A stretch of DNA of 64,000 nt from assembly GCA_017480225.1 (NCBI GenBank), contig JAFVBB010000001.1, positions 94,660 through 158,659 on the forward strand. Direction: 5' to 3'. Made by a program: the position numbers and the translations under genes. The notes beneath the pieces were generated by a model. The model saw only the letters and a program-made list of their open reading frames with translations, did not search any database and was not told the DNA's origin. This document shows positions 1 to 64,000 of the stretch, piece by piece (within the stretch, counting starts at the first letter, position 1; each line of letters starts with the position of its first letter). Source of the DNA: Bacteroidales bacterium (lineage in GTDB: Bacteria > Bacteroidota > Bacteroidia > Bacteroidales > P3).

Positions 1-386
1 TGAGCCTGGCCGACGAGATGGAGTTCACACATAACTACCTCTACATGATGAGCATACGCTATGGAGAGAGCCTGCGCGTCAGCGAGAGCATCGACCCGCG
101 GATGCTCGCCCTGAGCATGGTGCCCATCAGCGTGCAGTTGCTGGTGGAGAACGCCATCAAGCACAACGTGGCCACCACCCGCGCCCCGCTGCCCATCGAG
201 ATTGGCACCACTGCCGACGGCAAGCTCGTGGTGAGCAACCCCATCAGGCCCAAGTCGGAGACCCACAATGCCGACGCGGGCATTGGCCTTGGCAACCTGT
301 CCAAGCGCTACAGCCTGCAGTTTGGCCGAGAGATCACAATAGAAAACGACGGCACCACGTTTGCCGTGAAAATACCACTGATATGA
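1..386 (+). CDS. sensor histidine kinase, LytS/YehU type (3' end only)
   Basis: This is the C-terminal part of a membrane-linked sensor kinase whose 5' end lies before the window; the reading frame is open from the first bases (S-L-A-D-E-M-E-F follows the usual 'L-x-E-E-x-x-F-x-x-N-Y-L' of the His_kinase family). The N box (PISVQLLVENAIKHN) and G box (GIGLGNL) of the ATP-binding domain are visible; the phosphorylated histidine must lie upstream. The stop overlaps the start of the next gene by 4 bases (ATGA), so kinase and LytTR regulator are translationally coupled and form a two-component pair. The signal sensed cannot be told from this fragment. Confidence 0.9.
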   Translation, partial: SLADEMEFTHNYLYMMSIRYGESLRVSESIDPRMLALSMVPISVQLLVENAIKHNVATTRAPLPIEIGTTADGKLVVSNPIRPKSETHNADAGIGLGNLSKRYSLQFGREITIENDGTTFAVKIPLI

Positions 387-1126
387 GAAACATCGTCATC
401 GTCGAGGACGAGTCGCTGGCCGCAGCCCACCTGGAGCAGGCTCTCCGCAACGTGCTGCCCGAGGCCAGGGTGCTGGCGGTGCTGCAAAGCATCGAGGAGT
501 GCGCCGACTACTTCGGCGGCAGCCCCTCGCCCGCCCCCGACCTCGTCTTTATGGACATCCACCTGGCCGACGGCTCGGCCTTCATCGTGTTCGACCGCGT
601 GCGCATCGACTGCCCTGTGGTCTTCACCACCGCCTACGACCAGTATGCCCTCGACGCCTTCCGCAGCGGCGGCGTCGACTACCTGCTCAAGCCCATAGCG
701 GAGGACGACCTGCGGCGCGCCGTGCAGAAGATAGAGCGGCTGGCCGGGGCCGGGGCTCCGCAGTCCAAGCCGGCGGCGCAGCGCGGCCACCAGTCGTTCC
801 TCCTCATCCCCATGCAGAACCAACTGGTGCCGGTCGACCTGCGCAAGGTGGCCTGCATGTATGTCGAGGACCGCGTGACACACATCGTGATGGCCGAAGG
901 GCGGGGCTACGTGGTCGACAGCCCGCTCGACACCCTTATGGAGCGGCTCGACCCAAGGCTCTTCTACCGCGCCAACCGGCAGTACATCGTGGCCCACAGC
1001 GCCATACGCAGCATCACCGTGATACCTCCGGGCAAGCTGATGCTCACCCTTGCGGTGGCCACACCGGGGCCGGTGACCATCAGCAAGGCCAAGTCGCCCG
1101 AATTCAAGGAGTGGTACACCCTTTAG
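383..1126 (+). CDS. LytTR-family response regulator
   Basis: This 247-residue protein has an N-terminal receiver domain (acidic pocket E8/D9/E10, phospho-acceptor D58 in LVFMDIH, switch threonines near 82, K103 in LLKP) and a C-terminal LytTR DNA-binding domain from about residue 145 (Y-V-E-D-R-V-T-H-I, then a FYRANRQYIV stretch typical of the family). It should act as the cytoplasmic transcription regulator phosphorylated by the kinase just upstream, with which it overlaps by 4 bases. The start is fixed by that overlap. Targets are unknown. A 93-bp hairpin repeat (F1) lies 30 bp after the stop, between this gene and adk. Confidence 0.95.
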   Translation: MRNIVIVEDESLAAAHLEQALRNVLPEARVLAVLQSIEECADYFGGSPSPAPDLVFMDIHLADGSAFIVFDRVRIDCPVVFTTAYDQYALDAFRSGGVDYLLKPIAEDDLRRAVQKIERLAGAGAPQSKPAAQRGHQSFLLIPMQNQLVPVDLRKVACMYVEDRVTHIVMAEGRGYVVDSPLDTLMERLDPRLFYRANRQYIVAHSAIRSITVIPPGKLMLTLAVATPGPVTISKAKSPEFKEWYTL

Positions 1127-1156
1127 CGGCTGTCCGCAAAACACGCCAGGACAGGC

Positions 1157-1264
1157 TGTTCTTCGATTGTTCTCCGATTGTTCTTCGATTGTTCTCCGAT
1201 TATAAATCGAAGAACAATCGAAGAACAATCGGAGAACAATCGAAGAACAGACGGCCCTGACACG
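1157..1264 (+). repeat. F1 11-nt-grid hairpin element, copy 1
   Basis: Core 1157-1249: four 11-mers (TGTTCTTCGAT, TGTTCTCCGAT, TGTTCTTCGAT, TGTTCTCCGAT), a TATAA loop at 1201-1205, then four inverted 11-mers (ATCGAAGAACA, ATCGAAGAACA, ATCGGAGAACA, ATCGAAGAACA). 43 of the 44 stem positions pair; the one mismatch is in the innermost unit. After the core only GACGG..CTGACACGGA (to about 1264) resembles the tail of the other F1 copies, so the tail looks decayed here. It sits between a regulator and adk, both on the plus strand. No T-run follows, so it is not a standard terminator. Confidence 0.95.
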
Positions 1265-1299
1265 GAGTCAGCGCTGCCCGGCGGGGGTTGCCGGGCGGG

Positions 1300-1311
1300 C
1301 CGCGCAATAAA
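1300..1311 (+). promoter_or_regulatory. GC-rich AATAAA box upstream of adk
   Basis: CCGCGCAATAAA ends 49 nt before the adk start codon. The same GCRCAATAAA-like box occurs before six other genes in the window. Unlike most of those it has no A/T run upstream. A TTATAAT at 1328-1334 is an alternative promoter element. Function is inferred only from recurrence and position. Confidence 0.35.
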
Positions 1312-1360
1312 GTGGTGGCTCCGCGCGTTATAATCACGAACACAACAAAAACAAGACGCT

Positions 1361-1972
1361 ATGCTCAACATCGTCATCTTCGGCGCACCTGGCGCCGGCA
1401 AAGGCACACAGGCCGACCTTTTGGCCGAGAAATACGACCTGCTGCACATCTCTACCGGCGACCTGCTGCGGCAGGAGGTGGCCAAGGGCTCGCCGCTGGG
1501 GCAGCGGGCGCAGGCCATCATGAACCGCGGCGACCTGGTGGGCGACGACATAGTGGTGCAGCTGCTGGCGCAGGCGCTGCGCGGAGTGGCAGGCGGCGAG
1601 GGGCAGGAGCCCTCGGAATACAGGGGCTGCATCGTCGACGGTTTCCCGCGCACCGTGGCGCAGGCGCAGACGCTGGAGTTCCTGTTCTCGAAGCTGAGGC
1701 TTTCAATCGACGCCATCATTGCCATCGACGTGCCGCGCGACGAGCTGGTGAGGCGCATACACGAGCGCGCCGCCATCAGCGGCCGCGCCGACGACACGGA
1801 GGAGGTCATCCGCCACCGCATAGAGCTCTACGACGAGCAGACGCGTCCGGTGCTCGACTACTATCGCGTCAGCGGGCGGCTGGTCACCGTCGACGGCAGC
1901 GAACAGATAGCCGACACCAACACGCGCATCTGCAAGGTGATGGATGTGTTGCTGCGCGGCGGCAAGCGGTAG
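1361..1972 (+). CDS. adk: adenylate kinase
   Basis: It catalyses ATP + AMP = 2 ADP in the cytoplasm. The 203-residue protein has the P-loop GAPGAGKGT at residues 8-16, the AMP-site H-I-S-T-G-D-L-L-R, the core D-G-F-P-R-T, and the lid-side arginines of R-A-A-I-S-G-R-A-D-D. The lid is of the short, non-zinc type. Compared with the usual ~190 residues of Bacteroidales Adk there is a Gly/Glu-rich insertion (about residues 70-85, before Y-R-G-C-I-V-D-G-F). The start follows an A-rich leader (aacacaacaaaaacaag) typical of the phylum. It appears to be monocistronic; the next gene is convergent. Confidence 0.97.
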   Translation: MLNIVIFGAPGAGKGTQADLLAEKYDLLHISTGDLLRQEVAKGSPLGQRAQAIMNRGDLVGDDIVVQLLAQALRGVAGGEGQEPSEYRGCIVDGFPRTVAQAQTLEFLFSKLRLSIDAIIAIDVPRDELVRRIHERAAISGRADDTEEVIRHRIELYDEQTRPVLDYYRVSGRLVTVDGSEQIADTNTRICKVMDVLLRGGKR

Positions 1973-1979
1973 GCGAGGC

Positions 1980-3128
1980 TCAACGGCCAGCCATCCACTC
2001 GTCGGGGCCGCAGTGCATCACGCGGCGGAAGGCCGCGTCGAAACGGTCGAGGTCGAGAAAACCGCAGCGGTGGGCCAGACGGGTGAGCCCCTCGCGGCCT
2101 GTGTAGCCGCCACCCTCGGCCGATAGCAGCAGCCCGGCGGCATACTCCACACGCAGACCGTCGATGTAGTCGCCGAACTTGCCGCCGCTGAGGTGGTGCA
2201 CACAGTCTATGACGTCATCCTCGGTCATCTTGAGGGTCGACGCAAGCAAGAACACAGAGATGTCGGGGTCAAGGTAGGCCCGGCCGCCCTCCACGTGGTC
2301 GGCCAGCCTGCGCGAGGCCGCCTTGATGTTGTTGCGTGCCAGCACGCGCGCCGGATACTGCGGCAGCCGCTCGGCACCGTAGTCGAGCCTGTAGACATTC
2401 CAGCCGAGCAGCAGCGTCGCCGCCGCCGCCACCGCCGACCACATGGCGGCCGCCCACACCCCCCTGGGCGAGGCAAACGGCCACGCCACGACCAGCACCG
2501 CATAGGAGGCCGCAAGCACCGCCTCGCACACCACCACGCCCCGAGCCCCTGCCGCACGGCGGCTGTTGCCCGCGTAGTAGTTGCCCAGCAGCCTGCCGAA
2601 GCCGCGCAGCCCCCTAAGTCCGGCCACGGCGGCCAGCACCGCCTCGGCCACGGCAACCGTGGCGAAAAGCCAGTAGTGCACGGCCACAATCACATTGTAG
2701 CGCCAGCTGCCCTCATAGAACTCGCCACCGTCGCCAGTGGCCGCGCGCGCCACCCACAGGCGGTACATGTCGGCTCCGCCCACCGCCACCGACGCGGCCA
2801 TGAGCAGGGCCACCGTGGCGGGCACCGCCACAGCCAGCCTGGCCAGCAGCCCCACCCCGCGCGGACGCAGCAGCACAGCCAAGGCGCTGTACATCACCAT
2901 CGGCGTGGCAAGCGCGGCAAGCATGTACATGATCACCAGCAGGTATTCCCCGCACAGGAAGGAATTGAAAAGGGTGCTGTAGAGCAGCATGGTGCAGCCC
3001 GAGGCCATCGACGACCCCATGAGCAGCCATTGCGCGCCCAGCACGCTGCGCTTGAAGAAAATCATGACCACAGGCCATAGCAGCGAAAGCAACCCCAGCA
3101 CGAAATAGCATATGGCCACCGGCGTCAT
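1980..3128 (-). CDS. seven-helix membrane protein with AraC-type DNA-binding tail
   Basis: The 382-residue product has seven hydrophobic segments in its first ~260 residues and no other clear N-terminal domain, followed by a ~110-residue C-terminal segment matching the AraC double helix-turn-helix (D-P-x-I-S-V-F-L-L-A-S-T-L-K-M-T..., G-x-x-F-G-D-Y-I-D-G-L-R-V-E-Y-A-A-G-L-L, L-A-x-x-C-G-F-L-D-L-D-R-F-D-A-A-F-R-R). It is therefore probably a membrane-anchored transcription regulator in which the helices sense something and the tail binds DNA. The start at 3128 overlaps the stop of the neighbouring seven-helix gene (ATGA), which excludes the longer open frame reaching 3446. Ligand and target genes are unknown. 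Confidence 0.75.
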   Translation of the reverse strand: MTPVAICYFVLGLLSLLWPVVMIFFKRSVLGAQWLLMGSSMASGCTMLLYSTLFNSFLCGEYLLVIMYMLAALATPMVMYSALAVLLRPRGVGLLARLAVAVPATVALLMAASVAVGGADMYRLWVARAATGDGGEFYEGSWRYNVIVAVHYWLFATVAVAEAVLAAVAGLRGLRGFGRLLGNYYAGNSRRAAGARGVVVCEAVLAASYAVLVVAWPFASPRGVWAAAMWSAVAAAATLLLGWNVYRLDYGAERLPQYPARVLARNNIKAASRRLADHVEGGRAYLDPDISVFLLASTLKMTEDDVIDCVHHLSGGKFGDYIDGLRVEYAAGLLLSAEGGGYTGREGLTRLAHRCGFLDLDRFDAAFRRVMHCGPDEWMAGR

Positions 3129-3928
3129 GACACGCCTCCTTTCATGCGGCCGCGCATGAGCAGCGCCAACTGCCTGGCGTCGACCCGCAGTGCGAACACG
3201 AAGCGCCCCACCATCCATTGCAGCGCAGAGAGCACCACAGCCGTGCCGATAAGCCAGTATTTGAAGTAGGCCGGGCGCGCCTCGACGAAGTAGAACGTGG
3301 CCGCGGCCAGCGGCAGGAAGCACCACACAACCGCGCTGACGGCACGGCTGTCGAGCTCGCCTCCGCCAACACTGTCGGCATAAAAGGTGTTGTAGCGCAC
3401 GGCAAACAGCCTCACCTTGCAGCCAGCCGCGACAAGCACCGCGCACGAGTTTGCTACAAACAAGGCAGGAAAGACCATGCGGTCAACGACGAGGTGCACA
3501 TTCCAGGCGGCGTCGCCCGGAACCATTGCGGCCGAGCCAGCGCGCCAGGCCTGGCACATGGCCTCGTAGCGCCTGGGGCCAATCGAGAACGATGTGGCCG
3601 TAAGCACCGCCATGAACAGCAACGGCACAGCCATGACCCACCGCTGCCCCAGGCTCACCCCCCTGGGCTCGGCCAGTGAGCACGCCCCAAGAAAGCATAC
3701 AGGCGCGCAGAACAAGGCCGACACCTCAAAGAAATAATCGTAGATGAACAGGCCGCCAGCGCGCCCACGGAAGTAGACGGCCAGCATTGACTCGGAAAAA
3801 GCCATGACCAGCATTGACACCGACAGCAGCAGCTGCGCCCTGGTGGGCCGGCGCGGGAGCAGCACCGTAAGCATTGACCACACCACGCTCACCAGCGCCG
3901 GAACGAAGAGGATGAAGTTCCACTTCAT
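3125..3928 (-). CDS. seven-helix membrane protein lacking a DNA-binding tail
   Basis: This 267-residue protein has about seven transmembrane segments (from F-I-L-F-V-P-A-L-V near the N-terminus to W-L-I-G-T-A-V-V near residue 235) and a short basic cytoplasmic end. Its length and helix spacing match the membrane half of the downstream AraC-tailed protein, and a motif before helix 4 recurs (L-A-E-P-R-G-V-S-L here, L-L-R-P-R-G-V-G-L there), so the two look like tandem paralogues of which only one kept, or gained, the DNA-binding tail. It overlaps ispG by 4 bases upstream and the AraC-tailed gene by 4 downstream. Function is unknown; a partner in a sensory heterodimer is a guess. Confidence 0.65.
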   Translation of the reverse strand: MKWNFILFVPALVSVVWSMLTVLLPRRPTRAQLLLSVSMLVMAFSESMLAVYFRGRAGGLFIYDYFFEVSALFCAPVCFLGACSLAEPRGVSLGQRWVMAVPLLFMAVLTATSFSIGPRRYEAMCQAWRAGSAAMVPGDAAWNVHLVVDRMVFPALFVANSCAVLVAAGCKVRLFAVRYNTFYADSVGGGELDSRAVSAVVWCFLPLAAATFYFVEARPAYFKYWLIGTAVVLSALQWMVGRFVFALRVDARQLALLMRGRMKGGVS

Positions 3929-5070
3929 CGGTGTGCGGCCTCCAGCTGGTCTGACTCTATCAGGCTCACCAGTTCGTCGACGGCGTCGCTTTGGTCAATG
4001 TCGCGCTTGACTATGTCCCTGCCCTTGTAGAGTGTGATTTTGCCCGCGCCCGAACCCACGTACCCATAGTCGGCATCGGCCATCTCGCCCGGGCCGTTGA
4101 CGATGCACCCCATGACGCCGATCTTCACACCGGTCAGGTGTGCGGTGCGCAGCTTGATGTCGTGCAGAGCCTTCTGAATGTCATACTGCGTGCGTCCGCA
4201 CGAGGGGCAGGCGATGTACTCGCATTGTGTGATTCTTGCGCCCACGGCCTGCAGTATGCCGTAGGCCACCGGCATCTCAGCCTCGGGCGGCTCAGTCAGC
4301 GACACACGTATGGTGTCGCCGATGCCGTCGAGGAGCAAGGCACCGATTCCGGCCGCGCTCTTGAGGCGGGCCTGCTCGCCGTCGCCCGCCTCGGTGACGC
4401 CGAGGTGAATGGGGTAGTCCATGCCCATGGCGTGCATCTTGTCGACAAAGAGGCGCGTGCTCTCCACCATCACCTTGACGCTGCTGGCCTTCATGGAGAA
4501 CACCAGCGAGTGGAAATCACGCCCCGCGCACACCTGCGCGAACTCCAAGGCGCTTTGTGCCATGCCCTCTGGCGTGTTGCCGTAGCGGCTCACCACACGC
4601 TCGCTGAGCGAGCCGTGGTTGGTGCCAATGCGCATGGCGGTGCCATGGGTCTTGCAGATGTCAATGAGACGGCCCATGCGGTCGCCTATGCGGAGCAGCT
4701 CGTCGTTGTATTCCTGCTCGGTGAACTCGGTGCGTCCGGTGTTGCGGTCGGTGTAGTTGCCGGGGTTGACGCGCACCTTCTCCACCAGCGCGGCGGCCAC
4801 CTCGGCAGCCTTGGGGTTGAAATGGATGTCGGCCACCAGCGGCACATCGCACCCCCGGCGCAGCAGTTCGTCCTTTATGCGCCCCAGGTTCTCGGCAGCA
4901 CGTACATCGGGAGCCGTAATCCGCACCAGCTCGCACCCGGCCTCGACCATACGCAGAGCCTGCTCCACGGTGGCGCGGGTGTCCATTGTGTCGGTGTTGG
5001 TCATGCTCTGCACGCGCACCGGCGCGCCGCCACCCATGGCCAGACGGCCTATCATCACCCGGCGGCTCAT
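3925..5070 (-). CDS. ispG: 4-hydroxy-3-methylbut-2-enyl diphosphate synthase (short form)
   Basis: This [4Fe-4S] enzyme converts MEcPP to HMBPP in the MEP isoprenoid pathway. The TIM-barrel start (P-V-R-V-Q-S-M-T-N-T-D-T) and the C-terminal cluster domain with C-P-S-C-G-R-T and G-C-I-V-N-G-P-G-E supply the three cluster cysteines. The protein is 381 residues. Bacteroidota enzymes known to me are about 600 residues, with an extra central A* domain; here the barrel passes straight into the cluster domain after E-P-P-E-A-E-M-P-V-A although the flanking motifs look Bacteroidota-like. It overlaps genes on both sides by 4 bases (ATGA). The other MEP gene in the window is dxs at 33.7-35.6 kb. Confidence 0.96.
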   Translation of the reverse strand: MSRRVMIGRLAMGGGAPVRVQSMTNTDTMDTRATVEQALRMVEAGCELVRITAPDVRAAENLGRIKDELLRRGCDVPLVADIHFNPKAAEVAAALVEKVRVNPGNYTDRNTGRTEFTEQEYNDELLRIGDRMGRLIDICKTHGTAMRIGTNHGSLSERVVSRYGNTPEGMAQSALEFAQVCAGRDFHSLVFSMKASSVKVMVESTRLFVDKMHAMGMDYPIHLGVTEAGDGEQARLKSAAGIGALLLDGIGDTIRVSLTEPPEAEMPVAYGILQAVGARITQCEYIACPSCGRTQYDIQKALHDIKLRTAHLTGVKIGVMGCIVNGPGEMADADYGYVGSGAGKITLYKGRDIVKRDIDQSDAVDELVSLIESDQLEAAHR

Positions 5071-5426
5071 GAGATGCGGGCAATGGTGCGCTGCAGCGAG
5101 AGCACCTGGCTCTTGAGCTGCTTTATCTGGTCCTGAAGGTTGGCGTTCTGGCTGCGCAGGCGGCGGTTCTCCTCTATGAGTTCCAGCTGCGTGGGCTCGC
5201 GCCGCTCTTCCTTGGCCTTCTTCACCGCACTGCCTATTGTCTCATCGTTGAAGGCCTTGGCAACACCCTGCTGGTCGGCCATCCTTATCAGCTCGCCGGG
5301 GGCGAATGGTATGTCGAACCCCGTCTCGTCCTCGACGTAGACGCGCCCATCCTCCACCCTCTTCACGATGCCGCCTCCCACCGAGTTGAGGAACTTAACC
5401 TTGTCACCTATGTTGAATTGCTGCAT
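5067..5426 (-). CDS. DUF2027-like small protein with SH3-like fold and coiled coil
   Basis: The chosen start (M-Q-Q-F-N-I-G-D-K-V-K-F) gives 119 residues. Residues 4-45 match the N-terminal part of Bacteroidota DUF2027 proteins (G-D-K-V-K-F-L-N-x-V-G-G-G-I-V, then G-F-D-I-P), and residues about 75-115 form a coiled coil (E-L-I-E-E-N-R-R-L-R-S-Q-N-A-N-L-Q-D-Q). The family is usually around 300 residues or more, so this is a short version in which a coiled coil replaces the remaining domain. It overlaps ispG by 4 bases and lies 26 bp after mpl, so it is probably co-transcribed with both. The function is not known. Confidence 0.8.
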   Translation of the reverse strand: MQQFNIGDKVKFLNSVGGGIVKRVEDGRVYVEDETGFDIPFAPGELIRMADQQGVAKAFNDETIGSAVKKAKEERREPTQLELIEENRRLRSQNANLQDQIKQLKSQVLSLQRTIARIS

Positions 5427-5452
5427 GTTTATGTCGTTTTTAGTGGTTTCTG

Positions 5453-6796
5453 CTATAGTATCTCGTCGGCCAGGGCCGCAAAGTCGATGCCGTCGAAGTT
5501 GCCGCTGCTCATCATGAGCAGGTTGGTGTTCTCCCACCGCTCGGCCTTGACGCGCGCCACCAGCGCCGCGCTGTCGGAGAAAACCTCTACGCCGTCGCCG
5601 AATGCCCTGGCCACATTGGCCGGGTCAAGGGGAGGCAGCTTCTTCAGCCGCAACGCATGATTGCTGAAGTAGACGAGGCGCACATCGGCCTGATCCATCG
5701 TGTGGGCATACTGCACAAGGAACTCCTGAGTCAGCGAGCTGAACGTATGCAGCTCCATGCAGGCTACCAGCCTGCGGCCAGGATACTGCTCACGCATGGC
5801 CGCCACGGTGGCGCGTAGCTTCGAAGGGGCATGGGCGAAGTCCTTGTAGACTGCACAGCCTGCCGTTTGCTTCACCAGTTCGAGCCGCTTGCTTGCGCCA
5901 CGGAAGCTGGCTATGGCCTGGTCGAACTGGCGGTCGTCGACGCCGACCGTGCGGCAGGCCAGCCGCGCGGCGGTGAGGTTGAGCAGGTTGTGGCGGCCAA
6001 AAACCCCCAGGCGCGTGCCGCCGATGACGGTTACGCCGTCCTCGACACTGTAGTCCGGGCAGCGATAGGGCAGCTTGCTGATGTCGCCACGCCTGTTCTC
6101 GGCGACCACACGGCGCACCTCCGCATCCTCGTCGCAGTATATCAGCGTGCCGCCGGGCTCCACCAGGTCAATAAACTTTGCGAACTGGCCGCGATAGTCG
6201 TCGAAGGTCGGGAACACATTCACGTGGTCCCACTCAATGCCGGTGACGATGGCCACGTGCGGATGGTAGAGGTGCATCTTGGGCCTGGGGTCGAGCGGCG
6301 AGGTGAGGTACTCGTCGCCCTCCACCACCATCACCCTGGCCGTGTCGGAGAGGCGCACCATCACGTCGAAGCCCTCCAGCTGCGCACCCACCATATAGTC
6401 GGCCTCGATGCCCACACACCGCAGCACATGCAATATCATGGCCGTGGTGGTGGTCTTGCCGTGCGAGCCCGCCACCACGATGCGCTTCTTGTCTTTCGAC
6501 TGCTCGTAGAGGTACTCCGGGTAACTGTAAATCTTCAGCCCAAGTTCGCGGGCACGCAGCAACTCCGGGTTGTCGGCGCGGGCGTGCATACCCAGCACCA
6601 CAGCGTCGAGGCCAGCGGTAATACGCTCCGGGTGCCACCCCATGGCGTCGGGCAGCAGGCCGCAGGCGGCCAGCCTCGAGCGCGCGGGGTCGAATATCTC
6701 GTCGTCGCTGCCAGTCACCTCCACCCCCTTGCGGGCAAGCGCAATGGCCAGGTTGTGCATGGCCGAGCCTCCGATAGCTATAAAATGGACTTTCAT
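5453..6796 (-). CDS. mpl: UDP-N-acetylmuramate:L-Ala-gamma-D-Glu-meso-Dap ligase
   Basis: A cytoplasmic Mur-ligase relative that reattaches the recycled murein tripeptide to UDP-MurNAc using ATP. The 447-residue protein begins with the nucleotide-fold H-F-I-A-I-G-G-S-A-M-H-N-L-A, carries the ATP loop G-S-H-G-K-T-T-T-T at about residues 110-118, the E-G-D-E-Y carbamylation-region motif, and Mpl-type features (F-A-H-A-P-S-K-L-R-A-T; H-T-F-S-S-L-T). A start at 6796 is preferred over the longer open frame because it begins exactly at the conserved domain and lies 44 nt after an AATAAA box. It is the first gene of the mpl-DUF2027-ispG-7TM-7TM run. Confidence 0.95.
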   Translation of the reverse strand: MKVHFIAIGGSAMHNLAIALARKGVEVTGSDDEIFDPARSRLAACGLLPDAMGWHPERITAGLDAVVLGMHARADNPELLRARELGLKIYSYPEYLYEQSKDKKRIVVAGSHGKTTTTAMILHVLRCVGIEADYMVGAQLEGFDVMVRLSDTARVMVVEGDEYLTSPLDPRPKMHLYHPHVAIVTGIEWDHVNVFPTFDDYRGQFAKFIDLVEPGGTLIYCDEDAEVRRVVAENRRGDISKLPYRCPDYSVEDGVTVIGGTRLGVFGRHNLLNLTAARLACRTVGVDDRQFDQAIASFRGASKRLELVKQTAGCAVYKDFAHAPSKLRATVAAMREQYPGRRLVACMELHTFSSLTQEFLVQYAHTMDQADVRLVYFSNHALRLKKLPPLDPANVARAFGDGVEVFSDSAALVARVKAERWENTNLLMMSSGNFDGIDFAALADEIL

Positions 6797-6839
6797 CGCC
6801 TCCAATGTTGAGTTTGCACAGAAACGCGACGCGCCGCCA

Positions 6840-6866
6840 TTTATTGCGCGACGCGCCATAAAAAAA
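6840..6866 (-). promoter_or_regulatory. T-run plus AATAAA box upstream of mpl
   Basis: Read on the minus strand: a run of seven T, then ATGGCGCGTCGCGC, then AATAAA, ending 44 nt before the mpl start. The same layout occurs before the genes starting at 8583, 36596 and 42323. No TAnnTTTG box is visible here. Promoter role is inferred. Confidence 0.4.
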
Positions 6867-6920
6867 GCTCAGAGTGAACGCCTGCCGGCAAGCCGGAGGC
6901 ACAGACGGGGATGCCCGCGG

Positions 6921-7799
6921 TCAGTCCTCGTGCGAATAGCCGAAAGAGCGCAGGGCACGGTCGCTGTTGCGCCAGTCCTTCAGCACCTTGATGTGCAGCG
7001 AGAGGAAGCAGCGCTTGCCGGTGAACTCCTCGATGTCGCGGCGCGACTCGATGCCCAGCTTCTTGATGGCCTTGCCCTGGTGGCCTATCAGGATGGCCTT
7101 CTGCGACTCGCGCTCCACGTAGATGAGGCACGAGATGTTGTCGATGCCGTCGCGCTCCTCATAGCTCTCCACGGCCACCTCGCAGCTGTAGGGTATCTCC
7201 TTCTGGTAGTAGAGCAGTATCTTCTCGCGCACGATCTCGCTCACGAAGAAGCGCATGGTCTGGTCGGTGAGCTCATCCTGCGGGAAGTAGGCCGGATGCT
7301 CGGGCAGCAGCTCCATGATGCGGTCGAAGATGGGGCGCAGGTTGAAACCCTCGGTGGCCGAGCAAGGCACCACCGTGGCGCGGGGTATCAGCCTTTGCCA
7401 GTGCTCTATGCGCTCGCTCACCGACTGCTGGTCGGACAGGTCGATCTTGTTGATGGCCACAATGACCGGCACCGTGCTTTCCACCACGCGGCCCAGCACC
7501 TGGCGGTTCTTCGGCTCCTCGCCCAGCTGGGTCACCAGCAGGAAGACGTCGGCGTCCTGCAGCGCGGTGCCCACAAAGCCCATCATCTGCTCGTGCAGCT
7601 TGTTGTGGGGGTTGACAATGCCGGGCGTGTCGGTGTACACTATCTGGAAACCGTCGCCGTTGACGATGCCCATCACCCTCTTGCGGGTGGTCTGCGCCTT
7701 GCTGGTGATGATGCTCAACCGCTCGCCCACGAGGGCGTTCATCAGTGTCGACTTGCCCACGTTGGGGTTGCCGATGATGTTGACAAATCCTGCCTTCAT
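6921..7799 (-). CDS. era: GTPase Era
   Basis: An essential GTPase that binds the 3' end of 16S rRNA and assists 30S assembly. The 292-residue protein has G1 G-N-P-N-V-G-K-S-T (residues 10-18), G3 D-T-P-G-I, G4 N-K-I-D and a C-terminal KH domain (V-E-R-E-S-Q-K-A-I-L-I-G-H-Q-G-K-A-I-K-K-L-G). Length is normal for the family. Its start lies 4 bp after the stop of the secreted protein gene at 7804-8583, so these two are probably co-transcribed; 124 bp with its own AATAAA box separate it from mpl downstream. Confidence 0.97.
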   Translation of the reverse strand: MKAGFVNIIGNPNVGKSTLMNALVGERLSIITSKAQTTRKRVMGIVNGDGFQIVYTDTPGIVNPHNKLHEQMMGFVGTALQDADVFLLVTQLGEEPKNRQVLGRVVESTVPVIVAINKIDLSDQQSVSERIEHWQRLIPRATVVPCSATEGFNLRPIFDRIMELLPEHPAYFPQDELTDQTMRFFVSEIVREKILLYYQKEIPYSCEVAVESYEERDGIDNISCLIYVERESQKAILIGHQGKAIKKLGIESRRDIEEFTGKRCFLSLHIKVLKDWRNSDRALRSFGYSHED

Positions 7800-7803
7800 G
7801 CCT

Positions 7804-8583
7804 TTAGAAGTACTCTATCTGCCTCACGGTGGTGTAGGTGGGGAGCATACGGTCGCCCAGCATGTCGTATTCGGTGCAGGTGGTCCAGTTGCCGTGCGAG
7901 TCGTACTCGCGGCGATAGATGGTCACGCTCATCTCCGGCTCCTCCTCGGTGTAGTCATAGAGGGTGTAGCTGGTGGGGTAGCCCTTGTCGTCGTATTCCC
8001 AGCGCTTCTCCTGCACCTTCTGCCGCGAGCGGTCGTAGACCACGGCCTTCTGCACCGTGCCGTCGGGGTTGAAGGTGTACACCTCGCGCTTGAAGACGTT
8101 GTTGCGGTGGTCGTTGAACGAGCGCTGGCTGATGCGACCCTCCTTGTCGTGAGCCAGCAGCAGGCGGCTCTCCACCTGGCGCTCGGCGTCCTCCACGTAA
8201 ATCTCGGTCAGCGTGAGGTCGGCGTTGTAGACGTAGTAGGTGCGCCCCACCACATCCTCGCGGTTGTCGACGATGTGCTCCAGCGTGGTGAGCCCGAAGC
8301 CGTCGTGCTTGTAGCGGGTGCGGAAGATGACATCCTCGGCCACCGACAGGTAGGTCTGTGAGCGGCGCTGCCCGTTCTGCTTGTATTCGGTCACCAGGTG
8401 CTCCAGCTGCTCGCCGCGCTCCAACTGGTCGCGCAGGTTGAGGTGCGCCTCGTACATCACCGCGTCGATGCGCTTCACGCTGCCGTGCAGCTCGTCGTCC
8501 TGGCGGTCGCGCCCCGTCTGCGCCGCCGCGCCGCCGCACAGCGCCAGCGCGGCCATTATGGCAACAAATCTGTCTATCCTCAT
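7804..8583 (-). CDS. secreted protein of unknown function with YD-like repeats
   Basis: The 259-residue product starts with a clean signal peptide (M-R-I-D-R-F-V-A-I-M-A-A-L-A-L-C-G-G-A-A-A-Q, cleavage after A-Q-T probable). The rest is rich in Tyr/Asp/Lys turns such as Y-D-D-K-G-Y-P-T-S-Y and Y-D-S-H-G-N-W-T-T-C that resemble single YD/RHS-like beta-hairpin units, as found in many periplasmic or outer-surface proteins of this phylum. No catalytic motif is evident. It lies 4 bp before era, which may only reflect shared transcription. An AATAAA box ends 46 nt upstream of its start. Confidence 0.7.
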   Translation of the reverse strand: MRIDRFVAIMAALALCGGAAAQTGRDRQDDELHGSVKRIDAVMYEAHLNLRDQLERGEQLEHLVTEYKQNGQRRSQTYLSVAEDVIFRTRYKHDGFGLTTLEHIVDNREDVVGRTYYVYNADLTLTEIYVEDAERQVESRLLLAHDKEGRISQRSFNDHRNNVFKREVYTFNPDGTVQKAVVYDRSRQKVQEKRWEYDDKGYPTSYTLYDYTEEEPEMSVTIYRREYDSHGNWTTCTEYDMLGDRMLPTYTTVRQIEYF

Positions 8584-8629
8584 TGCATTCTTTGTTCTGT
8601 TTGCTGCTGGTAACGCTGCCGAGGCTCCT

Positions 8630-8655
8630 TTTATTGCGCACGCGCCACTTTTTTT
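8630..8655 (-). promoter_or_regulatory. A-run plus AATAAA box upstream of the secreted protein gene
   Basis: On the minus strand seven A are followed by GTGGCGCGTGCGC and AATAAA, ending 46 nt before the start codon at 8583. It is one of seven such boxes in the window. No TAnnTTTG box was found in this leader. Confidence 0.4.
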
Positions 8656-8702
8656 ATGTCCCTGCCCCTAAAAAACACCTCATGCGGCAGCCCAAAGCCA
8701 TG

Positions 8703-8856
8703 TCAACAACTACTCAAATACCTGTCAACACCATATCATCGCCTACAAAAGTAAGCGATGAGTAGGCGTTGGGTAGTAGATGAGTAGGAGTTGAGTAGGA
8801 GTTGGTCTATACTTGAGGTTGATTTACAAGCACTTATTTACCGACTTATTACCCCC
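8703..8856 (+). repeat. F2 11-nt-grid element, copy A
   Basis: Left units TCAACAACTAC, TCAAATACCTG, TCAACACCATA, TCATCGCCTAC; loop AAAA at 8747-8750; right units GTAAGCGATGA, GTAGGCGTTGG, GTAGTAGATGA, GTAGGAGTTGA, then GTAGGAGTTGG, TCTATACTTGA, GGTTGATTTAC and two more blocks ending in TACCCCC. The innermost pair is nearly complementary, while the outer left units are degenerate. It occupies the gap between two minus-strand genes and is oriented against them. The remainder of the 8584-8964 gap holds an AATAAA box and a terminator. Confidence 0.92.
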
Positions 8857-8900
8857 TGCCGGCTGGACTGCGTAAAAGAGTGATATTGTGGCAAGTAAAC

Positions 8901-8938
8901 AAAAAAGCGGCCGCGCGGCAGGATTGCCGCGCGGCCGC
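8901..8938 (-). terminator. intrinsic terminator of the DUF362 gene
   Basis: A perfect 14-bp stem (GCGGCCGCGCGGCA, loop GGAT at 8921-8924) is followed on the minus strand by six T. It lies 26 bp after the stop at 8965 and ends the mfd-DUF362 run. Confidence 0.9.
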
Positions 8939-8964
8939 TGTGTGTGCGGATGGCGCAGAGGGCA

Positions 8965-9954
8965 TTAGTCGATGCTCACGACACGGTAGTTGGTGGTGCC
9001 GAGGCCGATGGCTTCGGCGCGCTCGATGGTGAGCAGGCCGTGACGGCTGTTGATGCGCTCCACGAGCGGGGCGTTGTCGTTGCCCTCGGAAGGCTGCATG
9101 TTAAAGATGATGTCGACGCAGGCCTTGTCGAGCGCCACGGGGTCGGTCGAGGCCAGAATGCCGTAGTCCTTGAGCACCACCTCGGAGGGGCTGGCCGAGC
9201 AGTCGCAGTCGACCGACATGTTGTTCATCACGGCTATGTAGACCACGTCCTTGCCTGGCTGCTTGAAGTAGTTGTGCACAGCCTGTGCGGCGGCGGCCAT
9301 CGACTCGAGGAAGCCGTCCTGGTCGTCGACGTTGCTCCACAAGCCCTCGACCACCTGCTGGCGGCCTGCGGTGTGGATGTAGGCCTTGCCGTTGCTCGAG
9401 GCCACGCCGATGCTGGCGTTCTTGAGCACACCGCCGAGGCCGCCCATGGGGTGACCCTTGAAGTGGGCAAGGTTGATCATGAAGTCGTAGTCGGCCAGGT
9501 GGCTGCCCACGATGTCGTACTTGATGTGCTGGGTGTCGGCCACGGGTATCTGCATCTCGCCGTCCTCGTCCATGAGGTCGACGCCGCCGATGGTGTTGAA
9601 GCCGTGGTCCTCGATCACAGCCTTGTGCTCCTCGAAGGTGGTGCGCTTGCCGGCATAGGCGGTGTTGCACTCCACCAGGCGTCCGTTCACCTTCTCCACC
9701 AGCTGGCCGATGAGCTCGGGCTTGAGGTAGTTGGGGTTGCCGTTCTCGCCGGTGCTGATTTTCACGGCCACCTTGCCGCTGGCCTTCACGCCGAGGGCCT
9801 CGTAGATTTTCACGAGCGACTCGGGGCTGATGTCGCGGGTCATGTAGACCACCGCCTGGTTCGCGGCCTCGGCTGGAGCCTCGGCCTTCTTTTGGCCGCA
9901 GCCGCAGGCGAGCAAGGCCAGGGCTGCCATTGTCATGATAGTTGCTTTTTTCAT
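8965..9954 (-). CDS. DUF362-family lipoprotein
   Basis: The 329-residue product begins with a lipoprotein signal (M-K-K-A-T-I-M-T..., lipobox L-L-A-C) and then shows DUF362 features: Y-M-T-R-D-I-S-P near the N-terminus, F-K-G-H-P-M-G-G-L-G-G-V-L-K-N-A-S-I-G in the middle and D-P-V-A-L-D-K-A-C-V-D near the C-terminus. DUF362 proteins are widespread in anaerobes and some carry ferredoxin domains; none is visible here, although cysteines occur in a V-D-C-D-C-S stretch. The start at 9954 is chosen because it begins the signal peptide. It follows mfd by 20 bp and ends in a strong terminator. The function is unknown. Confidence 0.85.
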   Translation of the reverse strand: MKKATIMTMAALALLACGCGQKKAEAPAEAANQAVVYMTRDISPESLVKIYEALGVKASGKVAVKISTGENGNPNYLKPELIGQLVEKVNGRLVECNTAYAGKRTTFEEHKAVIEDHGFNTIGGVDLMDEDGEMQIPVADTQHIKYDIVGSHLADYDFMINLAHFKGHPMGGLGGVLKNASIGVASSNGKAYIHTAGRQQVVEGLWSNVDDQDGFLESMAAAAQAVHNYFKQPGKDVVYIAVMNNMSVDCDCSASPSEVVLKDYGILASTDPVALDKACVDIIFNMQPSEGNDNAPLVERINSRHGLLTIERAEAIGLGTTNYRVVSID

Positions 9955-9974
9955 ATTTGATTTGCGTTGGTTTG

Positions 9975-12900
9975 TCATTTTTTCTTTTCCGACGGCCATA
10001 TGGCCTCCATGGCCGCTATGGCGGAGCCCACGCTGTCGACGCCGCCAAGCGAGAGGGTCAGGCGGTCGGGGGTCTCGCGCAGCCGTGCGGCGGGGTTGGC
10101 CTGCACGTGCTGTATCAGCTGCACAAAGCGGTTGCCACGGTAGAAGGGGCTCTGCTGGTTGGAGGGGAAGTGCATCACCACGCGGCCCTGCTTGAGCACC
10201 AGTTTCTCGATGCCCACCAGCCTGCCCAGGCGGCGCAGGCGCACGCTGTCGATGAGCTCGTCGGTGGCCTGCGGCACGGGTCCGAAGCGGTCGACAAGTC
10301 GCGAGCGGTAGGCGGCCAGCTCGTCGTCGGTGGCGAGGTCGCCCAGTTCGCGGTAGAGCAGCAGGCGCTCGCTCACCGAGCTCACATAGTCGTCGGGCAG
10401 CAGGGCCTCGAGGTCGGTCTCAAGCACACAGTCGGCCGAAGCCGGTGCGGCAGGGGCGGGCAGCTCGTCGGGCAGTTCCATGCGCAGCTCGTCGATGGCC
10501 TCGTTGAGTATTTTGTGGTACATGTCGTAGCCCACCTCGCTGATGAAGCCGCTCTGCTCCGCGCCGAGAATGTTGCCCGCGCCGCGGATGTCGAGGTCGC
10601 GCATGGCCAAGTTGAAACCGCTGCCCACCGACGAGAACTCCTCGATGGCGCGAAGGCGGCGCTGCGCGTCGTCGGTGAGGGTGAGGTATGAGGGTATGAG
10701 CATGTAGCAGAACGCCTTGCGGTCCGACCGCCCCACGCGGCCGCGCATCTGGTGCAGGTCGCTCAGCCCGAACTGGTGGGCGTTGTTGATTATCATCGTG
10801 TTGGCATTGGGAATGTCGAGGCCGTTCTCCACAATGCTTGTGGCCACAAGCACGTCGATCTCGCCGTCGAGGAAGCGCATGAGTGTCTCCTCTGCCTGCT
10901 TGCCCTCCATGCGGCCATGCGCAATGGCCACCGATGCGTCGGGCACCAGGCGCTGCACCATGCCGGCCATCTCCGGCAGGTTCTCCACACGGTTGCTGAT
11001 GAAGAAGGTCTGCCCGCCGCGGCTCATCTCGTAGCTGATGGCGTCGCGTATCAGTTCCTCGCTGAAGTCGCTCAGCTCGGTCTCGATGGGCTGGCGGTTG
11101 GGCGGCGGGGTCTGGATGATGCTCAGGTCGCGCGCACCCATGAGCGAGAACTGCAGGGTACGCGGTATGGGTGTGGCGGTCAGCGTGAGGCAGTCCACCC
11201 CCACCCTCATCTGCTTCAGCTTCTCCTTGACGCTCACGCCGAACTTCTGCTCCTCGTCGATGATGAGCAGTCCCAAGTCCTTGAAGCGAATATCCTTGCC
11301 GGTGATGGCATGAGTGCCGATAAGAATGTCTATCTTGCCGCTTTCCAGATCCTTGAGTATGGCTGTGCGCTCCTTGGTGGTGCGGAAGCGGTTAAGGTAG
11401 TCTATGCGCACCGGCATGTCCTTCAGCCGCTGGCAAAAGGTGTTATAGTGCTGGAAAGCAAGCACAGTGCTTGGCACAAGCACCGCCACCTGTTTCGAGT
11501 CGCAGCAGGCCTTGAAGGCAGCCCTTATGGCCACCTCGGTCTTGCCGAAGCCCACGTCGCCGCACACCAGGCGGTCCATCGGGGCCTGGTCTTCCATGTC
11601 GTGCTTCACAGCCACGGTGGCCTTCATCTGGTCTGGCGTGTCCTCGTATGCGAAGCTGGCCTCCAGCTGCTCCTGCATCTGGCCGTCGGGGCTGAATGCA
11701 AAGCCACGGCTGGCCTTGCGCTTGGCGTAGAGGGCAATGAGGTCGCGCGCTATGTCCTTCACCTGCTTCTTGGTGCGCTGCTTCATCACCTGCCACGTGT
11801 TGCTGCCCAACTTGTTGAGCACGGGCGGCTCACCCTCGCGGCCAACATAGCGGCTAATCTTGTGCAGGCCGTGGATGCTGATATAGAGCACGTCGTTGTT
11901 CTTGTAGATGATGCGTATCAGTTCCTGGCTCTTGCCGTCGTGCGTAACCTTCTCCAGCCCGCTGAAGCGCCCCACTCCATAGTCTATGTGCGTCACATAG
12001 TCGCCGGGCTTGAGCTCGAACAGTTCCTTGAGGGTCATGGCCTCGTGGCCTGCGCGCACATTCTTGACGGTGTACTTGTGGTAGCGCTCGAAGATCTCGT
12101 GGTCGGTGAAGCAAAGCAGGCGGGCATCATGGTCGATGAAGCCGTGGGCCAGGTTGAGCCTTGCCACGGTGGTGCAGGCCTTGATGTCGGGGCTTTCCAG
12201 CAGACGTTCCAGCCTGCGCAACTGGCTCTCGTTGGACACGGTGACCACAATGGTGTAGCCCAGCTCGGCATGTCGCTGCAGGCTGTCGAGCAGCAGGTCG
12301 AACTGTTTGCCCAGCGAGGGCTGCGGCTCGCTGTGGGCATCGAGCCTGGACTCCTGCTTGAAGTAGTGACTGTTGCCGTATTCCACCAGCTTCATGGAGA
12401 GCATCTTGCGCAGCAGTTCCTCCGCGGTGCAGGCCATCTCGGCCGCATCGGGCAGGCGTCCGGCTATGGGGTGAGCCGTGTCGGCCAGCCTTGCGGCGCG
12501 GGCTTTCTCGGTGTCGGCGAAGCGTGCCTCGACGCTTTCGAGCAGCTGCATGATGCTCTGGCACCACACCACATCGGTCGACGAGAAATATTCCAGCAGC
12601 GACACCCTCGAGCCGCCGCCCTCCCCGTCGCCGCAGCGGCTCATGTCGGGCACCACATCCACGCGGTCCATCTTCTTCACCGACAGCTGTGTGGCCGCGT
12701 CGTAGGTGCGAATGGAGTCGACCGTGTCGTCGAAGAACTCTATGCGATACGGGAGGTCGGAGGCGAAGCTGTAGACGTCGACAATGCCGCCGCGCACCGC
12801 ATACTGGCCAGGCTCAACCACAAAATCCTCACGCTCGAAGCCTAACTCTTGCAGTCGCTCAACCATCTGCCACATGTCGACGCCCTGCCCAACGGCCACA

Positions 12901-13325
12901 CGCAGCGTGTTCTTGAGCATGACACTGTTGCCAACCACCTTCTCGCTGAGGGCTTCGGGGTAGGTCACCACCACCACCGGCGATCCTGCGGCCAGTTCCT
13001 TGACCACCTCCGAGCGCATCAGCACGTTGGCGTTGTCGGTCTGGTCGGGGTCGTAGTGGTAGGCGCGCCTGTAGCTTGTGGGGAAGAGCATGGCGTCCGC
13101 GCCGAGCGCCTCCAGGTCGTTCTGCAGGTAGAAGGCGTCCTCCTTGCCCGGCGCCACCACGAGCATACTCTGCAGCGGCAGTCGCATCCTCGCGGCGGCA
13201 ATCACCACGGCGGGCATGGAGCCCGTCATGCCGTCTACATGGATCCTCGGCTGCGGCTTTTCCAGCTCGCGGTGCAGCGCGTCGAGCAACGCGCCTCCGG
13301 CGTAGAGTTCTGGCAGGCTCTTCAC
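9975..13325 (-). CDS. mfd: transcription-repair coupling factor
   Basis: This ATP-dependent translocase removes RNA polymerase stalled at DNA damage and recruits UvrA. The 1116-residue protein has the UvrB-like N-terminal modules, the RNA-polymerase-interacting domain around G-D-Y-V-T-H-I-D-Y-G-V-G-R-F, a helicase core with Walker A G-D-V-G-F-G-K-T-E and Walker B D-E-E-Q-K-F-G, the Q-M-R-G-R-V-G-R motif VI, and a C-terminal TRCF domain. Length is normal. Its start overlaps the rhodanese gene stop by 4 bases. Its partner uvrA is also in this window (59.6-62.4 kb). Confidence 0.98.
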   Translation of the reverse strand: MKSLPELYAGGALLDALHRELEKPQPRIHVDGMTGSMPAVVIAAARMRLPLQSMLVVAPGKEDAFYLQNDLEALGADAMLFPTSYRRAYHYDPDQTDNANVLMRSEVVKELAAGSPVVVVTYPEALSEKVVGNSVMLKNTLRVAVGQGVDMWQMVERLQELGFEREDFVVEPGQYAVRGGIVDVYSFASDLPYRIEFFDDTVDSIRTYDAATQLSVKKMDRVDVVPDMSRCGDGEGGGSRVSLLEYFSSTDVVWCQSIMQLLESVEARFADTEKARAARLADTAHPIAGRLPDAAEMACTAEELLRKMLSMKLVEYGNSHYFKQESRLDAHSEPQPSLGKQFDLLLDSLQRHAELGYTIVVTVSNESQLRRLERLLESPDIKACTTVARLNLAHGFIDHDARLLCFTDHEIFERYHKYTVKNVRAGHEAMTLKELFELKPGDYVTHIDYGVGRFSGLEKVTHDGKSQELIRIIYKNNDVLYISIHGLHKISRYVGREGEPPVLNKLGSNTWQVMKQRTKKQVKDIARDLIALYAKRKASRGFAFSPDGQMQEQLEASFAYEDTPDQMKATVAVKHDMEDQAPMDRLVCGDVGFGKTEVAIRAAFKACCDSKQVAVLVPSTVLAFQHYNTFCQRLKDMPVRIDYLNRFRTTKERTAILKDLESGKIDILIGTHAITGKDIRFKDLGLLIIDEEQKFGVSVKEKLKQMRVGVDCLTLTATPIPRTLQFSLMGARDLSIIQTPPPNRQPIETELSDFSEELIRDAISYEMSRGGQTFFISNRVENLPEMAGMVQRLVPDASVAIAHGRMEGKQAEETLMRFLDGEIDVLVATSIVENGLDIPNANTMIINNAHQFGLSDLHQMRGRVGRSDRKAFCYMLIPSYLTLTDDAQRRLRAIEEFSSVGSGFNLAMRDLDIRGAGNILGAEQSGFISEVGYDMYHKILNEAIDELRMELPDELPAPAAPASADCVLETDLEALLPDDYVSSVSERLLLYRELGDLATDDELAAYRSRLVDRFGPVPQATDELIDSVRLRRLGRLVGIEKLVLKQGRVVMHFPSNQQSPFYRGNRFVQLIQHVQANPAARLRETPDRLTLSLGGVDSVGSAIAAMEAIWPSEKKK

Positions 13326-13732
13326 CTTCCCTGCCCCACGCTTGGCTTGCCAGCCTGCTGCCAGGCGTCGAAACCGCCGCCCAGCTCATAGACAGTGTAG
13401 CCCTCGGCCGCAATCAACGCCGCCGCGCGCTGGCTGCGCTTGCCGCTGCGGCAATAGACGGCCACGTCGGCCTTAAGCCGCAGGCGTTCTATGAAATCGG
13501 GCTGGTTGACGTCGATGTTCTCCGCTCCGGCAATGTGGCCCTCGTTGTACTCGGTGCGGGTGCGCACATCAATCACGCGCACCTGCCCGCGCTGAGCCAT
13601 GTCGGCGAAGTCGTTGACGCAAAGGGTGATGATTTTGTCGTGCAGCGGATTGTCCTTCCCGGTGCCGCGACCGCCGCCGCATCCGGCGGCCAGCAGCCCC
13701 GCCAGCACGAAAAACGCGAGTATCTTCTTCAT
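13322..13732 (-). CDS. rhodanese-like lipoprotein
   Basis: A 136-residue periplasmic or membrane-tethered sulfurtransferase-like protein. A lipoprotein signal (F-F-V-L-A-G-L-L-A-A-G-C) is followed by a single rhodanese domain with the active-site loop Y-C-R-S-G-K-R-S (cysteine around residue 107) and the entry motif V-I-D-V-R-T-R-T-E-Y-N-E-G-H-I. Single-domain rhodaneses transfer sulfane sulfur or detoxify thiols; the substrate here is unknown. It overlaps both the GNAT gene upstream and mfd downstream by 4 bases (ATGA), so it lies inside a tightly packed operon. Confidence 0.9.
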   Translation of the reverse strand: MKKILAFFVLAGLLAAGCGGGRGTGKDNPLHDKIITLCVNDFADMAQRGQVRVIDVRTRTEYNEGHIAGAENIDVNQPDFIERLRLKADVAVYCRSGKRSQRAAALIAAEGYTVYELGGGFDAWQQAGKPSVGQGR

Positions 13733-14316
13733 TCTGTTGCTTGTTTGCTTTGTGGTTGGGGTTCGGTTGCGTTGCGCAACGCGGGTGCAAAATTACTAAT
13801 TATTTCCGATATGGCCAAACGCTGGCTTTCGCCAAGGGGCAGGGCGTAGTAGACACACTCAGCGTCGCGGTGGAACTCAAGCGCGCCCCAGCGCCGCCAG
13901 TAGCGGTGGGTGGCGAGCCGGTGGAGCACCGGCACGAACACAAAATCGAACCGACGGCGCAGCTCGGGCATGATGCAGGTGAGCATGTCGTGGTTGAGGC
14001 GCGTGCCTCGCAGGTCGGCGCGGACTATGAAAGAGAAGACCGCCGTGTAGCGCAGCGCGTTGAGCCGCGCCAGCAGCTCAGGCTCGCACACCGGCATCTG
14101 CTCCGCCTCGTCCTCTATGCGGTAGGAGCTCATGTTGAGCAGACCCGCCACCCTGCCGTCGGCACCCACGGCCTTGACGCTGAGCGGCCAGTCGAATGCC
14201 AGCGTCGCCACCCACTGCTCCACCTCGGCGCGGTCGAAGCCATACTGGGCAACCATCCAGTCGACCGTCAGCGGAGCGTCGGCCGCGGTCATGCGGCGCA
14301 GTTCGAACCCATTCAT
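13729..14316 (-). CDS. GNAT-family acetyltransferase
   Basis: The start at 14316 (M-N-G-F-E-L-R-R-M) overlaps the stop of the DUF2156 gene, giving 195 residues; a longer open frame to 14511 has an arginine-rich shadow N-terminus and is rejected. The fold signature is R-R-M-T-A-A-D-A-P, V-A-G-L-L-N-M-S-S-Y for the beta-bulge region and an acetyl-CoA-type R-A-D-L-R-G-T-R-L-N-H-D-M-L. A paired DUF2156 plus GNAT arrangement is common in Bacteroidales. The substrate is unknown. Confidence 0.75.
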   Translation of the reverse strand: MNGFELRRMTAADAPLTVDWMVAQYGFDRAEVEQWVATLAFDWPLSVKAVGADGRVAGLLNMSSYRIEDEAEQMPVCEPELLARLNALRYTAVFSFIVRADLRGTRLNHDMLTCIMPELRRRFDFVFVPVLHRLATHRYWRRWGALEFHRDAECVYYALPLGESQRLAISEIISNFAPALRNATEPQPQSKQATE

Positions 14317-15215
14317 CGGCACCAGCACTCCACGACGTTGTAGGTCAGCAGCAGCTCGGGGTGGTAGGAGAGCTTGGCCTTGCGCAACCCCTCCAGCCCC
14401 ATGTCCTCCTCGCGGTTGAGGTAGACCACGCTTTCGGGCAGGTGGGCGGCAAACTGCTGGTTGATGATGCTGAAGGCGCCGTCGACGCTGCGGTCGGCCT
14501 TCTCGACGCACACGTCGAGCGTGTCGCGCGTGACCGGCGAGCCATAGGTGAAGGCCACCATGCGCCCGGCCGTGTAGACGCTTCCGCCCACCATGCCCAG
14601 CCGCTCCCAGTTGGCGAAGACGGTCTCCATCACGCGCTGCTCGGCCACGATGGTGTCGCCGTAGTCGGGGTTCTCATGCTCGCGGGCGTCGCGCCACAGC
14701 GCCTCAAGCCTGCGGCACTCGTCGAACATCGTGGGGTCGAGCGGACGGTACTCGAAATGCGGGTTGTCCAGGCGGAACTTGTTCACGTGGTTGCGCTTGC
14801 CCTTGAGCTTGCCGCCAGCCAGCGAGGCCAGGTCGGCCCGGCGGTAGATGTAGTCGTACTGGTTGCGGCGCGGCTCCACCCGCACCGAGTCGGGGCAGAG
14901 GCGGCGCAGCTCCTCGGCCTGCCCGTCCTCCAGACCCATGAGGCAAAGGCTGTCGCCAGCCGAGGCGGCATCGTCGCAAAGGGCGCCGAGCAGAGCCTCA
15001 GAGGGGTTGCCGCCGCAGCAGACCATATAGGCCCGGTGGCCGTCAAGGTTGAAGCGGAGCACCGCCGCCCCGGGCAGCAGGCACAGCTCGGTGTCGAACC
15101 AGAACTGCCACCCAATCAAGTTGGCGAAAGAGAAATTGCAATTGCGCCGCCCCGCGTCGAGGCTCACCGCCTGGAACGCCTCGCGGTCGTCGATTGTCAG
15201 CCTGTGGAATGTCAT
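14313..15215 (-). CDS. DUF2156 (LPG_synthase_C-like) protein
   Basis: A 300-residue cytoplasmic protein matching the double-GNAT-fold DUF2156 family (phosphatidylglycerol lysyltransferase C-terminal domain relatives). Visible family landmarks are F-A-N-L-I-G-W-Q near the N-terminus, Y-D-Y-I-Y in the first lobe, K-L-K-G-K-R-N-H-V-N-K-F around residue 155, and F-S-I-I-N-Q-Q-F-A in the second lobe. The start at 15215 fits the conserved N-terminus (M-T-F-H-R-L-T-I-D-D). It is first in the DUF2156-GNAT-rhodanese-mfd-DUF362 operon. Upstream lie an AATAAA box and, further off, a TAGATTTG promoter within an F2 repeat. No membrane domain is attached, so lipid aminoacylation is not implied. Confidence 0.85.
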   Translation of the reverse strand: MTFHRLTIDDREAFQAVSLDAGRRNCNFSFANLIGWQFWFDTELCLLPGAAVLRFNLDGHRAYMVCCGGNPSEALLGALCDDAASAGDSLCLMGLEDGQAEELRRLCPDSVRVEPRRNQYDYIYRRADLASLAGGKLKGKRNHVNKFRLDNPHFEYRPLDPTMFDECRRLEALWRDAREHENPDYGDTIVAEQRVMETVFANWERLGMVGGSVYTAGRMVAFTYGSPVTRDTLDVCVEKADRSVDGAFSIINQQFAAHLPESVVYLNREEDMGLEGLRKAKLSYHPELLLTYNVVECWCR

Positions 15216-15267
15216 CAATCTGTGCCGTTTTCTGTGAATAACCGCTGGTGAACGCAACCCTGAAAGT

Positions 15268-15303
15268 TTTATTATGCGCCCCGCCCCCGCCGCCCCGAAA
15301 AAA
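15268..15303 (-). promoter_or_regulatory. T-run and ATAATAAA box upstream of DUF2156
   Basis: On the minus strand six T precede a G-rich stretch and GGCGCATAATAAAA, ending 52 nt before the start. The spacing between T-run and box is longer than in the other copies, so this is the weakest match. Confidence 0.3.
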
Positions 15304-15419
15304 GGAGCCCGCCCTACCCCATGCTCGAGTCAGGCGGAAGAGCGCAAGATTTCCGAAAAAGGGAACTACACCTCTGTCAATCAGCACTATGCGCATACGG
15401 CAGGCATATCTTCAGGCAA

Positions 15420-15573
15420 GCACAAATCTAACCCCCGCATAAGAGGCAGCAAATCAACGCATAAGCCATACCAACTCCTACTCAACTCCTACTCATCAAC
15501 TACCCAACGCCTAATCATGCACTTCATATGTAGGCGATGACAAGTAGTTGTATAGAGCATGACATGCTGTTGA
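15420..15573 (-). repeat. F2 11-nt-grid element, copy B
   Basis: Minus-strand order: degenerate left units at 15541-15573, TCATCGCCTAC (15530-15540), loop ATAT, then GAAGTGCATGA, TTAGGCGTTGG, GTAGTTGATGA, GTAGGAGTTGA, GTAGGAGTTGG (15471-15481), TATGGCTTATG, CGTTGATTTGC and the tail. It aligns without gaps to the other F2 copies over 154 bp, but its last blocks have changed into a TAGATTTG promoter-like box. It lies in the divergent gap between DUF2156 and the GH29 gene. Confidence 0.9.
15423..15453 (-). promoter_or_regulatory. Bacteroidota-type promoter towards DUF2156
   Basis: Minus strand: TTTG at 15453-15450, 19 bp, TAGATTTG at 15430-15423. This matches the -33/-7 consensus. It would give a leader of about 200 nt before the gene at 15215 and lies in the tail of F2 copy B. 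Confidence 0.5.
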
Positions 15574-15654
15574 CACAGCCCTGCCGGCGGGCGGAGGGGT
15601 GGATGCGGGCGGGCAAAGTTATCAACACCGGGGCGGGGATTGCCTTTTTTTGCG

Positions 15655-15662
15655 TAAATTTG
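15655..15662 (+). promoter_or_regulatory. -7 box (TAAATTTG) of the GH29 gene
   Basis: TAAATTTG lies 22 nt before the GH29 start codon and is preceded by a T-run; a clear TTTG at -33 was not found. It matches the phylum -7 consensus TAnnTTTG. Confidence 0.6.
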
Positions 15663-15684
15663 CAGCGGAAAATAGACCTCAACA

Positions 15685-17136
15685 ATGAGAACCATACATT
15701 GCATAGCACTGGCGGCCACGCTGTTGGCTGCCGCCTGCGCCGCGCCGCCACCCGAGCCATTCGGCCCCGTGCCCAGCAGCTCGCAGCTGGCGTGGCAGCG
15801 CATGGAGACCAACATGTTCTGCCACTTCGGCCCAAACACCTTCAGCGGTGCCGAGTGGGGCAGCGGCGACGAGGCCGAGGACATGTTCAACCCCGCGTCG
15901 ATAGACTGCGGCCAGTGGGTCGATGTGGCCGCGCAGGCCGGGTTCGGCGGCATCATTGTCACCGCCAAGCACCACGACGGCTTCTGCCTGTGGCCGTCGG
16001 GGCAGAGCGCGCACACCGTGGCGCAAAGCCGTTGGACGGAGGGCAAGGGCGACGTGCTGCGCCTGCTGCGCGACGCCATCGACGCGCACAACGGCAGCCA
16101 GGCCGCGGGCGGCCGCAAGGTGCGTATGGGGGTCTACATCTCGCCCTGGGACCGCAACCACCCGGCCTACGGCACCGATGCCTACAACCAAGTGTTCGCC
16201 AACACCCTGCGCGAGGTGCACTCGCAGTATGGACCCATGTTCGAGCAGTGGTTCGACGGAGCCTGCGGCGAAGGTCCCGGCGGCAAAAGGCAGGTCTACG
16301 ACTGGCCCCTGTTCATGCAGACAGTGGCCGACCTCAACCCGCAGTGCGTCGTGTTCAGCGACATAGGTCCCGGATGCCGATGGGTGGGCAACGAAGAGGG
16401 GCGCGCTGGCACCACCTGCTGGAGCACCCTCCGCACCGACGGCGCCACGCCCAGCGAGAACAAACCCGCCCCCGACGAGCTCGTGACCGGCCACCGCGAC
16501 GGCGACAAGTGGGTGCCGGCCGAGGTCGACGTGAGCCTGCGCCCTGGCTGGTTCTGGCATCCCGGCGAGGAGCCCAAGACGGTGGAACAGCTGGTCGACA
16601 TCTACCTCACCAGCGTGGGGCGCAACGGCCTGCTGCTGCTCAATGTGCCGCCCGACACCAACGGCCGCATCTGTGCTGCCGACTCGGCGCGGCTGGTGGC
16701 ATGGCGCGCCGAGATTGACCGCATCTTCGCCCGCGACCTGGCGGGCGGAGCCACAGCCAGGGGGCGTCACCTGCGCGGCCGTCGCTACAGCGCGCAGAAC
16801 GCGCTCGACACCGCCTACCACACCTACTGGGCCGCCGCCGACAGCGTGGCATCCGTCAACATCGACTTCGGCAGCGAGGCCACATTCGACCTCGTCGTGC
16901 TGCAGGAGTACATTCCGCTGGGCCAGCGCGTCTGCCGCGTGGAGCTGCACTGCCAGGAAGCCGACGGGCACTGGATGCCTGCCCTGCCCGACGACGCGCC
17001 GCTCTGCACCACAGTGGGCTACAAGCGCATCGTGAGCCTGCCGTCGGCCGTGACAGCCCGCCGCGTAAGGCTTGACTTTGTCGGGCTGGCCGCCCCGGTC
17101 ATCAACCGCATAGCATTCTACAACTCCGCCCAATAA
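15685..17136 (+). CDS. alpha-L-fucosidase, GH29, lipoprotein
   Basis: This 483-residue retaining glycosidase probably removes L-fucose from glycans at the cell surface or periplasm. A lipoprotein signal (A-L-A-A-T-L-L-A-A-A-C) precedes the catalytic barrel, which shows F-C-H-F-G-P-N-T-F near the start, the substrate-binding A-K-H-H-D-G-F-C-L-W and the probable nucleophile aspartate in Q-W-F-D-G-A. A C-terminal F5/8-like beta domain follows (about residues 360-483). No SusC/SusD pair or other glycan genes are adjacent, so it is a stand-alone fucosidase rather than part of a polysaccharide locus. The M23 peptidase gene starts 9 bp later. Confidence 0.93.
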   Translation: MRTIHCIALAATLLAAACAAPPPEPFGPVPSSSQLAWQRMETNMFCHFGPNTFSGAEWGSGDEAEDMFNPASIDCGQWVDVAAQAGFGGIIVTAKHHDGFCLWPSGQSAHTVAQSRWTEGKGDVLRLLRDAIDAHNGSQAAGGRKVRMGVYISPWDRNHPAYGTDAYNQVFANTLREVHSQYGPMFEQWFDGACGEGPGGKRQVYDWPLFMQTVADLNPQCVVFSDIGPGCRWVGNEEGRAGTTCWSTLRTDGATPSENKPAPDELVTGHRDGDKWVPAEVDVSLRPGWFWHPGEEPKTVEQLVDIYLTSVGRNGLLLLNVPPDTNGRICAADSARLVAWRAEIDRIFARDLAGGATARGRHLRGRRYSAQNALDTAYHTYWAAADSVASVNIDFGSEATFDLVVLQEYIPLGQRVCRVELHCQEADGHWMPALPDDAPLCTTVGYKRIVSLPSAVTARRVRLDFVGLAAPVINRIAFYNSAQ

Positions 17137-17145
17137 TCCCGCCCA

Positions 17146-18807
17146 ATGACACACCTTCACCGCCTGCTGCTCTGCACAGCCCTTCTGCTACATGCCGCCA
17201 GCCCCTCGGCGCAGCCGCTGCCACAGGGACGCTTCCGCAACCCGCTTGAGAGCGACATAGGCCTCTCGGCCACCTTCGCCGAGTTCCGCACCAACCACTT
17301 CCACGCGGGCATAGACATGCGCACCGGCGGCACGGAAGGCCACGCCGTCCACGCCGCCGACGACGGCTACGTGGCGCGCGTGAGCATTTCGCCATGGGGT
17401 GGCGGAAAGATACTCTACATCAAGCACGAGGGAGGCTACACCAGCGTCTACATGCACCTGCGTTCCTACGCCGGAGCCATAGGTCAGGCCGTCACGCGCG
17501 AGCAGTACGCGCAGAAAAGCTACAGCATCAGCAAGACATTCGCCGAGGGCGAGCTGCCGGTGAAAAAGGGGCAGGTGGTGGCCTACAGCGGCAACACCGG
17601 CGGCAGCGGCGGCCCCCATCTGCACTTCGAGCTGCGCACAGGCGGCGAGGCCGACCTCCACACCCACGCCACAACCATCAACCCGCTGCTCTTCGGCCTG
17701 CCCTACCGCGACGGCATCAAGCCGACGTTGCGCGGGGTGCGGGTCTACCCCGTCGGTGGCGAGCCCTACAGCCTGGGTGCCGACGGCATAATCAGGGCAG
17801 ACAGGCCGTTCTACCTGGGCATCTACTCGACCGACGCGGCCGAGGGCTCCACCCCCAACAACGGTCCCGACCACGTGGAGGTGTTCCTCGACGGCACACC
17901 GTTCTTCACCTACACCACCGAGACCATACCCCTCGACAGCACCCGCATGGTCAACGCACTGATTGACTGGGCTCACTTCAGCAACACACGTCAGCCCTAC
18001 CTGCTCACCCGTGGGCTGCCCGGAGCCGCCGGGCCATGGGTGCCCACCAGGATGGGCGACGGCATATTCCGCCTCAAGCCCGGCTCCACCCACAGCATAG
18101 GCATCCGCGTGAGCGACATTGCGGGCAACACCGCCGAGAGGGTAATCACCGTGCATATGGCCTCGCTGGCGACACAGACCGTGGCGCAACGCAGCGCCCC
18201 CGACGCCTACAACCGCCCATACATCTTCGACAACGGCGCCATGCGCGTGGACATGGAGCCGATGACGCTCTACGCCGATGACAGCATGAGGTGCCAATCA
18301 GCAGGCGGGGCCTTCACGGTGGAGCCCACGGTGAACAACATACCGCCGCACAAGAGCTACACGCTATGCCTGCGCGGCTCGCTGCCTGACGTGCCTGCCG
18401 AGAAGACGGTGGTGGCGAGCGTGAGCAGGAAACAGGGCAACAGAAAACTCACCGCCTACAAGACCACCCACGCCGACGGTATGCACACGGCCCAGGTGCG
18501 CGAATGGGGCGAGTTCACCCTCGCCGCCGACACCACCGCGCCCACCGTGCGACCCATCAACTTCGCCGAAGGGCGCAAGCTGAAGACGACAACGCTGAAG
18601 GTGGGCATCGCCGACAACCTGGCGGGCATAGAGAGCTACAGCTGCACGCTCAACGGCCAGTGGATACTGGCCGAATACGACGGCAAGACCGCCACCCTCG
18701 TCATCAACGCTGCCGGCAAACTGGAAGCCGGAGCCAACAAACTGCGTGTCGTGGTCACCGACGGTACCGGCAACTGCACCGACCGGACTTGGAGCATCTC
18801 CAAATGA
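17146..18807 (+). CDS. M23-family metallopeptidase
   Basis: A 553-residue secreted protein (signal peptide L-L-L-C-T-A-L-L-L-H-A-A-S-P-S-A-Q). The LytM domain at about residues 30-180 carries the zinc ligands in H-F-H-A-G-I-D-M and G-P-H-L-H-F-E-L-R, so all key residues are present and murein endopeptidase activity is plausible. The remaining ~370 residues contain beta-rich, Ig-like segments (for example S-D-I-A-G-N-T-A-E and I-A-D-N-L-A-G-I-E-S-Y). It is 9 bp downstream of the fucosidase gene and ends at a terminator. Confidence 0.92.
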   Translation: MTHLHRLLLCTALLLHAASPSAQPLPQGRFRNPLESDIGLSATFAEFRTNHFHAGIDMRTGGTEGHAVHAADDGYVARVSISPWGGGKILYIKHEGGYTSVYMHLRSYAGAIGQAVTREQYAQKSYSISKTFAEGELPVKKGQVVAYSGNTGGSGGPHLHFELRTGGEADLHTHATTINPLLFGLPYRDGIKPTLRGVRVYPVGGEPYSLGADGIIRADRPFYLGIYSTDAAEGSTPNNGPDHVEVFLDGTPFFTYTTETIPLDSTRMVNALIDWAHFSNTRQPYLLTRGLPGAAGPWVPTRMGDGIFRLKPGSTHSIGIRVSDIAGNTAERVITVHMASLATQTVAQRSAPDAYNRPYIFDNGAMRVDMEPMTLYADDSMRCQSAGGAFTVEPTVNNIPPHKSYTLCLRGSLPDVPAEKTVVASVSRKQGNRKLTAYKTTHADGMHTAQVREWGEFTLAADTTAPTVRPINFAEGRKLKTTTLKVGIADNLAGIESYSCTLNGQWILAEYDGKTATLVINAAGKLEAGANKLRVVVTDGTGNCTDRTWSISK

Positions 18808-18810
18808 GAG

Positions 18811-18840
18811 AAGGGCCGGCGCTTTGTGCCGGCCCTTCTT
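18811..18840 (+). terminator. terminator after the M23 gene, possibly bidirectional
   Basis: AAGGGCCGGC (18811-18820) pairs with GCCGGCCCTT (18828-18837) across a 7-nt loop and is followed by CTTTC. It lies between convergent genes, 10 bp before the stop of the DUF975 gene at 18850, and could serve both. Confidence 0.75.
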
Positions 18841-18849
18841 TCAATGAAC

Positions 18850-19461
18850 CTAATCTCTGCGGGCTCTCAGCTCCTCATAGAACTTGGCATGTGAAGCCTC
18901 GACGTAGGGATGCAGCCAGAGGTTGCCTATACCCAGCGTGAAGACGCAGAGTATCGCCCAGCCGATGAAACTCAAGTCCAGACAGAAGAGTTTCCACTTG
19001 TAGCCTTTCATCATCATGCGGCTCTCATGGATGCAGTCGTCGGCATCCAGGTCAGGACGGTCGTTCATAATGTAGGGCGTCATGGCGTAAGCATAACTCT
19101 TGATGATGCCCGGGATGATGAGCAGCAGGCTCCAAAGAATCGTGTAGAGCATCACCAGCAGGGAACCGCCAAGGTAGCGGCCATAATTGTTGAAGACATT
19201 GAACTGGTCACCCACCATCTCGCTGCTGTCCTCGCCGCGCACCAGGCGCACAAAGCACAGCATGAAGCCGAACTCCAGCGGGCACACCACCAGCAGACCC
19301 GCAAGGGGGATGGAACCGGCGGCAGCGGTGATAAGGGTGAAGACCAGCGTGGCCAGCACAGCCTGCGTCCAGTTGCCCTTCAGCGCATAGCGCGCCGCGT
19401 GCCGTATCTCCCTGTTGCGCGGCATTACACTGCCAGCAGCGTTGTTTTCAATGTTTTCCAT
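18850..19461 (-). CDS. DUF975-family membrane protein
   Basis: A 203-residue inner-membrane protein with 4-6 hydrophobic segments. It carries the DUF975 N-terminal pattern (N-R-E-I-R-H-A-A-R-Y-A-L-K-G-N-W) and the central I-I-P-G-I-I-K-S-Y-A-Y-A-M-T-P-Y-I signature, followed by S-R-M-M-M-K-G-Y-K-W-K-L-F. The family has no established function. It lies 12 bp after rocD and is probably co-transcribed with it. Confidence 0.88.
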   Translation of the reverse strand: MENIENNAAGSVMPRNREIRHAARYALKGNWTQAVLATLVFTLITAAAGSIPLAGLLVVCPLEFGFMLCFVRLVRGEDSSEMVGDQFNVFNNYGRYLGGSLLVMLYTILWSLLLIIPGIIKSYAYAMTPYIMNDRPDLDADDCIHESRMMMKGYKWKLFCLDLSFIGWAILCVFTLGIGNLWLHPYVEASHAKFYEELRARRD

Positions 19462-19473
19462 AGTGCAAAGTGA

Positions 19474-20694
19474 TTATTCGAACGACTTGATGGCCTCCTT
19501 GATGAGCTCCATGGCCTCGCGCAGCTGCTCCTCGGTGATGACCAGCGGAGGGGCGAAGCGGATGATGTGCTGGTGGGTGGGCTTGGCCAGCACGCCGAGG
19601 TCGCGCATCTTCAGGCACACATCCCACGCCTCCTTGCCGTTGTGGGGCTTGATGATGATGGCGTTGAGCAGGCCCTTGCCGCGCACCTTCTCTATCATCG
19701 GGCTCTCGAAGGCACCCATCTCCTCGCGGAATATCTTGCCAAGCCGCTCGGCATTCTCCATCAGGTGCTCGTCCTTGATCACCTGCAGGGCGGCTATGGA
19801 GACCTTGGCGGCTATGGGGTTGCCGCCGAAGGTGGAGCCATGCTCGCCGGGCTTGATGTTGAGCATGATGTCGTCGTCGGCCAACACGGCGCTGACTGGC
19901 ATCACGCCGCCGCCCAGGGCCTTGCCCAGGATGAGCAGGTCGGGGCGCACGCCCTCGTGGTCGCAGGCCAGCATACGGCCCGTGCGGGCTATGCCGCACT
20001 GCACCTCGTCGGCCATGAAGAGCACGTTGTGCTTCTTGCAGATGTCGTAGCACTTCTTGAGGTAGCCCTCGTCGGGCACATAGACGCCCGCCTCGCCCTG
20101 TATGGGCTCGAGCAGGAAGCCCGCCACCTTCGGGCCATGCTCGGCCAGACAGCGCTCCAGCGCGTCGGCGTCATTGTAGGGTATGCGGATGAAGCCGGGG
20201 GTCATCGGGCCGTAGTTGGCGTAGCTCTCCGGGTCGTTGCTCATGGTGATGATGGTGATGGTGCGGCCATGGAAGTTGCCCTCGCAGCACACAATCAGAA
20301 CCTCGTCGTTGGGTATGCCCTTCTTCACCACGCCCCAGCGGCGGGCCAGCTTGAGCGCCGTCTCGTCGGCCTCAGCTCCGGTGTTCATCGGAAGCACCTT
20401 GTCGTAGCCGAAGTATTCGGTGACGTACTTCTCCCACTCGCCCAGGCAGTTGTTGTAGAACGCGCGGCTGCTCAGCGTCAGCTCGTGGGCCTGGTCGCAC
20501 ATGGCCTGGACAATCTTCGGGTGGCAATGGCCTTGGTTCACTGCGCTGTAGGCCGAGAGGAAGTCGAAGTAGCGCTTTCCCTCGCAGTCCCATACAAACG
20601 CGCCCTGGCCTTTGGCAAGCACCACTGGCAGCGGATGATAGTTGTGGGCTCCGTAGCGAGCCTCCATCTCCATGAATTGCTCTGATTGTGTCAT
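19474..20694 (-). CDS. rocD: ornithine aminotransferase
   Basis: A PLP enzyme that transfers the delta-amino group of ornithine to 2-oxoglutarate, giving glutamate semialdehyde. The 406-residue fold-type I protein has [15 protein letters not shown] near the N-terminus, the PLP phosphate motif [10 protein letters not shown], the D-E-V-Q-C-G active-site aspartate region and the Schiff-base lysine in [10 protein letters not shown]. These are ornithine-specific rather than acetylornithine-type motifs (A-V-N-Q-G-H). It is preceded by a good promoter and followed by a DUF975 gene. Confidence 0.95.
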
Positions 20695-20741
20695 AGTTAC
20701 GGTGTATTTTTTGATGATACTTTCAGTCGCTTATCGCGGTG

Positions 20742-20772
20742 CAAATCTACACACATATTTTTGACTGTGCAA
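20742..20772 (-). promoter_or_regulatory. rocD promoter
   Basis: Minus strand: TTGC at about 20772-20769, 19 bp, TAGATTTG at 20749-20742, then about 50 nt of leader to the start at 20694. This is a close match to the phylum consensus. Confidence 0.75.
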
Positions 20773-20851
20773 CTTTTTTTCACTTTTTTTCGAACCTCAC
20801 CCACCCTCCATCATCGCGCCCAGGAGGCAGGAGCAAGGCCTCCGCGCAGTG

Positions 20852-21005
20852 TCAACAACATACCAACATATTGCCAACACAATATCATCGCCTGCTCGAG
20901 AAGTAGATGACAAGGTGTTGGGTAGTCGATGAGTAGGAATTGAGTAGGAGTTGGTGCTTATTTATGGCTGATTTCCAGGCTTTTCGCAACGTGGCTTTTA
21001 CCCAC
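20852..21005 (+). repeat. F2 11-nt-grid element, copy C
   Basis: Left units TCAACAACATA, CCAACATATTG, CCAACACAATA, TCATCGCCTGC; loop TCGA; right units GAAGTAGATGA, CAAGGTGTTGG, GTAGTCGATGA, GTAGGAATTGA, GTAGGAGTTGG, TGCTTATTTAT, GGCTGATTTCC and tail to TACCCAC. It sits between rocD and the divergent ABC gene, pointing at the latter. It is the most diverged right arm of the family. Confidence 0.88.
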
Positions 21006-21106
21006 CGCGCACAATCGCGCGCAATCCATTGAGCCACAGTTGCTTCGTACAAATATCAGCCTCAGCACACTAAAACCGCCACAGCGGCGTTGGGGAAGAC
21101 AGCGAC

Positions 21107-22771
21107 ATGGACGACACGAAGGACATACTGGCCGTGGACGGGCTGACGGTGAGCTTCGGCGGGCGGCGTGTGGTAGACAACCTGTGCTACACGCTGCGGC
21201 GGGGCACCACGCTGGGCATAGTGGGCGAGTCGGGCTCGGGCAAGAGCATCAGCTCGCTGGCCCTGATGGGGCTGCTGCCGCCGGGGGCGCGCGCCGAGGG
21301 GCGCGCCATGCTCGGCCAGACCGACCTCCTGGCGCTCGACGAGCGCTCGATGCGCGCTGTGCGCGGCAAACGCATCGGCATGATATTCCAGGAACCGATG
21401 ACGGCGCTCAACCCGGTGCACCGCTGCGGACGGCAGGTGGAGGAGATGCTGCTGGCCCACGAGCCGGAAGCCCGCGACACGCGCCGCCGCGTGGTGAACC
21501 TCTTCGACGAGGTGATGCTGCCCCGCCCGGAGAAGATATTCGACAGCTACCCGCACCAGCTCAGCGGAGGCCAGCGGCAGCGGGTGATGATAGCCATGGC
21601 GCTGGTGTGCAACCCCGACATTCTGATTGCCGACGAGCCCACGACGGCGCTCGACGTCACGGTGCAGAAGACCATACTCGACCTGCTGCGCAGGCTTCAG
21701 CGGCAGCACGGCACGTCGATTATCTTCATCAGCCACGACCTGGGGGTAATAGGGCAAGTGGCCGACGACGTGCTGGTGATGTACCGTGGCAGCGTGGTTG
21801 AGCAGGGGCGTGCCGACGCGGTGCTGCACCGTCCGTCGCACCCCTACACGCAAGGGCTGCTGGCCTGCCGCCCGCCGGCCGACGCGAGGCCTCACCGGCT
21901 GCCGACGGTCGACGACTACATGCAGGGCCGCGTGCTACAGGCTGAGGCCGAGCCACGCGGGGAGGCCGGCGCCCGGGCCGGCAGTGTGCCGCTGCTGCAC
22001 GTAGACGGACTCACTGTCGACTACACCCTGCGGCGCAACCTGCTGGGACGTCCCACGCAGCAGGTGCAGGCCCTGCGGGGCGTGAGCTTCGACGTGATGG
22101 AGGGCGAGACGCTGGGACTGGTGGGCGAGAGCGGCAGCGGAAAAAGCACGCTCGGGCGCGCGCTGCTGCGGCTGGTGGAGCAAAGCAGCGGCAACGTGGC
22201 CTACCGCGGCTCGAGGCTCGACCGCATGGACAGCCGCGAGATGCGCCGCCTCCGCCCCAAGATGCAGATCATCTTCCAGGACCCCTACTCGTCGCTCAAC
22301 CCCCACATGACAATAGGCGAGGCCATCATGGAGCCGCTGCGCGTACACTCCAAAGGCATGAGGCGCAGCGAGATGCAGGCCACAGTTGAGGAATTGATGG
22401 AGCAGGTGGGGCTCGAAGCCTCCTGGCACGGCCGCTACCCTCACCAGCTCAGCGGCGGGCAGCGGCAGCGCGTGGGCATAGCGCGCGCCCTGGTGCTGCG
22501 GCCCGAGCTGGTGGTGTGCGACGAGAGCGTGTCGGCACTCGACGTCAGCGTACAGGCGCAGGTGCTCAACCTGCTCAACGACATCAAGGAACGCTACCGC
22601 CTGACCTATCTCTTCATCACCCACGACCTGTCGGTGGTGCACTACATGGCCGACCGCATCATCGTGCTCCGCAAAGGCAGCATTGTGGAAAGCGGCACCC
22701 CCGACGACATCTTCCACAACCCGCAGACCGACTACACCCGCAGCCTGCTCGACGCCATTCCCCGCATTTGA
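21107..22771 (+). CDS. peptide-type ABC transporter, fused double ATPase
   Basis: A 554-residue protein made of two complete ABC domains of the oligopeptide/dipeptide (DppD-DppF, YejF-like) type. Walker A loops are G-E-S-G-S-G-K-S at about residues 43-50 and again at about 340-347; signature motifs L-S-G-G-Q-R-Q-R occur in both halves; Walker B D-E-P-T-T-A-L-D and D-E-S-V-S-A-L-D follow. The second signature carries Glu-Ser in place of Glu-Pro, which is usual for DppF. No permease or binding-protein gene is nearby, so its membrane partners must be encoded elsewhere. The upstream gap contains an F2 element and no clear TAnnTTTG box. Confidence 0.93.
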
Positions 22772-22806
22772 GCGCGCCACCGCCAGGAAGTCCGCGCCGG
22801 TGGGCA

Positions 22807-22832
22807 TTTTTTCACGCGCGAGGCACAATAAA
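22807..22832 (+). promoter_or_regulatory. T-run plus AATAAA box before the first glycosyltransferase gene
   Basis: Six T (22807-22812), CACGCGCGAGGCAC, then AATAAA, ending 68 nt before the preferred start at 22901. Upstream of the T-run an imperfect GCCACCG/CGGTGGGC stem could instead make the T-run a terminator for the ABC gene. Confidence 0.35.
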
Positions 22833-22900
22833 GCGCGCGCCACCGCGTTAGAGCGTTCATTGGCGTGAGGCATGTGCCGCCCGCGCCCGCAGTTCAGCCC

Positions 22901-24034
22901 ATGGCAGAAAGACGACATATCACAGTGGCGATGGCGGTGACCAACGACCTTTCGGCCGACCGCCGTGTGCTGCGCCACGCCGACACGCTGGCCGAGGCCG
23001 GCTGCCGCGTGACGCTGATAGGGCGCGAACTGCCGTGGAGCAAACCGGCCGACACGCGCCACGAGGTGGTGCGCCTGCGGCTTAAGCACCTGCGGGGATG
23101 GCGTTTCTACGCCGAGTTCAACCGCAGGCTGGCATCCGAGCTGCGGCGGTTGAAGCCCGACATCGTGTGGGCCAACGACGCCGACACCCTGCCCGGCTGC
23201 CACGCCGGGCGCCGCAAAGGGGCAGCCTTGGTGATGGACGCCCACGAGATGTTTCCCGAAGTGCCAGAGTTGATGCACAAGCCGCTGGTCAGGTGGGTGT
23301 GGCGCACGGTGGAGCGGAGCCTCATGCCGCGGTGCGACGCGCTGCTCACCGTGTGCGACAGCCTGGCCGACCACTACCGCCAGGAGCTCGGGGTGAGCAT
23401 GGAGGTGGTGCGCAACATCGGCAGGCGCGCGCCCGTCGATGCCGAGCCGCCCGCGCTACCCGGATCGGGACCAGTGCTGCTCTACCAGGGCGCGGTGAAC
23501 CTGGGGCGCGGGGTGGACTGGGCAATCGACGCCATGGAGTTCCTGCCGGAGTGCCGCCTGGTGGTGGCCGGGGCAGGCGACCTGCTGGGGCAGATGCAGA
23601 GTTACGCCGCATCGAAGCCCTGGGCGGGGCGAATAACCTTCCTCGGGCAGTTGACGCCGACCGCGCTGGCCGCGCTGACGCCGCTGGCAGCAGTGGGGCT
23701 GGTGATGCTGGAAGACATGGGGAAAAGCTACCACTGCGCCCTTCCCAACCGGGTGGGCGACTTTGTGCAGGCCGGAGTGCCGATGGTGGTGAGCGATCTG
23801 CCGGAGATGGCGCGCGTGGTGCGCCGCTACCATGTGGGCGAGGTGATGGCAGACTCTGGTGCCGCGGCGCTGGCCGACGCGGCAAGGCGCGTGCTGGAAC
23901 GCCAGTGGCACGAGGCCGACTTCGACAAGGCCCGCGCCGACTTCGAATGGGACAAAGAGCGGAAACGCCTGCTGGCAGTGCTGCGGCTGGCGGCATCGCG
24001 ACGCGGGCTCGGCCCGATTGACACTGACCTTTAA
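22901..24034 (+). CDS. glycosyltransferase, GT4-like (GT-B)
   Basis: A 377-residue cytoplasmic glycosyltransferase; donor and acceptor are unknown. The N-lobe has T-N-D-L-S-A-D-R-R-V-L-R-H-A and D-I-V-W-A-N-D-A-D-T-L-P-G; the C-lobe has L-L-Y-Q-G-A-V-N-L-G-R-G-V-D, F-L-G-Q-L-T-P and L-P-N-R-V-G-D-F-V-Q-A-G-V-P, the last being the usual E-x7-E-like nucleotide-sugar region with N-R replacing one Glu. ATG at 22901 begins the conserved domain; an in-frame GTG at 22865 would add 12 residues. It runs 28 bp ahead of lepB. Confidence 0.8.
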   Translation: MAERRHITVAMAVTNDLSADRRVLRHADTLAEAGCRVTLIGRELPWSKPADTRHEVVRLRLKHLRGWRFYAEFNRRLASELRRLKPDIVWANDADTLPGCHAGRRKGAALVMDAHEMFPEVPELMHKPLVRWVWRTVERSLMPRCDALLTVCDSLADHYRQELGVSMEVVRNIGRRAPVDAEPPALPGSGPVLLYQGAVNLGRGVDWAIDAMEFLPECRLVVAGAGDLLGQMQSYAASKPWAGRITFLGQLTPTALAALTPLAAVGLVMLEDMGKSYHCALPNRVGDFVQAGVPMVVSDLPEMARVVRRYHVGEVMADSGAAALADAARRVLERQWHEADFDKARADFEWDKERKRLLAVLRLAASRRGLGPIDTDL

Positions 24035-24062
24035 CAAACCTAACAAAAACAAACAAATCGAG

Positions 24063-25625
24063 ATGGTATACGAGATTTTTCTCATCCTCTACTTCGCGGG
24101 GTCGCTCTTCGGCCTCTGCCTGGTGTTCAAAAAAGCCGGCGAGGCCTGGTGGAAGGCACTGGTACCGGTGTACAACGTGGTGGTGTGGACACGGCTGCTG
24201 GCCAAGAAGTGGTACTCCTACCTCTTCCTGTTCGTTCCGGCCATCAACATTTTCAGCCTGCTTCTGCGCGTGACCGACACCGCCCGCGCCATGCGCCGCT
24301 ACGGCTTCGTGGAGCAGGCCCTGGGAGTCATCTTCCCTTGGGTGTACCTGCCCTTGCTGGGCTTGAGCCGCAACACCGTGTGGCACGACCCTAAAACCGA
24401 CCCGCCCGCCAAAGTGAACGAAGGGCGCGACTGGCTCGACGCCATCGTCTTCGCCCTGGTAGCCGCCGTCATCATTCGCGGCAACGTGTTCGAGTTCTAC
24501 AAGATACCCTCCAGCTCGATGGAGAAGAGCCTGCTGGTGGGCGACTACGTGATGGTGAGCAAGCTGGCCTACGGCCCCCGTGTGGCGATGACGCCGGTGG
24601 CTGTGCCGCTGGTGCACAACGTGATGCCGTTCAGCGGAGGCCGCACGGAGTCGTACTCTAAGATAATACAGCTGCCCTACCACCGCCACAAAGGCTTCGG
24701 CCACGTGGAACGCTACGACGCCGTGGTGTTCAACTACCCCGACGGCGACACCATGTGCAGCGCGCAGTTCAGCAACCGCTCATACCACGAGCTGGTGCGC
24801 CGCTACGGCAAGGAGGCCGTGGAGCAGGACCGCGTGTACGACGAGTACGGCCAGCGCATTGAGATAGGCAAGATAAGGGTGCGACCCGTCGACAAGCGCG
24901 AGAACTTCATCAAACGCTGCATAGGCCTGCCTGGAGAGGAACTGCAGATTGTGGACCAGGAGGTGTACATCAACGGCAAGCCCATAGCCACCCCCTCGGG
25001 AGTGCAGACAACCCACGCCGTGCTGTTCAACGACATAGCCCTGCCAAGCCGTGTGCTGGGACAGATGGGGTGCAGCAACGACGACATAGCCGAGGCCGAG
25101 CTGCGCCGCCGCTACTCGCAGACGCCCTACTACCTGCTGCCGCTGACAAAAGACATGGCCTCGCGCCTCGAATCGAAATACGAGGTGCTTGACGTGCAGC
25201 GTGTGGTGAACAGTGCCGACAGCACCTTCCCGCAGACGCTCTTCCCCAACGACAGCCGCTACGTGTGGAGCGTGGACAACTACGGCCCGGTGCACATTCC
25301 CGCCAAGGGCGAGACCCTGCGGCTCACCACCGAGACCCTGCCGTTCTACCGCCGTGTGATTGAGGTGTATGAAGGCAATACCCTCGAAGTGCGCGACGGT
25401 GTGATATACATCAACGGCCAACCCACCGACACCTACACCGTGCGACAGAACTACTACTGGATGATGGGCGACAACCGTCACAACAGCGTCGACAGCCGCT
25501 TCTGGGGCTTTGTGCCGGAAGACCACATTGTTGGCAAGGCCAAGCGAATATTCTTCAGCTGGGACAGCGACAGAAAGCGGGTACGCACCAATCGCATATT
25601 CCGCAGCGCAGGCCGCATCGACTAA
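24063..25625 (+). CDS. lepB: signal peptidase I
   Basis: It cleaves signal peptides of exported proteins on the outer face of the inner membrane. The 520-residue Bacteroidota-type enzyme has an N-terminal membrane region (several helices in the first ~110 residues), catalytic serine in P-S-S-S-M-E-K-S-L at about residue 157, the catalytic lysine in F-I-K-R-C-I-G-L-P-G-E, and box E M-G-D-N-R-H-N-S-V-D-S-R. It is longer than enterobacterial LepB because of inserts between boxes, as usual in this phylum. An A-rich leader (aacaaacctaacaaaaacaaacaaatcgag) precedes the start; the longer open frame from 23859 overlaps the glycosyltransferase and is rejected. Confidence 0.95.
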   Translation: MVYEIFLILYFAGSLFGLCLVFKKAGEAWWKALVPVYNVVVWTRLLAKKWYSYLFLFVPAINIFSLLLRVTDTARAMRRYGFVEQALGVIFPWVYLPLLGLSRNTVWHDPKTDPPAKVNEGRDWLDAIVFALVAAVIIRGNVFEFYKIPSSSMEKSLLVGDYVMVSKLAYGPRVAMTPVAVPLVHNVMPFSGGRTESYSKIIQLPYHRHKGFGHVERYDAVVFNYPDGDTMCSAQFSNRSYHELVRRYGKEAVEQDRVYDEYGQRIEIGKIRVRPVDKRENFIKRCIGLPGEELQIVDQEVYINGKPIATPSGVQTTHAVLFNDIALPSRVLGQMGCSNDDIAEAELRRRYSQTPYYLLPLTKDMASRLESKYEVLDVQRVVNSADSTFPQTLFPNDSRYVWSVDNYGPVHIPAKGETLRLTTETLPFYRRVIEVYEGNTLEVRDGVIYINGQPTDTYTVRQNYYWMMGDNRHNSVDSRFWGFVPEDHIVGKAKRIFFSWDSDRKRVRTNRIFRSAGRID

Positions 25626-25635
25626 ACTCACCGCA

Positions 25636-28242
25636 ATGGACAACCACGACACCACCAACGAGCAAGGCTCGACCATGTCGCTGGGCGACATGTTCCACGA
25701 CTACTGGATAGACTACGCGTCCGACGTAATCCTCGACCGTGCCGTGCCCGACATAGACGACGGGCTGAAACCTGTGCAACGGCGCATACTGCACGCCATG
25801 AGCGAAACCGACGACGGCCGCTACAACAAGGTGGCCAACATTGTGGGCAACACTATGCAGTACCATCCACACGGCGACGCCTCCATCAAGGACGCACTGG
25901 TAGGCCTCGGCCAAAAGGAGCTGCTGATTGACTGTCAGGGCAACTGGGGCAACATACTCACCGGCGACGACGCCGCGGCAGGCCGCTACATTGAGGCACG
26001 ACTGTCGAAGTTTGCCAAAGAGGTGGTCTTCAACGCCAAGACTACACAATGGAAGCCCTCCTACGACGGACGCAAGCGTGAGCCTGTTACCCTGCCCATC
26101 AAGTTCCCGCTGCTGCTGGCGCAGGGCACCAAGGGCATTGCCGTGACGCTGACCAGCGTCATCATGCCATACAACTTCTGCGAGCTGCTGGAAAGCTCAA
26201 TCAAGATATTGCAAGGCGAGCCTTTCGAGATATTCCCCGACTTCCCGACAGGCGGCCTGATAGACGTTAGCCGCTACAACGACGCAGCCCTCGGCGGCAG
26301 GCTTCGCATCAGGGCCAAGATGCACTATGACGACAAGCGCAAGGCAATAGTGATAACCGAGCTGCCATACACCGTCACCACCGATGTACTTATCGACAGC
26401 ATTCTGCAAGCCAACGAGAAGGGCAAGATAAAGATAAAGAAGGTGAACGACAACACTGCCGCAAGCGTGGAGATAGTGGTCTACCTCCCGGCAGGCGTCA
26501 GTCCCGACCAGGCCATCGACGCCCTCTATGCCTTCACAAGCTGCCAGATAAGCTTCTCGCCTCAGACCTGCGTAATTGTGGACAACCGCCCGGTATTCAT
26601 GACCGCCAGTGACATACTGCGCCACAACACAGAGCGTACCCGCGAACTGCTGCGCCAGGAACTGCACATCCAACTGGCCGAACTGGAAGACCGCTGGCAC
26701 TGGGTGAGCCTGGAAAAGATATTCTTCGAGAAAGGCATATACAAGAAGATGGAGCAGCGCGACAGCGCCTCGTGGGACGAACAGGTGGACGACATGCTCG
26801 CAGCATTCGGGCCTTACCAAAAACTGTTCAAACGGGAGATTACCCGCGCCGACGTGCTGAGACTCACCGAAAAGCCGGTGCGCAAAATATCGAAGTTCGA
26901 CATAAAGAAGGCCATGGACGAGTTGGCGTCGATAGAGATGACCATAGAGGAGGTGAAAAACCATCTGGCACACCTCACCGACTACGCCATAAACTACTTC
27001 CGGCACATACTTGACAAATACGGCAAAGGCCGCGAGCGCAAAACCGAGATACGCAACTTCGACGACATCGAGGCAACCACCGTGGCCTTGGCCAACGAGA
27101 AACTGTACGTAAACTACTCGACAGGCTTCGCCGGATGGGGGCTCAAGCGCGAGGAAGGGGTCGAGGCCGCCTGCGACTGCTCGCGCATGGACGACATCAT
27201 CGTCTTCCGTCGCGACGGCACGATGATGGTGACCAAGGTGCAGGAGAAAGGCTTTGTGGGCTCAGCCGACTGCAAGGAGATACTTTTCATTTCGGTGTTC
27301 CGCAAACGCGACGAGCGGACGGTCTACAACATGATCTACCGCGACGGGCCTTCGGGCTACGCCATGGTGAAGCGCTTCAGCGTCACCTCCATCACCCGCG
27401 ACCGCGACTACCCGCTCACCAAAGGCTCCAAGGGAAGCAAGGTGCTGTACTTCACTGCCAACCCAAACGGCGAGGCCGAGGTGATAACCGTGCACCACGT
27501 GAGCAACCCGAAGCTGAAGAAGGTGTCATTCGACTTCGACTTCAAGACCCTGGCCATCAAGGGGCGCAACAGCATGGGCAACATCCTGACGCGCAACGCC
27601 GTGCGCTCCATCAACCTGAAAGACACCGGTGTGAGCACCCTCAGCGCCCGCAAGATATGGTTCGACACCAACGTGCAGCGGCTCAACGTGAACGAGGCCG
27701 GTATCTATCTGGGCGAGTTCAAGGGTGCCGACCGCATACTGGCCATCAACCGCTCGGCAAACTACCGCACCACCACCTTCGACCTGGCAAACCACTACGA
27801 CGACGACCTTGCCGAGCTGCGCAAGTTCCGGCCCGACGCCGTGGTGACGGTGCTGTACCGCTCGGCGGAAGGATACCCTTACCTCAAACGCTTCACACCA
27901 GAGGCCACCGACCGCAAGACTCCATTCCTCGACGACGACGGCAGCACACTCATCAGCCTGTGCCTCGACTTCCACCCCAGGCTGGAAGTGGTCTACACCG
28001 CAGACAGCGGCAAGAAGATACAAAGCGAGATTATAGAGCTCGACGACTTTGTGGGCATCAAGGGAGCCAAGGCCAAGGGCAAGCGCGTGACAACATTCGC
28101 GGTGGAAAGCTTCAACTGGCTCACACCGCTTGTGGCCGACCCCGAACCGAAGGCCGACACGACGCAGGCCGAAGACACAGCCGTCGAGGATGTTGACGAC
28201 CGGCAGGGTTTCGCCGAAGGCACACAAACCGAACTCTTCTGA
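25636..28242 (+). CDS. parC: DNA topoisomerase IV subunit A
   Basis: The DNA-cutting subunit that unlinks daughter chromosomes. The 868-residue protein has the GyrA/ParC winged-helix core with D-G-L-K-P-V-Q-R-R-I-L, Y-H-P-H-G-D-A-S-I-K-D-A-L-V and the catalytic tyrosine in A-G-R-Y-I-E-A-R. The N-D-N-T-A-A-S-V-E-I-V-V tower region and an irregular C-terminal beta-propeller without a clear GyrA box favour ParC over GyrA; the true gyrA is at 42.7 kb. No parE is adjacent. The acidic C-terminus (D-T-T-Q-A-E-D-T-A-V-E-D-V-D-D) is typical of the phylum. It starts 10 bp after lepB and is followed 2 bp later by a glycosyltransferase. Confidence 0.93.
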   Translation: MDNHDTTNEQGSTMSLGDMFHDYWIDYASDVILDRAVPDIDDGLKPVQRRILHAMSETDDGRYNKVANIVGNTMQYHPHGDASIKDALVGLGQKELLIDCQGNWGNILTGDDAAAGRYIEARLSKFAKEVVFNAKTTQWKPSYDGRKREPVTLPIKFPLLLAQGTKGIAVTLTSVIMPYNFCELLESSIKILQGEPFEIFPDFPTGGLIDVSRYNDAALGGRLRIRAKMHYDDKRKAIVITELPYTVTTDVLIDSILQANEKGKIKIKKVNDNTAASVEIVVYLPAGVSPDQAIDALYAFTSCQISFSPQTCVIVDNRPVFMTASDILRHNTERTRELLRQELHIQLAELEDRWHWVSLEKIFFEKGIYKKMEQRDSASWDEQVDDMLAAFGPYQKLFKREITRADVLRLTEKPVRKISKFDIKKAMDELASIEMTIEEVKNHLAHLTDYAINYFRHILDKYGKGRERKTEIRNFDDIEATTVALANEKLYVNYSTGFAGWGLKREEGVEAACDCSRMDDIIVFRRDGTMMVTKVQEKGFVGSADCKEILFISVFRKRDERTVYNMIYRDGPSGYAMVKRFSVTSITRDRDYPLTKGSKGSKVLYFTANPNGEAEVITVHHVSNPKLKKVSFDFDFKTLAIKGRNSMGNILTRNAVRSINLKDTGVSTLSARKIWFDTNVQRLNVNEAGIYLGEFKGADRILAINRSANYRTTTFDLANHYDDDLAELRKFRPDAVVTVLYRSAEGYPYLKRFTPEATDRKTPFLDDDGSTLISLCLDFHPRLEVVYTADSGKKIQSEIIELDDFVGIKGAKAKGKRVTTFAVESFNWLTPLVADPEPKADTTQAEDTAVEDVDDRQGFAEGTQTELF

Positions 28243-28244
28243 CC

Positions 28245-29411
28245 ATGCGCCTGCTCTTCGTGCTGCCACGCTTCCCCTACCCTCTCGACAAGGGCGACAA
28301 GCTTCGTGCCTACCACCAGCTTGTCGAACTGGCCAAGCGTCACGAAGTGCACCTCTTCGCGCTGTCGCACAGCCCTGTGGAAGAATGGCAGCTGGAGGCC
28401 CTGCGGCCCCACTGCGCCAGCATACACGTGGAGCGTCTGCGAGCGCCCGAGGCATGGTGGGGTGTGCTGCGTGCTTTCCTTAAGGGCGAGCCGCTGCAGG
28501 TGGGCTACTGGACCACACGGCGCGCCATGCGCCACTTTCAAGAATACAGGCAAAGCCTGCCGTGCGACGCGATGTATGCCCAGATGGTGCGTACAATGAA
28601 GTATCTGGGCGGGTTTCAGCCAGGCGGTTGCACAACGAGGGTGCTCGACTTCCAGGACGCCCTGTCGCTCAACGCCAGGCGCCGCATGGAGCGCTCGCGC
28701 GGACTGACGCGCTGGATGCTGCGCTATGAATGCCGTGCCCTGCAACGCGCCGAGCAGAAGGCGCAACAGCTTTTCCACACCACCATTATTGCCCCGGCCG
28801 ACCGTGACGCCATCGACAGCAGCATTGCCATCGTGCCCAACGGCGTGGACACCGACTTCTTCCACCCCTCCCCATCGGCGGCGGACGGCGAAAGCCACAC
28901 GCTGGTCTTCACCGGCAACATGGCCTATGCGCCCAATGTCGACGCGGCCTGCTTCCTTGTGGGCGAGGTGATGCCGCTCGTGTGGGCCTCCATCCCTGAG
29001 GCCACAGTGCTGCTGGCAGGCGCCGACCCCAAACCTGCCGTGAAGGCACTGGCCGGACGCCGGGTAGCCGTGAGCGGCCGCCTGCCCGACATACGCACCG
29101 CCTACGCCTCGGCCAGCCTTTTTGTGGCGCCGATGCGCATTGGCAGCGGTATGCAGAACAAACTGCTCGAGGCCATGGCCATGCACCTGCCCTGCGTCAC
29201 CACCACGCTGGCCGCCGCCCCGCTGGGCGCGGAGGATGGCAGGCACCTGCTCGTGGGCGACAACGCCGGGCAGCTGGCCGAAAGGATAGTGAGCCTTCTC
29301 GGCTCCGACGCCCTGCGCGGCAGCATAGCCGACGGCGGCCACAGCTTCGTGGCGGAGCGCTACTCCTGGCAGGCCGCCGTGGCTCCTCTTGAGGAGATAT
29401 TAACTCATTAA
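28245..29411 (+). CDS. glycosyltransferase, GT4, exosortase-type sugar transferase family
   Basis: A 388-residue GT-B enzyme starting M-R-L-L-F-V-L-P-R-F-P-Y-P-L-D-K-G-D-K, the N-terminal signature of the TIGR03087-like PEP-CTERM/EpsH1 sugar transferase group. The C-lobe has V-P-N-G-V-D-T-D-F-F, V-F-T-G-N-M-A-Y-A-P-N-V-D-A and the donor-binding I-G-S-G-M-Q-N-K-L-L-E-A-M-A with both glutamate-region residues. No exosortase or capsule genes are near. It starts 2 bp after parC and is probably translationally coupled. Acceptor is unknown; 13 bp separate it from the zinc peptidase gene. Confidence 0.9.
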   Translation: MRLLFVLPRFPYPLDKGDKLRAYHQLVELAKRHEVHLFALSHSPVEEWQLEALRPHCASIHVERLRAPEAWWGVLRAFLKGEPLQVGYWTTRRAMRHFQEYRQSLPCDAMYAQMVRTMKYLGGFQPGGCTTRVLDFQDALSLNARRRMERSRGLTRWMLRYECRALQRAEQKAQQLFHTTIIAPADRDAIDSSIAIVPNGVDTDFFHPSPSAADGESHTLVFTGNMAYAPNVDAACFLVGEVMPLVWASIPEATVLLAGADPKPAVKALAGRRVAVSGRLPDIRTAYASASLFVAPMRIGSGMQNKLLEAMAMHLPCVTTTLAAAPLGAEDGRHLLVGDNAGQLAERIVSLLGSDALRGSIADGGHSFVAERYSWQAAVAPLEEILTH

Positions 29412-29424
29412 CACATACAAAAAC

Positions 29425-30279
29425 ATGGATCTTAACGGACGCAGACAAAGCACCAATTTCGAAGACCGCCGCAGCGGCGGCAAAACAGGCCTCATTGCCG
29501 GGCTGGGCGGCGGCGGGGCAATCATCGCCATCATTCTCACACTGCTGCTCGGAGGCAACCCCTCCGACGTGATCGAGCAGGTGGCATCGGGCAACATGCA
29601 GGCCGGGCAGTACACCCCCACCGCGCAAGAGGAGGAGTTCAAGACCTTCGCCCTGCAGATACTGGCCTCGACCGAGGACGTGTGGAGCTCCGAGTTCAAA
29701 AAGCAAGGACTCACCTACCGCGCGCCGAAGCTGATACTCTTCCACGGCTCGGTGCAGAGCGCCTGCGGCGGGGCAACCTCGTCGGCAGGCCCGTTCTACT
29801 GCTCCGCCGACGAGCAGGTGTACCTCGACCTCGACTTCTTCAACGAGATGAGCACCACAATCGGGGCCGGGGGCGACTTCGCCTGCGCCTACGTCATTGC
29901 GCACGAGGTGGGGCACCACGTGCAGCACCTGCTCGGCACACTCGACCAAGCCCACAGCCAGATGGCACGGCAGGGCGAGGCCGACAAAAACCGCACCAGC
30001 GTGCGCATTGAGCTGCAGGCCGACTACTATGCCGGAGTGTGGGGCTACCACGAGAACCGGATGTTCGGCTCGTTGCAGGACGGCGACATCGAGGAGGCCA
30101 TCAACGCGGCACAAAAGATTGGCGACGACTACCTGCAGAAGAAAGCCCGTGGCTACTCCACGCCCGAAAGCTTCACCCACGGCACCTCGGCCCAGCGCAT
30201 GAAGTGGCTCAAAAAAGGCCTCACCACCGGCAACATCAAGGGCGGCGACACCTTCTCACCGGCCTACAGCTCGCTGTAA
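29425..30279 (+). CDS. neutral zinc metallopeptidase, YpfJ family
   Basis: A 284-residue membrane-anchored protein of the YpfJ (zinc_peptidase) family. One transmembrane helix follows the N-terminal M-D-L-N-G-R-R-Q-S-x-N-F-E-D-R-R motif (A-G-L-G-G-G-G-A-I-I-A-I-I-L-T-L-L-L-G), and the catalytic site A-H-E-V-G-H-H is at about residue 160, with a later E-L-Q-A-D-Y-Y-A-G supplying the third zinc ligand. Length and motif order are standard. The substrate is unknown. A strong terminator follows at 30361. Confidence 0.94.
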   Translation: MDLNGRRQSTNFEDRRSGGKTGLIAGLGGGGAIIAIILTLLLGGNPSDVIEQVASGNMQAGQYTPTAQEEEFKTFALQILASTEDVWSSEFKKQGLTYRAPKLILFHGSVQSACGGATSSAGPFYCSADEQVYLDLDFFNEMSTTIGAGGDFACAYVIAHEVGHHVQHLLGTLDQAHSQMARQGEADKNRTSVRIELQADYYAGVWGYHENRMFGSLQDGDIEEAINAAQKIGDDYLQKKARGYSTPESFTHGTSAQRMKWLKKGLTTGNIKGGDTFSPAYSSL

Positions 30280-30360
30280 ACAATCATTCTTCTTCCTCGC
30301 AGGAAAGGCGCAAGCCAGCACTGACCGGCAGCCTGCGAGGCCTCGCCTTGCTCCAACAAG

Positions 30361-30390
30361 CCCCATCCGGCGGATGGGGTTTTTCTTTTT
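30361..30390 (+). terminator. intrinsic terminator after the zinc peptidase gene
   Basis: CCCCATCC pairs with GGATGGGG across a GGC loop and is followed by TTTTTCTTTTT. It ends the lepB-parC-GT-peptidase run. The rest of the 30280-30803 gap holds an F2 element and the dnaB promoter. Confidence 0.92.
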
Positions 30391-30463
30391 CTACTGCCCC
30401 GAGCCACGTCTGCGCCGCGCCAAAGCCCCTCCACACGGGCTTGAAAACAGCCTCAAAGCCGTG

Positions 30464-30617
30464 ACAATCACTATTCATTGACTGGCCAACTACTTGTCAT
30501 CGCCTACAAATGTAGTTCTTGATTAGTAGTTGGGTAGGCGATGAGTAGGAGTTGAGTAGGAGTTGGTCTTGCCTCAACACTGATTTACAGTTGGTTGCGA
30601 ATATGACTATTACCCCC
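30464..30617 (+). repeat. F2 11-nt-grid element, copy D
   Basis: Left units ACAATCACTAT, TCATTGACTGG, CCAACTACTTG, TCATCGCCTAC; loop AAAT; right units GTAGTTCTTGA, TTAGTAGTTGG, GTAGGCGATGA, GTAGGAGTTGA, GTAGGAGTTGG, TCTTGCCTCAA, CACTGATTTAC and tail to TACCCCC. It lies between two plus-strand transcription units, 150 bp before the dnaB promoter, in the same direction. The innermost left unit is complementary to the third right unit (GTAGGCGATGA) rather than the first. Confidence 0.9.
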
Positions 30618-30770
30618 CGCCCGGCTCGGATGGCTCTTCATTCGTAAGATACTGATAGTCTGCACAGAACGGAGGCTGCTCGAAGCCTGTCGGCGGCAGG
30701 CGCGGCCGTCAGTGGCGGCGACGGCGGAGGGCTGAGGAAAAAAAGCGTGCAGCAATCGACTTTTTTTGCG

Positions 30771-30778
30771 TACTTTTG
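30771..30778 (+). promoter_or_regulatory. -7 box (TACTTTTG) of dnaB
   Basis: TACTTTTG preceded by a T-run lies 26 nt before the chosen dnaB start at 30804, which makes the earlier in-frame ATG at 30747 unusable. Confidence 0.65.
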
Positions 30779-30803
30779 CAGTCCTTATTTAAGCCGAACC
30801 ACT

Positions 30804-32336
30804 ATGCCGACAACCAATACAAGACGCAACACGAGAATGACTTACGAGCAGGCTTTCAGCATCAACAGCAACACGCCCCCGCAGGCTGTGTCGCTGGAGG
30901 AAAGCGTGCTCGGAGCGCTGATGCTCGACCAGACCGCGCTGCTCAACGCCATAGAGACGCTCCACGTGGAGTACTTCTACAAGCCCGAGCACCAGACTAT
31001 ATATCGCGCCATACACAAGCTGTTCGAGATGAGCCAGCCGGTCGACATGCTGACGGTTGTGGAGCGACTGAGGCTCGACGGCGAGCTTGAGGCCGCCGGG
31101 GGTGCCTACGCGGTGAGCAAGCTGACGGAGAACGTGGTGAGCGCGGCGCACATAGAGTACCACATAAGGATACTGAGCGAGAAGTACATACAGCGCGAGA
31201 TCATACGCATCAGCACCGAGACAATCACCGACGCCTACGACGAGACGACCGACGTGGTGAACCTGCTCGACAAGACTGAGCAGCGGCTGATGGACATAAA
31301 CGACAAGAACTTCCGCTCGGACTACCACCCGGTGAGCGACTTTGTGGCGCAGGCCAACAAGCAGATAGAAGAGGCCGGGCAGAAGGCCGATGGCCTGAGC
31401 GGCCTTGAGACGGGCTTCATCGGCCTCGACCGAATAACGGCGGGCTTCCAGCCCGGCACACTCATCATACTGGCGGCGCGCCCGGCCATGGGCAAGACAG
31501 CATGTGCCATGAGCATGGCGCGCAACATTGCGGTCGACTTCAAGAAGGCCGTGGCCTTCTTCTCGCTCGAGATGAGCGGCCAGGAGCTGGCCATGCGCCT
31601 GTTGAGCAGCGAGGCCAGCCTACCCGGCGAGAAGCTGAAGACAGGCCACCTGGCCGCCCATGAGCGCGAGCAGCTGAAGGTGGCGGCGCAGCACCTGGGC
31701 AGCGCCCCGCTCTACATCGACGACACGCCGTCGCTCACCATCTTCGAGCTTCGCGCCAAGGCTCGCAGGCTGAAGCAGCGCTTTGACATACAGATGATCT
31801 TCATCGACTACCTACAGCTCATGTCGAGCGGCACTACCGACAACCGCAACGGCAACCGCGAGCAGGAGATAAGCATGATAAGCCGCCAGCTGAAGGCCCT
31901 GTCGAAGGAGCTGGGCATACCGGTGCTGGCCATGTCGCAGCTGAGCCGACAGGTGGAGAACCGCGTGGGCAACAAGCCGCAGCTGAGCGACCTGCGCGAG
32001 AGCGGCGCCATAGAGCAGGACGCCGACATGGTGATTTTCATATATCGCCCGGAGTATTACAAGATAGAGCAGTACGAGGACGGCACCTCGACCAAGGGCA
32101 TGGCTGACCTGCTGATAGCCAAGCACCGCTCGGGCAAGGTGGGCGAGGTGCACATGCGCTTCGTAAACGAATATGTGCGCTTCGACAACCCGATGGACCA
32201 AAGCCTGGCGGCGGCGGGCGGCATGTCGATGGTGTCAATGCCGCAAAACAGTGCCTTCGACCAGGGCGGCGGCACCATCACACTCGACTCGAAGATGAAC
32301 AACGACCTGGCTGGCGACGACTCCGTGCCGTTCTGA
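30804..32336 (+). CDS. dnaB: replicative DNA helicase
   Basis: The ring helicase at the replication fork. The 510-residue protein has an N-terminal DnaB domain (P-P-Q-A-V-S-L-E-E-S-V-L-G-A-L-M-L-D) and a RecA-like domain with Walker A A-R-P-A-M-G-K-T, Walker B Q-M-I-F-I-D-Y-L-Q-L-M, and the arginine finger region S-Q-L-S-R-Q-V-E. The start is placed downstream of the -7 box at 30771-30778; the longer frame from 30747 would begin upstream of the transcript. It ends 7 bp from the convergent transporter gene. Confidence 0.97.
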   Translation: MPTTNTRRNTRMTYEQAFSINSNTPPQAVSLEESVLGALMLDQTALLNAIETLHVEYFYKPEHQTIYRAIHKLFEMSQPVDMLTVVERLRLDGELEAAGGAYAVSKLTENVVSAAHIEYHIRILSEKYIQREIIRISTETITDAYDETTDVVNLLDKTEQRLMDINDKNFRSDYHPVSDFVAQANKQIEEAGQKADGLSGLETGFIGLDRITAGFQPGTLIILAARPAMGKTACAMSMARNIAVDFKKAVAFFSLEMSGQELAMRLLSSEASLPGEKLKTGHLAAHEREQLKVAAQHLGSAPLYIDDTPSLTIFELRAKARRLKQRFDIQMIFIDYLQLMSSGTTDNRNGNREQEISMISRQLKALSKELGIPVLAMSQLSRQVENRVGNKPQLSDLRESGAIEQDADMVIFIYRPEYYKIEQYEDGTSTKGMADLLIAKHRSGKVGEVHMRFVNEYVRFDNPMDQSLAAAGGMSMVSMPQNSAFDQGGGTITLDSKMNNDLAGDDSVPF

Positions 32337-32343
32337 CGGAGGG

Positions 32344-33750
32344 TCAGAACCCCGGCAGGCCGAGCCACAGCGTGGGCAACATCAGCAGGAAACCCACCAC
32401 AATCAGCGCCACAATGAACTTCCACACCCACCGCAGCCATGTGCCGTAGGGTATGCGGGCCATGCCAAGCACACCGACAAGCACGCCGCTGGTGGGGGTG
32501 AGCATATTGGTGAAGCCGTCGCCGAACTGGAAAGCCAGCACGGTGGTCTGCCTCGACACGTTGATGAGGTCGGCGAACTGGGTCATGATGGGCATTGTGA
32601 GCGCAGCCTTGGCCGAGCCGCTGGGCATGACGACGTTGAGCAGCGTCTGGAAGAGGTACATCACCCCCAGCGAGGCCACATCGCCGGTCTGCGCCAGCGA
32701 GCGCGTGAGGCCGTAGAGCATGGTGTCAATCACCCGCCCGTCCTTGAGGATGAATATAATGCCGCTGGCAAGCCCCACCACCAGGGCGGCCGAGAGTATG
32801 TCCTTGCCGCCGGCAAGGAAGAGCTTGGCGATGTCGTCGGCACGCTGGTGGTCGATTATCCCTGCCAGTATGCCCATGGCCAGAAACAGTGCCGAGATCT
32901 CGGCTATGTACCACTCGAAGGCCAGCACACCAACCACCAGAGCCACAATGGTCAACAGCAACAATATCAGTATCAGCCCCTGGCGCCCGGTGAGCGAGGG
33001 CTGCTCGGTGCCCTGCAGACGCTCGCGCCAATAGTCGTCAAGTTTTTGGACAGGGCTGCGCTCGGGCTTGGCCTTCACCCTGTGGGCATACCACAGCACG
33101 AAGGCAATGCCCACCACGGTGAGCACCACCCAGCAGAAGAGCCTGTATTCCGCGCCCGAAAAGAGCGGCAGCCCGGCAATGCCCTGCGCAATGCCTACAG
33201 TGAACGGATTGAGTATGGCCCCGGCAAAGCCTATGTGGGCAGCCACATAGCACATGCATACGCCCACTATCGAGTCGTAGCCCATCTGTACGGCCAGCGG
33301 AATGAAGACCACGACAAAGGCTATCGTCTCCTCGCTCATGCCGAACAAGGCGCCAAACAGGCTGAAAAGCACCATGACCGACACGATGATGATGTTGTCC
33401 ACCCCCACCCACCTGACCACACGGAAGCGGCTCCACCGCTGCACTCGCCGCAGGAAAGCCATGACGCCCACGTCGATGGCATGGCTGTTGTTCACTATCC
33501 AGAACGCCCCGCCCACTATAAGTATGAACACAATGATGTCGGCCTTGTCGACAAAGCCGTTGAACAGGGCCGAGAAGACCTGCCAGGTCTGCGGGGCGCG
33601 CTCGACGTAGTGGAACGAACCGTCGACCACCACCTCGCGCCCACCGGCCATCTGCCTGGCGAACTCACCGGCTGGCACAATCCATGTCAACACCGCCGCA
33701 AGCACAATGAGGGCGAAGACTATCGTGAAGGTGTGGGGAATGCGTTTCAT
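32344..33750 (-). CDS. DcuC/YfcC-family membrane transporter
   Basis: A 468-residue inner-membrane carrier with about 12 hydrophobic segments. N-terminal P-H-T-F-T-I-V-F-A-L-I-V and the loop I-V-P-A-G-E-F are typical of YfcC, a branch of the C4-dicarboxylate/basic amino acid carrier superfamily; conserved G-x-x-E-E-T-I-A-F and a P-S-G-S-A-K-A-A-L-T-M-P-I-M segment near residue 370 are present. Actual substrate is unknown; ornithine/arginine antiport and dicarboxylate transport have both been proposed for relatives. It overlaps dxs by 4 bases (ATGA). Confidence 0.88.
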   Translation of the reverse strand: MKRIPHTFTIVFALIVLAAVLTWIVPAGEFARQMAGGREVVVDGSFHYVERAPQTWQVFSALFNGFVDKADIIVFILIVGGAFWIVNNSHAIDVGVMAFLRRVQRWSRFRVVRWVGVDNIIIVSVMVLFSLFGALFGMSEETIAFVVVFIPLAVQMGYDSIVGVCMCYVAAHIGFAGAILNPFTVGIAQGIAGLPLFSGAEYRLFCWVVLTVVGIAFVLWYAHRVKAKPERSPVQKLDDYWRERLQGTEQPSLTGRQGLILILLLLTIVALVVGVLAFEWYIAEISALFLAMGILAGIIDHQRADDIAKLFLAGGKDILSAALVVGLASGIIFILKDGRVIDTMLYGLTRSLAQTGDVASLGVMYLFQTLLNVVMPSGSAKAALTMPIMTQFADLINVSRQTTVLAFQFGDGFTNMLTPTSGVLVGVLGMARIPYGTWLRWVWKFIVALIVVGFLLMLPTLWLGLPGF

Positions 33751-35621
33751 GGCTGCAGGCAGGCTTCACGTATTGCGTCGGCGTCGATGCGGCAGTCTTT
33801 CTTGAGCCTCGCCACGGGGCCATGCGCCACAAACTCGTCGGGTATGGCCAGCAGCCGCAGCGCAGACACCGCACCAGGGTGGCGCTGAGCCATGTACGAG
33901 GCCACCGCCTCTCCGAATCCACCCATGCGCACGCCGTCCTCGACGGTGACGATGCGGCGATAGCCACGCGCGGCGACCTCGTCGAGCAGGCCTGTGTCGA
34001 GCGGCTTGAGGAAGCGCATGTCGAACAGCGCGGCACCTATCTCGTCGGCCACGCGCAGGGCGTCGTTGCCCACTGTGCCCAAGGTCAGCAGGGCAACCTC
34101 GCCCCTACCCTTGCGCAGCTCGCGCCCACGTCCGGCCTCTATGCGTTCAAAAGGGCTGCGCCACTCGGGGCACACACCCAGTCCGCGCGGATAGCGTATC
34201 ACCCATGGGCCGCCGGGCAGCTGCGCGGTGTACATCATGCTGCGCAGCTCGTGCTCGTCCATCGGGGCGCACACCGTCAGTCCAGGCACAGGCCGCAGGG
34301 CAGCCAGGTCGAACACTCCGTGGTGCGTCGGGCCATCGTCGCCCACCAGGCCGGCACGGTCGAGGCACAGCACCACGTGCAGCCCCTGCAGAGCCACGTC
34401 GTGAATCACCTGGTCGTAGGCACGCTGCGCGAATGAGGAGTAGATGTTGCAGAAGGGAACCATGCCGCCAGCCGCCAGCCCGGCGGCGAAGGTCACGGCG
34501 TGCTGCTCGGCGATGCCGACGTCGAACACGCGGTCGGGCATACTCTGCATCATGATGTTGAGCGAGCAGCCCGAGGCCATGGCAGGCGTGATGCCCACAA
34601 TGGCGGGGTTCATCCCGGCAAGCTCCACCATGGTGTGGCCGAACACTTCCTGGTACTTCACAGGCTTGCCGCCAGCCTCCTCGCTTATCTGGTTGCCCGT
34701 GTGGCTGTCGAAGCGGCCGGGCGCGTGGTAGGCCACGGGGTTTTCCTCGGCCTGGCGCAGCCCCTTGCCCTTGCGGGTGACCACATGGAGCAGCTTCGGG
34801 CCGTCGAGCTCGCGCATACGCTGCAGCATGTCTACCAGCCCCGGCAGGTTGTGTCCGTCGACCGGGCCGAAATAGCGTATGCCCAGCGACTCGAACAGGT
34901 TGCTGCCACCCAGGGCCACGGTCTTGGCCGTCGACGTGAGCCGCTGCAAGATGCCTATCGAATGGTCGTGCCGACGGCGGTCGCCGCTGCCGTCAAGCCG
35001 CCTCCATGCGCTTGTCTTCAGCCTGTTGTAGCGGCGCGAGGAGGTGATGCGTGCCAGGTATTTGTCCAGGCCGCCCACAGCCTTGTCTATCGAGATGCCG
35101 TTGTCGTTGAGTATCACCAGCACATTGGCCTTCGACGAGCCGAGGTTGTTCAACGCCTCGAAAGCCTCGCCCCCGGTCATGGAGCCGTCGCCGATGACGG
35201 CGATGTGGCTGCGGTGGATATTGCCCTGGAAGCGGCTGGCAGCAGCCATGCCCAGCACCGCGCTGATGGAGGTCGAGCTGTGTCCCGTGCCGAAAGCGTC
35301 GTAGCGGCTCTCGCTCATCTTCGGGAAACCGCTGAGGCCGCCGTATGAGCGCAGAGTGTCGAACTCGGCGCGGCGGCCGGTGAGTATCTTATGGGCGTAG
35401 GACTGGTGACCCACGTCCCACACCAGCTTGTCGTCGGGCGTGTTGAACACATAGTGCAGCGCCACGGTGAGCTCAACCACCCCCAGGCTCGACGCCAGGT
35501 GGCCGGGGTGGTTGGAGAGGGTGTCAATGATGAATGCGCGCAGTTGGTCGGCCACCCCCTGCAGGCTCTCCACAGGCAGGCGGCGCAGATCGTCGGGCGA
35601 GTTGATTTCGTTCAGCAGCAT
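33747..35621 (-). CDS. dxs: 1-deoxy-D-xylulose-5-phosphate synthase
   Basis: The thiamine-diphosphate enzyme that makes DXP from pyruvate and glyceraldehyde 3-phosphate, the first step of the MEP pathway. The 624-residue protein shows H-Q-S-Y-A-H-K-I-L-T-G-R, G-H-S-S-T-S-I-S, the ThDP motif G-D-G-S-M-T-G-G-E-A-F-E-A-L-N-N, D-G-P-T-H-H-G-V-F and the transketolase C-domain (Y-P-R-G-L-G). Complete, normal length. It begins 1 nt beyond the stop of the secreted protein gene at 35622 and overlaps the transporter gene by 4 bases. Confidence 0.97.
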   Translation of the reverse strand: MLLNEINSPDDLRRLPVESLQGVADQLRAFIIDTLSNHPGHLASSLGVVELTVALHYVFNTPDDKLVWDVGHQSYAHKILTGRRAEFDTLRSYGGLSGFPKMSESRYDAFGTGHSSTSISAVLGMAAASRFQGNIHRSHIAVIGDGSMTGGEAFEALNNLGSSKANVLVILNDNGISIDKAVGGLDKYLARITSSRRYNRLKTSAWRRLDGSGDRRRHDHSIGILQRLTSTAKTVALGGSNLFESLGIRYFGPVDGHNLPGLVDMLQRMRELDGPKLLHVVTRKGKGLRQAEENPVAYHAPGRFDSHTGNQISEEAGGKPVKYQEVFGHTMVELAGMNPAIVGITPAMASGCSLNIMMQSMPDRVFDVGIAEQHAVTFAAGLAAGGMVPFCNIYSSFAQRAYDQVIHDVALQGLHVVLCLDRAGLVGDDGPTHHGVFDLAALRPVPGLTVCAPMDEHELRSMMYTAQLPGGPWVIRYPRGLGVCPEWRSPFERIEAGRGRELRKGRGEVALLTLGTVGNDALRVADEIGAALFDMRFLKPLDTGLLDEVAARGYRRIVTVEDGVRMGGFGEAVASYMAQRHPGAVSALRLLAIPDEFVAHGPVARLKKDCRIDADAIREACLQP

Positions 35622-36596
35622 TTAGTTCTGTTTGTATTCATAGCTTGGGGACGACTTGGGAAGCGGCGCGAACGACTTGTTCAGCTTCTTGTCGGCCAGC
35701 CTGCCCTGCGCCCCGTGGCGCAGCTCCCACTTGCCGTCGACCCACACGTAGGCCAACTCCGCACCCGAGGGCACGTAGTACTGGAACAGACCCTTCATGC
35801 CCTCCATCTGCGGCTCCACCTCGTCGAAGATGATCATTCGCTCCTTGTGCTCCTTGGTCTTCTCCACGGTGACATAGCGGCCGTTCTTCTTCACCCGCTC
35901 GCGGGTGGTCACGCTCACCGTCTGCTCGTCGTAGCCCATGCCCACCGCGGCGTCGCCACGGTACTCCAGCACCACGCGGCGCAGGTTGCGCTCGCGGCGG
36001 AACACCGCCGCGCCGAACTGCGGCGTGCCTCCGCGCAGCGTCACGGGCTCAATCACCCTCATGTCGGTTATGTTGTCCACGCCGTTCCAGCCCAACAGGG
36101 TGTAGTATGTGCGGTCGGAGGCCGTGGTCTGCAGCAGGTCCTGGTAGATGGCGCCGAGCCAGCAGTCGGGGCGCAGCACGCTCTCCTCGCGGCCGATCAC
36201 CTCGTCGCTCTTGTCGTTGAGCAGGCGGTACTCGTACTGCTCCGAGCGATCGTTGTAGAACTGCACGGCGCCGAAGCACTCGAACTCGCCCTCGTCGCTC
36301 ACCACAGCCCAGGTGAACACTCGCAGCTTCTTGTCGGGCGAGGTCAGCACGCTCACCGAATTGGGCAGCTTCCACTGCCACCGCTCCGACTGCTCCTCGT
36401 CGAGCGCGGCGGCCAGCTCCTGCACAGCCTCCTCCGAGGCCAGGTAGCGCTCATTGTCGGTCGGGGCCGAGGCGGTGCGCTCAAACAGCTCAGCCAGCCG
36501 CTGCTGGTGGGCGGCCATGAGCGAGCGGTCCTGCGCCACGGCGACACCGGCCGCCATCAGCAGCAACACTATTGTCATTCTTTTCATTGCACGCAT
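35622..36596 (-). CDS. secreted protein of unknown function
   Basis: A 324-residue exported protein (signal peptide M-K-R-M-T-I-V-L-L-L-M-A-A-G-V-A-V-A-Q from the second methionine at 36587). The mature part has many aromatic and charged residues but no recognised catalytic motif (for example Y-Y-T-L-L-G-W-N-G-V-D-N; E-K-T-K-E-H-K-E-R-M-I-I-F-D-E). The C-terminus is P-S-Y-E-Y-K-Q-N. Similar small exported proteins of unknown role are common in Bacteroidales. It is the first gene of the run with dxs and the transporter. Either ATG at 36596 or 36587 could be used. Confidence 0.7.
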   Translation of the reverse strand: MRAMKRMTIVLLLMAAGVAVAQDRSLMAAHQQRLAELFERTASAPTDNERYLASEEAVQELAAALDEEQSERWQWKLPNSVSVLTSPDKKLRVFTWAVVSDEGEFECFGAVQFYNDRSEQYEYRLLNDKSDEVIGREESVLRPDCWLGAIYQDLLQTTASDRTYYTLLGWNGVDNITDMRVIEPVTLRGGTPQFGAAVFRRERNLRRVVLEYRGDAAVGMGYDEQTVSVTTRERVKKNGRYVTVEKTKEHKERMIIFDEVEPQMEGMKGLFQYYVPSGAELAYVWVDGKWELRHGAQGRLADKKLNKSFAPLPKSSPSYEYKQN

Positions 36597-36622
36597 ACAC
36601 AGCCTAACGGTGGCAGCGTTGT

Positions 36623-36652
36623 TTTATTGCGGCGCCGCCGCTCTATTTTTTT
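36623..36652 (-). promoter_or_regulatory. A-run plus AATAAA box upstream of the secreted protein-dxs run
   Basis: Minus strand: seven A, TAGAGCGGCGGCGCCGC, then AATAAA, ending 26 nt before 36596 (35 nt before 36587). No canonical TAnnTTTG box was found nearby. Confidence 0.4.
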
Positions 36653-36699
36653 CACCCCGTGCAAAGGCATCGCGCCCCTGCAGGGGTGGCAAGGCAGGT

Positions 36700-36850
36700 T
36701 GTTCTTCGATTGATGTCCGATTGTTCTTCGATTGTTCTCCGATACAAAATCGAAGAACAATCGAAGAACAATCGGAGAACAATCGAAGAACAGACGGTGT
36801 TGACACGGACCTAGTGCCCAGTCAGTACTGAAAATGAGCAGGTTACAGGC
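36700..36850 (+). repeat. F1 11-nt-grid hairpin element, copy 2
   Basis: Core 36700-36792: left TGTTCTTCGAT, TGATGTCCGAT, TGTTCTTCGAT, TGTTCTCCGAT; loop ACAAA; right ATCGAAGAACA, ATCGAAGAACA, ATCGGAGAACA, ATCGAAGAACA. Tail 36793-36850 begins GACGGTGTTGA, CACGGACCTAG and contains CTGAAAATGA. It lies in the 36597-36931 gap between two minus-strand genes and points against them. Two mismatches are in the second stem unit and one in the fourth. Confidence 0.95.
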
Positions 36851-36931
36851 ACAGCTAATCCAAAAACAGCGTCACATCTCCCGCAACAGGCTGTCTTTCA
36901 ACTGCAAGCCACCCCTTTGCAGGGGGAGAAA

Positions 36932-37189
36932 TCAGGCCTGGCGGCCATGTTTCCGCAGCCATGCCGCGGCATAGGAGCAGGTGGCCTCCACGCGGCCTCC
37001 GCGCGCCTCGATGGCCTCGACGGCACGGCTCACCAGCTCGGCTGCCACGCCCTGCCCGCGCAGGCGGTCGTCGACGAAGGTGTGGTCGATGGTGAAGAGG
37101 CCCGGAGCGGTCTCGGGGAAGGTGACCTCGGCCAGCGTCTCGCCGTCGCGCACGAGGTAGATGCGGTTTTGTTCGGTTGTGTACTGCAT
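36932..37189 (-). CDS. small GNAT acetyltransferase, YjdJ type
   Basis: An 85-residue minimal acetyltransferase-like protein: short beta strands (I-Y-L-V-R-D-G-E-T-L-A-E-V-T-F), the F-V-D-D-R-L-R-G-Q-G-V-A loop that binds acetyl-CoA, and a C-terminal C-S-Y-A-A-A-W-L motif found in the YjdJ/Acetyltransf_CG group. These proteins are about 90 residues, so it is complete. The acceptor is unknown. It starts 39 bp after the radA stop and is probably read through from the radA transcript. Confidence 0.9.
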   Translation of the reverse strand: MQYTTEQNRIYLVRDGETLAEVTFPETAPGLFTIDHTFVDDRLRGQGVAAELVSRAVEAIEARGGRVEATCSYAAAWLRKHGRQA

Positions 37190-37228
37190 TGGTGCTTGCT
37201 GTTTGGTTAATATACTGTGCGGCCGTGG

Positions 37229-38593
37229 CTACGCGAAAAGCGCGCGCAGGGCCTCCTCTATCAGGCCCACGGGCACCACCTCGATGGAGTGGCGCCTGCG
37301 GTCGATGGCCTTGACGGAATATTTGCTCACGAAGATGCGTCCGAAGCCGAGCCTTGCGGCCTCCGACACTCGCTGCTCCACCCCACGCACAGGCCTCACC
37401 TCGCCGCCCAGGCCGAGCTCGGCGGCAAAGCAGTCGCGCGGCGAGATGGCGATGTCTACGTTTGACGAAAGGATGGCGCACGCCACGGCGAGGTCCATGG
37501 CGGGGTCGCTGATGCGAAGGCCGCCGGCTATGTTGAGGAAGACGTCCTTGGCGCCGAGCTTGAAGCCGCAGCGCTTTTCGAGCACGGCCAGCAGCATGTT
37601 CATGCGGCGCGAGTCGAAGCCGCCCGCGTTGCGCTGGGGTGTGCCGTAGACGGCGCTGCTCACCAGACTCTGCACCTCGACAAACATGGGTCTCGCGCCC
37701 TCGAGCGTGGCGGCGACGGCGGCCCCGCTCAACGACTCGTCGCGCTGCGAGAGGAGGTACTGGCTGGGGTTGTCGACCTCGCGCAGGCCGCCTTCGTGCA
37801 TGTCGAAGATGCCAATCTCGGCGGTGGAGCCGAAGCGGTTCTTGATGGCGCGGAGTATGCGGAAGCCGTAGTTGCGGTCGCCTTCAAACTGCAGCACGGC
37901 GTCGACGATGTGCTCCATCACCTTGGGGCCTGCCAGCGTGCCATCCTTGGTGATGTGGCCAATCAGCAGCACCGGAACGCCGGTGGTCTTGGCGTAGTGC
38001 TGGAACTCGGTGGTGCACTGCCTTATCTGGCTCACGCTGCCTGCGGGCGAGTCGATGTCCTCGGTGGTGACAGTCTGTATCGAGTCGACCACCAGCAGCT
38101 CAGGCCTCACGGCCTCGACATGCTCGAAGATGCGCTGCGTCACGGTCTCACTCACCACATAGAGCCCGTCGGATGGGGTGCCTATGCGGTCGGCTCGCAT
38201 CTTGATCTGCTGCTCGCTCTCCTCGCCGCTGACGTAGAGCAGGCGGCGGTCGGCCATGGCAATGGCGGTCTGCAGCAGCAGTGTGCTCTTGCCTATGCCC
38301 GGCTCACCCCCCAGGAGCAGCAAGCTGCCGGCCACGATGCCGCCGCCCAGCACACGGTCGAGCTCGGCGCAGTGGGTGGTCATGCGCGAGGTGTTCTCAC
38401 AGGCCACCTCGTGCAGCCTCTTCGGCCTCGATGCCGCTGAGGCAGACCCCTGCCTCGGCAACCCAGGCGAGGCGGCCTTCACCACCTCCTCCTCGATGGT
38501 GCCGAACTTGCCGCACTCGGGGCAGCGTCCGAGCCACGAGGCGCTGCGGTAGCCGCACTCGCGGCAGAAGTAGTAGCTTTTTGCTTTGGCCAT
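37229..38593 (-). CDS. radA: DNA repair protein RadA (branch-migration ATPase)
   Basis: A 454-residue RecA-like protein that drives branch migration in recombinational repair. It begins with a C4 zinc finger (F-C-R-E-C-G-Y... R-C-P-E-C-G-K), then Walker A G-G-E-P-G-I-G-K-S-T, the RadA-specific K-N-R-F-G motif and a C-terminal Lon-like domain. All elements and length are typical. It is 9 bp downstream of the M16-like gene. Confidence 0.97.
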   Translation of the reverse strand: MAKAKSYYFCRECGYRSASWLGRCPECGKFGTIEEEVVKAASPGLPRQGSASAASRPKRLHEVACENTSRMTTHCAELDRVLGGGIVAGSLLLLGGEPGIGKSTLLLQTAIAMADRRLLYVSGEESEQQIKMRADRIGTPSDGLYVVSETVTQRIFEHVEAVRPELLVVDSIQTVTTEDIDSPAGSVSQIRQCTTEFQHYAKTTGVPVLLIGHITKDGTLAGPKVMEHIVDAVLQFEGDRNYGFRILRAIKNRFGSTAEIGIFDMHEGGLREVDNPSQYLLSQRDESLSGAAVAATLEGARPMFVEVQSLVSSAVYGTPQRNAGGFDSRRMNMLLAVLEKRCGFKLGAKDVFLNIAGGLRISDPAMDLAVACAILSSNVDIAISPRDCFAAELGLGGEVRPVRGVEQRVSEAARLGFGRIFVSKYSVKAIDRRRHSIEVVPVGLIEEALRALFA

Positions 38594-38602
38594 GGGTAGA
38601 GT

Positions 38603-39883
38603 CTATGCTTGTGGACCGTTGTCAAGGTTGCCTGCGCGGCAGTAGACCATGTCGTCCTCGCGCAGCCACTTGGCGGCCAGCGAGCGCAGGTAGCTGGGAG
38701 TGGCGCTGGCAAGCACGCCGCGAAGGTTATCGGTGAGGGTCTCGTCGACCCCTGCCTGCACCATGCCGCACACACGCTCGGCGCGCTCGAACACGCCGTC
38801 GACAGAGCGCATGAAGTCGCCCGCCATCACAGTCTTCACCAGGTCAAGCTCCGCGCCGTCCACCTCCTCGGCCGCCAGACGCCGCAGCTCGCGGCGCACC
38901 TCGGCCTCGGCAGGCCCGGCGGCATGGGCAGCCACGTCGGCGGCAATGTAGAAGACCACGCAGCCGCGATACAGCTGTGTGCGGGCGTAGACGCCGTAGG
39001 TGTAGCCCTTGTCCTCGCGCAGGTTGCCCATCAGGCGCGAGCCGAAATAACCGCCAAGCAGAGTGGTGAGCAGCATCAGCCCGGCATAGTCGGGGTCGCG
39101 CCAGTCCACGGGCAGCACACGGCCCGCGCGGAGCGATGCCTGCGTGGTGCCGTCAATGTGCTCGTACAGCGGCTCTGAGCCGCCGTCAATGCCGGGCATG
39201 GGCGCAAGCGAGCCCACACGATCCACGGCCCGTGGCTGGACTCCGCTGCCGAGCAGTTCCTCGGCCGCGCGCTCGAGACCGGCGTCGACCGCACCCGAGA
39301 GCAGCACCCTGGGCGCGTTGAAGCGCTGTGCATAGTGGCGGCGCACCTCGTCGAGCGACAGGCGCTCGGCGTCGGCGGTGGTGGCATAGCGCCCCAGGGG
39401 ATGCTCCCTGCCGAAGAGACGGCTGTACCACAGCCTCCGTGCCACGTCGCGCGGCCTCATCATGGCCTCAGCCACCTCCTGCCTGCGCTGGGCCCTGTAC
39501 ACGTCGAACTCGCGCTGCGGAAAGAGCGGCTCACGGCGCAGGCCTGCCAGCAGCGAGCACACCTCCTGGGCATACTTGCTGAGGGTGTAGACCGTGGTGG
39601 TGGCCGCGAGCACGTCGGGTGTGTGCTCCAGCACCACGCCGCGGTAGTCAATCCACTCCGACACCTCGGCCTGGCTCATCGTGGCCGAGGCGCATGTGTG
39701 GAGCCTCAAGGCCGCCGACGCGCACAGGGGCATGGCCTGGTAGGCCGAGCCGGCCTCGTCGACCACGTCGATACGCACAAGGGGTGTGGACGACGACTGC
39801 AGCACTCCTATTCCGTGGTCTGTCATTCGCGGCTGAAGGTCGCCGCCTGCGGGTAGTTCCATCATATTGGTCGCTTGCCTCAT
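38603..39883 (-). CDS. M16-family peptidase-like protein without the zinc motif
   Basis: A 426-residue protein with the two-lobed M16 fold: L-R-R-E-P-L-F-P-Q-R-E-F-D in the first half, and the second-half pattern L-L-T-T-L-L-G-G-Y-F-G-S-R-L-M-G-N-L-R-E-D-K-G-Y-T-Y-G that is diagnostic of the family. The HxxEH zinc-binding sequence of active subunits is absent, so it should be a non-catalytic subunit or a diverged protein. No active M16 partner is in the window. No export signal is visible. It lies 25 bp after the TonB-dependent receptor gene and 9 bp before radA. Confidence 0.85.
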   Translation of the reverse strand: MRQATNMMELPAGGDLQPRMTDHGIGVLQSSSTPLVRIDVVDEAGSAYQAMPLCASAALRLHTCASATMSQAEVSEWIDYRGVVLEHTPDVLAATTTVYTLSKYAQEVCSLLAGLRREPLFPQREFDVYRAQRRQEVAEAMMRPRDVARRLWYSRLFGREHPLGRYATTADAERLSLDEVRRHYAQRFNAPRVLLSGAVDAGLERAAEELLGSGVQPRAVDRVGSLAPMPGIDGGSEPLYEHIDGTTQASLRAGRVLPVDWRDPDYAGLMLLTTLLGGYFGSRLMGNLREDKGYTYGVYARTQLYRGCVVFYIAADVAAHAAGPAEAEVRRELRRLAAEEVDGAELDLVKTVMAGDFMRSVDGVFERAERVCGMVQAGVDETLTDNLRGVLASATPSYLRSLAAKWLREDDMVYCRAGNLDNGPQA

Positions 39884-39908
39884 GTTTGCCGGTACGCGCT
39901 CAGAGCCT

Positions 39909-42323
39909 TCAGAAGTCCACCGTCAGCTTCACGTTGAGCTGGCGGGCCGTCAGGTAGTTTGGCACCGGATAGTAGATATTGGTGTAGTCGGCCACCCACA
40001 GGTAGCTGACCACATTTCGGAAATTGAACAGGTTGAACACTTCTATGCCCAGCTGCACGTCGGCCACACGGCGCAGCCACGGCAGGTTGCGGACAGCCTC
40101 AAACTGGGTGAGCTTCACGGTGTTGCCCCAATCCACGCGGTAGTAGGCAGGCAGGCGGAAGAGGGCGTCGCCGGTGCCGTCCATGGGCACGGTGACGGGG
40201 GTGCCGCTGCCGTAGACGAGGCTGAGGCTCATGCGCCACCAGGGTATGGTGGGCAGGTTGTCCTGAAGGAAGAGCTTGAAGCCGACGCGCTGGTCGGTGG
40301 GGCGCGGACGCCACTTGCCGCCGTCGACGCTCTCGGCGGTGCGCATCACCGACAGGCTGGCCCACGACTCGAGACCGTCAACCAGCTCGCCGCCCACCCT
40401 GACGCTGACGCCCACGGCATAGGCCTCGGCGCGGCTGTCGGGCATATAGCGCAGGCGCAGGTTGTCGACCGTGTAGGGGACGACGTCGGTTAGCCACTTG
40501 CCATAGAGGTCGGCAGTGAGCGCAAACGGCCGCTGCCACAGCATGAAGCGCCAGTCGGCCGACGCCGTGGCCTGGTAGGAGGTCTGCGGGTCGAGGCCGG
40601 TGCGGAGGCTGCCGTCGCTGCGGCGATACTCGCGGTAGAACGGTGCCTGGCGGTATACGCCGCCAGCCAGCCGCAGCACCACGTCGCGCTGCCACTGCGG
40701 CTTGTAGCTCACGCCCAGGCGCGGACTGGCGAGGGCAGAGAGGCGCCCGTCGCAGACGTAGGCCTGGCCGCGCAGGCCGGCCCATGCATGGAGCCCGGCG
40801 CCGGAGCGCAGGGTGAAGTCGGCCTCGCGCTGCGCGAAGGCGCTGGCGCGGAGGGTGAGCAGACTGTTCTCGGCACTGACGAAATCTTGCAGCAGGGGGT
40901 TGGCGGGCGCGTTGAGCGGATCGCCCGGCTCGCCCCAGAGCGAGGGCAGGCTGTAGCCCGCCGAGTCGACCCACCGCCACTCGCGCAGGCGGTCGGCCAC
41001 CCTCTCGCCCTGCACCTTGACGCCACCCACCCAGCGGCCACGGCTGTCGGTGCGCGTGGCGCGAAACTCGGCGCTGGCCACGGTGGTGAGCAGGCGGTTG
41101 CGGGCGTGCTCGAGGAAGGTGCCCACGCCGCGGTCGAACTGTATGGTGTCGCCAGCCTGCTCGCCCTGGGTCACCTCGTAGAGAAAGTACTGGTCCTGCA
41201 CGTCGTAGCGCTCGCTCTCGTCGAGGTGCTGCACAGCCAGCGTGGCCTGCAGCCGCCAGCGGTCGGAGGGGCGGTAGTCGGCCGTGAAGGCTCCCAGCAG
41301 CGTGGCGTAGCGGTCCTGCTCCTGGCCGTCGAAGTATATGCGCAGCGACATCGGGTTGAAGAAACCGCCGAAAGTGGTGGTCTGGCTCTCGGGCACCAGT
41401 CCGTAGACATTGCGCGTGCCGATGAGCATGAGCCCCAGGTCGAGCCTTTCGCTGGGGTGCAGACCCACGATGGCCTGCAGGTCGGTGTAGGCAGTGGTGT
41501 ACGAGCCACGGGTGTCGAGGCTGCCGAGCAGGTAGCTGTTGGAATGGTAGCGGGCGCCGACGGCATAGTCGAGCAGCCGCGAGGCACGCCCGCGCACCGT
41601 GGCCGAGCCGCCCAGCAGGCTGGCCGACACGCGGCCGGTGGTGGTGGCGGGGCGCGAATAGGTGATGTCGAGCACCGACGACAGCTTGTCGCCAAACGAG
41701 GCGTCGAAGCCCCCGGGCGAGAAGAGTATGAACTCGACAAGGTCGGGGTTGACGATGCTCATGCCCTCCTGCTGGGCACTGCGGATGAGCATCGGGCGCA
41801 TCACCTCGACGCCGTTGATATAAACCAGGTTCTCGTCGAATGAGCCGCCGCGCACCGAGTACTGCGACGACATCTCGTTGTTCGACTGCACGTCGGGCAG
41901 CAGTTTGATTAGGCTCTCCACACCGCCCAGCGGCCCCACGGCGTCGTCGAGCCTGCCCACGTCGACCGACTCGAATGGCGAGGTGCGCGAGCGGTCGTCG
42001 CTCACCTCCACCCCGTCAATCATCAAGGCGCCAGGGTGCAGTGCCGCGTCGAGCCTCACCGCCCCCCTCACCAGCACACGCGCCTCGTGGCGGCGGAAAC
42101 CGGTGAAGCTGAAGACCACGGTGACCGAATCGGCCGCCCCCACGGCAAGGCTGTAGCGGCCGTCGGTGCCGGCGGCCACACCGATGCCCAGCGACGGCAC
42201 TCCTACCGTGGCGAAGGGCAGCGGCGCGCCGGCGGTGTCGGTGACCACACCGGAGAGCACCCCCTGCGGCCATGCGCAGGCGGCGGCCACGACAGCCCAA
42301 AAGCAGAGCAACAACCTTTTCAC
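39909..42323 (-). CDS. TonB-dependent outer-membrane receptor
   Basis: An 804-residue outer-membrane protein. A signal peptide (starting M-K-R-L-L-L-C-F-W-A) precedes a carboxypeptidase-regulatory-like domain (G-V-V-T-D-T-A-G-A-P-L-P-F-A-T-V), a plug domain and a ~600-residue beta barrel ending in the aromatic C-terminus L-N-V-K-L-T-V-D-F. The start codon is GTG at 42323. There is no SusD-like gene, so a polysaccharide role is not indicated; the short barrel fits small-solute or siderophore-type receptors, but the substrate is unknown. An AATAAA box lies 26 nt upstream. Confidence 0.93.
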   Translation of the reverse strand: MKRLLLCFWAVVAAACAWPQGVLSGVVTDTAGAPLPFATVGVPSLGIGVAAGTDGRYSLAVGAADSVTVVFSFTGFRRHEARVLVRGAVRLDAALHPGALMIDGVEVSDDRSRTSPFESVDVGRLDDAVGPLGGVESLIKLLPDVQSNNEMSSQYSVRGGSFDENLVYINGVEVMRPMLIRSAQQEGMSIVNPDLVEFILFSPGGFDASFGDKLSSVLDITYSRPATTTGRVSASLLGGSATVRGRASRLLDYAVGARYHSNSYLLGSLDTRGSYTTAYTDLQAIVGLHPSERLDLGLMLIGTRNVYGLVPESQTTTFGGFFNPMSLRIYFDGQEQDRYATLLGAFTADYRPSDRWRLQATLAVQHLDESERYDVQDQYFLYEVTQGEQAGDTIQFDRGVGTFLEHARNRLLTTVASAEFRATRTDSRGRWVGGVKVQGERVADRLREWRWVDSAGYSLPSLWGEPGDPLNAPANPLLQDFVSAENSLLTLRASAFAQREADFTLRSGAGLHAWAGLRGQAYVCDGRLSALASPRLGVSYKPQWQRDVVLRLAGGVYRQAPFYREYRRSDGSLRTGLDPQTSYQATASADWRFMLWQRPFALTADLYGKWLTDVVPYTVDNLRLRYMPDSRAEAYAVGVSVRVGGELVDGLESWASLSVMRTAESVDGGKWRPRPTDQRVGFKLFLQDNLPTIPWWRMSLSLVYGSGTPVTVPMDGTGDALFRLPAYYRVDWGNTVKLTQFEAVRNLPWLRRVADVQLGIEVFNLFNFRNVVSYLWVADYTNIYYPVPNYLTARQLNVKLTVDF

Positions 42324-42349
42324 GCAGCAACTAACACCAACCGGCCCTT

Positions 42350-42374
42350 TTTATTGTGCCACCAGCATAAAAAA
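42350..42374 (-). promoter_or_regulatory. T-run plus AATAAA box upstream of the TonB receptor gene
   Basis: Minus strand: six T, ATGCTGGTGGCAC, AATAAA, ending 26 nt before the GTG start. It is one of the closest matches among the seven boxes. Confidence 0.4.
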
Positions 42375-42424
42375 GCACTCCGCCGCCGCTGTCGGGCCGC
42401 CGCCGCGCAAGCGCCAGGGTGCTG

Positions 42425-42578
42425 TCAAGCACATGGCAAACCCAAGTCAACACCATACCAAGACCTACAGAAGTAGCGGTTAACAAGGAGATGGGTAGTA
42501 GATGAGTAGGAGTTGAGTAGGAGTTGGTCTATCCTTAAGGCTGGTTTGCAGCCACTTACGCGCGCACATTCTACCCTC
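42425..42578 (+). repeat. F2 11-nt-grid element, copy E
   Basis: Left units TCAAGCACATG, GCAAACCCAAG, TCAACACCATA, CCAAGACCTAC; loop AGAA; right units GTAGCGGTTAA, CAAGGAGATGG, GTAGTAGATGA, GTAGGAGTTGA, GTAGGAGTTGG, TCTATCCTTAA, GGCTGGTTTGC and tail to TACCCTC. It lies in the divergent gap between the TonB receptor and gyrA, pointing to gyrA and ending about 64 bp before the gyrA -33 box. Stem complementarity is partial. Confidence 0.9.
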
Positions 42579-42641
42579 CCCCCATTTTTGAGGCCAAAAC
42601 ACTGTGGCGCAGAGCTTTGCGGTGATTGTTCAAAAAAATAG

Positions 42642-42672
42642 TTGCACAGGTCGGGGGAAAAGCGTATCTTTG
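42642..42672 (+). promoter_or_regulatory. gyrA promoter
   Basis: TTGC at 42642-42645, 19 bp, TATCTTTG at 42665-42672, then 66 nt of leader. This is a close match to the Bacteroidota consensus. Confidence 0.8.
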
Positions 42673-42738
42673 CCATTTTGAGACCGCCGCCCACAAGGCA
42701 CCAACGGCCTGACAGACAAATAGAAAGACAAGATATTA

Positions 42739-45252
<2,514 letters not shown>

Positions 45253-45272
45253 ACACCAAAACTTGAACCGAT

Positions 45273-46514
45273 ATGAAGGCAAGTAAAATTATCGCAATGG
45301 CATTGCTCGGCGTCATCACGGTGGGCGCCAACGCACAATCGCTCAACGTGGAAAGCGCAGTAGGCGACCTGCGCAAGGGTTCCCTCAAGAAAGCCAAGGC
45401 CGAGATTGATGCGGCCGCGGTGCACGAGAAGACCAAGGACGATGCAAAGACGTGGTACTACAAGGCTCTCATCTACGCCGAGATAGGCCGCGACTCGCAG
45501 CAGAAGAAGCCCAAGTTCAAAGACCTGGCTCCCGACTGGGCCGACCAGGCTTACGAGGCCGCGCTCGAGTGCAAGCGCCTCAACACCAACAACGAGGGCG
45601 ACTTCAACAAGGGCCTGGTGAGCGTCTTCTCGATGGTGGGCTACGACTACTACAGCCGTGCCCGCAACCTCTTCAACGAGAAGAAGTACGTCGAAGCCAT
45701 GGAGACCGCCGGCCGCGCCGCCGAGATGTACAACAACAGCGGCGAGGGCGACAACAGCAGCGAGGCCATGTTTGTGGCCGGACTGAGCGCCGTGGCCAAC
45801 CACGACACCGCCAACATCAAGAAGTACTTCAACAACCTCATGCGCAAGCGCACGGACAAAGAGCAGGTGTACAACTACCTCTTCAACATCTACAAGACCG
45901 AGGGCAACATGGACCAGGCCATGAAGGTGGCCTCCAACTACCAGAAGGCCACCAAGGGCAGCTACAAAGCCTACCTGCTGCTGGCTGAAGGCTACCTGCT
46001 GGGCGAGAACATGGAGAAGGGCAAGGAGATGATTAACAAGGCACTCGAACTGACCAAGGACAGCACCAACATCTACCCCGACCTGCTCACCTCGGCCGGC
46101 TCGCTGCTGATGATGACCGGTGACATCGACGAGGCCCGCACCCGCTTCGATGAGTCGATAAAGCTGAAGCCTGTGCAGTTCGGAGCCAACTTCGGCATGG
46201 GTCAGATGTACTACAACAGCGCGGTCGACAAGATTACCTCGACACCCGAGCCCGACCCCTTCAACGAGGAGTCTATGGCATTGGTCGAAAAGCTCACCGC
46301 CGAGGCCAACGCCCTCTTCGGCCAGTCGACCACCTACCTTGAGGCAGCCGTCAACTACATCGACAACCTGCCCGAAGGCGAGGAGAAAGCCGCGCAGCGC
46401 GCCAACCTCGGCAACGCCCTGCAGGCCCTGAGCACCGCCTATGCGCGCCTTGAGCGCTACGACGAGGCGAAGGCAGCCCGCGAGCGCTTCGAGAAGATGG
46501 CCGCCGAGCAGTGA
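45273..46514 (+). CDS. exported TPR-repeat protein
   Basis: A 413-residue periplasmic protein: signal peptide M-K-A-S-K-I-I-A-M-A-L-L-G-V-I-T-V-G-A-N-A-Q, then tetratricopeptide-like helical repeats (for example A-K-T-W-Y-Y-K-A-L-I-Y-A-E-I, S-Y-K-A-Y-L-L-L-A-E-G-Y-L-L-G, L-L-M-M-T-G-D-I-D-E-A-R-T-R-F-D-E-S-I-K-L-K-P, and a last repeat A-Y-A-R-L-E-R-Y-D-E-A-K). The role is probably protein-protein binding. The pairing of gyrA with an exported TPR gene in one operon is seen widely in Bacteroidales; the functional link is unknown. A terminator follows. Confidence 0.88.
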   Translation: MKASKIIAMALLGVITVGANAQSLNVESAVGDLRKGSLKKAKAEIDAAAVHEKTKDDAKTWYYKALIYAEIGRDSQQKKPKFKDLAPDWADQAYEAALECKRLNTNNEGDFNKGLVSVFSMVGYDYYSRARNLFNEKKYVEAMETAGRAAEMYNNSGEGDNSSEAMFVAGLSAVANHDTANIKKYFNNLMRKRTDKEQVYNYLFNIYKTEGNMDQAMKVASNYQKATKGSYKAYLLLAEGYLLGENMEKGKEMINKALELTKDSTNIYPDLLTSAGSLLMMTGDIDEARTRFDESIKLKPVQFGANFGMGQMYYNSAVDKITSTPEPDPFNEESMALVEKLTAEANALFGQSTTYLEAAVNYIDNLPEGEEKAAQRANLGNALQALSTAYARLERYDEAKAARERFEKMAAEQ

Positions 46515-46540
46515 CCCCACCGCCACACAGCGACAACCCA

Positions 46541-46569
46541 AGCCCCAGCATGAATGCCGGGGCTTTTTT
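46541..46569 (+). terminator. terminator of the gyrA-TPR operon
   Basis: AGCCCC-A-GCAT pairs with ATGC-C-GGGGCT around a GA loop, followed by six T at 46564-46569. Confidence 0.88.
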
Positions 46570-46621
46570 CGTACCTAGCCACTCAACAGCAGATTGTTGA
46601 AAAGAAAAGATGGCACACAAA

Positions 46622-46650
46622 TTGCAGAACAATTATATGTTGTAACTTTG
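46622..46650 (+). promoter_or_regulatory. clpC promoter
   Basis: TTGC at 46622-46625, 17 bp, TAACTTTG at 46643-46650, then a 24-nt leader holding AAGGAGA. No CIRCE or CtsR-like operator is visible. Confidence 0.65.
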
Positions 46651-46674
46651 CAATTTGAAACACAAGGAGAATAC

Positions 46675-49254
46675 ATGGAAGCCAACTTGAGCGAGAACAT
46701 GCGTAACACGGTGAACTTCAGCAAAGAAGAAGCCATACGCCTTAAGAACGGAGCCATCGGGGTGGAGCACCTTTTCCTCGGCATGACGCGCTGCAACGAA
46801 TGCTCGGCGCTGAACATGCTGGCCGCGCTGGGAGTGGACACCGCCGAAATCAAGGAGCGAATAGAGCGGCAGGTGAGCAACGCTGCCGCCGACATACGCT
46901 ACAGCGCCGACAGCGAGATAGCCATGCTGCGACAGACCGAGAAAGTGCTGCGGTTGAGCTATCTTGAAAGCATCAAGCTGAAGGCAAAAGAGATACGCAC
47001 CGAACACCTTCTGCTGGCAATGCTGCAGGAGAACGACAACCTCGTGAGCAACATGCTGCAGAAAGCCGGGGTGGACTACGAGCGCTTCTCGCGAGTGGTG
47101 CGCGGTAACGCCCGCGACGAGAGCGGCGCACTGCCCGACTTCAGAAGCCAGACCAGCGAGGACGACAACGACGACCCGTTTGCCGACCCCGTGGAGAACG
47201 ACCCCGCCGTGGGGACTCGCAGCCAGCAAAGCAGCGGCAGAAGCAAGAACGGCACACCAGCGCTCGACAACTTCGGGCGCGACCTCACAAAGCTTGCCGC
47301 CGACGGCAAGCTGGATCCCATCGTGGGCCGCAAGCACGAGCTCGAGCGCATTGCGCAGATCCTGAGCCGTCGCAAAAAGAACAACCCCATACTTATTGGC
47401 GAAAGCGGCGTGGGCAAAAGCGCCATTGCCGAAGGGCTGGCGCAGCAGTTGGTGTCAGGCCAGGTGCCGCGCACACTGCACGGCAAACGCTTGCTCAGCC
47501 TCGACCTGGCATCGCTCGTGGCCGGAACAAAATACCGCGGCCAGTTCGAGGAACGCATGAAAGCCATCATCACCGAGCTGGAGCAGCACCCGGAAATCAT
47601 CATCTTCATCGACGAGATACACACCATCGTGGGCGCCGGCAGCGCGGCGGGCAGCCTCGACGCCAGCAACATGTTCAAACCCGCGCTGGCACGGGGCGTG
47701 ATACAGTGCATCGGCACCACCACGCTCGACGAATACCGCCAATACATCGAGAAGGACACCGCCCTTGAGCGCCGCTTCCAGAAGGTGATTGTAGAGCAGG
47801 CCACCCCCGAAGAGACGCTGGAGATACTTTCAAACATACGAAGCCAGTACGAGCGCCACCACATCGTGACCTACACCGACGAGGCCCTGCAAGCCTGCGT
47901 CGACCTCACAGAACGCTACGTCAGCGACCGCCTGCAGCCCGACAAGGCCATCGACGCCATGGACGAGGCCGGAGCCAGGGTGAGAATAGCCAACATGTCG
48001 GTGCCGCGTGAGATAGTAACCCTCGAAGAGGAGTTGGAGCGCGTCGAGGCCAAGAAGAAGGAGGTGCTGGCCGACAAGCGCTACAGCGAGGCCGCCGAGC
48101 TTCGCGACCAGGGACGCGACCTGGAGGCCAAGCTGGCCGACATGCGCAGCAAATGGGAAAGCGACGAGCGCGACCGCAACATCAAGGTGACCGAGGCCGA
48201 CGTGGCGGCGGTGGTGGCAATGATGACCGGCGTGCCGGTGGAACGCATAGCCGAGAGCGAAAGCACCAGGCTGATGCAGATGGAAACCGAGCTGAAAGGG
48301 TCGGTGATTGGGCAGGACGAGGCCATCAGACAGATAGCCAAGGCCATACGGCGCAACCGCGCAGGATTGAAAGACCCCAACCGCCCCATCGGCAGCTTCC
48401 TCTTCCTCGGCCCCACGGGCGTCGGCAAGACCTACCTCACCAAAACCCTGGCCAAGTACCTCTTCGACAGCGAGAACGCCATGATACGCATCGACATGAG
48501 CGAATACATGGAGAAATTCGCCGTGAGCCGCCTCATCGGGGCGCCTCCGGGATATGTGGGCTACGAGGAAGGCGGCCAGCTCACCGAGCGCGTGCGCCGC
48601 AAGCCCTACTCCATAGTGCTGCTCGACGAGGTGGAGAAGGCCCATCCCGACGTGTTCAACGTGCTGCTGCAGGTGCTCGACGACGGCCAGCTCACCGACG
48701 GCATTGGCCGCAAAGTTGACTTCCGCAACACCATCATCATCATGACCTCCAACATCGGCAGCCGCCAGCTGAAGGACTTCGGCGTGGGCGTGGGCTTCAA
48801 CACCGCCGCCCGCGAGGCCGAGAAACAGGCCATGCAGCGCGACGTCATAGAGAAAAGCCTCAAGAAAAGCTTCGCGCCCGAGTTCCTCAACCGCATAGAC
48901 GACATAGTGTACTTCAACTCGCTCGTGCGCGACGACATACACAAGATAATCGACATCGAGCTGCGCGGCCTCTTCCAGCGCATACGCAAGATGGGCTTCG
49001 AGGTGAAGATGGACGACAAAGCGAAGGACTTCCTGGTGGCCAAAGGCTGGGACGAGCAGTACGGCGCACGCCCGCTGCGCCGCGCCATACAGCGCTACGT
49101 GGAGGACGACCTGGCCGACGAAATCATCCGCGCCGACATTCTGCCCGGCGACACTGTGAGCATCACCGCCGACGACGACCGCATCACTTTCGACATAGAG
49201 AAGGGCGAAGCCAGCCTCACCCTCGACGCCTCGCTGAACGAGGCCGCGCAATAG
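46675..49254 (+). CDS. clpC: Clp ATPase, ClpC type
   Basis: A hexameric unfoldase that feeds proteins to ClpP. The 859-residue protein has two N-terminal Clp_N repeats (residues 1-150, beginning F-S-K-E-E-A-I-R-L), first AAA module with Walker A G-E-S-G-V-G-K-S, a middle region with coiled-coil/UVR-like E-E-L-E-R-V-E-A-K-K-K-E, and second AAA module with G-P-T-G-V-G-K-T and D-E-V-E-K-A-H-P-D. The start is fixed by the promoter (TAACTTTG ending 46650) and by AAGGAGA just before ATG. It appears monocistronic, with a strong terminator after it. Confidence 0.96.
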   Translation: MEANLSENMRNTVNFSKEEAIRLKNGAIGVEHLFLGMTRCNECSALNMLAALGVDTAEIKERIERQVSNAAADIRYSADSEIAMLRQTEKVLRLSYLESIKLKAKEIRTEHLLLAMLQENDNLVSNMLQKAGVDYERFSRVVRGNARDESGALPDFRSQTSEDDNDDPFADPVENDPAVGTRSQQSSGRSKNGTPALDNFGRDLTKLAADGKLDPIVGRKHELERIAQILSRRKKNNPILIGESGVGKSAIAEGLAQQLVSGQVPRTLHGKRLLSLDLASLVAGTKYRGQFEERMKAIITELEQHPEIIIFIDEIHTIVGAGSAAGSLDASNMFKPALARGVIQCIGTTTLDEYRQYIEKDTALERRFQKVIVEQATPEETLEILSNIRSQYERHHIVTYTDEALQACVDLTERYVSDRLQPDKAIDAMDEAGARVRIANMSVPREIVTLEEELERVEAKKKEVLADKRYSEAAELRDQGRDLEAKLADMRSKWESDERDRNIKVTEADVAAVVAMMTGVPVERIAESESTRLMQMETELKGSVIGQDEAIRQIAKAIRRNRAGLKDPNRPIGSFLFLGPTGVGKTYLTKTLAKYLFDSENAMIRIDMSEYMEKFAVSRLIGAPPGYVGYEEGGQLTERVRRKPYSIVLLDEVEKAHPDVFNVLLQVLDDGQLTDGIGRKVDFRNTIIIMTSNIGSRQLKDFGVGVGFNTAAREAEKQAMQRDVIEKSLKKSFAPEFLNRIDDIVYFNSLVRDDIHKIIDIELRGLFQRIRKMGFEVKMDDKAKDFLVAKGWDEQYGARPLRRAIQRYVEDDLADEIIRADILPGDTVSITADDDRITFDIEKGEASLTLDASLNEAAQ

Positions 49255-49283
49255 GCCGGCAAAAAGCAAGCACACACCAACCG

Positions 49284-49319
49284 GGGGGCGGCTCCAAGCA
49301 AGGAGCCGCCCCCTTTTTT
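49284..49319 (+). terminator. clpC terminator
   Basis: GGGGGCGGCTCC (49284-49295) pairs perfectly with GGAGCCGCCCCC (49302-49313) across AAGCAA, followed by six T. Confidence 0.95.
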
Positions 49320-49359
49320 CGGGCAGCCGCCACCGCGCAGTGGCCATGCCTGCGAGGCC

Positions 49360-49510
49360 TGTTCTTCGATTGATGTCCGATTGATGTCCGATTGTTCTTC
49401 GATTATAAATCGAAGAACAATCGGAGAACAATCGAAGAACAATCGAAGAACAGACGGTGTTGATATGGACTCAATGCCTCTTCAGTACTGAAAATCACGC
49501 CATTACATGC
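49360..49510 (+). repeat. F1 11-nt-grid hairpin element, copy 3
   Basis: Core 49360-49452: left TGTTCTTCGAT, TGATGTCCGAT, TGATGTCCGAT, TGTTCTTCGAT; loop TATAA; right ATCGAAGAACA, ATCGGAGAACA, ATCGAAGAACA, ATCGAAGAACA. Tail to 49510 starts GACGGTGTTGA, TATGGACTCAA and contains CTGAAAAT. It lies between clpC and the MATE gene, same direction, about 105 bp before the MATE -7 box. Five mismatches lie in the two middle stem units. Confidence 0.95.
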
Positions 49511-49614
49511 TCCACCAACACGTTCCGCCTGGCTATATTGCTGGTTGACAATGGGAAAGAACGTATATGCAGGGGGCAGGATGCAGACTATGTGGGCAAA
49601 CTGATGTTTTTTTG

Positions 49615-49622
49615 TATCTTTG
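49615..49622 (+). promoter_or_regulatory. -7 box (TATCTTTG) of the MATE gene
   Basis: TATCTTTG at 49615-49622, after a T-run. Transcription should begin near 49629, so translation must start later than the upstream in-frame ATGs. No strong -33 box was seen. Confidence 0.65.
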
Positions 49623-49651
49623 CACTGCGGACAAGAAACGGCATACCACAC

Positions 49652-50986
49652 TTGGAGATAACACTTTCAGGCCATTACGGCTACCGCAGGCTCATGCGGT
49701 CGGCCATTCCCAGCATCGGCATGGTGCTTGTGACGTCGATTTACAGCATTGTCGACGGCCTTTTTGTGTCCAATTTCGCAGGCAAGAGCGGATTTGCGGC
49801 GGTGAACCTGATGTATCCGGCCATGATGATGCTGGGTTCCATCGGGCTCATGGTCGGCACCGGCGGCGGCGCGCTGGTGGCCAAGGTGAAGGGCGAGGGC
49901 AAGCCGCACAAGGCCGACAGCATTTTCTCCATGCTCGTCGGGTTCTCGCTGGCGGTGGGCGTGGTGGCCGGGGCTCTGCTGGCGCTGCTGGCCCGGCATG
50001 TGGCCGTGTGGCTCGGGGCCGACGCGGGCATGATGCGCGAGTGTGTCCTTTACTGCCGCCTGTGCATGATCGGTATGCCGGGCTTTGTGCTGCAGATGGC
50101 CTTCCAGTCGTTCTACATGGTCGCCGAGCGGCCGCAGCTGGGCACATGGATGAGCGTGGTGTGCGGCGTGGTGAACATAGTGCTCGACGCCCTGCTCGTG
50201 GGCTTGTGGCGCATGGGGGTGGCGGGTGCGGCGGTGGCCACATCGGTGTCGCAGCTGGTGGGCGGCGTGTTTCCGCTGGTTTACTTCAGCTCGCGCCGGC
50301 TCAATCGCGGCAGCCTTCACCTGCTTGGCGGGGTGCTGCCCGGATGGAGGCATGTGGGCAAGGCCTGCGTCAACGGGCTGAGCGAGTATGTGGGCAGCGT
50401 GGCGATGAACATTGTGAGCATTTGCTACAACATACAGCTGATGCGCCACCTGGGCGAGGACGGCGTGGCGGCCTACGGTGTGGTGATGTACATCTCTTTT
50501 GTCTACGCGGCGGTGTTCATAGGCTACAACCTGGCCGTCACCCCGATAATAGGCTACCACTACGGCGCGCGCGACGTGGGCGAGCAGCGGTCGCTGCTGG
50601 TGAAGTCGGTGGTGCTGGTGGGGCTCATGGGGCTGGCAATGACGCTGCTGGCCGAGCTGGGGAGCCGTCCGGTGGCAAACCTCTTCGTGGGCTACGACGC
50701 CGGACTGGCCGACCTCACGGTCAGGGCATTGCGGCTATATATGCTGTGCTTCCTGATATGTGGCTGGAGCATGTTCGCCTCGGCTCTTTTCACCGCCAGG
50801 CAGAACGGGGTGGTGAGCGCTACAATAGCCTTCGCGCGGTCGCTGGTGTTCGAGCTGGCGTGCGTGTGGGCGCTGCCTGCCATCATGGGAATAGGCGGCA
50901 TATGGATTGCCGTCGATGTGGCCGAGGCGCTGTCGCTGCTGCTCAGCGTGGCGCTGGTGGTTAGGTATGCACCTGACTTACTTTGA
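49652..50986 (+). CDS. MATE-family multidrug/sodium antiporter
   Basis: An inner-membrane exporter of about 444 residues and 12 helices. The start is set at TTG 49652 because the -7 box ends at 49622 and the predicted N-terminus (E-I-T-L-S-G-H-Y-G-Y-R-R-L-M-R-S-A-I-P-S) resembles MATE N-termini from Bacteroides; the first ATG after the promoter (49694) would remove 14 residues. Family marks: V-D-G-L-F-V-S-N-F-A-G-K, V-N-L-M-Y-P-A-M-M-M-L-G and G-T-G-G-G-A-L-V-A-K in helix 1-2. The substrate is unknown. Its end overlaps the convergent lplA gene by 9 bp. Confidence 0.92.
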   Translation: MEITLSGHYGYRRLMRSAIPSIGMVLVTSIYSIVDGLFVSNFAGKSGFAAVNLMYPAMMMLGSIGLMVGTGGGALVAKVKGEGKPHKADSIFSMLVGFSLAVGVVAGALLALLARHVAVWLGADAGMMRECVLYCRLCMIGMPGFVLQMAFQSFYMVAERPQLGTWMSVVCGVVNIVLDALLVGLWRMGVAGAAVATSVSQLVGGVFPLVYFSSRRLNRGSLHLLGGVLPGWRHVGKACVNGLSEYVGSVAMNIVSICYNIQLMRHLGEDGVAAYGVVMYISFVYAAVFIGYNLAVTPIIGYHYGARDVGEQRSLLVKSVVLVGLMGLAMTLLAELGSRPVANLFVGYDAGLADLTVRALRLYMLCFLICGWSMFASALFTARQNGVVSATIAFARSLVFELACVWALPAIMGIGGIWIAVDVAEALSLLLSVALVVRYAPDLL

Positions 50987-51970
50987 GGACGGCTGGCCGT
51001 AGATCAATGCCACCATGTCGGCGGCCACCGAGTCGGCGGCGGCAGGGGGCACGTCGGCCTGCGCGCCGTCGAGCAGCGCCCGCGCCGCGTCGACAGCCTG
51101 AAGGTCGAGCGCGTCGGTGGCAATCTGCACGTTGCGAAGCCTTCCGTCCTCAACGTCGAGCATCACTTCGACATCGCCCCATTCGAAGTGGCCGCTGCGG
51201 CTCACAGAGAAGTTGCGCCAGCGGTCGTAGAGCCACTGGCTTGACGCGAACTCGTCGCGCAGCCGCTGCACATCGGCGCGCGAGGCCACCTCGTCCCAGT
51301 CCAGCCGGCAGGCCTTGCCGCCATAGGTCTGCTCGAAAGCGTCGAGCAGCGGCTGCACGATGCTGGCGGCCGTGATGTCCGCGCAAAGGCTGCCGAGGTT
51401 GGCCACACGGCTTTGCACCGACCCCACGCCATGCTTGAGCAGCTTGTGGGGCTTGGGCCGGAGGTAGCGCGCAAGGTCGTCCATATTACTGCGTATTAGA
51501 ATGGTGCCGTGGTGAAGCGAGTTGGCCTGCGCCTTGGCGAAGGCATTGCCGCTGAACTTGCGCATCGATGTGCTGCCGTCGTCCTCGGGGCAAGCCACCA
51601 GCACGTCGTTGCGCCCACTGACCTCAGTTCGCAGGCCGAAACGCTGCACAGCCCCCTGCAGCACGCCGAACTGCCGCGCCTTGTCATAGAGGTCGTGCGA
51701 GGCTATGAAGCTGAAGTTCAAGTTGCCGTCGTCGTGGTACACTGCGCCGCCGCCTGTGCGGCGCCGCATGAGGTAGCCACCGTCGGCCAACAGAGCGTCG
51801 AGGTTGACCTCGGAGAAGGGGTTCTGGTTCTGACCGATGACCACGGTGCGCCTGTTGCGCCACAGGTAGAGGGTCACAGTGCCGGGCTCCTGGGTGGCCA
51901 GCAGGTGGTTCTCGACGGCAATGTTGAGGTAAGGCACAGTCTGTGCAGAGACGAGAAACTGTAGTCGCAT
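50978..51970 (-). CDS. lplA: lipoate-protein ligase
   Basis: It attaches free lipoate to E2 and GcvH proteins. The 330-residue enzyme has the R-R-R-T-G-G-G-A-V-Y-H-D-x-G-N-L-N-F-S signature at about residue 70, the catalytic lysine in K-F-S-G-N-A-F-A-K and H-H-G-T-I-L-I, followed by the C-terminal accessory domain. Complete. It lies 24 bp after porQ and is the last gene of the kdd-kamA-porQ run; co-transcription is likely but no functional link with lysine breakdown is implied. Confidence 0.95.
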   Translation of the reverse strand: MRLQFLVSAQTVPYLNIAVENHLLATQEPGTVTLYLWRNRRTVVIGQNQNPFSEVNLDALLADGGYLMRRRTGGGAVYHDDGNLNFSFIASHDLYDKARQFGVLQGAVQRFGLRTEVSGRNDVLVACPEDDGSTSMRKFSGNAFAKAQANSLHHGTILIRSNMDDLARYLRPKPHKLLKHGVGSVQSRVANLGSLCADITAASIVQPLLDAFEQTYGGKACRLDWDEVASRADVQRLRDEFASSQWLYDRWRNFSVSRSGHFEWGDVEVMLDVEDGRLRNVQIATDALDLQAVDAARALLDGAQADVPPAAADSVAADMVALIYGQPSSK

Positions 51971-51994
51971 GATGAAGATATTAGGGGGAGGTTG

Positions 51995-53062
51995 CTAAAA
52001 GCGGTAGCAAAGGGTGATGTGGTTAGGAGCCTGCGACAGGTGGTAGTTGCGCCTGGCATAGCTCACCTCGAAGCGGCGCGTGCGCAGGCCGAGGCCGAAA
52101 GAGAAACCACTGATGTTGAGGGCGTCGAAGCCGCGCATCTCGGCACTTTGGCGATAACTGTAGCCCACACGGGCAAAGAAAGAGCGCCCCAGGTTGAGCT
52201 CGACACCGGCCTGCGCGTGGCGCATGGCGTTGTCGATGGTGGCGGCCAGCCAGCCACGCTCGGTCACCTCGCCGCTGAAGGGGTCGACGGTGCTGTTAGG
52301 ATGCAGCGGGTCGTCGTAGTCAAGCCTCCAGCGCGAGAGTTCGTTGAGGGCGAAGAACAGGCGGAACGGCGCGCGTTTCAACTTGTAGCTAACCTCCGCG
52401 CTCAACTCGCCCGGCAGGCGCTCGCGCTTTTGGTCGAATGTGGTGAGCTGCGCGCCGATGTTGCGGAGCATGAGGGTGGCCGTCAGCGTGCGCTCGGTGT
52501 TGGTGTAGCTGGCCGCCACGTCGAAAGCCACAGTCAAGGCCTTGTAGCTCTCGTACTGCGAAAGCACCGGCTTCATCTGCGCGCCGAAACTGAAGTTGCT
52601 GTCGAGCCACATCCCCCACCCCACCGACAGTGCATAGTCGGCGGCGGCAAATGCGCCTTGCGGAGTCCCCTGCTCGTCGTAGGCCGCGAAGCGCCCATAG
52701 TTCACGAAGTGGAAACCCAGCGAGAGCGTGCCCAGCCTCTTGCTGTGCATGATGTAGCCCAGCGAGCCCATATTGGAACCTCTAAACAGCGGCACGTAGC
52801 TGGCAGTGACGCTTCCGGCCATGGCCTGGCGCAGCATGGACGGGTTGGAGAGTCCAGCCACAGGGTCGTCGGTGAACAGCGGCAGGTAGTCCAGCCCCAG
52901 GGCGGCGGTGCGTCCGTACGTGGTCAGGTCGAGCACGGCCAGCGTGTTCATGCCCGCCACCTGCGCCCCGGCCACTCGTGGTTGGCACAACAAAAAGTGG
53001 AAAGCCATGCCGACGAATATCGGCACAGTGGCTTTCCACCATTGTCTGCTTGTTGTAGGCAT
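51995..53062 (-). CDS. porQ: type IX secretion system protein PorQ
   Basis: A 355-residue outer-membrane beta-barrel protein of the PorV/PorQ group. Signal sequence (W-W-K-A-T-V-P-I-F-V-G-M-A-F-H-F-L-L-C, cleavage near A-G-A-Q), then the family opening A-V-L-D-L-T-T-Y-G-R-T-A-A-L-G, a P-S-M-L motif and barrel strands to the terminal H-I-T-L-C-Y-R-F. PorQ works with the type IX sorting machinery that anchors CTD-bearing proteins. The start at 53062 shares one base with the kamA stop (TAATG), excluding the longer frame to 53188. No other T9SS gene is in the window. Confidence 0.9.
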   Translation of the reverse strand: MPTTSRQWWKATVPIFVGMAFHFLLCQPRVAGAQVAGMNTLAVLDLTTYGRTAALGLDYLPLFTDDPVAGLSNPSMLRQAMAGSVTASYVPLFRGSNMGSLGYIMHSKRLGTLSLGFHFVNYGRFAAYDEQGTPQGAFAAADYALSVGWGMWLDSNFSFGAQMKPVLSQYESYKALTVAFDVAASYTNTERTLTATLMLRNIGAQLTTFDQKRERLPGELSAEVSYKLKRAPFRLFFALNELSRWRLDYDDPLHPNSTVDPFSGEVTERGWLAATIDNAMRHAQAGVELNLGRSFFARVGYSYRQSAEMRGFDALNISGFSFGLGLRTRRFEVSYARRNYHLSQAPNHITLCYRF

Positions 53063-54312
53063 TATCTCTGTTTGTTGCGCTCGTGCCTCATCAAATGTGA
53101 GGGTTCGAGGGCCATGCGGTCGGTCTCGAGCAGCGAGGCAACGCCCTCGTCCACACGGCGCTTGGCCTGACAGGCTTCGCAGTGGCAATCCTCGTGGTAC
53201 TCGCGCGGTTCGGTATAGGTGGTAATCACACCCTCGAAGTTGCGAAGTATCACCTTGTCCGGGCTTTGCGAGATGACGTACTGCGGCATCACAGGGGTCT
53301 TTCCACCACCACCAGGCGCGTCGACCACAAAGGTGGGCACCGCATAGCCGCTGGTGTGTCCGCGCAGGTTCTCGATAATTTCTATGCCCTTGCTTACCGG
53401 GGTGCGGAAGTGCTCAAGGCCCATCGACAGGTCGCACTGGTAGATGTAGTACGGACGCACACGGTTGCGCACCAGCTCATGCATGAGCTTCTTCATCACG
53501 TGCACGCAGTCGTTCACGCCGCGCAGCAGCACAGTCTGGTTGCCGAGCGGTATGCCCGCGTTGGCAAGGCGGGCAAGAGCCTGCTCGGCCTCGGGGGTCA
53601 TCTCGTTGGGATGGTTGAAGTGTGTGTTGAGCCACACAGGATGGTACTTCTTGAGCATGTCGCACAGCTCGGGCGTGATGCGCTGCGGGCAAACCACAGG
53701 GGTGCGGCTGCCAATGCGCACAATCTCCACATGCGGTATGGCACGCAGGCGCTGAATGATGTACTCCAACTTCTTGTCGCTCACCATCAGAGCGTCGCCA
53801 CCAGAGAGCAGCACGTCGCGCACCTCGGGCGTACGCTCTATATAGGCAAGGCACTTCTCGATGCGCTCGCTGGGGCTCTCGTCGTCTTTCTGCCCGGCGA
53901 AGCGGCGGCGGGTGCAGTGACGGCAGTACATGGAGCACATGTCAGTGATGAGGAAGAGCACACGATCCGGATAGCGGTGCGTCAGTCCCGGTGCCGGCGA
54001 GTCCTCGTCCTCGTGCAGCGGGTCGTCGAGGTCGGCCGGGGCAATGTTGCACTCCGGGCCTGCGGGTATGGCCTGCCTGCGTATGGGGTCGAATGGGTCA
54101 TTGGGGTCAATCAGGCTCAGGTAGTAGGGCGTGATGGCCATGCGGAACTTGCCCAAGGCCTGCTTGATGCCCTCGGCCTCTTCCTCACTGAATGAGAAGT
54201 AGCGGCTCAACTCCTCGTAGGTCTCTATGCGGTTCTTGACTTGCCATTTCCAGTCGTTCCACTCGGCGTCACTCACGCCGGGGAACAGCTCTTTTCTGCG
54301 GTTTACTTTCAT
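53062..54312 (-). CDS. kamA: lysine 2,3-aminomutase
   Basis: A radical-SAM/PLP enzyme that converts L-lysine to L-beta-lysine, first step of the 3-keto-5-aminohexanoate lysine fermentation. The 416-residue protein has the cluster motif C-S-M-Y-C-R-H-C (C126, C130, C133), the PLP-lysine region P-G-G-G-G-K-T-P-V-M-P-Q-Y, I-S-Q-S-P-D-K-V-I-L-R-N-F-E-G and a C-terminal zinc-type C-H-C-E-A-C. All known essential residues are present. kdd, another enzyme of the same path, lies 2 kb upstream on the same strand; lysine 5,6-aminomutase, kce and kal are not in the window. Confidence 0.95.
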   Translation of the reverse strand: MKVNRRKELFPGVSDAEWNDWKWQVKNRIETYEELSRYFSFSEEEAEGIKQALGKFRMAITPYYLSLIDPNDPFDPIRRQAIPAGPECNIAPADLDDPLHEDEDSPAPGLTHRYPDRVLFLITDMCSMYCRHCTRRRFAGQKDDESPSERIEKCLAYIERTPEVRDVLLSGGDALMVSDKKLEYIIQRLRAIPHVEIVRIGSRTPVVCPQRITPELCDMLKKYHPVWLNTHFNHPNEMTPEAEQALARLANAGIPLGNQTVLLRGVNDCVHVMKKLMHELVRNRVRPYYIYQCDLSMGLEHFRTPVSKGIEIIENLRGHTSGYAVPTFVVDAPGGGGKTPVMPQYVISQSPDKVILRNFEGVITTYTEPREYHEDCHCEACQAKRRVDEGVASLLETDRMALEPSHLMRHERNKQR

Positions 54313-54338
54313 ATTTCTGACTATTGTAGTTCGTTACA

Positions 54339-55967
54339 TTATTCTTTGTCCATCACCAGCCTGACTCCGAAGCCAAAGTGGTTGTCATACGAGAAGGACG
54401 GGTTGGAGGTCGACGCCTCCACCCTCAACGCCCGGGGCTTGCCGTCTGTCTGCGACGCTGACCAGTAGTAGCAGAAGCTGTCGTTTACAAAACCATTGCC
54501 GTTGCGCAGCCCTGTGTTAGGCAGGAACACAACGCCGCAGTCCTCAAGCTGGCGCAACTCGTCGGTCGTCAACGCTGTGGAGGCAAAGGGTACGCCGGCT
54601 TTGTCCAGGTTGCTCTTGGAGAATGACACCACCCCGGGATCGATGAAATTGTCCGGGAAAATGATGATGCCGCAGATTGACGATCCAACCTTCACCTTGC
54701 AGTAATGCACACCGCTATTGCTGCCCACAGTGGCGCCCGTACGGACGGAGAGAATGTACTGCCATTCTTTACTGGTGAGCGTGCGCCAACGGTTTGGCTT
54801 GTTGCCGCCGTTCACTATCGGGTTGCGCCCCCAGTCGGTGTTCTCGTCGAGCGACTCGCCGTCAGGCCCGAAAGTGTCCTCGGCCGAGGTCGACACTGGG
54901 TCGGTGACGCGCCCTTCGATGGGGAAGCCATTAGTGCCCCAGCCGAACAGGCCCACCTTCTCCGCACCGCTGTAGTCTGCGGCCACATTGCCGGTCTCCA
55001 CCACCGTGCTCTGGTCCTCTTGGAACGCCCACTTGCCGTCGGCAATGGTGTAGTAGAGGTTGCCTTTCGAGAAGTAGACCTGGCGGCCCGCCTCCACAGA
55101 GAAGGCATATACATCCCTCACCCGCTCGTTGTCGGCGCGGAAGTCGACCTGCGCCGTGGCCATCACGTTGCGGCCAAGCGCGGGCATGGCGGCCGTGTGG
55201 GTGAACACCGTGCGCACCACATCGCCGTGCACGCCGGCCTCCGCCGTGTGGGTGAATATCGATATTGTGATGTCGCCCGCCGCAATCGGCAGTATCGGCA
55301 CCTGCACATCAGTCACACTGCCCGCCACCAGCCCGGCACCGTCGAAGAGCACACTCACGCGCCGCTCCGATTCCTTGGTGCTTGACGCCGGCGTCAGCCC
55401 CAGGTCGGCCGCACCGAGGTTTATCCTCCTGGCGGCAGTGTTGAGCTGCTGCGTGGCGCTGGCCACCACCACCGAGTCGAGCATGATGTCGTGACCCATG
55501 CTGTTGCGCACCCGCACGCAAACCGCGGCGCTGATGTGCCTGAACACAATCGTGCCCTCGTCGGCGTCGCCCATGGCCGCCATGGGCAGCGCTATGACCT
55601 GCCTGCCGTCGGCAAACCACGAACTGAACGTCCGCGGGAAGACTATTGCGGGCTGACCCAGGGTGGCATGAGAGAGGAACGTGCCTGCCGGATAGAAGCC
55701 GTACACCGTGCCGCTGCCGCTGAAGCCCTCGGCGTAGGCCACGCCCCCGTCGAGCGTCACCGCGTATTCCTGGTTGTTGAGCAGCACACGGTCGCCGTCG
55801 ACCCAGTACACCTTGTCGGCGGCCACCGCAGTCTTCTGCTGGCCCGCGAACTTTTCCGTGCCAAGCACGAGGCCTCTGCCCTCGGCGGGCTTGTCCTTGG
55901 TGCACGAGGCGAAGGCCGCCAAGGCCGCCACCAGTAGCACACAGTAATGGAAACATCTGCCAGTCAT
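54339..55967 (-). CDS. surface lipoprotein, fimbrillin-like with FISUMP-like C-terminus
   Basis: A 542-residue lipoprotein (lipobox A-A-F-A-S-C, K-D-K follows). The first ~280 residues show the beta-rich pattern of Bacteroidales fimbrillin-like proteins (Y-W-V-D-G-D-R-V-L-L-N, G-T-V-Y-G-F-Y-P-A, I-A-L-P-M-A-A-M-G, F-R-H-I-S-A-A-V-C-V-R-V-R). The C-terminal ~240 residues have features of the FISUMP domain (W-R-T-L-T-S-K-E-W-Q-Y-I-L, Y-Y-W-S-A-S-Q, G-F-G-V-R-L-V). Likely exposed on the cell surface; ligand unknown. It lies between a 66-residue protein gene and kamA, 26 bp before the latter. Confidence 0.8.
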   Translation of the reverse strand: MTGRCFHYCVLLVAALAAFASCTKDKPAEGRGLVLGTEKFAGQQKTAVAADKVYWVDGDRVLLNNQEYAVTLDGGVAYAEGFSGSGTVYGFYPAGTFLSHATLGQPAIVFPRTFSSWFADGRQVIALPMAAMGDADEGTIVFRHISAAVCVRVRNSMGHDIMLDSVVVASATQQLNTAARRINLGAADLGLTPASSTKESERRVSVLFDGAGLVAGSVTDVQVPILPIAAGDITISIFTHTAEAGVHGDVVRTVFTHTAAMPALGRNVMATAQVDFRADNERVRDVYAFSVEAGRQVYFSKGNLYYTIADGKWAFQEDQSTVVETGNVAADYSGAEKVGLFGWGTNGFPIEGRVTDPVSTSAEDTFGPDGESLDENTDWGRNPIVNGGNKPNRWRTLTSKEWQYILSVRTGATVGSNSGVHYCKVKVGSSICGIIIFPDNFIDPGVVSFSKSNLDKAGVPFASTALTTDELRQLEDCGVVFLPNTGLRNGNGFVNDSFCYYWSASQTDGKPRALRVEASTSNPSFSYDNHFGFGVRLVMDKE

Positions 55968-55980
55968 GCCTCAACCATCT

Positions 55981-56181
55981 TTAGAACCACGAGTCTTCAT
56001 ACCCCCCCCAATAGCCACCGTCCTGCCGTTGGCTCTCAATGCTGTCGTCCTCGGTCGAGCCTCCCTTGAGGAAACCCGGCATGGGCATACTCATCGAATA
56101 ACCCATTTCGCTGCGGAAGCTGACGGTGATAAGCCTCGGGGCCTCGTAGCGGCGTTTTATTTTGTCGTCTGCGGTGGTCAT
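55981..56181 (-). CDS. small protein next to surface lipoprotein
   Basis: A 66-residue protein (start M-T-T-A-D-D-K-I-K-R-R-Y-E-A-P-R at 56181). It has the pattern Y-E-A-P-R-L-I-T-V-S-F-R-S-E-M-G-Y-S followed by a Gly/Ser/aromatic tail (G-G-Y-W-G-G-Y-E-D-S-W-F), seen in many short Bacteroidales genes beside fimbrillin-like lipoproteins. No signal peptide or membrane segment is evident. A start at 56283 would overlap kdd's stop by one base and give 100 residues with a less family-like N-terminus. Function is unknown; see findings. Confidence 0.6.
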   Translation of the reverse strand: MTTADDKIKRRYEAPRLITVSFRSEMGYSMSMPMPGFLKGGSTEDDSIESQRQDGGYWGGYEDSWF

Positions 56182-56282
56182 AACTGTCGTGGAGGTTGCT
56201 GTGTTTGTAACTTCAACTAACGCGGGCGGCACGCCCTTTTGAACCTGCCGGCAGGTCGCCCCGCCGGCAGATTGGGTTGCCA

Positions 56283-57356
56283 TCAGGCATAGAGCTCCTC
56301 GAAGATCTTGCGCAGCTCGGGGCTCTCGCGCAGCTCTTGCAGCGTGAACTCGGCGTGGCCCTTGGTGTAGCCGTTGCCGATGATCATGTTGGTGTCGGCG
56401 CCGATGCCTTCAGCACCGAGGGCAGCCTTGGTGAAGCTGGTGGCCATGGAGAAGAAGTAGACGATGCCGTCGTCCTTCGTGCAGAGCACGGCGGTCATCT
56501 CCTGGTCGGGCACATTGACGCAGTTGATGGTCACGTCGGCCATCTTGCCGTCGGTGAGGCGCTCCACCATCTCGTACACCTGCACCGGGGTCATTCCGGC
56601 AGCGCTCTCCACCACATCGCAGAAGCCGAGGTCCTTGATGCGCTGGGTGCTCTTGGGGCTGTTGGCGATGCCTATCACCTTGCCGGTGACGCCGACGCGC
56701 TTCTTGGCCTCATAGCAGCAAAGCATACCGCTCTTGCCGCCTGCGCCGAGGATGACCACCGTCTGGCCATACTGGCAGAGCTTGGCGGTCTGCGCGGGGG
56801 CACCGGCCACGTCGAGGGCGCTCAGGGCCAGCTTCTCGGGCATGTCGTCGGGAATCTTGGCATAGATGCCGCTCTCGAAGAGGATGGCCTTGCCCTTGAT
56901 GTCGACCTGGTCGATGGAGGGGCGGATCTCAAGAATCTCGTCGATGCGCAGCGGCGTGAGCGAGAGGCTCACGAGGGTGGCTATGCGGTCGCCCTCCTTG
57001 AGGTCGATCTTGCCCTTCAGCGCGTCGCCTATCTTCTCCACCTTGCCCAGCAGCATACCGCCCGAACCGGTGCGGCGGTTGCGGTGCTTGCCCTGCAGCT
57101 CCACGTTGAGCAGCATCTCTTTCTTCACCTCCTCCATCACACGCTCCTCGCTTGCGCCCTCGCCAGCCTGCTGCTTGGCGTAGTTGTGGATGTCGGTGAA
57201 CGACGCGGAGTCAATGTTCAGGGTCTGCACATCGATAAGGATCTCGTTGTCGTAAATCTCGTCCATGTTGTTGTCGAGCTTGTTTGCCGGCTGCGGCAGG
57301 ACACCCTTCGGCTCAATGACGCGGTGAGTACCGTACTTGTTACCTTTTTTCTGCAT
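56283..57356 (-). CDS. kdd: L-erythro-3,5-diaminohexanoate dehydrogenase
   Basis: A 357-residue NAD(P)-linked enzyme that deaminates L-erythro-3,5-diaminohexanoate to 5-amino-3-oxohexanoate in lysine fermentation. The fold is of the zinc-alcohol-dehydrogenase type; the N-terminus K-Y-G-T-H-R-V-I-E-P-K-G-V-L-P-Q and the nucleotide site V-V-I-L-G-A-G-G-K-S-G-M-L are typical of Kdd. Upstream on the same strand is a clear promoter; downstream come a 66-residue gene, a lipoprotein gene and kamA. The pathway neighbours kamDE, kce and kal are missing from the window, so the fermentation genes are dispersed or split. Confidence 0.9.
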   Translation of the reverse strand: MQKKGNKYGTHRVIEPKGVLPQPANKLDNNMDEIYDNEILIDVQTLNIDSASFTDIHNYAKQQAGEGASEERVMEEVKKEMLLNVELQGKHRNRRTGSGGMLLGKVEKIGDALKGKIDLKEGDRIATLVSLSLTPLRIDEILEIRPSIDQVDIKGKAILFESGIYAKIPDDMPEKLALSALDVAGAPAQTAKLCQYGQTVVILGAGGKSGMLCCYEAKKRVGVTGKVIGIANSPKSTQRIKDLGFCDVVESAAGMTPVQVYEMVERLTDGKMADVTINCVNVPDQEMTAVLCTKDDGIVYFFSMATSFTKAALGAEGIGADTNMIIGNGYTKGHAEFTLQELRESPELRKIFEELYA

Positions 57357-57423
57357 TGTGAATGTTGTTTATTATGTTAATTATTAGTTTATTTTGCTGC
57401 CTTGAACACACCTGTCAGCACCG

Positions 57424-57455
57424 CAAAGATACGCAAAATCCTCCAATCGGCCAAA
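57424..57455 (-). promoter_or_regulatory. kdd promoter
   Basis: Minus strand: TTTG at 57455-57452, 20 bp, TATCTTTG at 57431-57424, then about 67 nt to the start at 57356. It is the best -33/-7 pair in the window. Confidence 0.85.
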
Positions 57456-57556
57456 CATTTTTGCAAACGCCGCGACAATACCCCCTGCAAAACACTGCTT
57501 AACCGCTGGCAGTCAGCGCAATCGTAGCACAGAGGAGTGCAAAACACAAAAACAGG

Positions 57557-57707
57557 GCACATAACAGCCTCATTTTCAGCGCCTGCAAAGCATCAAGTCC
57601 GTATCAACACCGTCTGTTCTTCGATTGTTCTTCGATTGTTCTCCGATTGTTCTTCGATTTTGAATCGAAGAACAATCGGAGAACAATCGGACATCAATCG
57701 AAGAACA
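57557..57707 (-). repeat. F1 11-nt-grid hairpin element, copy 4
   Basis: Minus-strand order: TGTTCTTCGAT (57707-57697), TGATGTCCGAT, TGTTCTCCGAT, TGTTCTTCGAT; loop TCAAA; ATCGAAGAACA, ATCGGAGAACA, ATCGAAGAACA, ATCGAAGAACA (57625-57615); tail GACGGTGTTGA, TACGGACTTGA, then CTGAAAATGA, to 57557. It lies between mnmE and kdd, both minus strand, so it points along transcription. The rest of the 57357-57783 gap holds only the kdd promoter. Confidence 0.95.
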
Positions 57708-57783
57708 GAGCGCTCAGGCCCGCTCCTGCCGCTTCACATGAGGACGGAAAGCGAGCGCTGGCCACACCGGAACCTTCGGCAAC

Positions 57784-59130
57784 TCACTTGCCGACGCAGA
57801 AGCGGGAGAAGATGTTGCCAAGAAGCTCATCATTGGTCACATCGCCCGTAATGGTGCCGAGGTGGTAGATGGCATCGCGGAGGTCGACAGCCACGAGGTC
57901 GGTCGGCATCTGCTGCCCCAACCCTTCAGCCACATGGAGCAAAGCCTCCTGTACACGTTGCAGGGCACTGCGGTGGCGCAGGTTGGTCAGCAGCACCCCG
58001 TCGTTGGCCGAGGCGTCTTTCCTCATCGCCGCCACCATGCTGGCCTTGAGGCTATCGATGCCGAGTCCCTCCTTGGCCGAAACAATATGCCCAGGTGGGT
58101 TGCTCTCGTGTGGCAAGTCGCACTTGTTGTGAACAATGAAGAGGTGCTTACTGCTCATGTCGCACTGGTCGGTGAAGTAGGCTATATCGTCTGTTGCATA
58201 GGCGTTGAACGGTATGGTCACAGATCTTACAAAGAGCAGTATGGTTGCCTGCTGTGCTGCCTTTATGCTACGTGCAAAGCCGAGAGCCTCCAGCTCGTCG
58301 TCGCTCTGGCTCAGACCGGCGGTGTCGATGAAGCGGAAGGTGATGCCGTCGATGGTCATCGTCTCCTCAATAGTGTCGCGCGTGGTGCCAGCTATGGGGC
58401 TTACTATGGCACGGTCATCGCCTAATAGAGCGTTGAGCAAAGTGCTCTTGCCGGCATTTGCCCTGCCCAGTATAGCCACGGGTACGCCCTGCTTGAGGGC
58501 GTTGCCGGTAGAGAAAGAGCCGAGCAGACTCTGCACACGGCTTTGCAACTGTGCCACTGTGTCGAGCATTGTGCATCGGTCGGCAAATTCCACATCCTCT
58601 TGCGAGAAGTCGAGTTCCAGCTCCAGCAGCGAGGTGAGGTCGAGCAACTGCTGGCGCAGCCGTTTCAGTTCGTTGGCATAGCCGCCACGCAACTGACTGA
58701 CGGCCAAGCGGTGCTGTGCCGGAGTGGCAGAATCGATGAGGTCGGCCACGGCCTCGGCCTGCGACAGGTCGAGCTTGCCGTTGGCAAATGCCCGCAGGGT
58801 GAACTCGCCCGGCTCGGCCAGCCTCGCACCGGAGGCAATAAGCTCCGCCACGACCTCTTGCTGCACGTAGGGAGAGCCATGGCATGAAATCTCCACCATC
58901 TCCTCGCCGGTGTAGCTATGCGGCGCGGGGAACCAGGTGGCCAGCACCTCGTCGACAAGCTGTCCCGCGGTGTCGGTGAAGCGGCAGAATGTGGCCTTGC
59001 GCGGCTGCAGGCGGCTGGCGGTGAGGTGACCCATAGCCACAGCCAGCGCCTCACTGCCGCTCAGCCTCACCACGGCCACACCGCCCTTGCCTGCGGGCGT
59101 GGCCACGGCCACGATGGTGTCAGTGTTCAT
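57784..59130 (-). CDS. mnmE: tRNA U34 modification GTPase
   Basis: With MnmG it makes 5-carboxymethylaminomethyl-uridine at tRNA position 34. The 448-residue protein has the N-terminal T-I-V-A-V-A-T-P-A-G-K-G-G-V-A-V-V-R-L-S-G, G1 G-R-A-N-A-G-K-S-T, G3 D-T-A-G-L, G4 N-K-C-D and the invariant C-terminal F-C-V-G-K. The start at 59130 lies at the conserved N-terminus and overlaps the membrane protein gene stop by 11 bases. mnmG is not in the window. Confidence 0.97.
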   Translation of the reverse strand: MNTDTIVAVATPAGKGGVAVVRLSGSEALAVAMGHLTASRLQPRKATFCRFTDTAGQLVDEVLATWFPAPHSYTGEEMVEISCHGSPYVQQEVVAELIASGARLAEPGEFTLRAFANGKLDLSQAEAVADLIDSATPAQHRLAVSQLRGGYANELKRLRQQLLDLTSLLELELDFSQEDVEFADRCTMLDTVAQLQSRVQSLLGSFSTGNALKQGVPVAILGRANAGKSTLLNALLGDDRAIVSPIAGTTRDTIEETMTIDGITFRFIDTAGLSQSDDELEALGFARSIKAAQQATILLFVRSVTIPFNAYATDDIAYFTDQCDMSSKHLFIVHNKCDLPHESNPPGHIVSAKEGLGIDSLKASMVAAMRKDASANDGVLLTNLRHRSALQRVQEALLHVAEGLGQQMPTDLVAVDLRDAIYHLGTITGDVTNDELLGNIFSRFCVGK

Positions 59131-59626
59131 TTCCTGCCGTGTATTTGTCGCCGAAAAGAATGTGCATCTCGGCGTCATTCAACCCCAAGTCGACCTTAAT
59201 GCGGTACATATTGGGGAAGTTGAGAATGAGCACAAGGGTGCAGACTATGGCCAGCATGAACAGCACGCTGTTGCGGCTCGCCACAGTGAGCGCACAAATC
59301 ACGCACACAACTCCAAGCATGGACAAATAGACCGAGCGAACATGCACGGCATAGCCTGTGAGCTTTGCCCTGAAGCTATCGCTCTGCCGCAGCATGGGTA
59401 TTCGCTTGCGTACCGTCAGTAGCACGATGCTGACCGACAGCACTGCCAGTATGGTGCCCAATACCAACGCCCACCGGCGGAAAGTATACGAGGGGCTGGG
59501 GTGCCACAAGCAGGAATAGGCCACAGCGGCGAGTACAATAATCGCCACCGCCCCATATAGCCCTATGCGTGAGCTGCGTTGAATGGTGCGCATCTCGCTG
59601 GTCATAGTCTGAGGTATGCTGGTCAT
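59120..59626 (-). CDS. small membrane protein of unknown function
   Basis: A 168-residue protein with four hydrophobic segments (from I-G-L-Y-G-A-V-A-I-I-V-L-A-A-V, then W-A-L-V-L-G-T-I-L-A-V-L-S-V-S-I-V-L-L, V-Y-L-S-M-L-G-V-V-C-V-I-C-A-L and F-M-L-A-I-V-C-T-L-V-L-I-L). The C-terminal tail is hydrophilic (D-A-E-M-H-I-L-F-G-D). It overlaps the uvrA stop by 4 bases and mnmE by 11. Near its 5' end is a 21-bp tandem duplication that repeats the M-T-S-I-P-Q-T unit and so offers a second ATG 21 bases in; either start may be used. No family was recognised. Confidence 0.7.
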   Translation of the reverse strand: MTSIPQTMTSEMRTIQRSSRIGLYGAVAIIVLAAVAYSCLWHPSPSYTFRRWALVLGTILAVLSVSIVLLTVRKRIPMLRQSDSFRAKLTGYAVHVRSVYLSMLGVVCVICALTVASRNSVLFMLAIVCTLVLILNFPNMYRIKVDLGLNDAEMHILFGDKYTAGNEH

Positions 59627-62385
59627 AGTTTGAGGTATTTTGCTGTGTACGACTGTTCGCAATTGACGAGGTCCTCAGGAATGCCCGCAAAGACGACGTG
59701 TCCGCCACCGTCGCCCCCCTCGGGTCCGAGGTCTATCACCCAGTCGGCGCACTTGATGATGTCGTGGTGATGCTCGATGACCACAATGGAATGGCCGCGC
59801 TCAATCAGCCTGTCGAATGAAGCAAGGAGTTTCTGAATGTCGTGGAAATGGAGGCCGGTGCTGGGCTCGTCGAAGATGAAGAGGATGGGACGGTCGGCAG
59901 CCTCGCCGTGCACCAGGTAGGAGGCCAGCTTGATGCGCTGCGCCTCGCCGCCGCTGAGCGAGCTGCTCGACTGGCCAAGCTTCAGGTAGCCCAGCCCCAC
60001 GTCGCGCAGAGGCGTCAGCCGCTGGTGGATGAGGGCTGTTGCGGGGTCGTCGCCGAAGAAGTCGCAGGCCTGGTCAACCGTCATGTCGAGCACATCACTG
60101 ATTGTCTTGCCTTTGTAGAGCACCTCGAGCGCCTCTTCCTTGTAGCGCGAGCCATGGCATTCGTCGCATATCAGGTGCACGTCGCTCATGAACTGCATAC
60201 TCACCGTGACGTAGCCCTCGCCCTGGCAGGTCTCGCAGCGGCCACCCTCGACGTTGAACGAGAAGAAGCCGCTCCTGTAGCCGCGAGCCTTGGCCAGTGG
60301 CTGCGAGGCGAAGAGCGAGCGCACCTCGTCGAACACCTTCATGTAGGTGGCCGGGTTGCTTCGGGTGGAGCGGCCGATGGGGTTCTGGTCGACCAGCTCC
60401 ACCGCAGCCACACGCTTCACGTCGCCCTCCAGCGATCGGCACTGACCCACGTAGTCGGCGCTGCCCTCCAGCCTGCGCTGCATCACGTCGCACAGCACCC
60501 GGCGTATAAGAGTGCTCTTGCCGCTGCCGCTAACCCCGGTGACCACGGTGAGTACGCCAAGGGGTATGTCCACGTCCACGTTCTTAAGGTTGTTGGCATA
60601 GGCCCCGCGTATGCCGATGCGGTCGCGCCACTTGCGGCGGCTTGCCGGCACGTCGATGCTCCTTCGGCCGAGCAGGTAGTCGGCGGTGAGCGAATGCTTT
60701 GCATTAGGCAGTTGCGATGGCTTTCCTGCAAAGACCACCTCGCCGCCCAGGCGGCCTGCCTCCGGGCCGATGTCGACCAGGTAGTCGGCCGAGCGTATTA
60801 TGTCCTCATCGTGCTCTACCACCACCACAGTGTTGCCCAGATCGCGCAGGCGCTTCAGCACTCCGATGAGCTGCGCCGTGTCGCGGCTGTGAAGGCCTAT
60901 GGAGGGCTCGTCGAGTATGTACATCGACCCCACCAGCGACGACCCAAGCGAGGTGGCCAGGTTGATGCGCTGGCTTTCGCCACCGCTCAATGTGCTGCTC
61001 ATGCGGCTCAGTGTCAGGTAGCCCAGTCCAACGTCAAGCAGGTAGCCCAGCCTGTTGCGTATCTCGGCAAGCAGCCGCTCGGTGGTCTTGCGCTCGGTAT
61101 CGGTCAAGGCAAGCGCATCGAACCACTCGGCCAGGCGTGCCACCGGCATGTCGACCAACTCGTCGATGCTGCGCCCGCCAACTTTTACGTATGAGGCATC
61201 CTTGCGCAGACGGTGACCATGGCATTCGGGGCACACGGTGCGCCCGCGGTAGCGCGACAGCATGACCCGGTACTGAATCTTGTACGACTGGCTTTCCACC
61301 CACTTGAAGAAACCGTCGATGCCCTCCCAGCGACCCTTGCCGTGCCACAGCAGGTCGAGCTCCGCGCGCGTCAGCTCCATGTAGGGTGTGTGCACCGGGA
61401 AGCCGAGGTCGGCCGAGAGGCGCAGCAGGTCGTTCTTCCACTCGCGCATCTTGTCGCCGTTCCAGCACACCACCGCACCCTCGGAGATACTGCGCGTCTT
61501 GTTGGGCACGACCAGGTCCTCGCTGATGCCGATGATGTTGCCGTAGCCCTGGCATGTGGGGCAGGCACCGTAGGGGTTGTTGAACGAGAAGAAGTTTGGG
61601 TTGGGCTTCTCAAAGGTGATGCCGTCGGCCTCAAAGCGGTTGCTGAACTCGGCACGGAGGCCGTCGGCCATCACCACGCACGCACCGCGCCCCTCGAAGA
61701 AAGCGCTCTGCACACTCTCTGCCACACGCGCCGACTGGCCGTCGTCGCCCGGCCGCACCTCGACGCGGTCGACCACCAGCAGCAGGCTGCCGCTCTCACC
61801 GGCCTCGTCGGCCCGCAGCCAGTCGTCGATGCGAACCACCGTGCCACGGTCCATGACGCGCTGGAAGCCCTCCTGGTGCAGTATCTCGACCTGCGAGCGC
61901 AGCGGGCGCCGGTCGCTGCCCTCGAGCGGTGCCAGTATCATGGCGCGTGTGCCTTCAGGCAGGGACGACACGTAGTCGACCACATCGCTCACCGAGTGGC
62001 GCTTCACCTCCTGCCCGCTCACTGGCGAGAAGGTGCGGCCGACGCGCGCGAAGAGCAGCTTCAGGTACTCGTAAATCTCGGTCTGCGTGCCCACCGTCGA
62101 GCGGGGATTGCCGGTGCCCACCTTCTGCTCTATGGCCACAGCGGGAGCCAGGCCGTGTATGTAGTCCACGTCGGGCTTGCTCATCCTGCCCAGGAACTGG
62201 CGCGCATAGGAGCTCATGCTCTCCACATAGCGCCTTTGGCCTTCGGCAAAAAGGGTGTCGAAAGCCAGGCTCGACTTGCCGCTGCCGCTCAGCCCGGTGA
62301 CCACCACCAGTTTCCCCTGCGGCAGCCGCAGGTCGATGTTCTTCAGATTGTTGGCGCGGGCGCCCTTGATCTCGATATATTCCAC
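59623..62385 (-). CDS. uvrA: excinuclease ABC subunit A
   Basis: The damage-recognition ATPase of nucleotide excision repair. The 920-residue protein has two ABC modules with P-loops G-L-S-G-S-G-K-S-S and G-V-S-G-S-G-K-S-T, two signature motifs (T-L-S-G-G-E-S-Q-R and S-L-S-G-G-E-A-Q-R) and zinc fingers C-P-E-C-H-G and C-x2-C...C-D-E-C-H-G. Complete. Mfd, which recruits it, is at 10-13 kb. It starts 10 bp after the secreted-protein gene at 62396 and may share its transcript. Confidence 0.98.
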
Positions 62386-62395
62386 TTAACGATTT

Positions 62396-63859
62396 TCAAT
62401 AGGTGTACATCAGCTCGGCCAGGCGGGTCTTGTCGCCTCGCGAGGAGAGCAGCATCATGTTGCCTCCCGGCCTGACCATCACCCTCTGCAGGCTTTGCTT
62501 CGAGCCTTTCTCCACCACCAGCTTCTGCACCTCGCCCCCGGCGTCGATGCTGTAGACCACAAGGTTGCACTTACCGCCGGCCTCGTACTGGCCGGCCTCC
62601 TTGGCAATGTCGTACTGCGCGGGGCTCTTCTGGTACTCGCACTTGACAACGGCCACCTTGCCGTCGGCCTCGACCAGACCCACACCCATCAGGTTGCGCC
62701 CCTCTTTCTGCATGTCGTTGTGGCGTATGTTGCGCACCCACACCACGCGACCCAGAGTGTCGACCAGCTCGCAGTGCAGCCCCACGGCGCAGTAGTCGCT
62801 CACCGGCTGCCCGTTTGAATTGCTGTAGTCCACGCGGTAGCCGCGTCCGTAGAGCGTGGCCAGGCCGCCCGCGACCGGGGCAGTGGCGACAAGACCCACA
62901 CCGTCGGCCAGCAGCTTTTTCTGCACCACCTTGGTCTTGCGGTTGTAGAAGATGTTGATGTCCTCGTTCTGCCACGGGCGCACGGTGTAGCCGCTGAGCG
63001 CCGCCGAGTCGACGTTGAACGACAGGGCCAGCGTGCCGGCGCTGAGGACGCCCTTGGTGCCTTCGGCAACCACGGTGCCAGCCACCAGCGCATGGCTGCC
63101 CACGACGCCGGCCAGCACAGCCTCCTTCAGCTCGCCGCATTTCAGCGAGGCACCCATCGAGCGGCCCTCGCGGCTGTCGATGCAGTTGAAGAGGAAGCGC
63201 GTGTCGGCGCCCTCGCTCTCGGTGCCGAAGGTGACGACGCGACCATCGTCGGTGACTGCCACCTGATGCATCGAGCCCAGCTCGTACTCGCAATCCCACA
63301 GGCGGTTCATCTGCGCGTCGAGCAAGGCCACGTAGGAGCGGTACTGCTTCTTGGCGCGGAGCTCAACCACGGCCACCAGCGCATTGTAGTGGCCGTTGGG
63401 CGACGTGGCGGTCCAAAGCAGGCACTCGTCGTGCTTGTCATAGTCGAAGCGCGCCAGCGTGTCCATGCCGCTGCCAGCCAGCTCGTGGGCGCGCGTGTCG
63501 ACAAGGTAGCGACCCACAACCGTGCGCCGCTTCTCTGAACGGTCGGCCACCATCACCGCCGCCACGGTGGACGCCGCGCTCTCGTCAAGCGACGCCGCCA
63601 GCACATCGCAGTCTGCCGAGCCGGGCAGCTCCACCTCGGCCTGCGGCCACAGGTTGGCGTTGGTGAACGCCACTATCTTCCTGTGCTTCTTCCCCTCGGT
63701 CACCCAGCAGTCAAGCTTGTCTGCCTGACCGGCATAGACCGCCTGGTCGAGCCTGGAGGGCGAAAAATACTTGTTTTCGTTGCCACGCGACAGCGCAGGC
63801 TGCGCCGACGCAGCCACAGCCACCGCGGCCATCACGGCCGCAAGAACGAACCTCTTCAT
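62396..63859 (-). CDS. secreted protein of unknown function
   Basis: A 487-residue exported protein (signal peptide M-K-R-F-V-L-A-A-V-M-A-A-V-A-V-A-A-S-A-Q). The rest looks like a beta-rich, propeller-like repeat: strands of the form A-V-T-D-D-G-R-V-V-T-F-G, V-G-L-V-E-A-D-G-K-V-A-V-V-K, D-E-C-L-L-W-T-A-T-S-P-N-G. No catalytic motif recognised. It lies 10 bp before uvrA, so uvrA may be expressed from its promoter at about 63.93 kb, which would make it an unusual operon leader. Confidence 0.75.
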   Translation of the reverse strand: MKRFVLAAVMAAVAVAASAQPALSRGNENKYFSPSRLDQAVYAGQADKLDCWVTEGKKHRKIVAFTNANLWPQAEVELPGSADCDVLAASLDESAASTVAAVMVADRSEKRRTVVGRYLVDTRAHELAGSGMDTLARFDYDKHDECLLWTATSPNGHYNALVAVVELRAKKQYRSYVALLDAQMNRLWDCEYELGSMHQVAVTDDGRVVTFGTESEGADTRFLFNCIDSREGRSMGASLKCGELKEAVLAGVVGSHALVAGTVVAEGTKGVLSAGTLALSFNVDSAALSGYTVRPWQNEDINIFYNRKTKVVQKKLLADGVGLVATAPVAGGLATLYGRGYRVDYSNSNGQPVSDYCAVGLHCELVDTLGRVVWVRNIRHNDMQKEGRNLMGVGLVEADGKVAVVKCEYQKSPAQYDIAKEAGQYEAGGKCNLVVYSIDAGGEVQKLVVEKGSKQSLQRVMVRPGGNMMLLSSRGDKTRLAELMYTY

Positions 63860-63928
63860 AACTGTAGTCGTACTATTTTGTTAAAAATCAAAAACAAGGC
63901 CGTGTCGCAGCGCGTCACAACCGACGTG

Positions 63929-63960
63929 CAAATGTACGCAAAAAAATCCATATCTCGACA
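63929..63960 (-). promoter_or_regulatory. promoter of the secreted protein-uvrA run
   Basis: TACATTTG on the minus strand at 63936-63929, with a TTGT about 21 bp upstream (near 63961-63958). It lies about 70 nt before the start at 63859. Confidence 0.6.
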
Positions 63961-64000
63961 ACCCCGGCTGAAATATTGCCGGGCACCCCTACCCCACCCC

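What the first reader, a model, noticed from the sequence alone, without database searches (positions are those of the whole stretch)
1157..57707. F1: four 93-bp hairpins made of 4+4 inverted 11-mers
Copies at 1157-1249, 36700-36792, 49360-49452 and 57615-57707 (minus) share one plan: 4 x 11 nt, 5-nt loop, 4 x 11 nt inverted. Only three left-arm unit types occur (TGTTCTTCGAT, TGTTCTCCGAT, TGATGTCCGAT), used in different orders (ABAB, ACAB, ACCA, ACBA). In three copies a 58-bp tail continues on the same 11-nt grid, giving 151 bp without indels. The 44-bp stem is far longer than a terminator, has no T-run and does not code. The 11-nt period equals one turn of an A-form RNA helix, and is close to one turn of B-DNA, so units would present the same face to a protein. 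I do not recognise it as a named repeat.
Basis: partly seen in the sequence, partly recalled or inferred. Interest (0 to 1): 0.85.

Follow-up and report, generated by a model that had tools for sequence, protein, structure and literature searches.

The report
Evenly spaced 11-letter DNA arrays
A group of gut bacteria carries, roughly every ten thousand letters and between its genes, a short stretch of DNA that repeats every 11 letters; the stretches keep their distance from one another while the repeated word changes from species to species, which hints at an unknown way of organising a chromosome.

Summary
The four hairpins are real. They belong to a large family: 371+386 unit-pair sites in the 2.05-Mb genome, 0 in the control. 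A second family, F2, also of 11-nt units, lies among them. In 631 kb (31% of the genome) 65 elements average 9.7 kb apart, none closer than 4.9 kb; a length- and orientation-matched null gives 18 closer pairs, never under 6. Listings of other contigs: 0 of 67 gaps under 4 kb. Six chosen same-genus stretches carry 11-nt arrays with varied units. Upstream of gyrA 16 of 39 usable relatives have an array, in 12 unit clusters; length-matched regions predict about 4.7 of 35. So period and spacing are kept, sequence is not. The hairpin seems secondary: arms do not covary, F2 folds poorly. No target duplications, no REP transposase here. Best reading: same-face protein docking arrays that organise the chromosome; protein and function are inferred. 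A GC-phasing test spoke against gyrase-type wrapping. Nothing listed in ten paper searches fits.

The parts
1157..1304 (+). F1 element, copy a: hairpin 1157-1249 (ABAB arm) plus start of tail; between a LytTR response regulator gene and adk
36700..36849 (+). F1 element, copy b: hairpin 36700-36792 plus tail on the 11-nt grid; near a radA-like gene
49360..49509 (+). F1 element, copy c: hairpin 49360-49452 plus tail; downstream of a Clp ATPase gene
57558..57707 (-). F1 element, copy d: hairpin 57615-57707 plus tail; just 3' of mnmE
8701..8856 (+). F2 element, 11-nt units such as GTTGAGTAGGA, GATGAGTAGGA, GTTGGGTAGTA, weak hairpin; divergent gene pair
15432..15575 (-). F2 element; divergent gene pair
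20850..21005 (+). F2 element; between aminotransferase and ABC transporter genes (divergent)
30462..30617 (+). F2 element; upstream of dnaB, a place that carries a different 11-nt array in several relatives
42423..42578 (+). F2 element; upstream of gyrA, a place that carries another 11-nt array in 16 of 39 usable relative loci
42541..42558 (+). flanking motif CTGRTTTWCAG-N4-TTA, 1 of 14 mismatches; resembles the IHF consensus (consensus recalled); the best sites at the four F1 copies of the window have 4-7 of 14 mismatches
30580..30597 (+). flanking IHF-like motif of the dnaB F2 element, 1 of 14 mismatches

Best explanation
F1 and F2 are two sequence families of one class: intergenic arrays of 11-bp units, about 200 per genome by extrapolation, placed about every 10 kb and kept at least about 4 kb apart. 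I think each array is a multivalent docking site: one protein per helical turn, all on one face of underwound DNA, possibly beside an HU/IHF-type bend site, and that the set of arrays divides the chromosome into loops or supercoil domains. Because what counts is phase and place, the unit sequence can be replaced as new unit families spread over old sites. Shown: the arrays, the fixed period, intergenic placement, the exclusion distance, arrays of unlike unit at the same gene in different species, and decay towards one end. Inferred: the protein, the loops, the overwriting.
For: Lag 11 stands out in this genome and in six same-genus stretches (7-16 places each against 0-1 at lags 10, 12 and 13). 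65 elements in 631 kb; 62 gaps, CV 0.38, minimum 4908; null matched for contig, orientation and length: CV 0.82 (lowest 0.55 of 20000), largest null minimum 2436, gaps under 4.9 kb 18.1 expected (lowest 6), 0 seen; floors F1-F1 4987, F1-F2 4908, F2-F2 5424, so not deletion between homologous copies. Other contigs, from listings: 80 elements, 67 gaps, 0 under 4 kb, uniform null 18.3 (lowest 7). Relatives: 57 gaps, 1 under 3.6 kb against 13.8 expected, CV 0.64 against 0.94, P=0.0003, null not matched for length. gyrA upstream: 16 of 39 loci with 12 unit clusters; 16 of the 35 regions my gene caller delimits, against 4.7 expected from other intergenic regions of like length in the same loci. dnaB upstream 10 of 20 loci with dnaB identity 79% or more (this genome included) and mnmE 3' end 4 of 30, each of the four a different unit (sides read from coordinates; no length-matched control made). 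231 array records fall into 52 unit clusters. Conservation falls from 0.97-1.0 at tail-side units to 0.89 (F1) and 0.67-0.72 (F2) at the far side. IHF-like matrix: 8 bits or more beside 34% of 64 relative arrays and 14% of 135 control intergenic regions, P=0.001. Precedents: ParR of plasmid R1 binds 11-bp repeats (PMC9426499, passages); supercoiled domains of about 10 kb (PMC9144111, passages).
Against: No protein is known. A shared unit motif is weak (information 5.55 bits; null mean 5.19, maximum 5.58 of 40 shuffled sets), awkward for one sequence-specific binder. GC phasing within units is lower than in shuffled units (z -2.4), against bend-by-phase. Long intergenic regions hold arrays often anyway (45 of 69 with 200-600 nt free in this genome, summed; 30 of 109 in six relatives), so place reuse at gyrA is about 3.4-fold, not the 27-fold that plain density would suggest. 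The IHF-like motif is poor at the four window F1 copies (4-7 of 14 mismatches) and only modestly enriched elsewhere. Some relatives have close arrays (343 bp apart in G022, 2.5 kb in G045). In G049 lag 7 gives more places than lag 11 (10 against 7). Arrays are nearly absent in part of the genus (1 in 200 kb at dnaB identity 68-71%), so a chromosome of this kind can do without them.
Confidence: 0.33

Rival explanations
1. Mobile repeats with target immunity: a transposase or copying enzyme spreads arrays into long intergenic regions and is barred within about 4 kb of an existing array, as Tn7 and Mu are near their own ends (recalled). The even spacing is then a by-product.
For: F1 units are nearly identical at 43 places while flanks are not; F1 looks younger than F2; exclusion distance; preference for long intergenic regions.
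Against: No target-site duplication: for k = 2, 3, 4, 5, 6, 8 and 9 the best counts differ by at most 1 from mismatched controls. F1 and F2 exclude each other as strongly as themselves. The gyrA place carries unlike units in different species more often than length predicts. No Y1 transposase and no Phage_int_SAM_5 integrase in this genome; one reverse transcriptase, but none found in five other array-bearing genomes. Other transposase families were not searched.
Confidence: 0.22
2. Insulators or regulatory sites between promoters: arrays sit in long, often divergent intergenic regions and separate the supercoiling or regulation of the two genes.
For: 31 of 63 elements in divergent pairs (F2 17 of 21, F1 14 of 42) against 49 of 213 intergenic regions of 60 nt or more; relatives 33 of 62 against 65 of 313.
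Against: Much of this is length: among regions with 200-600 nt of free length 25 of 33 divergent and 20 of 36 others hold an element (summed); the relatives' figure is not length-matched. A regulatory role does not explain the 4-kb exclusion.
Confidence: 0.18
3. Strong gyrase or wrapping sites: phased arrays of about 130 bp wrapped by GyrA C-terminal domains, like E. coli gyrase sites and BIME-2.
For: Length and period resemble the E. coli gyrase motif: 130 bp, two 47-bp arms, 10.75-bp GC period (PMC6379681, passages); F1 arrays span 106-160 bp of 11-nt periodicity; spacing near 10 kb.
Against: The unit GC first harmonic is weaker than in shuffled units (1.24 against 1.47, z -2.4), the opposite of what that motif needs; only the third harmonic is raised (z 2.3).
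Confidence: 0.1
4. Neutral satellites: arrays grow by slippage in long intergenic DNA and are purged where they harm.
For: Intergenic only here (0 of 63 inside called genes); long regions preferred; unit turnover; separate 7-nt arrays exist in relatives.
Against: Slippage does not favour period 11 over 10, 12 or 13 nor give an exclusion of 4 kb or more shared by unlike units.
Confidence: 0.08
5. RNA hairpins or double-stranded RNA units.
For: The four F1 copies of the window fold extremely well.
Against: Arms do not covary; F2 folds weakly; several relatives' arrays are direct only, by eye; about half of the elements lie between divergent genes.
Confidence: 0.05

Closest known systems
REP/BIME elements of enterobacteria and pseudomonads (incl. 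BIME-1 with IHF)
   Same: hundreds of intergenic, palindrome-bearing mosaic repeats; IHF binding between REPs and gyrase binding reported (PMC2817692, PMC6379681, passages)
   Different: REP stems 5-13 bp with GTAG or CGTC tag (PMC3733652, passages) against 44-nt arms of 11-mers; no Y1 transposase in this genome; fixed 11-nt period with changing unit; exclusion distance
parC-type centromere repeats (plasmid R1, ParR)
   Same: tandem 11-bp sites bound by one protein (PMC9426499, passages)
   Different: one site per plasmid and one unit sequence; here about 200 chromosomal sites by extrapolation and dozens of unit sequences in the genus; ParR and ParM were not searched for
BrickBuilt MITE of Porphyromonas gingivalis
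   Same: Bacteroidales, intergenic minisatellite inside a repeated frame with leader and tail (PMC4596501, passages)
   Different: 23-nt unit, 19 copies, terminal inverted repeats, some target duplications; here 11-nt units, no target duplications found
Genome-wide 11-bp periodic bias (class A flexible patterns)
   Same: 11-bp period, protein-site idea (PMC1242344, abstract and outline)
   Different: diffuse degenerate signal over up to half the genome; here discrete arrays of about 60-160 bp

Membership tests
REP/BIME | short palindrome (stem 5-13 bp) with GTAG or CGTC end tag | tested here: not met
   F1 arms are 44 nt of 11-mers; by eye the consensus shows no such tag outside the stem, though GTAG occurs inside F2 units; definition from PMC3733652 passages
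REP/BIME | cognate RAYT (PF01797) in the genome | tested here: not met
   0 in this genome (97.6% complete) and 0 in array-bearing G019, G040, G049, G056 (two of them under 90% complete); 9 of 15 genomes searched have one
MITE | target-site duplication | tested here: not met
   no excess over mismatched controls at k = 2-6, 8, 9 for 43 F1 and 22 F2
MITE | terminal inverted repeats matching a transposase | tested here: inconclusive
   the hairpin is internal and the consensus ends look unrelated by eye; only three mobile-enzyme families were searched
BrickBuilt | 23-nt unit with its leader and tail | tested here: not met
   unit is 11 nt; leader and tail not compared; paper passages only
parC centromere | bound by ParR next to parMR | not tested
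   no search for ParM or ParR was made; the number of sites argues against a plasmid-type site
strong gyrase site | GC alternation of 10-11 bp in the arms | tested here: not met
   GC first harmonic below shuffled units
known structured RNA | Rfam match | tested here: not met
   0 matches at gathering score in the window

The most novel reading that the evidence does not exclude
A chromosome ruler: a bacterial clade keeps phased 11-bp arrays at minimum distances, partly at set places, as anchors of chromosome loops, recognised by period rather than by sequence, so that unit families replace one another like satellite DNA at centromeres.
Probability: 0.28. Interest if true: 0.95.

Novelty: categorically new. 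Interest (0 to 1): 0.85.

Why it matters
A dispersed repeat whose sequence is free but whose period and spacing are kept would be a new kind of chromosome-organising signal in bacteria, with satellite-like turnover on a 2-Mb genome. Array-rich and array-poor species within one genus make a natural comparison for finding the protein. It also gives a direct test of whether sequence sets the roughly 10-kb supercoil domains.

Tried and rejected
RNA reading: Rfam none in the window, no arm covariation. REP/RAYT: no Y1 transposase here. MITE: no target duplications. Gyrase wrapping: GC harmonic against. A single binding motif for all units: only marginal, 52 cluster units against 40 shuffled sets. 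Phage carriage: one F1 and one F2 pattern, 0 exact matches in viral contigs. Reverse-transcriptase spread: one gene here, none found in array-bearing G001, G004, G022, G040, G049. Homologous deletion as the cause of the spacing: F1-F2 pairs keep the same floor. 7-nt arrays as a substitute at the gyrA place: of 39 loci 4 have only a 7-nt array, 3 both, 13 only an 11-nt array and 19 neither; elsewhere partly inside called genes, so set aside. My forecast for other contigs (minimum gap 4.5 kb or more, CV under 0.5) failed on the minimum: 3 of 67 gaps are 4.06-4.41 kb; the CV could not be judged there because the listings are incomplete. The two short F2 folds left out the left arm and are superseded. 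One search stopped with a script error after its first null; only that part is used.

Limits. Genes were called by my own codon-score script, not a standard caller. One of 64 relative arrays fell inside a called gene. G022, G048, G012, G040, G049 and G045 were chosen because they had matches, so their density is not a random sample. The 231 array records include places held in more than one locus and loci fetched because they matched F1 or F2, so the counts per cluster are inflated for these two types; one of the 52 clusters is a T run. In some searches, 4 of 20 same-genus and 4 of 20 other-family stretches were all N and are no evidence; of the 16 readable other-family stretches none had an 11-nt array at 28 of 44. 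One search counts lean on loci around dnaB and mnmE, where arrays are frequent. One search leaves out contigs with one listed element (C5, C16, C19); missing elements can only lengthen gaps. The gyrA count used 39 of 44 same-genus loci: L254, L262, L270, L285 and L303 were dropped for too little upstream DNA, and the first three and the last do show an array there; L279 and L280 are near-identical, so species are not independent.
Full report
What was checked. The four hairpins stand at the given coordinates, with four 11-mers per arm, a 5-nt loop and 1, 3, 5 and 3 arm mismatches of 44. As DNA they fold far better than shuffles. Rfam has no match in the window.

They are a few of many. In the window's genome (2,053,254 bases, 22 contigs, 97.6% complete) the unit-pair pattern, up to 2 mismatches, occurs 371 times forward and 386 times reverse, and its reversed control never. 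A similarity search gave 143 first-look places for F1, 40 of them scored. A second family, F2, with five copies in the window, gave 61 first-look places, 40 scored. F2 is also built of 11-mers (GTTGAGTAGGA and kin) with a decayed left arm. In C1, C14 and the window (631 kb, 31% of the genome) a profile search finds 43 F1 and 22 F2. Lag analysis of the same DNA finds many arrays only at lag 11 and its double.

Where they sit. With my own gene caller, 0 of the 63 elements with genes on both sides lie inside a gene; 31 of 63 lie between divergent genes, against 49 of 213 intergenic regions of 60 nt or more. Part of this is length: among regions with 200-600 nt free, 25 of 33 divergent and 20 of 36 other regions hold an element (summed).

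Spacing. The 62 gaps average 9.7 kb with CV 0.38 and a minimum of 4908 bases, centre to centre. A null that keeps contig, orientation class and length class gives CV 0.82 (lowest 0.55 in 20,000), a largest minimum of 2436, and 18.1 gaps under 4.9 kb (lowest 6); observed 0. The floor is alike for F1-F1, F1-F2 and F2-F2 neighbours (26, 29 and 7 pairs), which speaks against deletion between like copies as the cause. On contigs not used for this, 80 listed elements give 67 gaps, 3 between 4.06 and 4.41 kb and none under 4 kb, where uniform placing gives 18.3.

Relatives. Of 99 genomes searched with F1, 8 match, this one included, all in one genus; for F2 14 of 99, this one included, same genus. 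Named relatives found by gyrA are mostly uncultured Bacteroidales, many from ruminants. In six same-genus stretches of 120-140 kb, lag 11 gives 14, 16, 9, 9, 7 and 9 arrays and lags 10, 12 and 13 give 0-1 each; lag 7 gives 0-10. Pooled, 64 arrays: 1 in a called gene, 33 of 62 between divergent genes (65 of 313 intergenic regions are divergent); 57 gaps, CV 0.64 (null 0.94, P=0.0003), 1 under 3.6 kb where 13.8 are expected; this null is not matched for length, and arrays under 1 kb apart were merged first, such as two in G022. Readable other-family stretches (16 of 20 fetched) have none, nor do seven Flammeovirga and Hymenobacteraceae loci. Within the genus the trait is uneven: 13 arrays in 221 kb for genomes with dnaB identity of 79% or more (10 of 19 genomes), 1 in 200 kb at 68-71% (1 of 12), 1 in 87 kb at 67% or less (1 of 7), although G040 and G049 at 67% have 9 and 7 in their stretches.

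Same place, different word. Upstream of gyrA, where the window has F2, 16 of 39 usable same-genus loci carry an 11-nt array, in 12 unit clusters; lags 10, 12, 13 and 15 give 0 there, lags 8 and 9 one each, lag 14 three, lag 7 seven. Plain density would predict 0.015 per locus, but arrays prefer long intergenic regions, so I made a length-matched check: of the 35 gyrA-upstream regions that my caller delimits 16 hold an array, where other intergenic regions of like length in the same loci predict 4.7. Reuse of the place is thus about 3.4-fold. Upstream of dnaB 10 of the 20 loci with identity of 79% or more carry one and 0 of the 10 at 68-71%; just 3' of mnmE 4 of 30 loci do, each with a different unit (at 28 of 44; sides read from the coordinates; no length-matched control). 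Over all sources 231 array records, some places twice, form 52 unit clusters, one of them a T run; two, of F1 and F2 type, make up 117 records, helped by how the loci were fetched.

Anatomy. Conservation is highest on the tail side (0.97-1.0) and lower on the far side (F1 0.89, F2 0.67-0.72). The far arm of F1 has 11 unit forms, the tail-side arm two, and the arms do not covary (100 of 144 concordant; shuffled 97.9, SD 1.7, maximum 106; 36 of 43 copies in register). F2 folds weakly. So the hairpin looks like a consequence of how the array was built, and the phased array like the kept feature. Part of the F1 tail (GTTGATATGGA, on the same grid) resembles a unit type of other species (CTCCGTATCAA, reverse complement TTGATACGGAG), as if F1 had overwritten an older array; this is inference. 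A motif CTGRTTTWCAG-N4-TTA follows both families in the alignments; a matrix from 57 of 65 sites scores 8 bits or more beside 34% of 64 relative arrays and 14% of 135 control intergenic regions, P=0.001. It resembles the IHF consensus, which I recall; the F1 copies of the window have it poorly. The genome has two HU/IHF-family genes.

Mechanism. A phase-bound, spaced signal of loose sequence points to a DNA-level role. The E. coli gyrase motif (130 bp, 10.75-bp GC period; PMC6379681, passages) was the strongest precedent, but units have less, not more, GC phasing than shuffles. Same-face protein docking, as ParR on 11-bp repeats of plasmid R1 (PMC9426499, passages), fits the period; about 10-kb supercoiled domains (PMC9144111, passages) fit the spacing. 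A mobile element with target immunity fits the exclusion, and less well the reuse of the gyrA place, the lack of target duplications and the mutual exclusion of two unlike families. I put 0.33 on docking arrays that organise the chromosome.

Print. Five of them (20, 47, 60, 77, 78) aimed at the repeat itself, the others at possible analogues. Listings were cut (15 of 19; 10 of 11; 12 of 32; 6 of 289). None of the listed papers described, by title and start of abstract, a repeat with these features; beyond the passages and abstracts named here, one paper on prokaryote satellites (PMC6749651) was searched for Bacteroid- and 11-bp terms without a hit. The library holds open-licence papers only. 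That is the extent of my claim that it is not in print.

Noticed in passing
L255, L268, L298 and the stretches of G040 and G049 (L193-L206): A second class of arrays with period 7 (such as TTTTCAA or GTCAGCA types) in some relatives; lag 7 gives 0 places in this genome's 631 kb at 30 of 44. Partly inside called genes, spacing not tested.
   Followed up: partly
genus level: The array trait splits the genus: common at dnaB identity 79% or more, nearly absent at 68-71%, present again in G040 and G049.
   Followed up: partly
window 59919-62364: Two direct repeat pairs of about 90 nt (59919/60951 and 60517/62275) inside one long minus-strand ORF (59623-62385, 920 aa), consistent with an internally duplicated ATPase; looks ordinary.
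   Followed up: no
G009, G014, G030, G037, G040, G048, G055: A second, diverged dnaB-like gene (42-58% identity) in seven relatives.
   Followed up: no
units in all sources: The dinucleotide GpC is half as frequent in the 52 unit words as in shuffles (11 against 22).
   Followed up: no
G000 C20:76410-77003: One reverse-transcriptase domain gene in this genome, not examined further.
   Followed up: no
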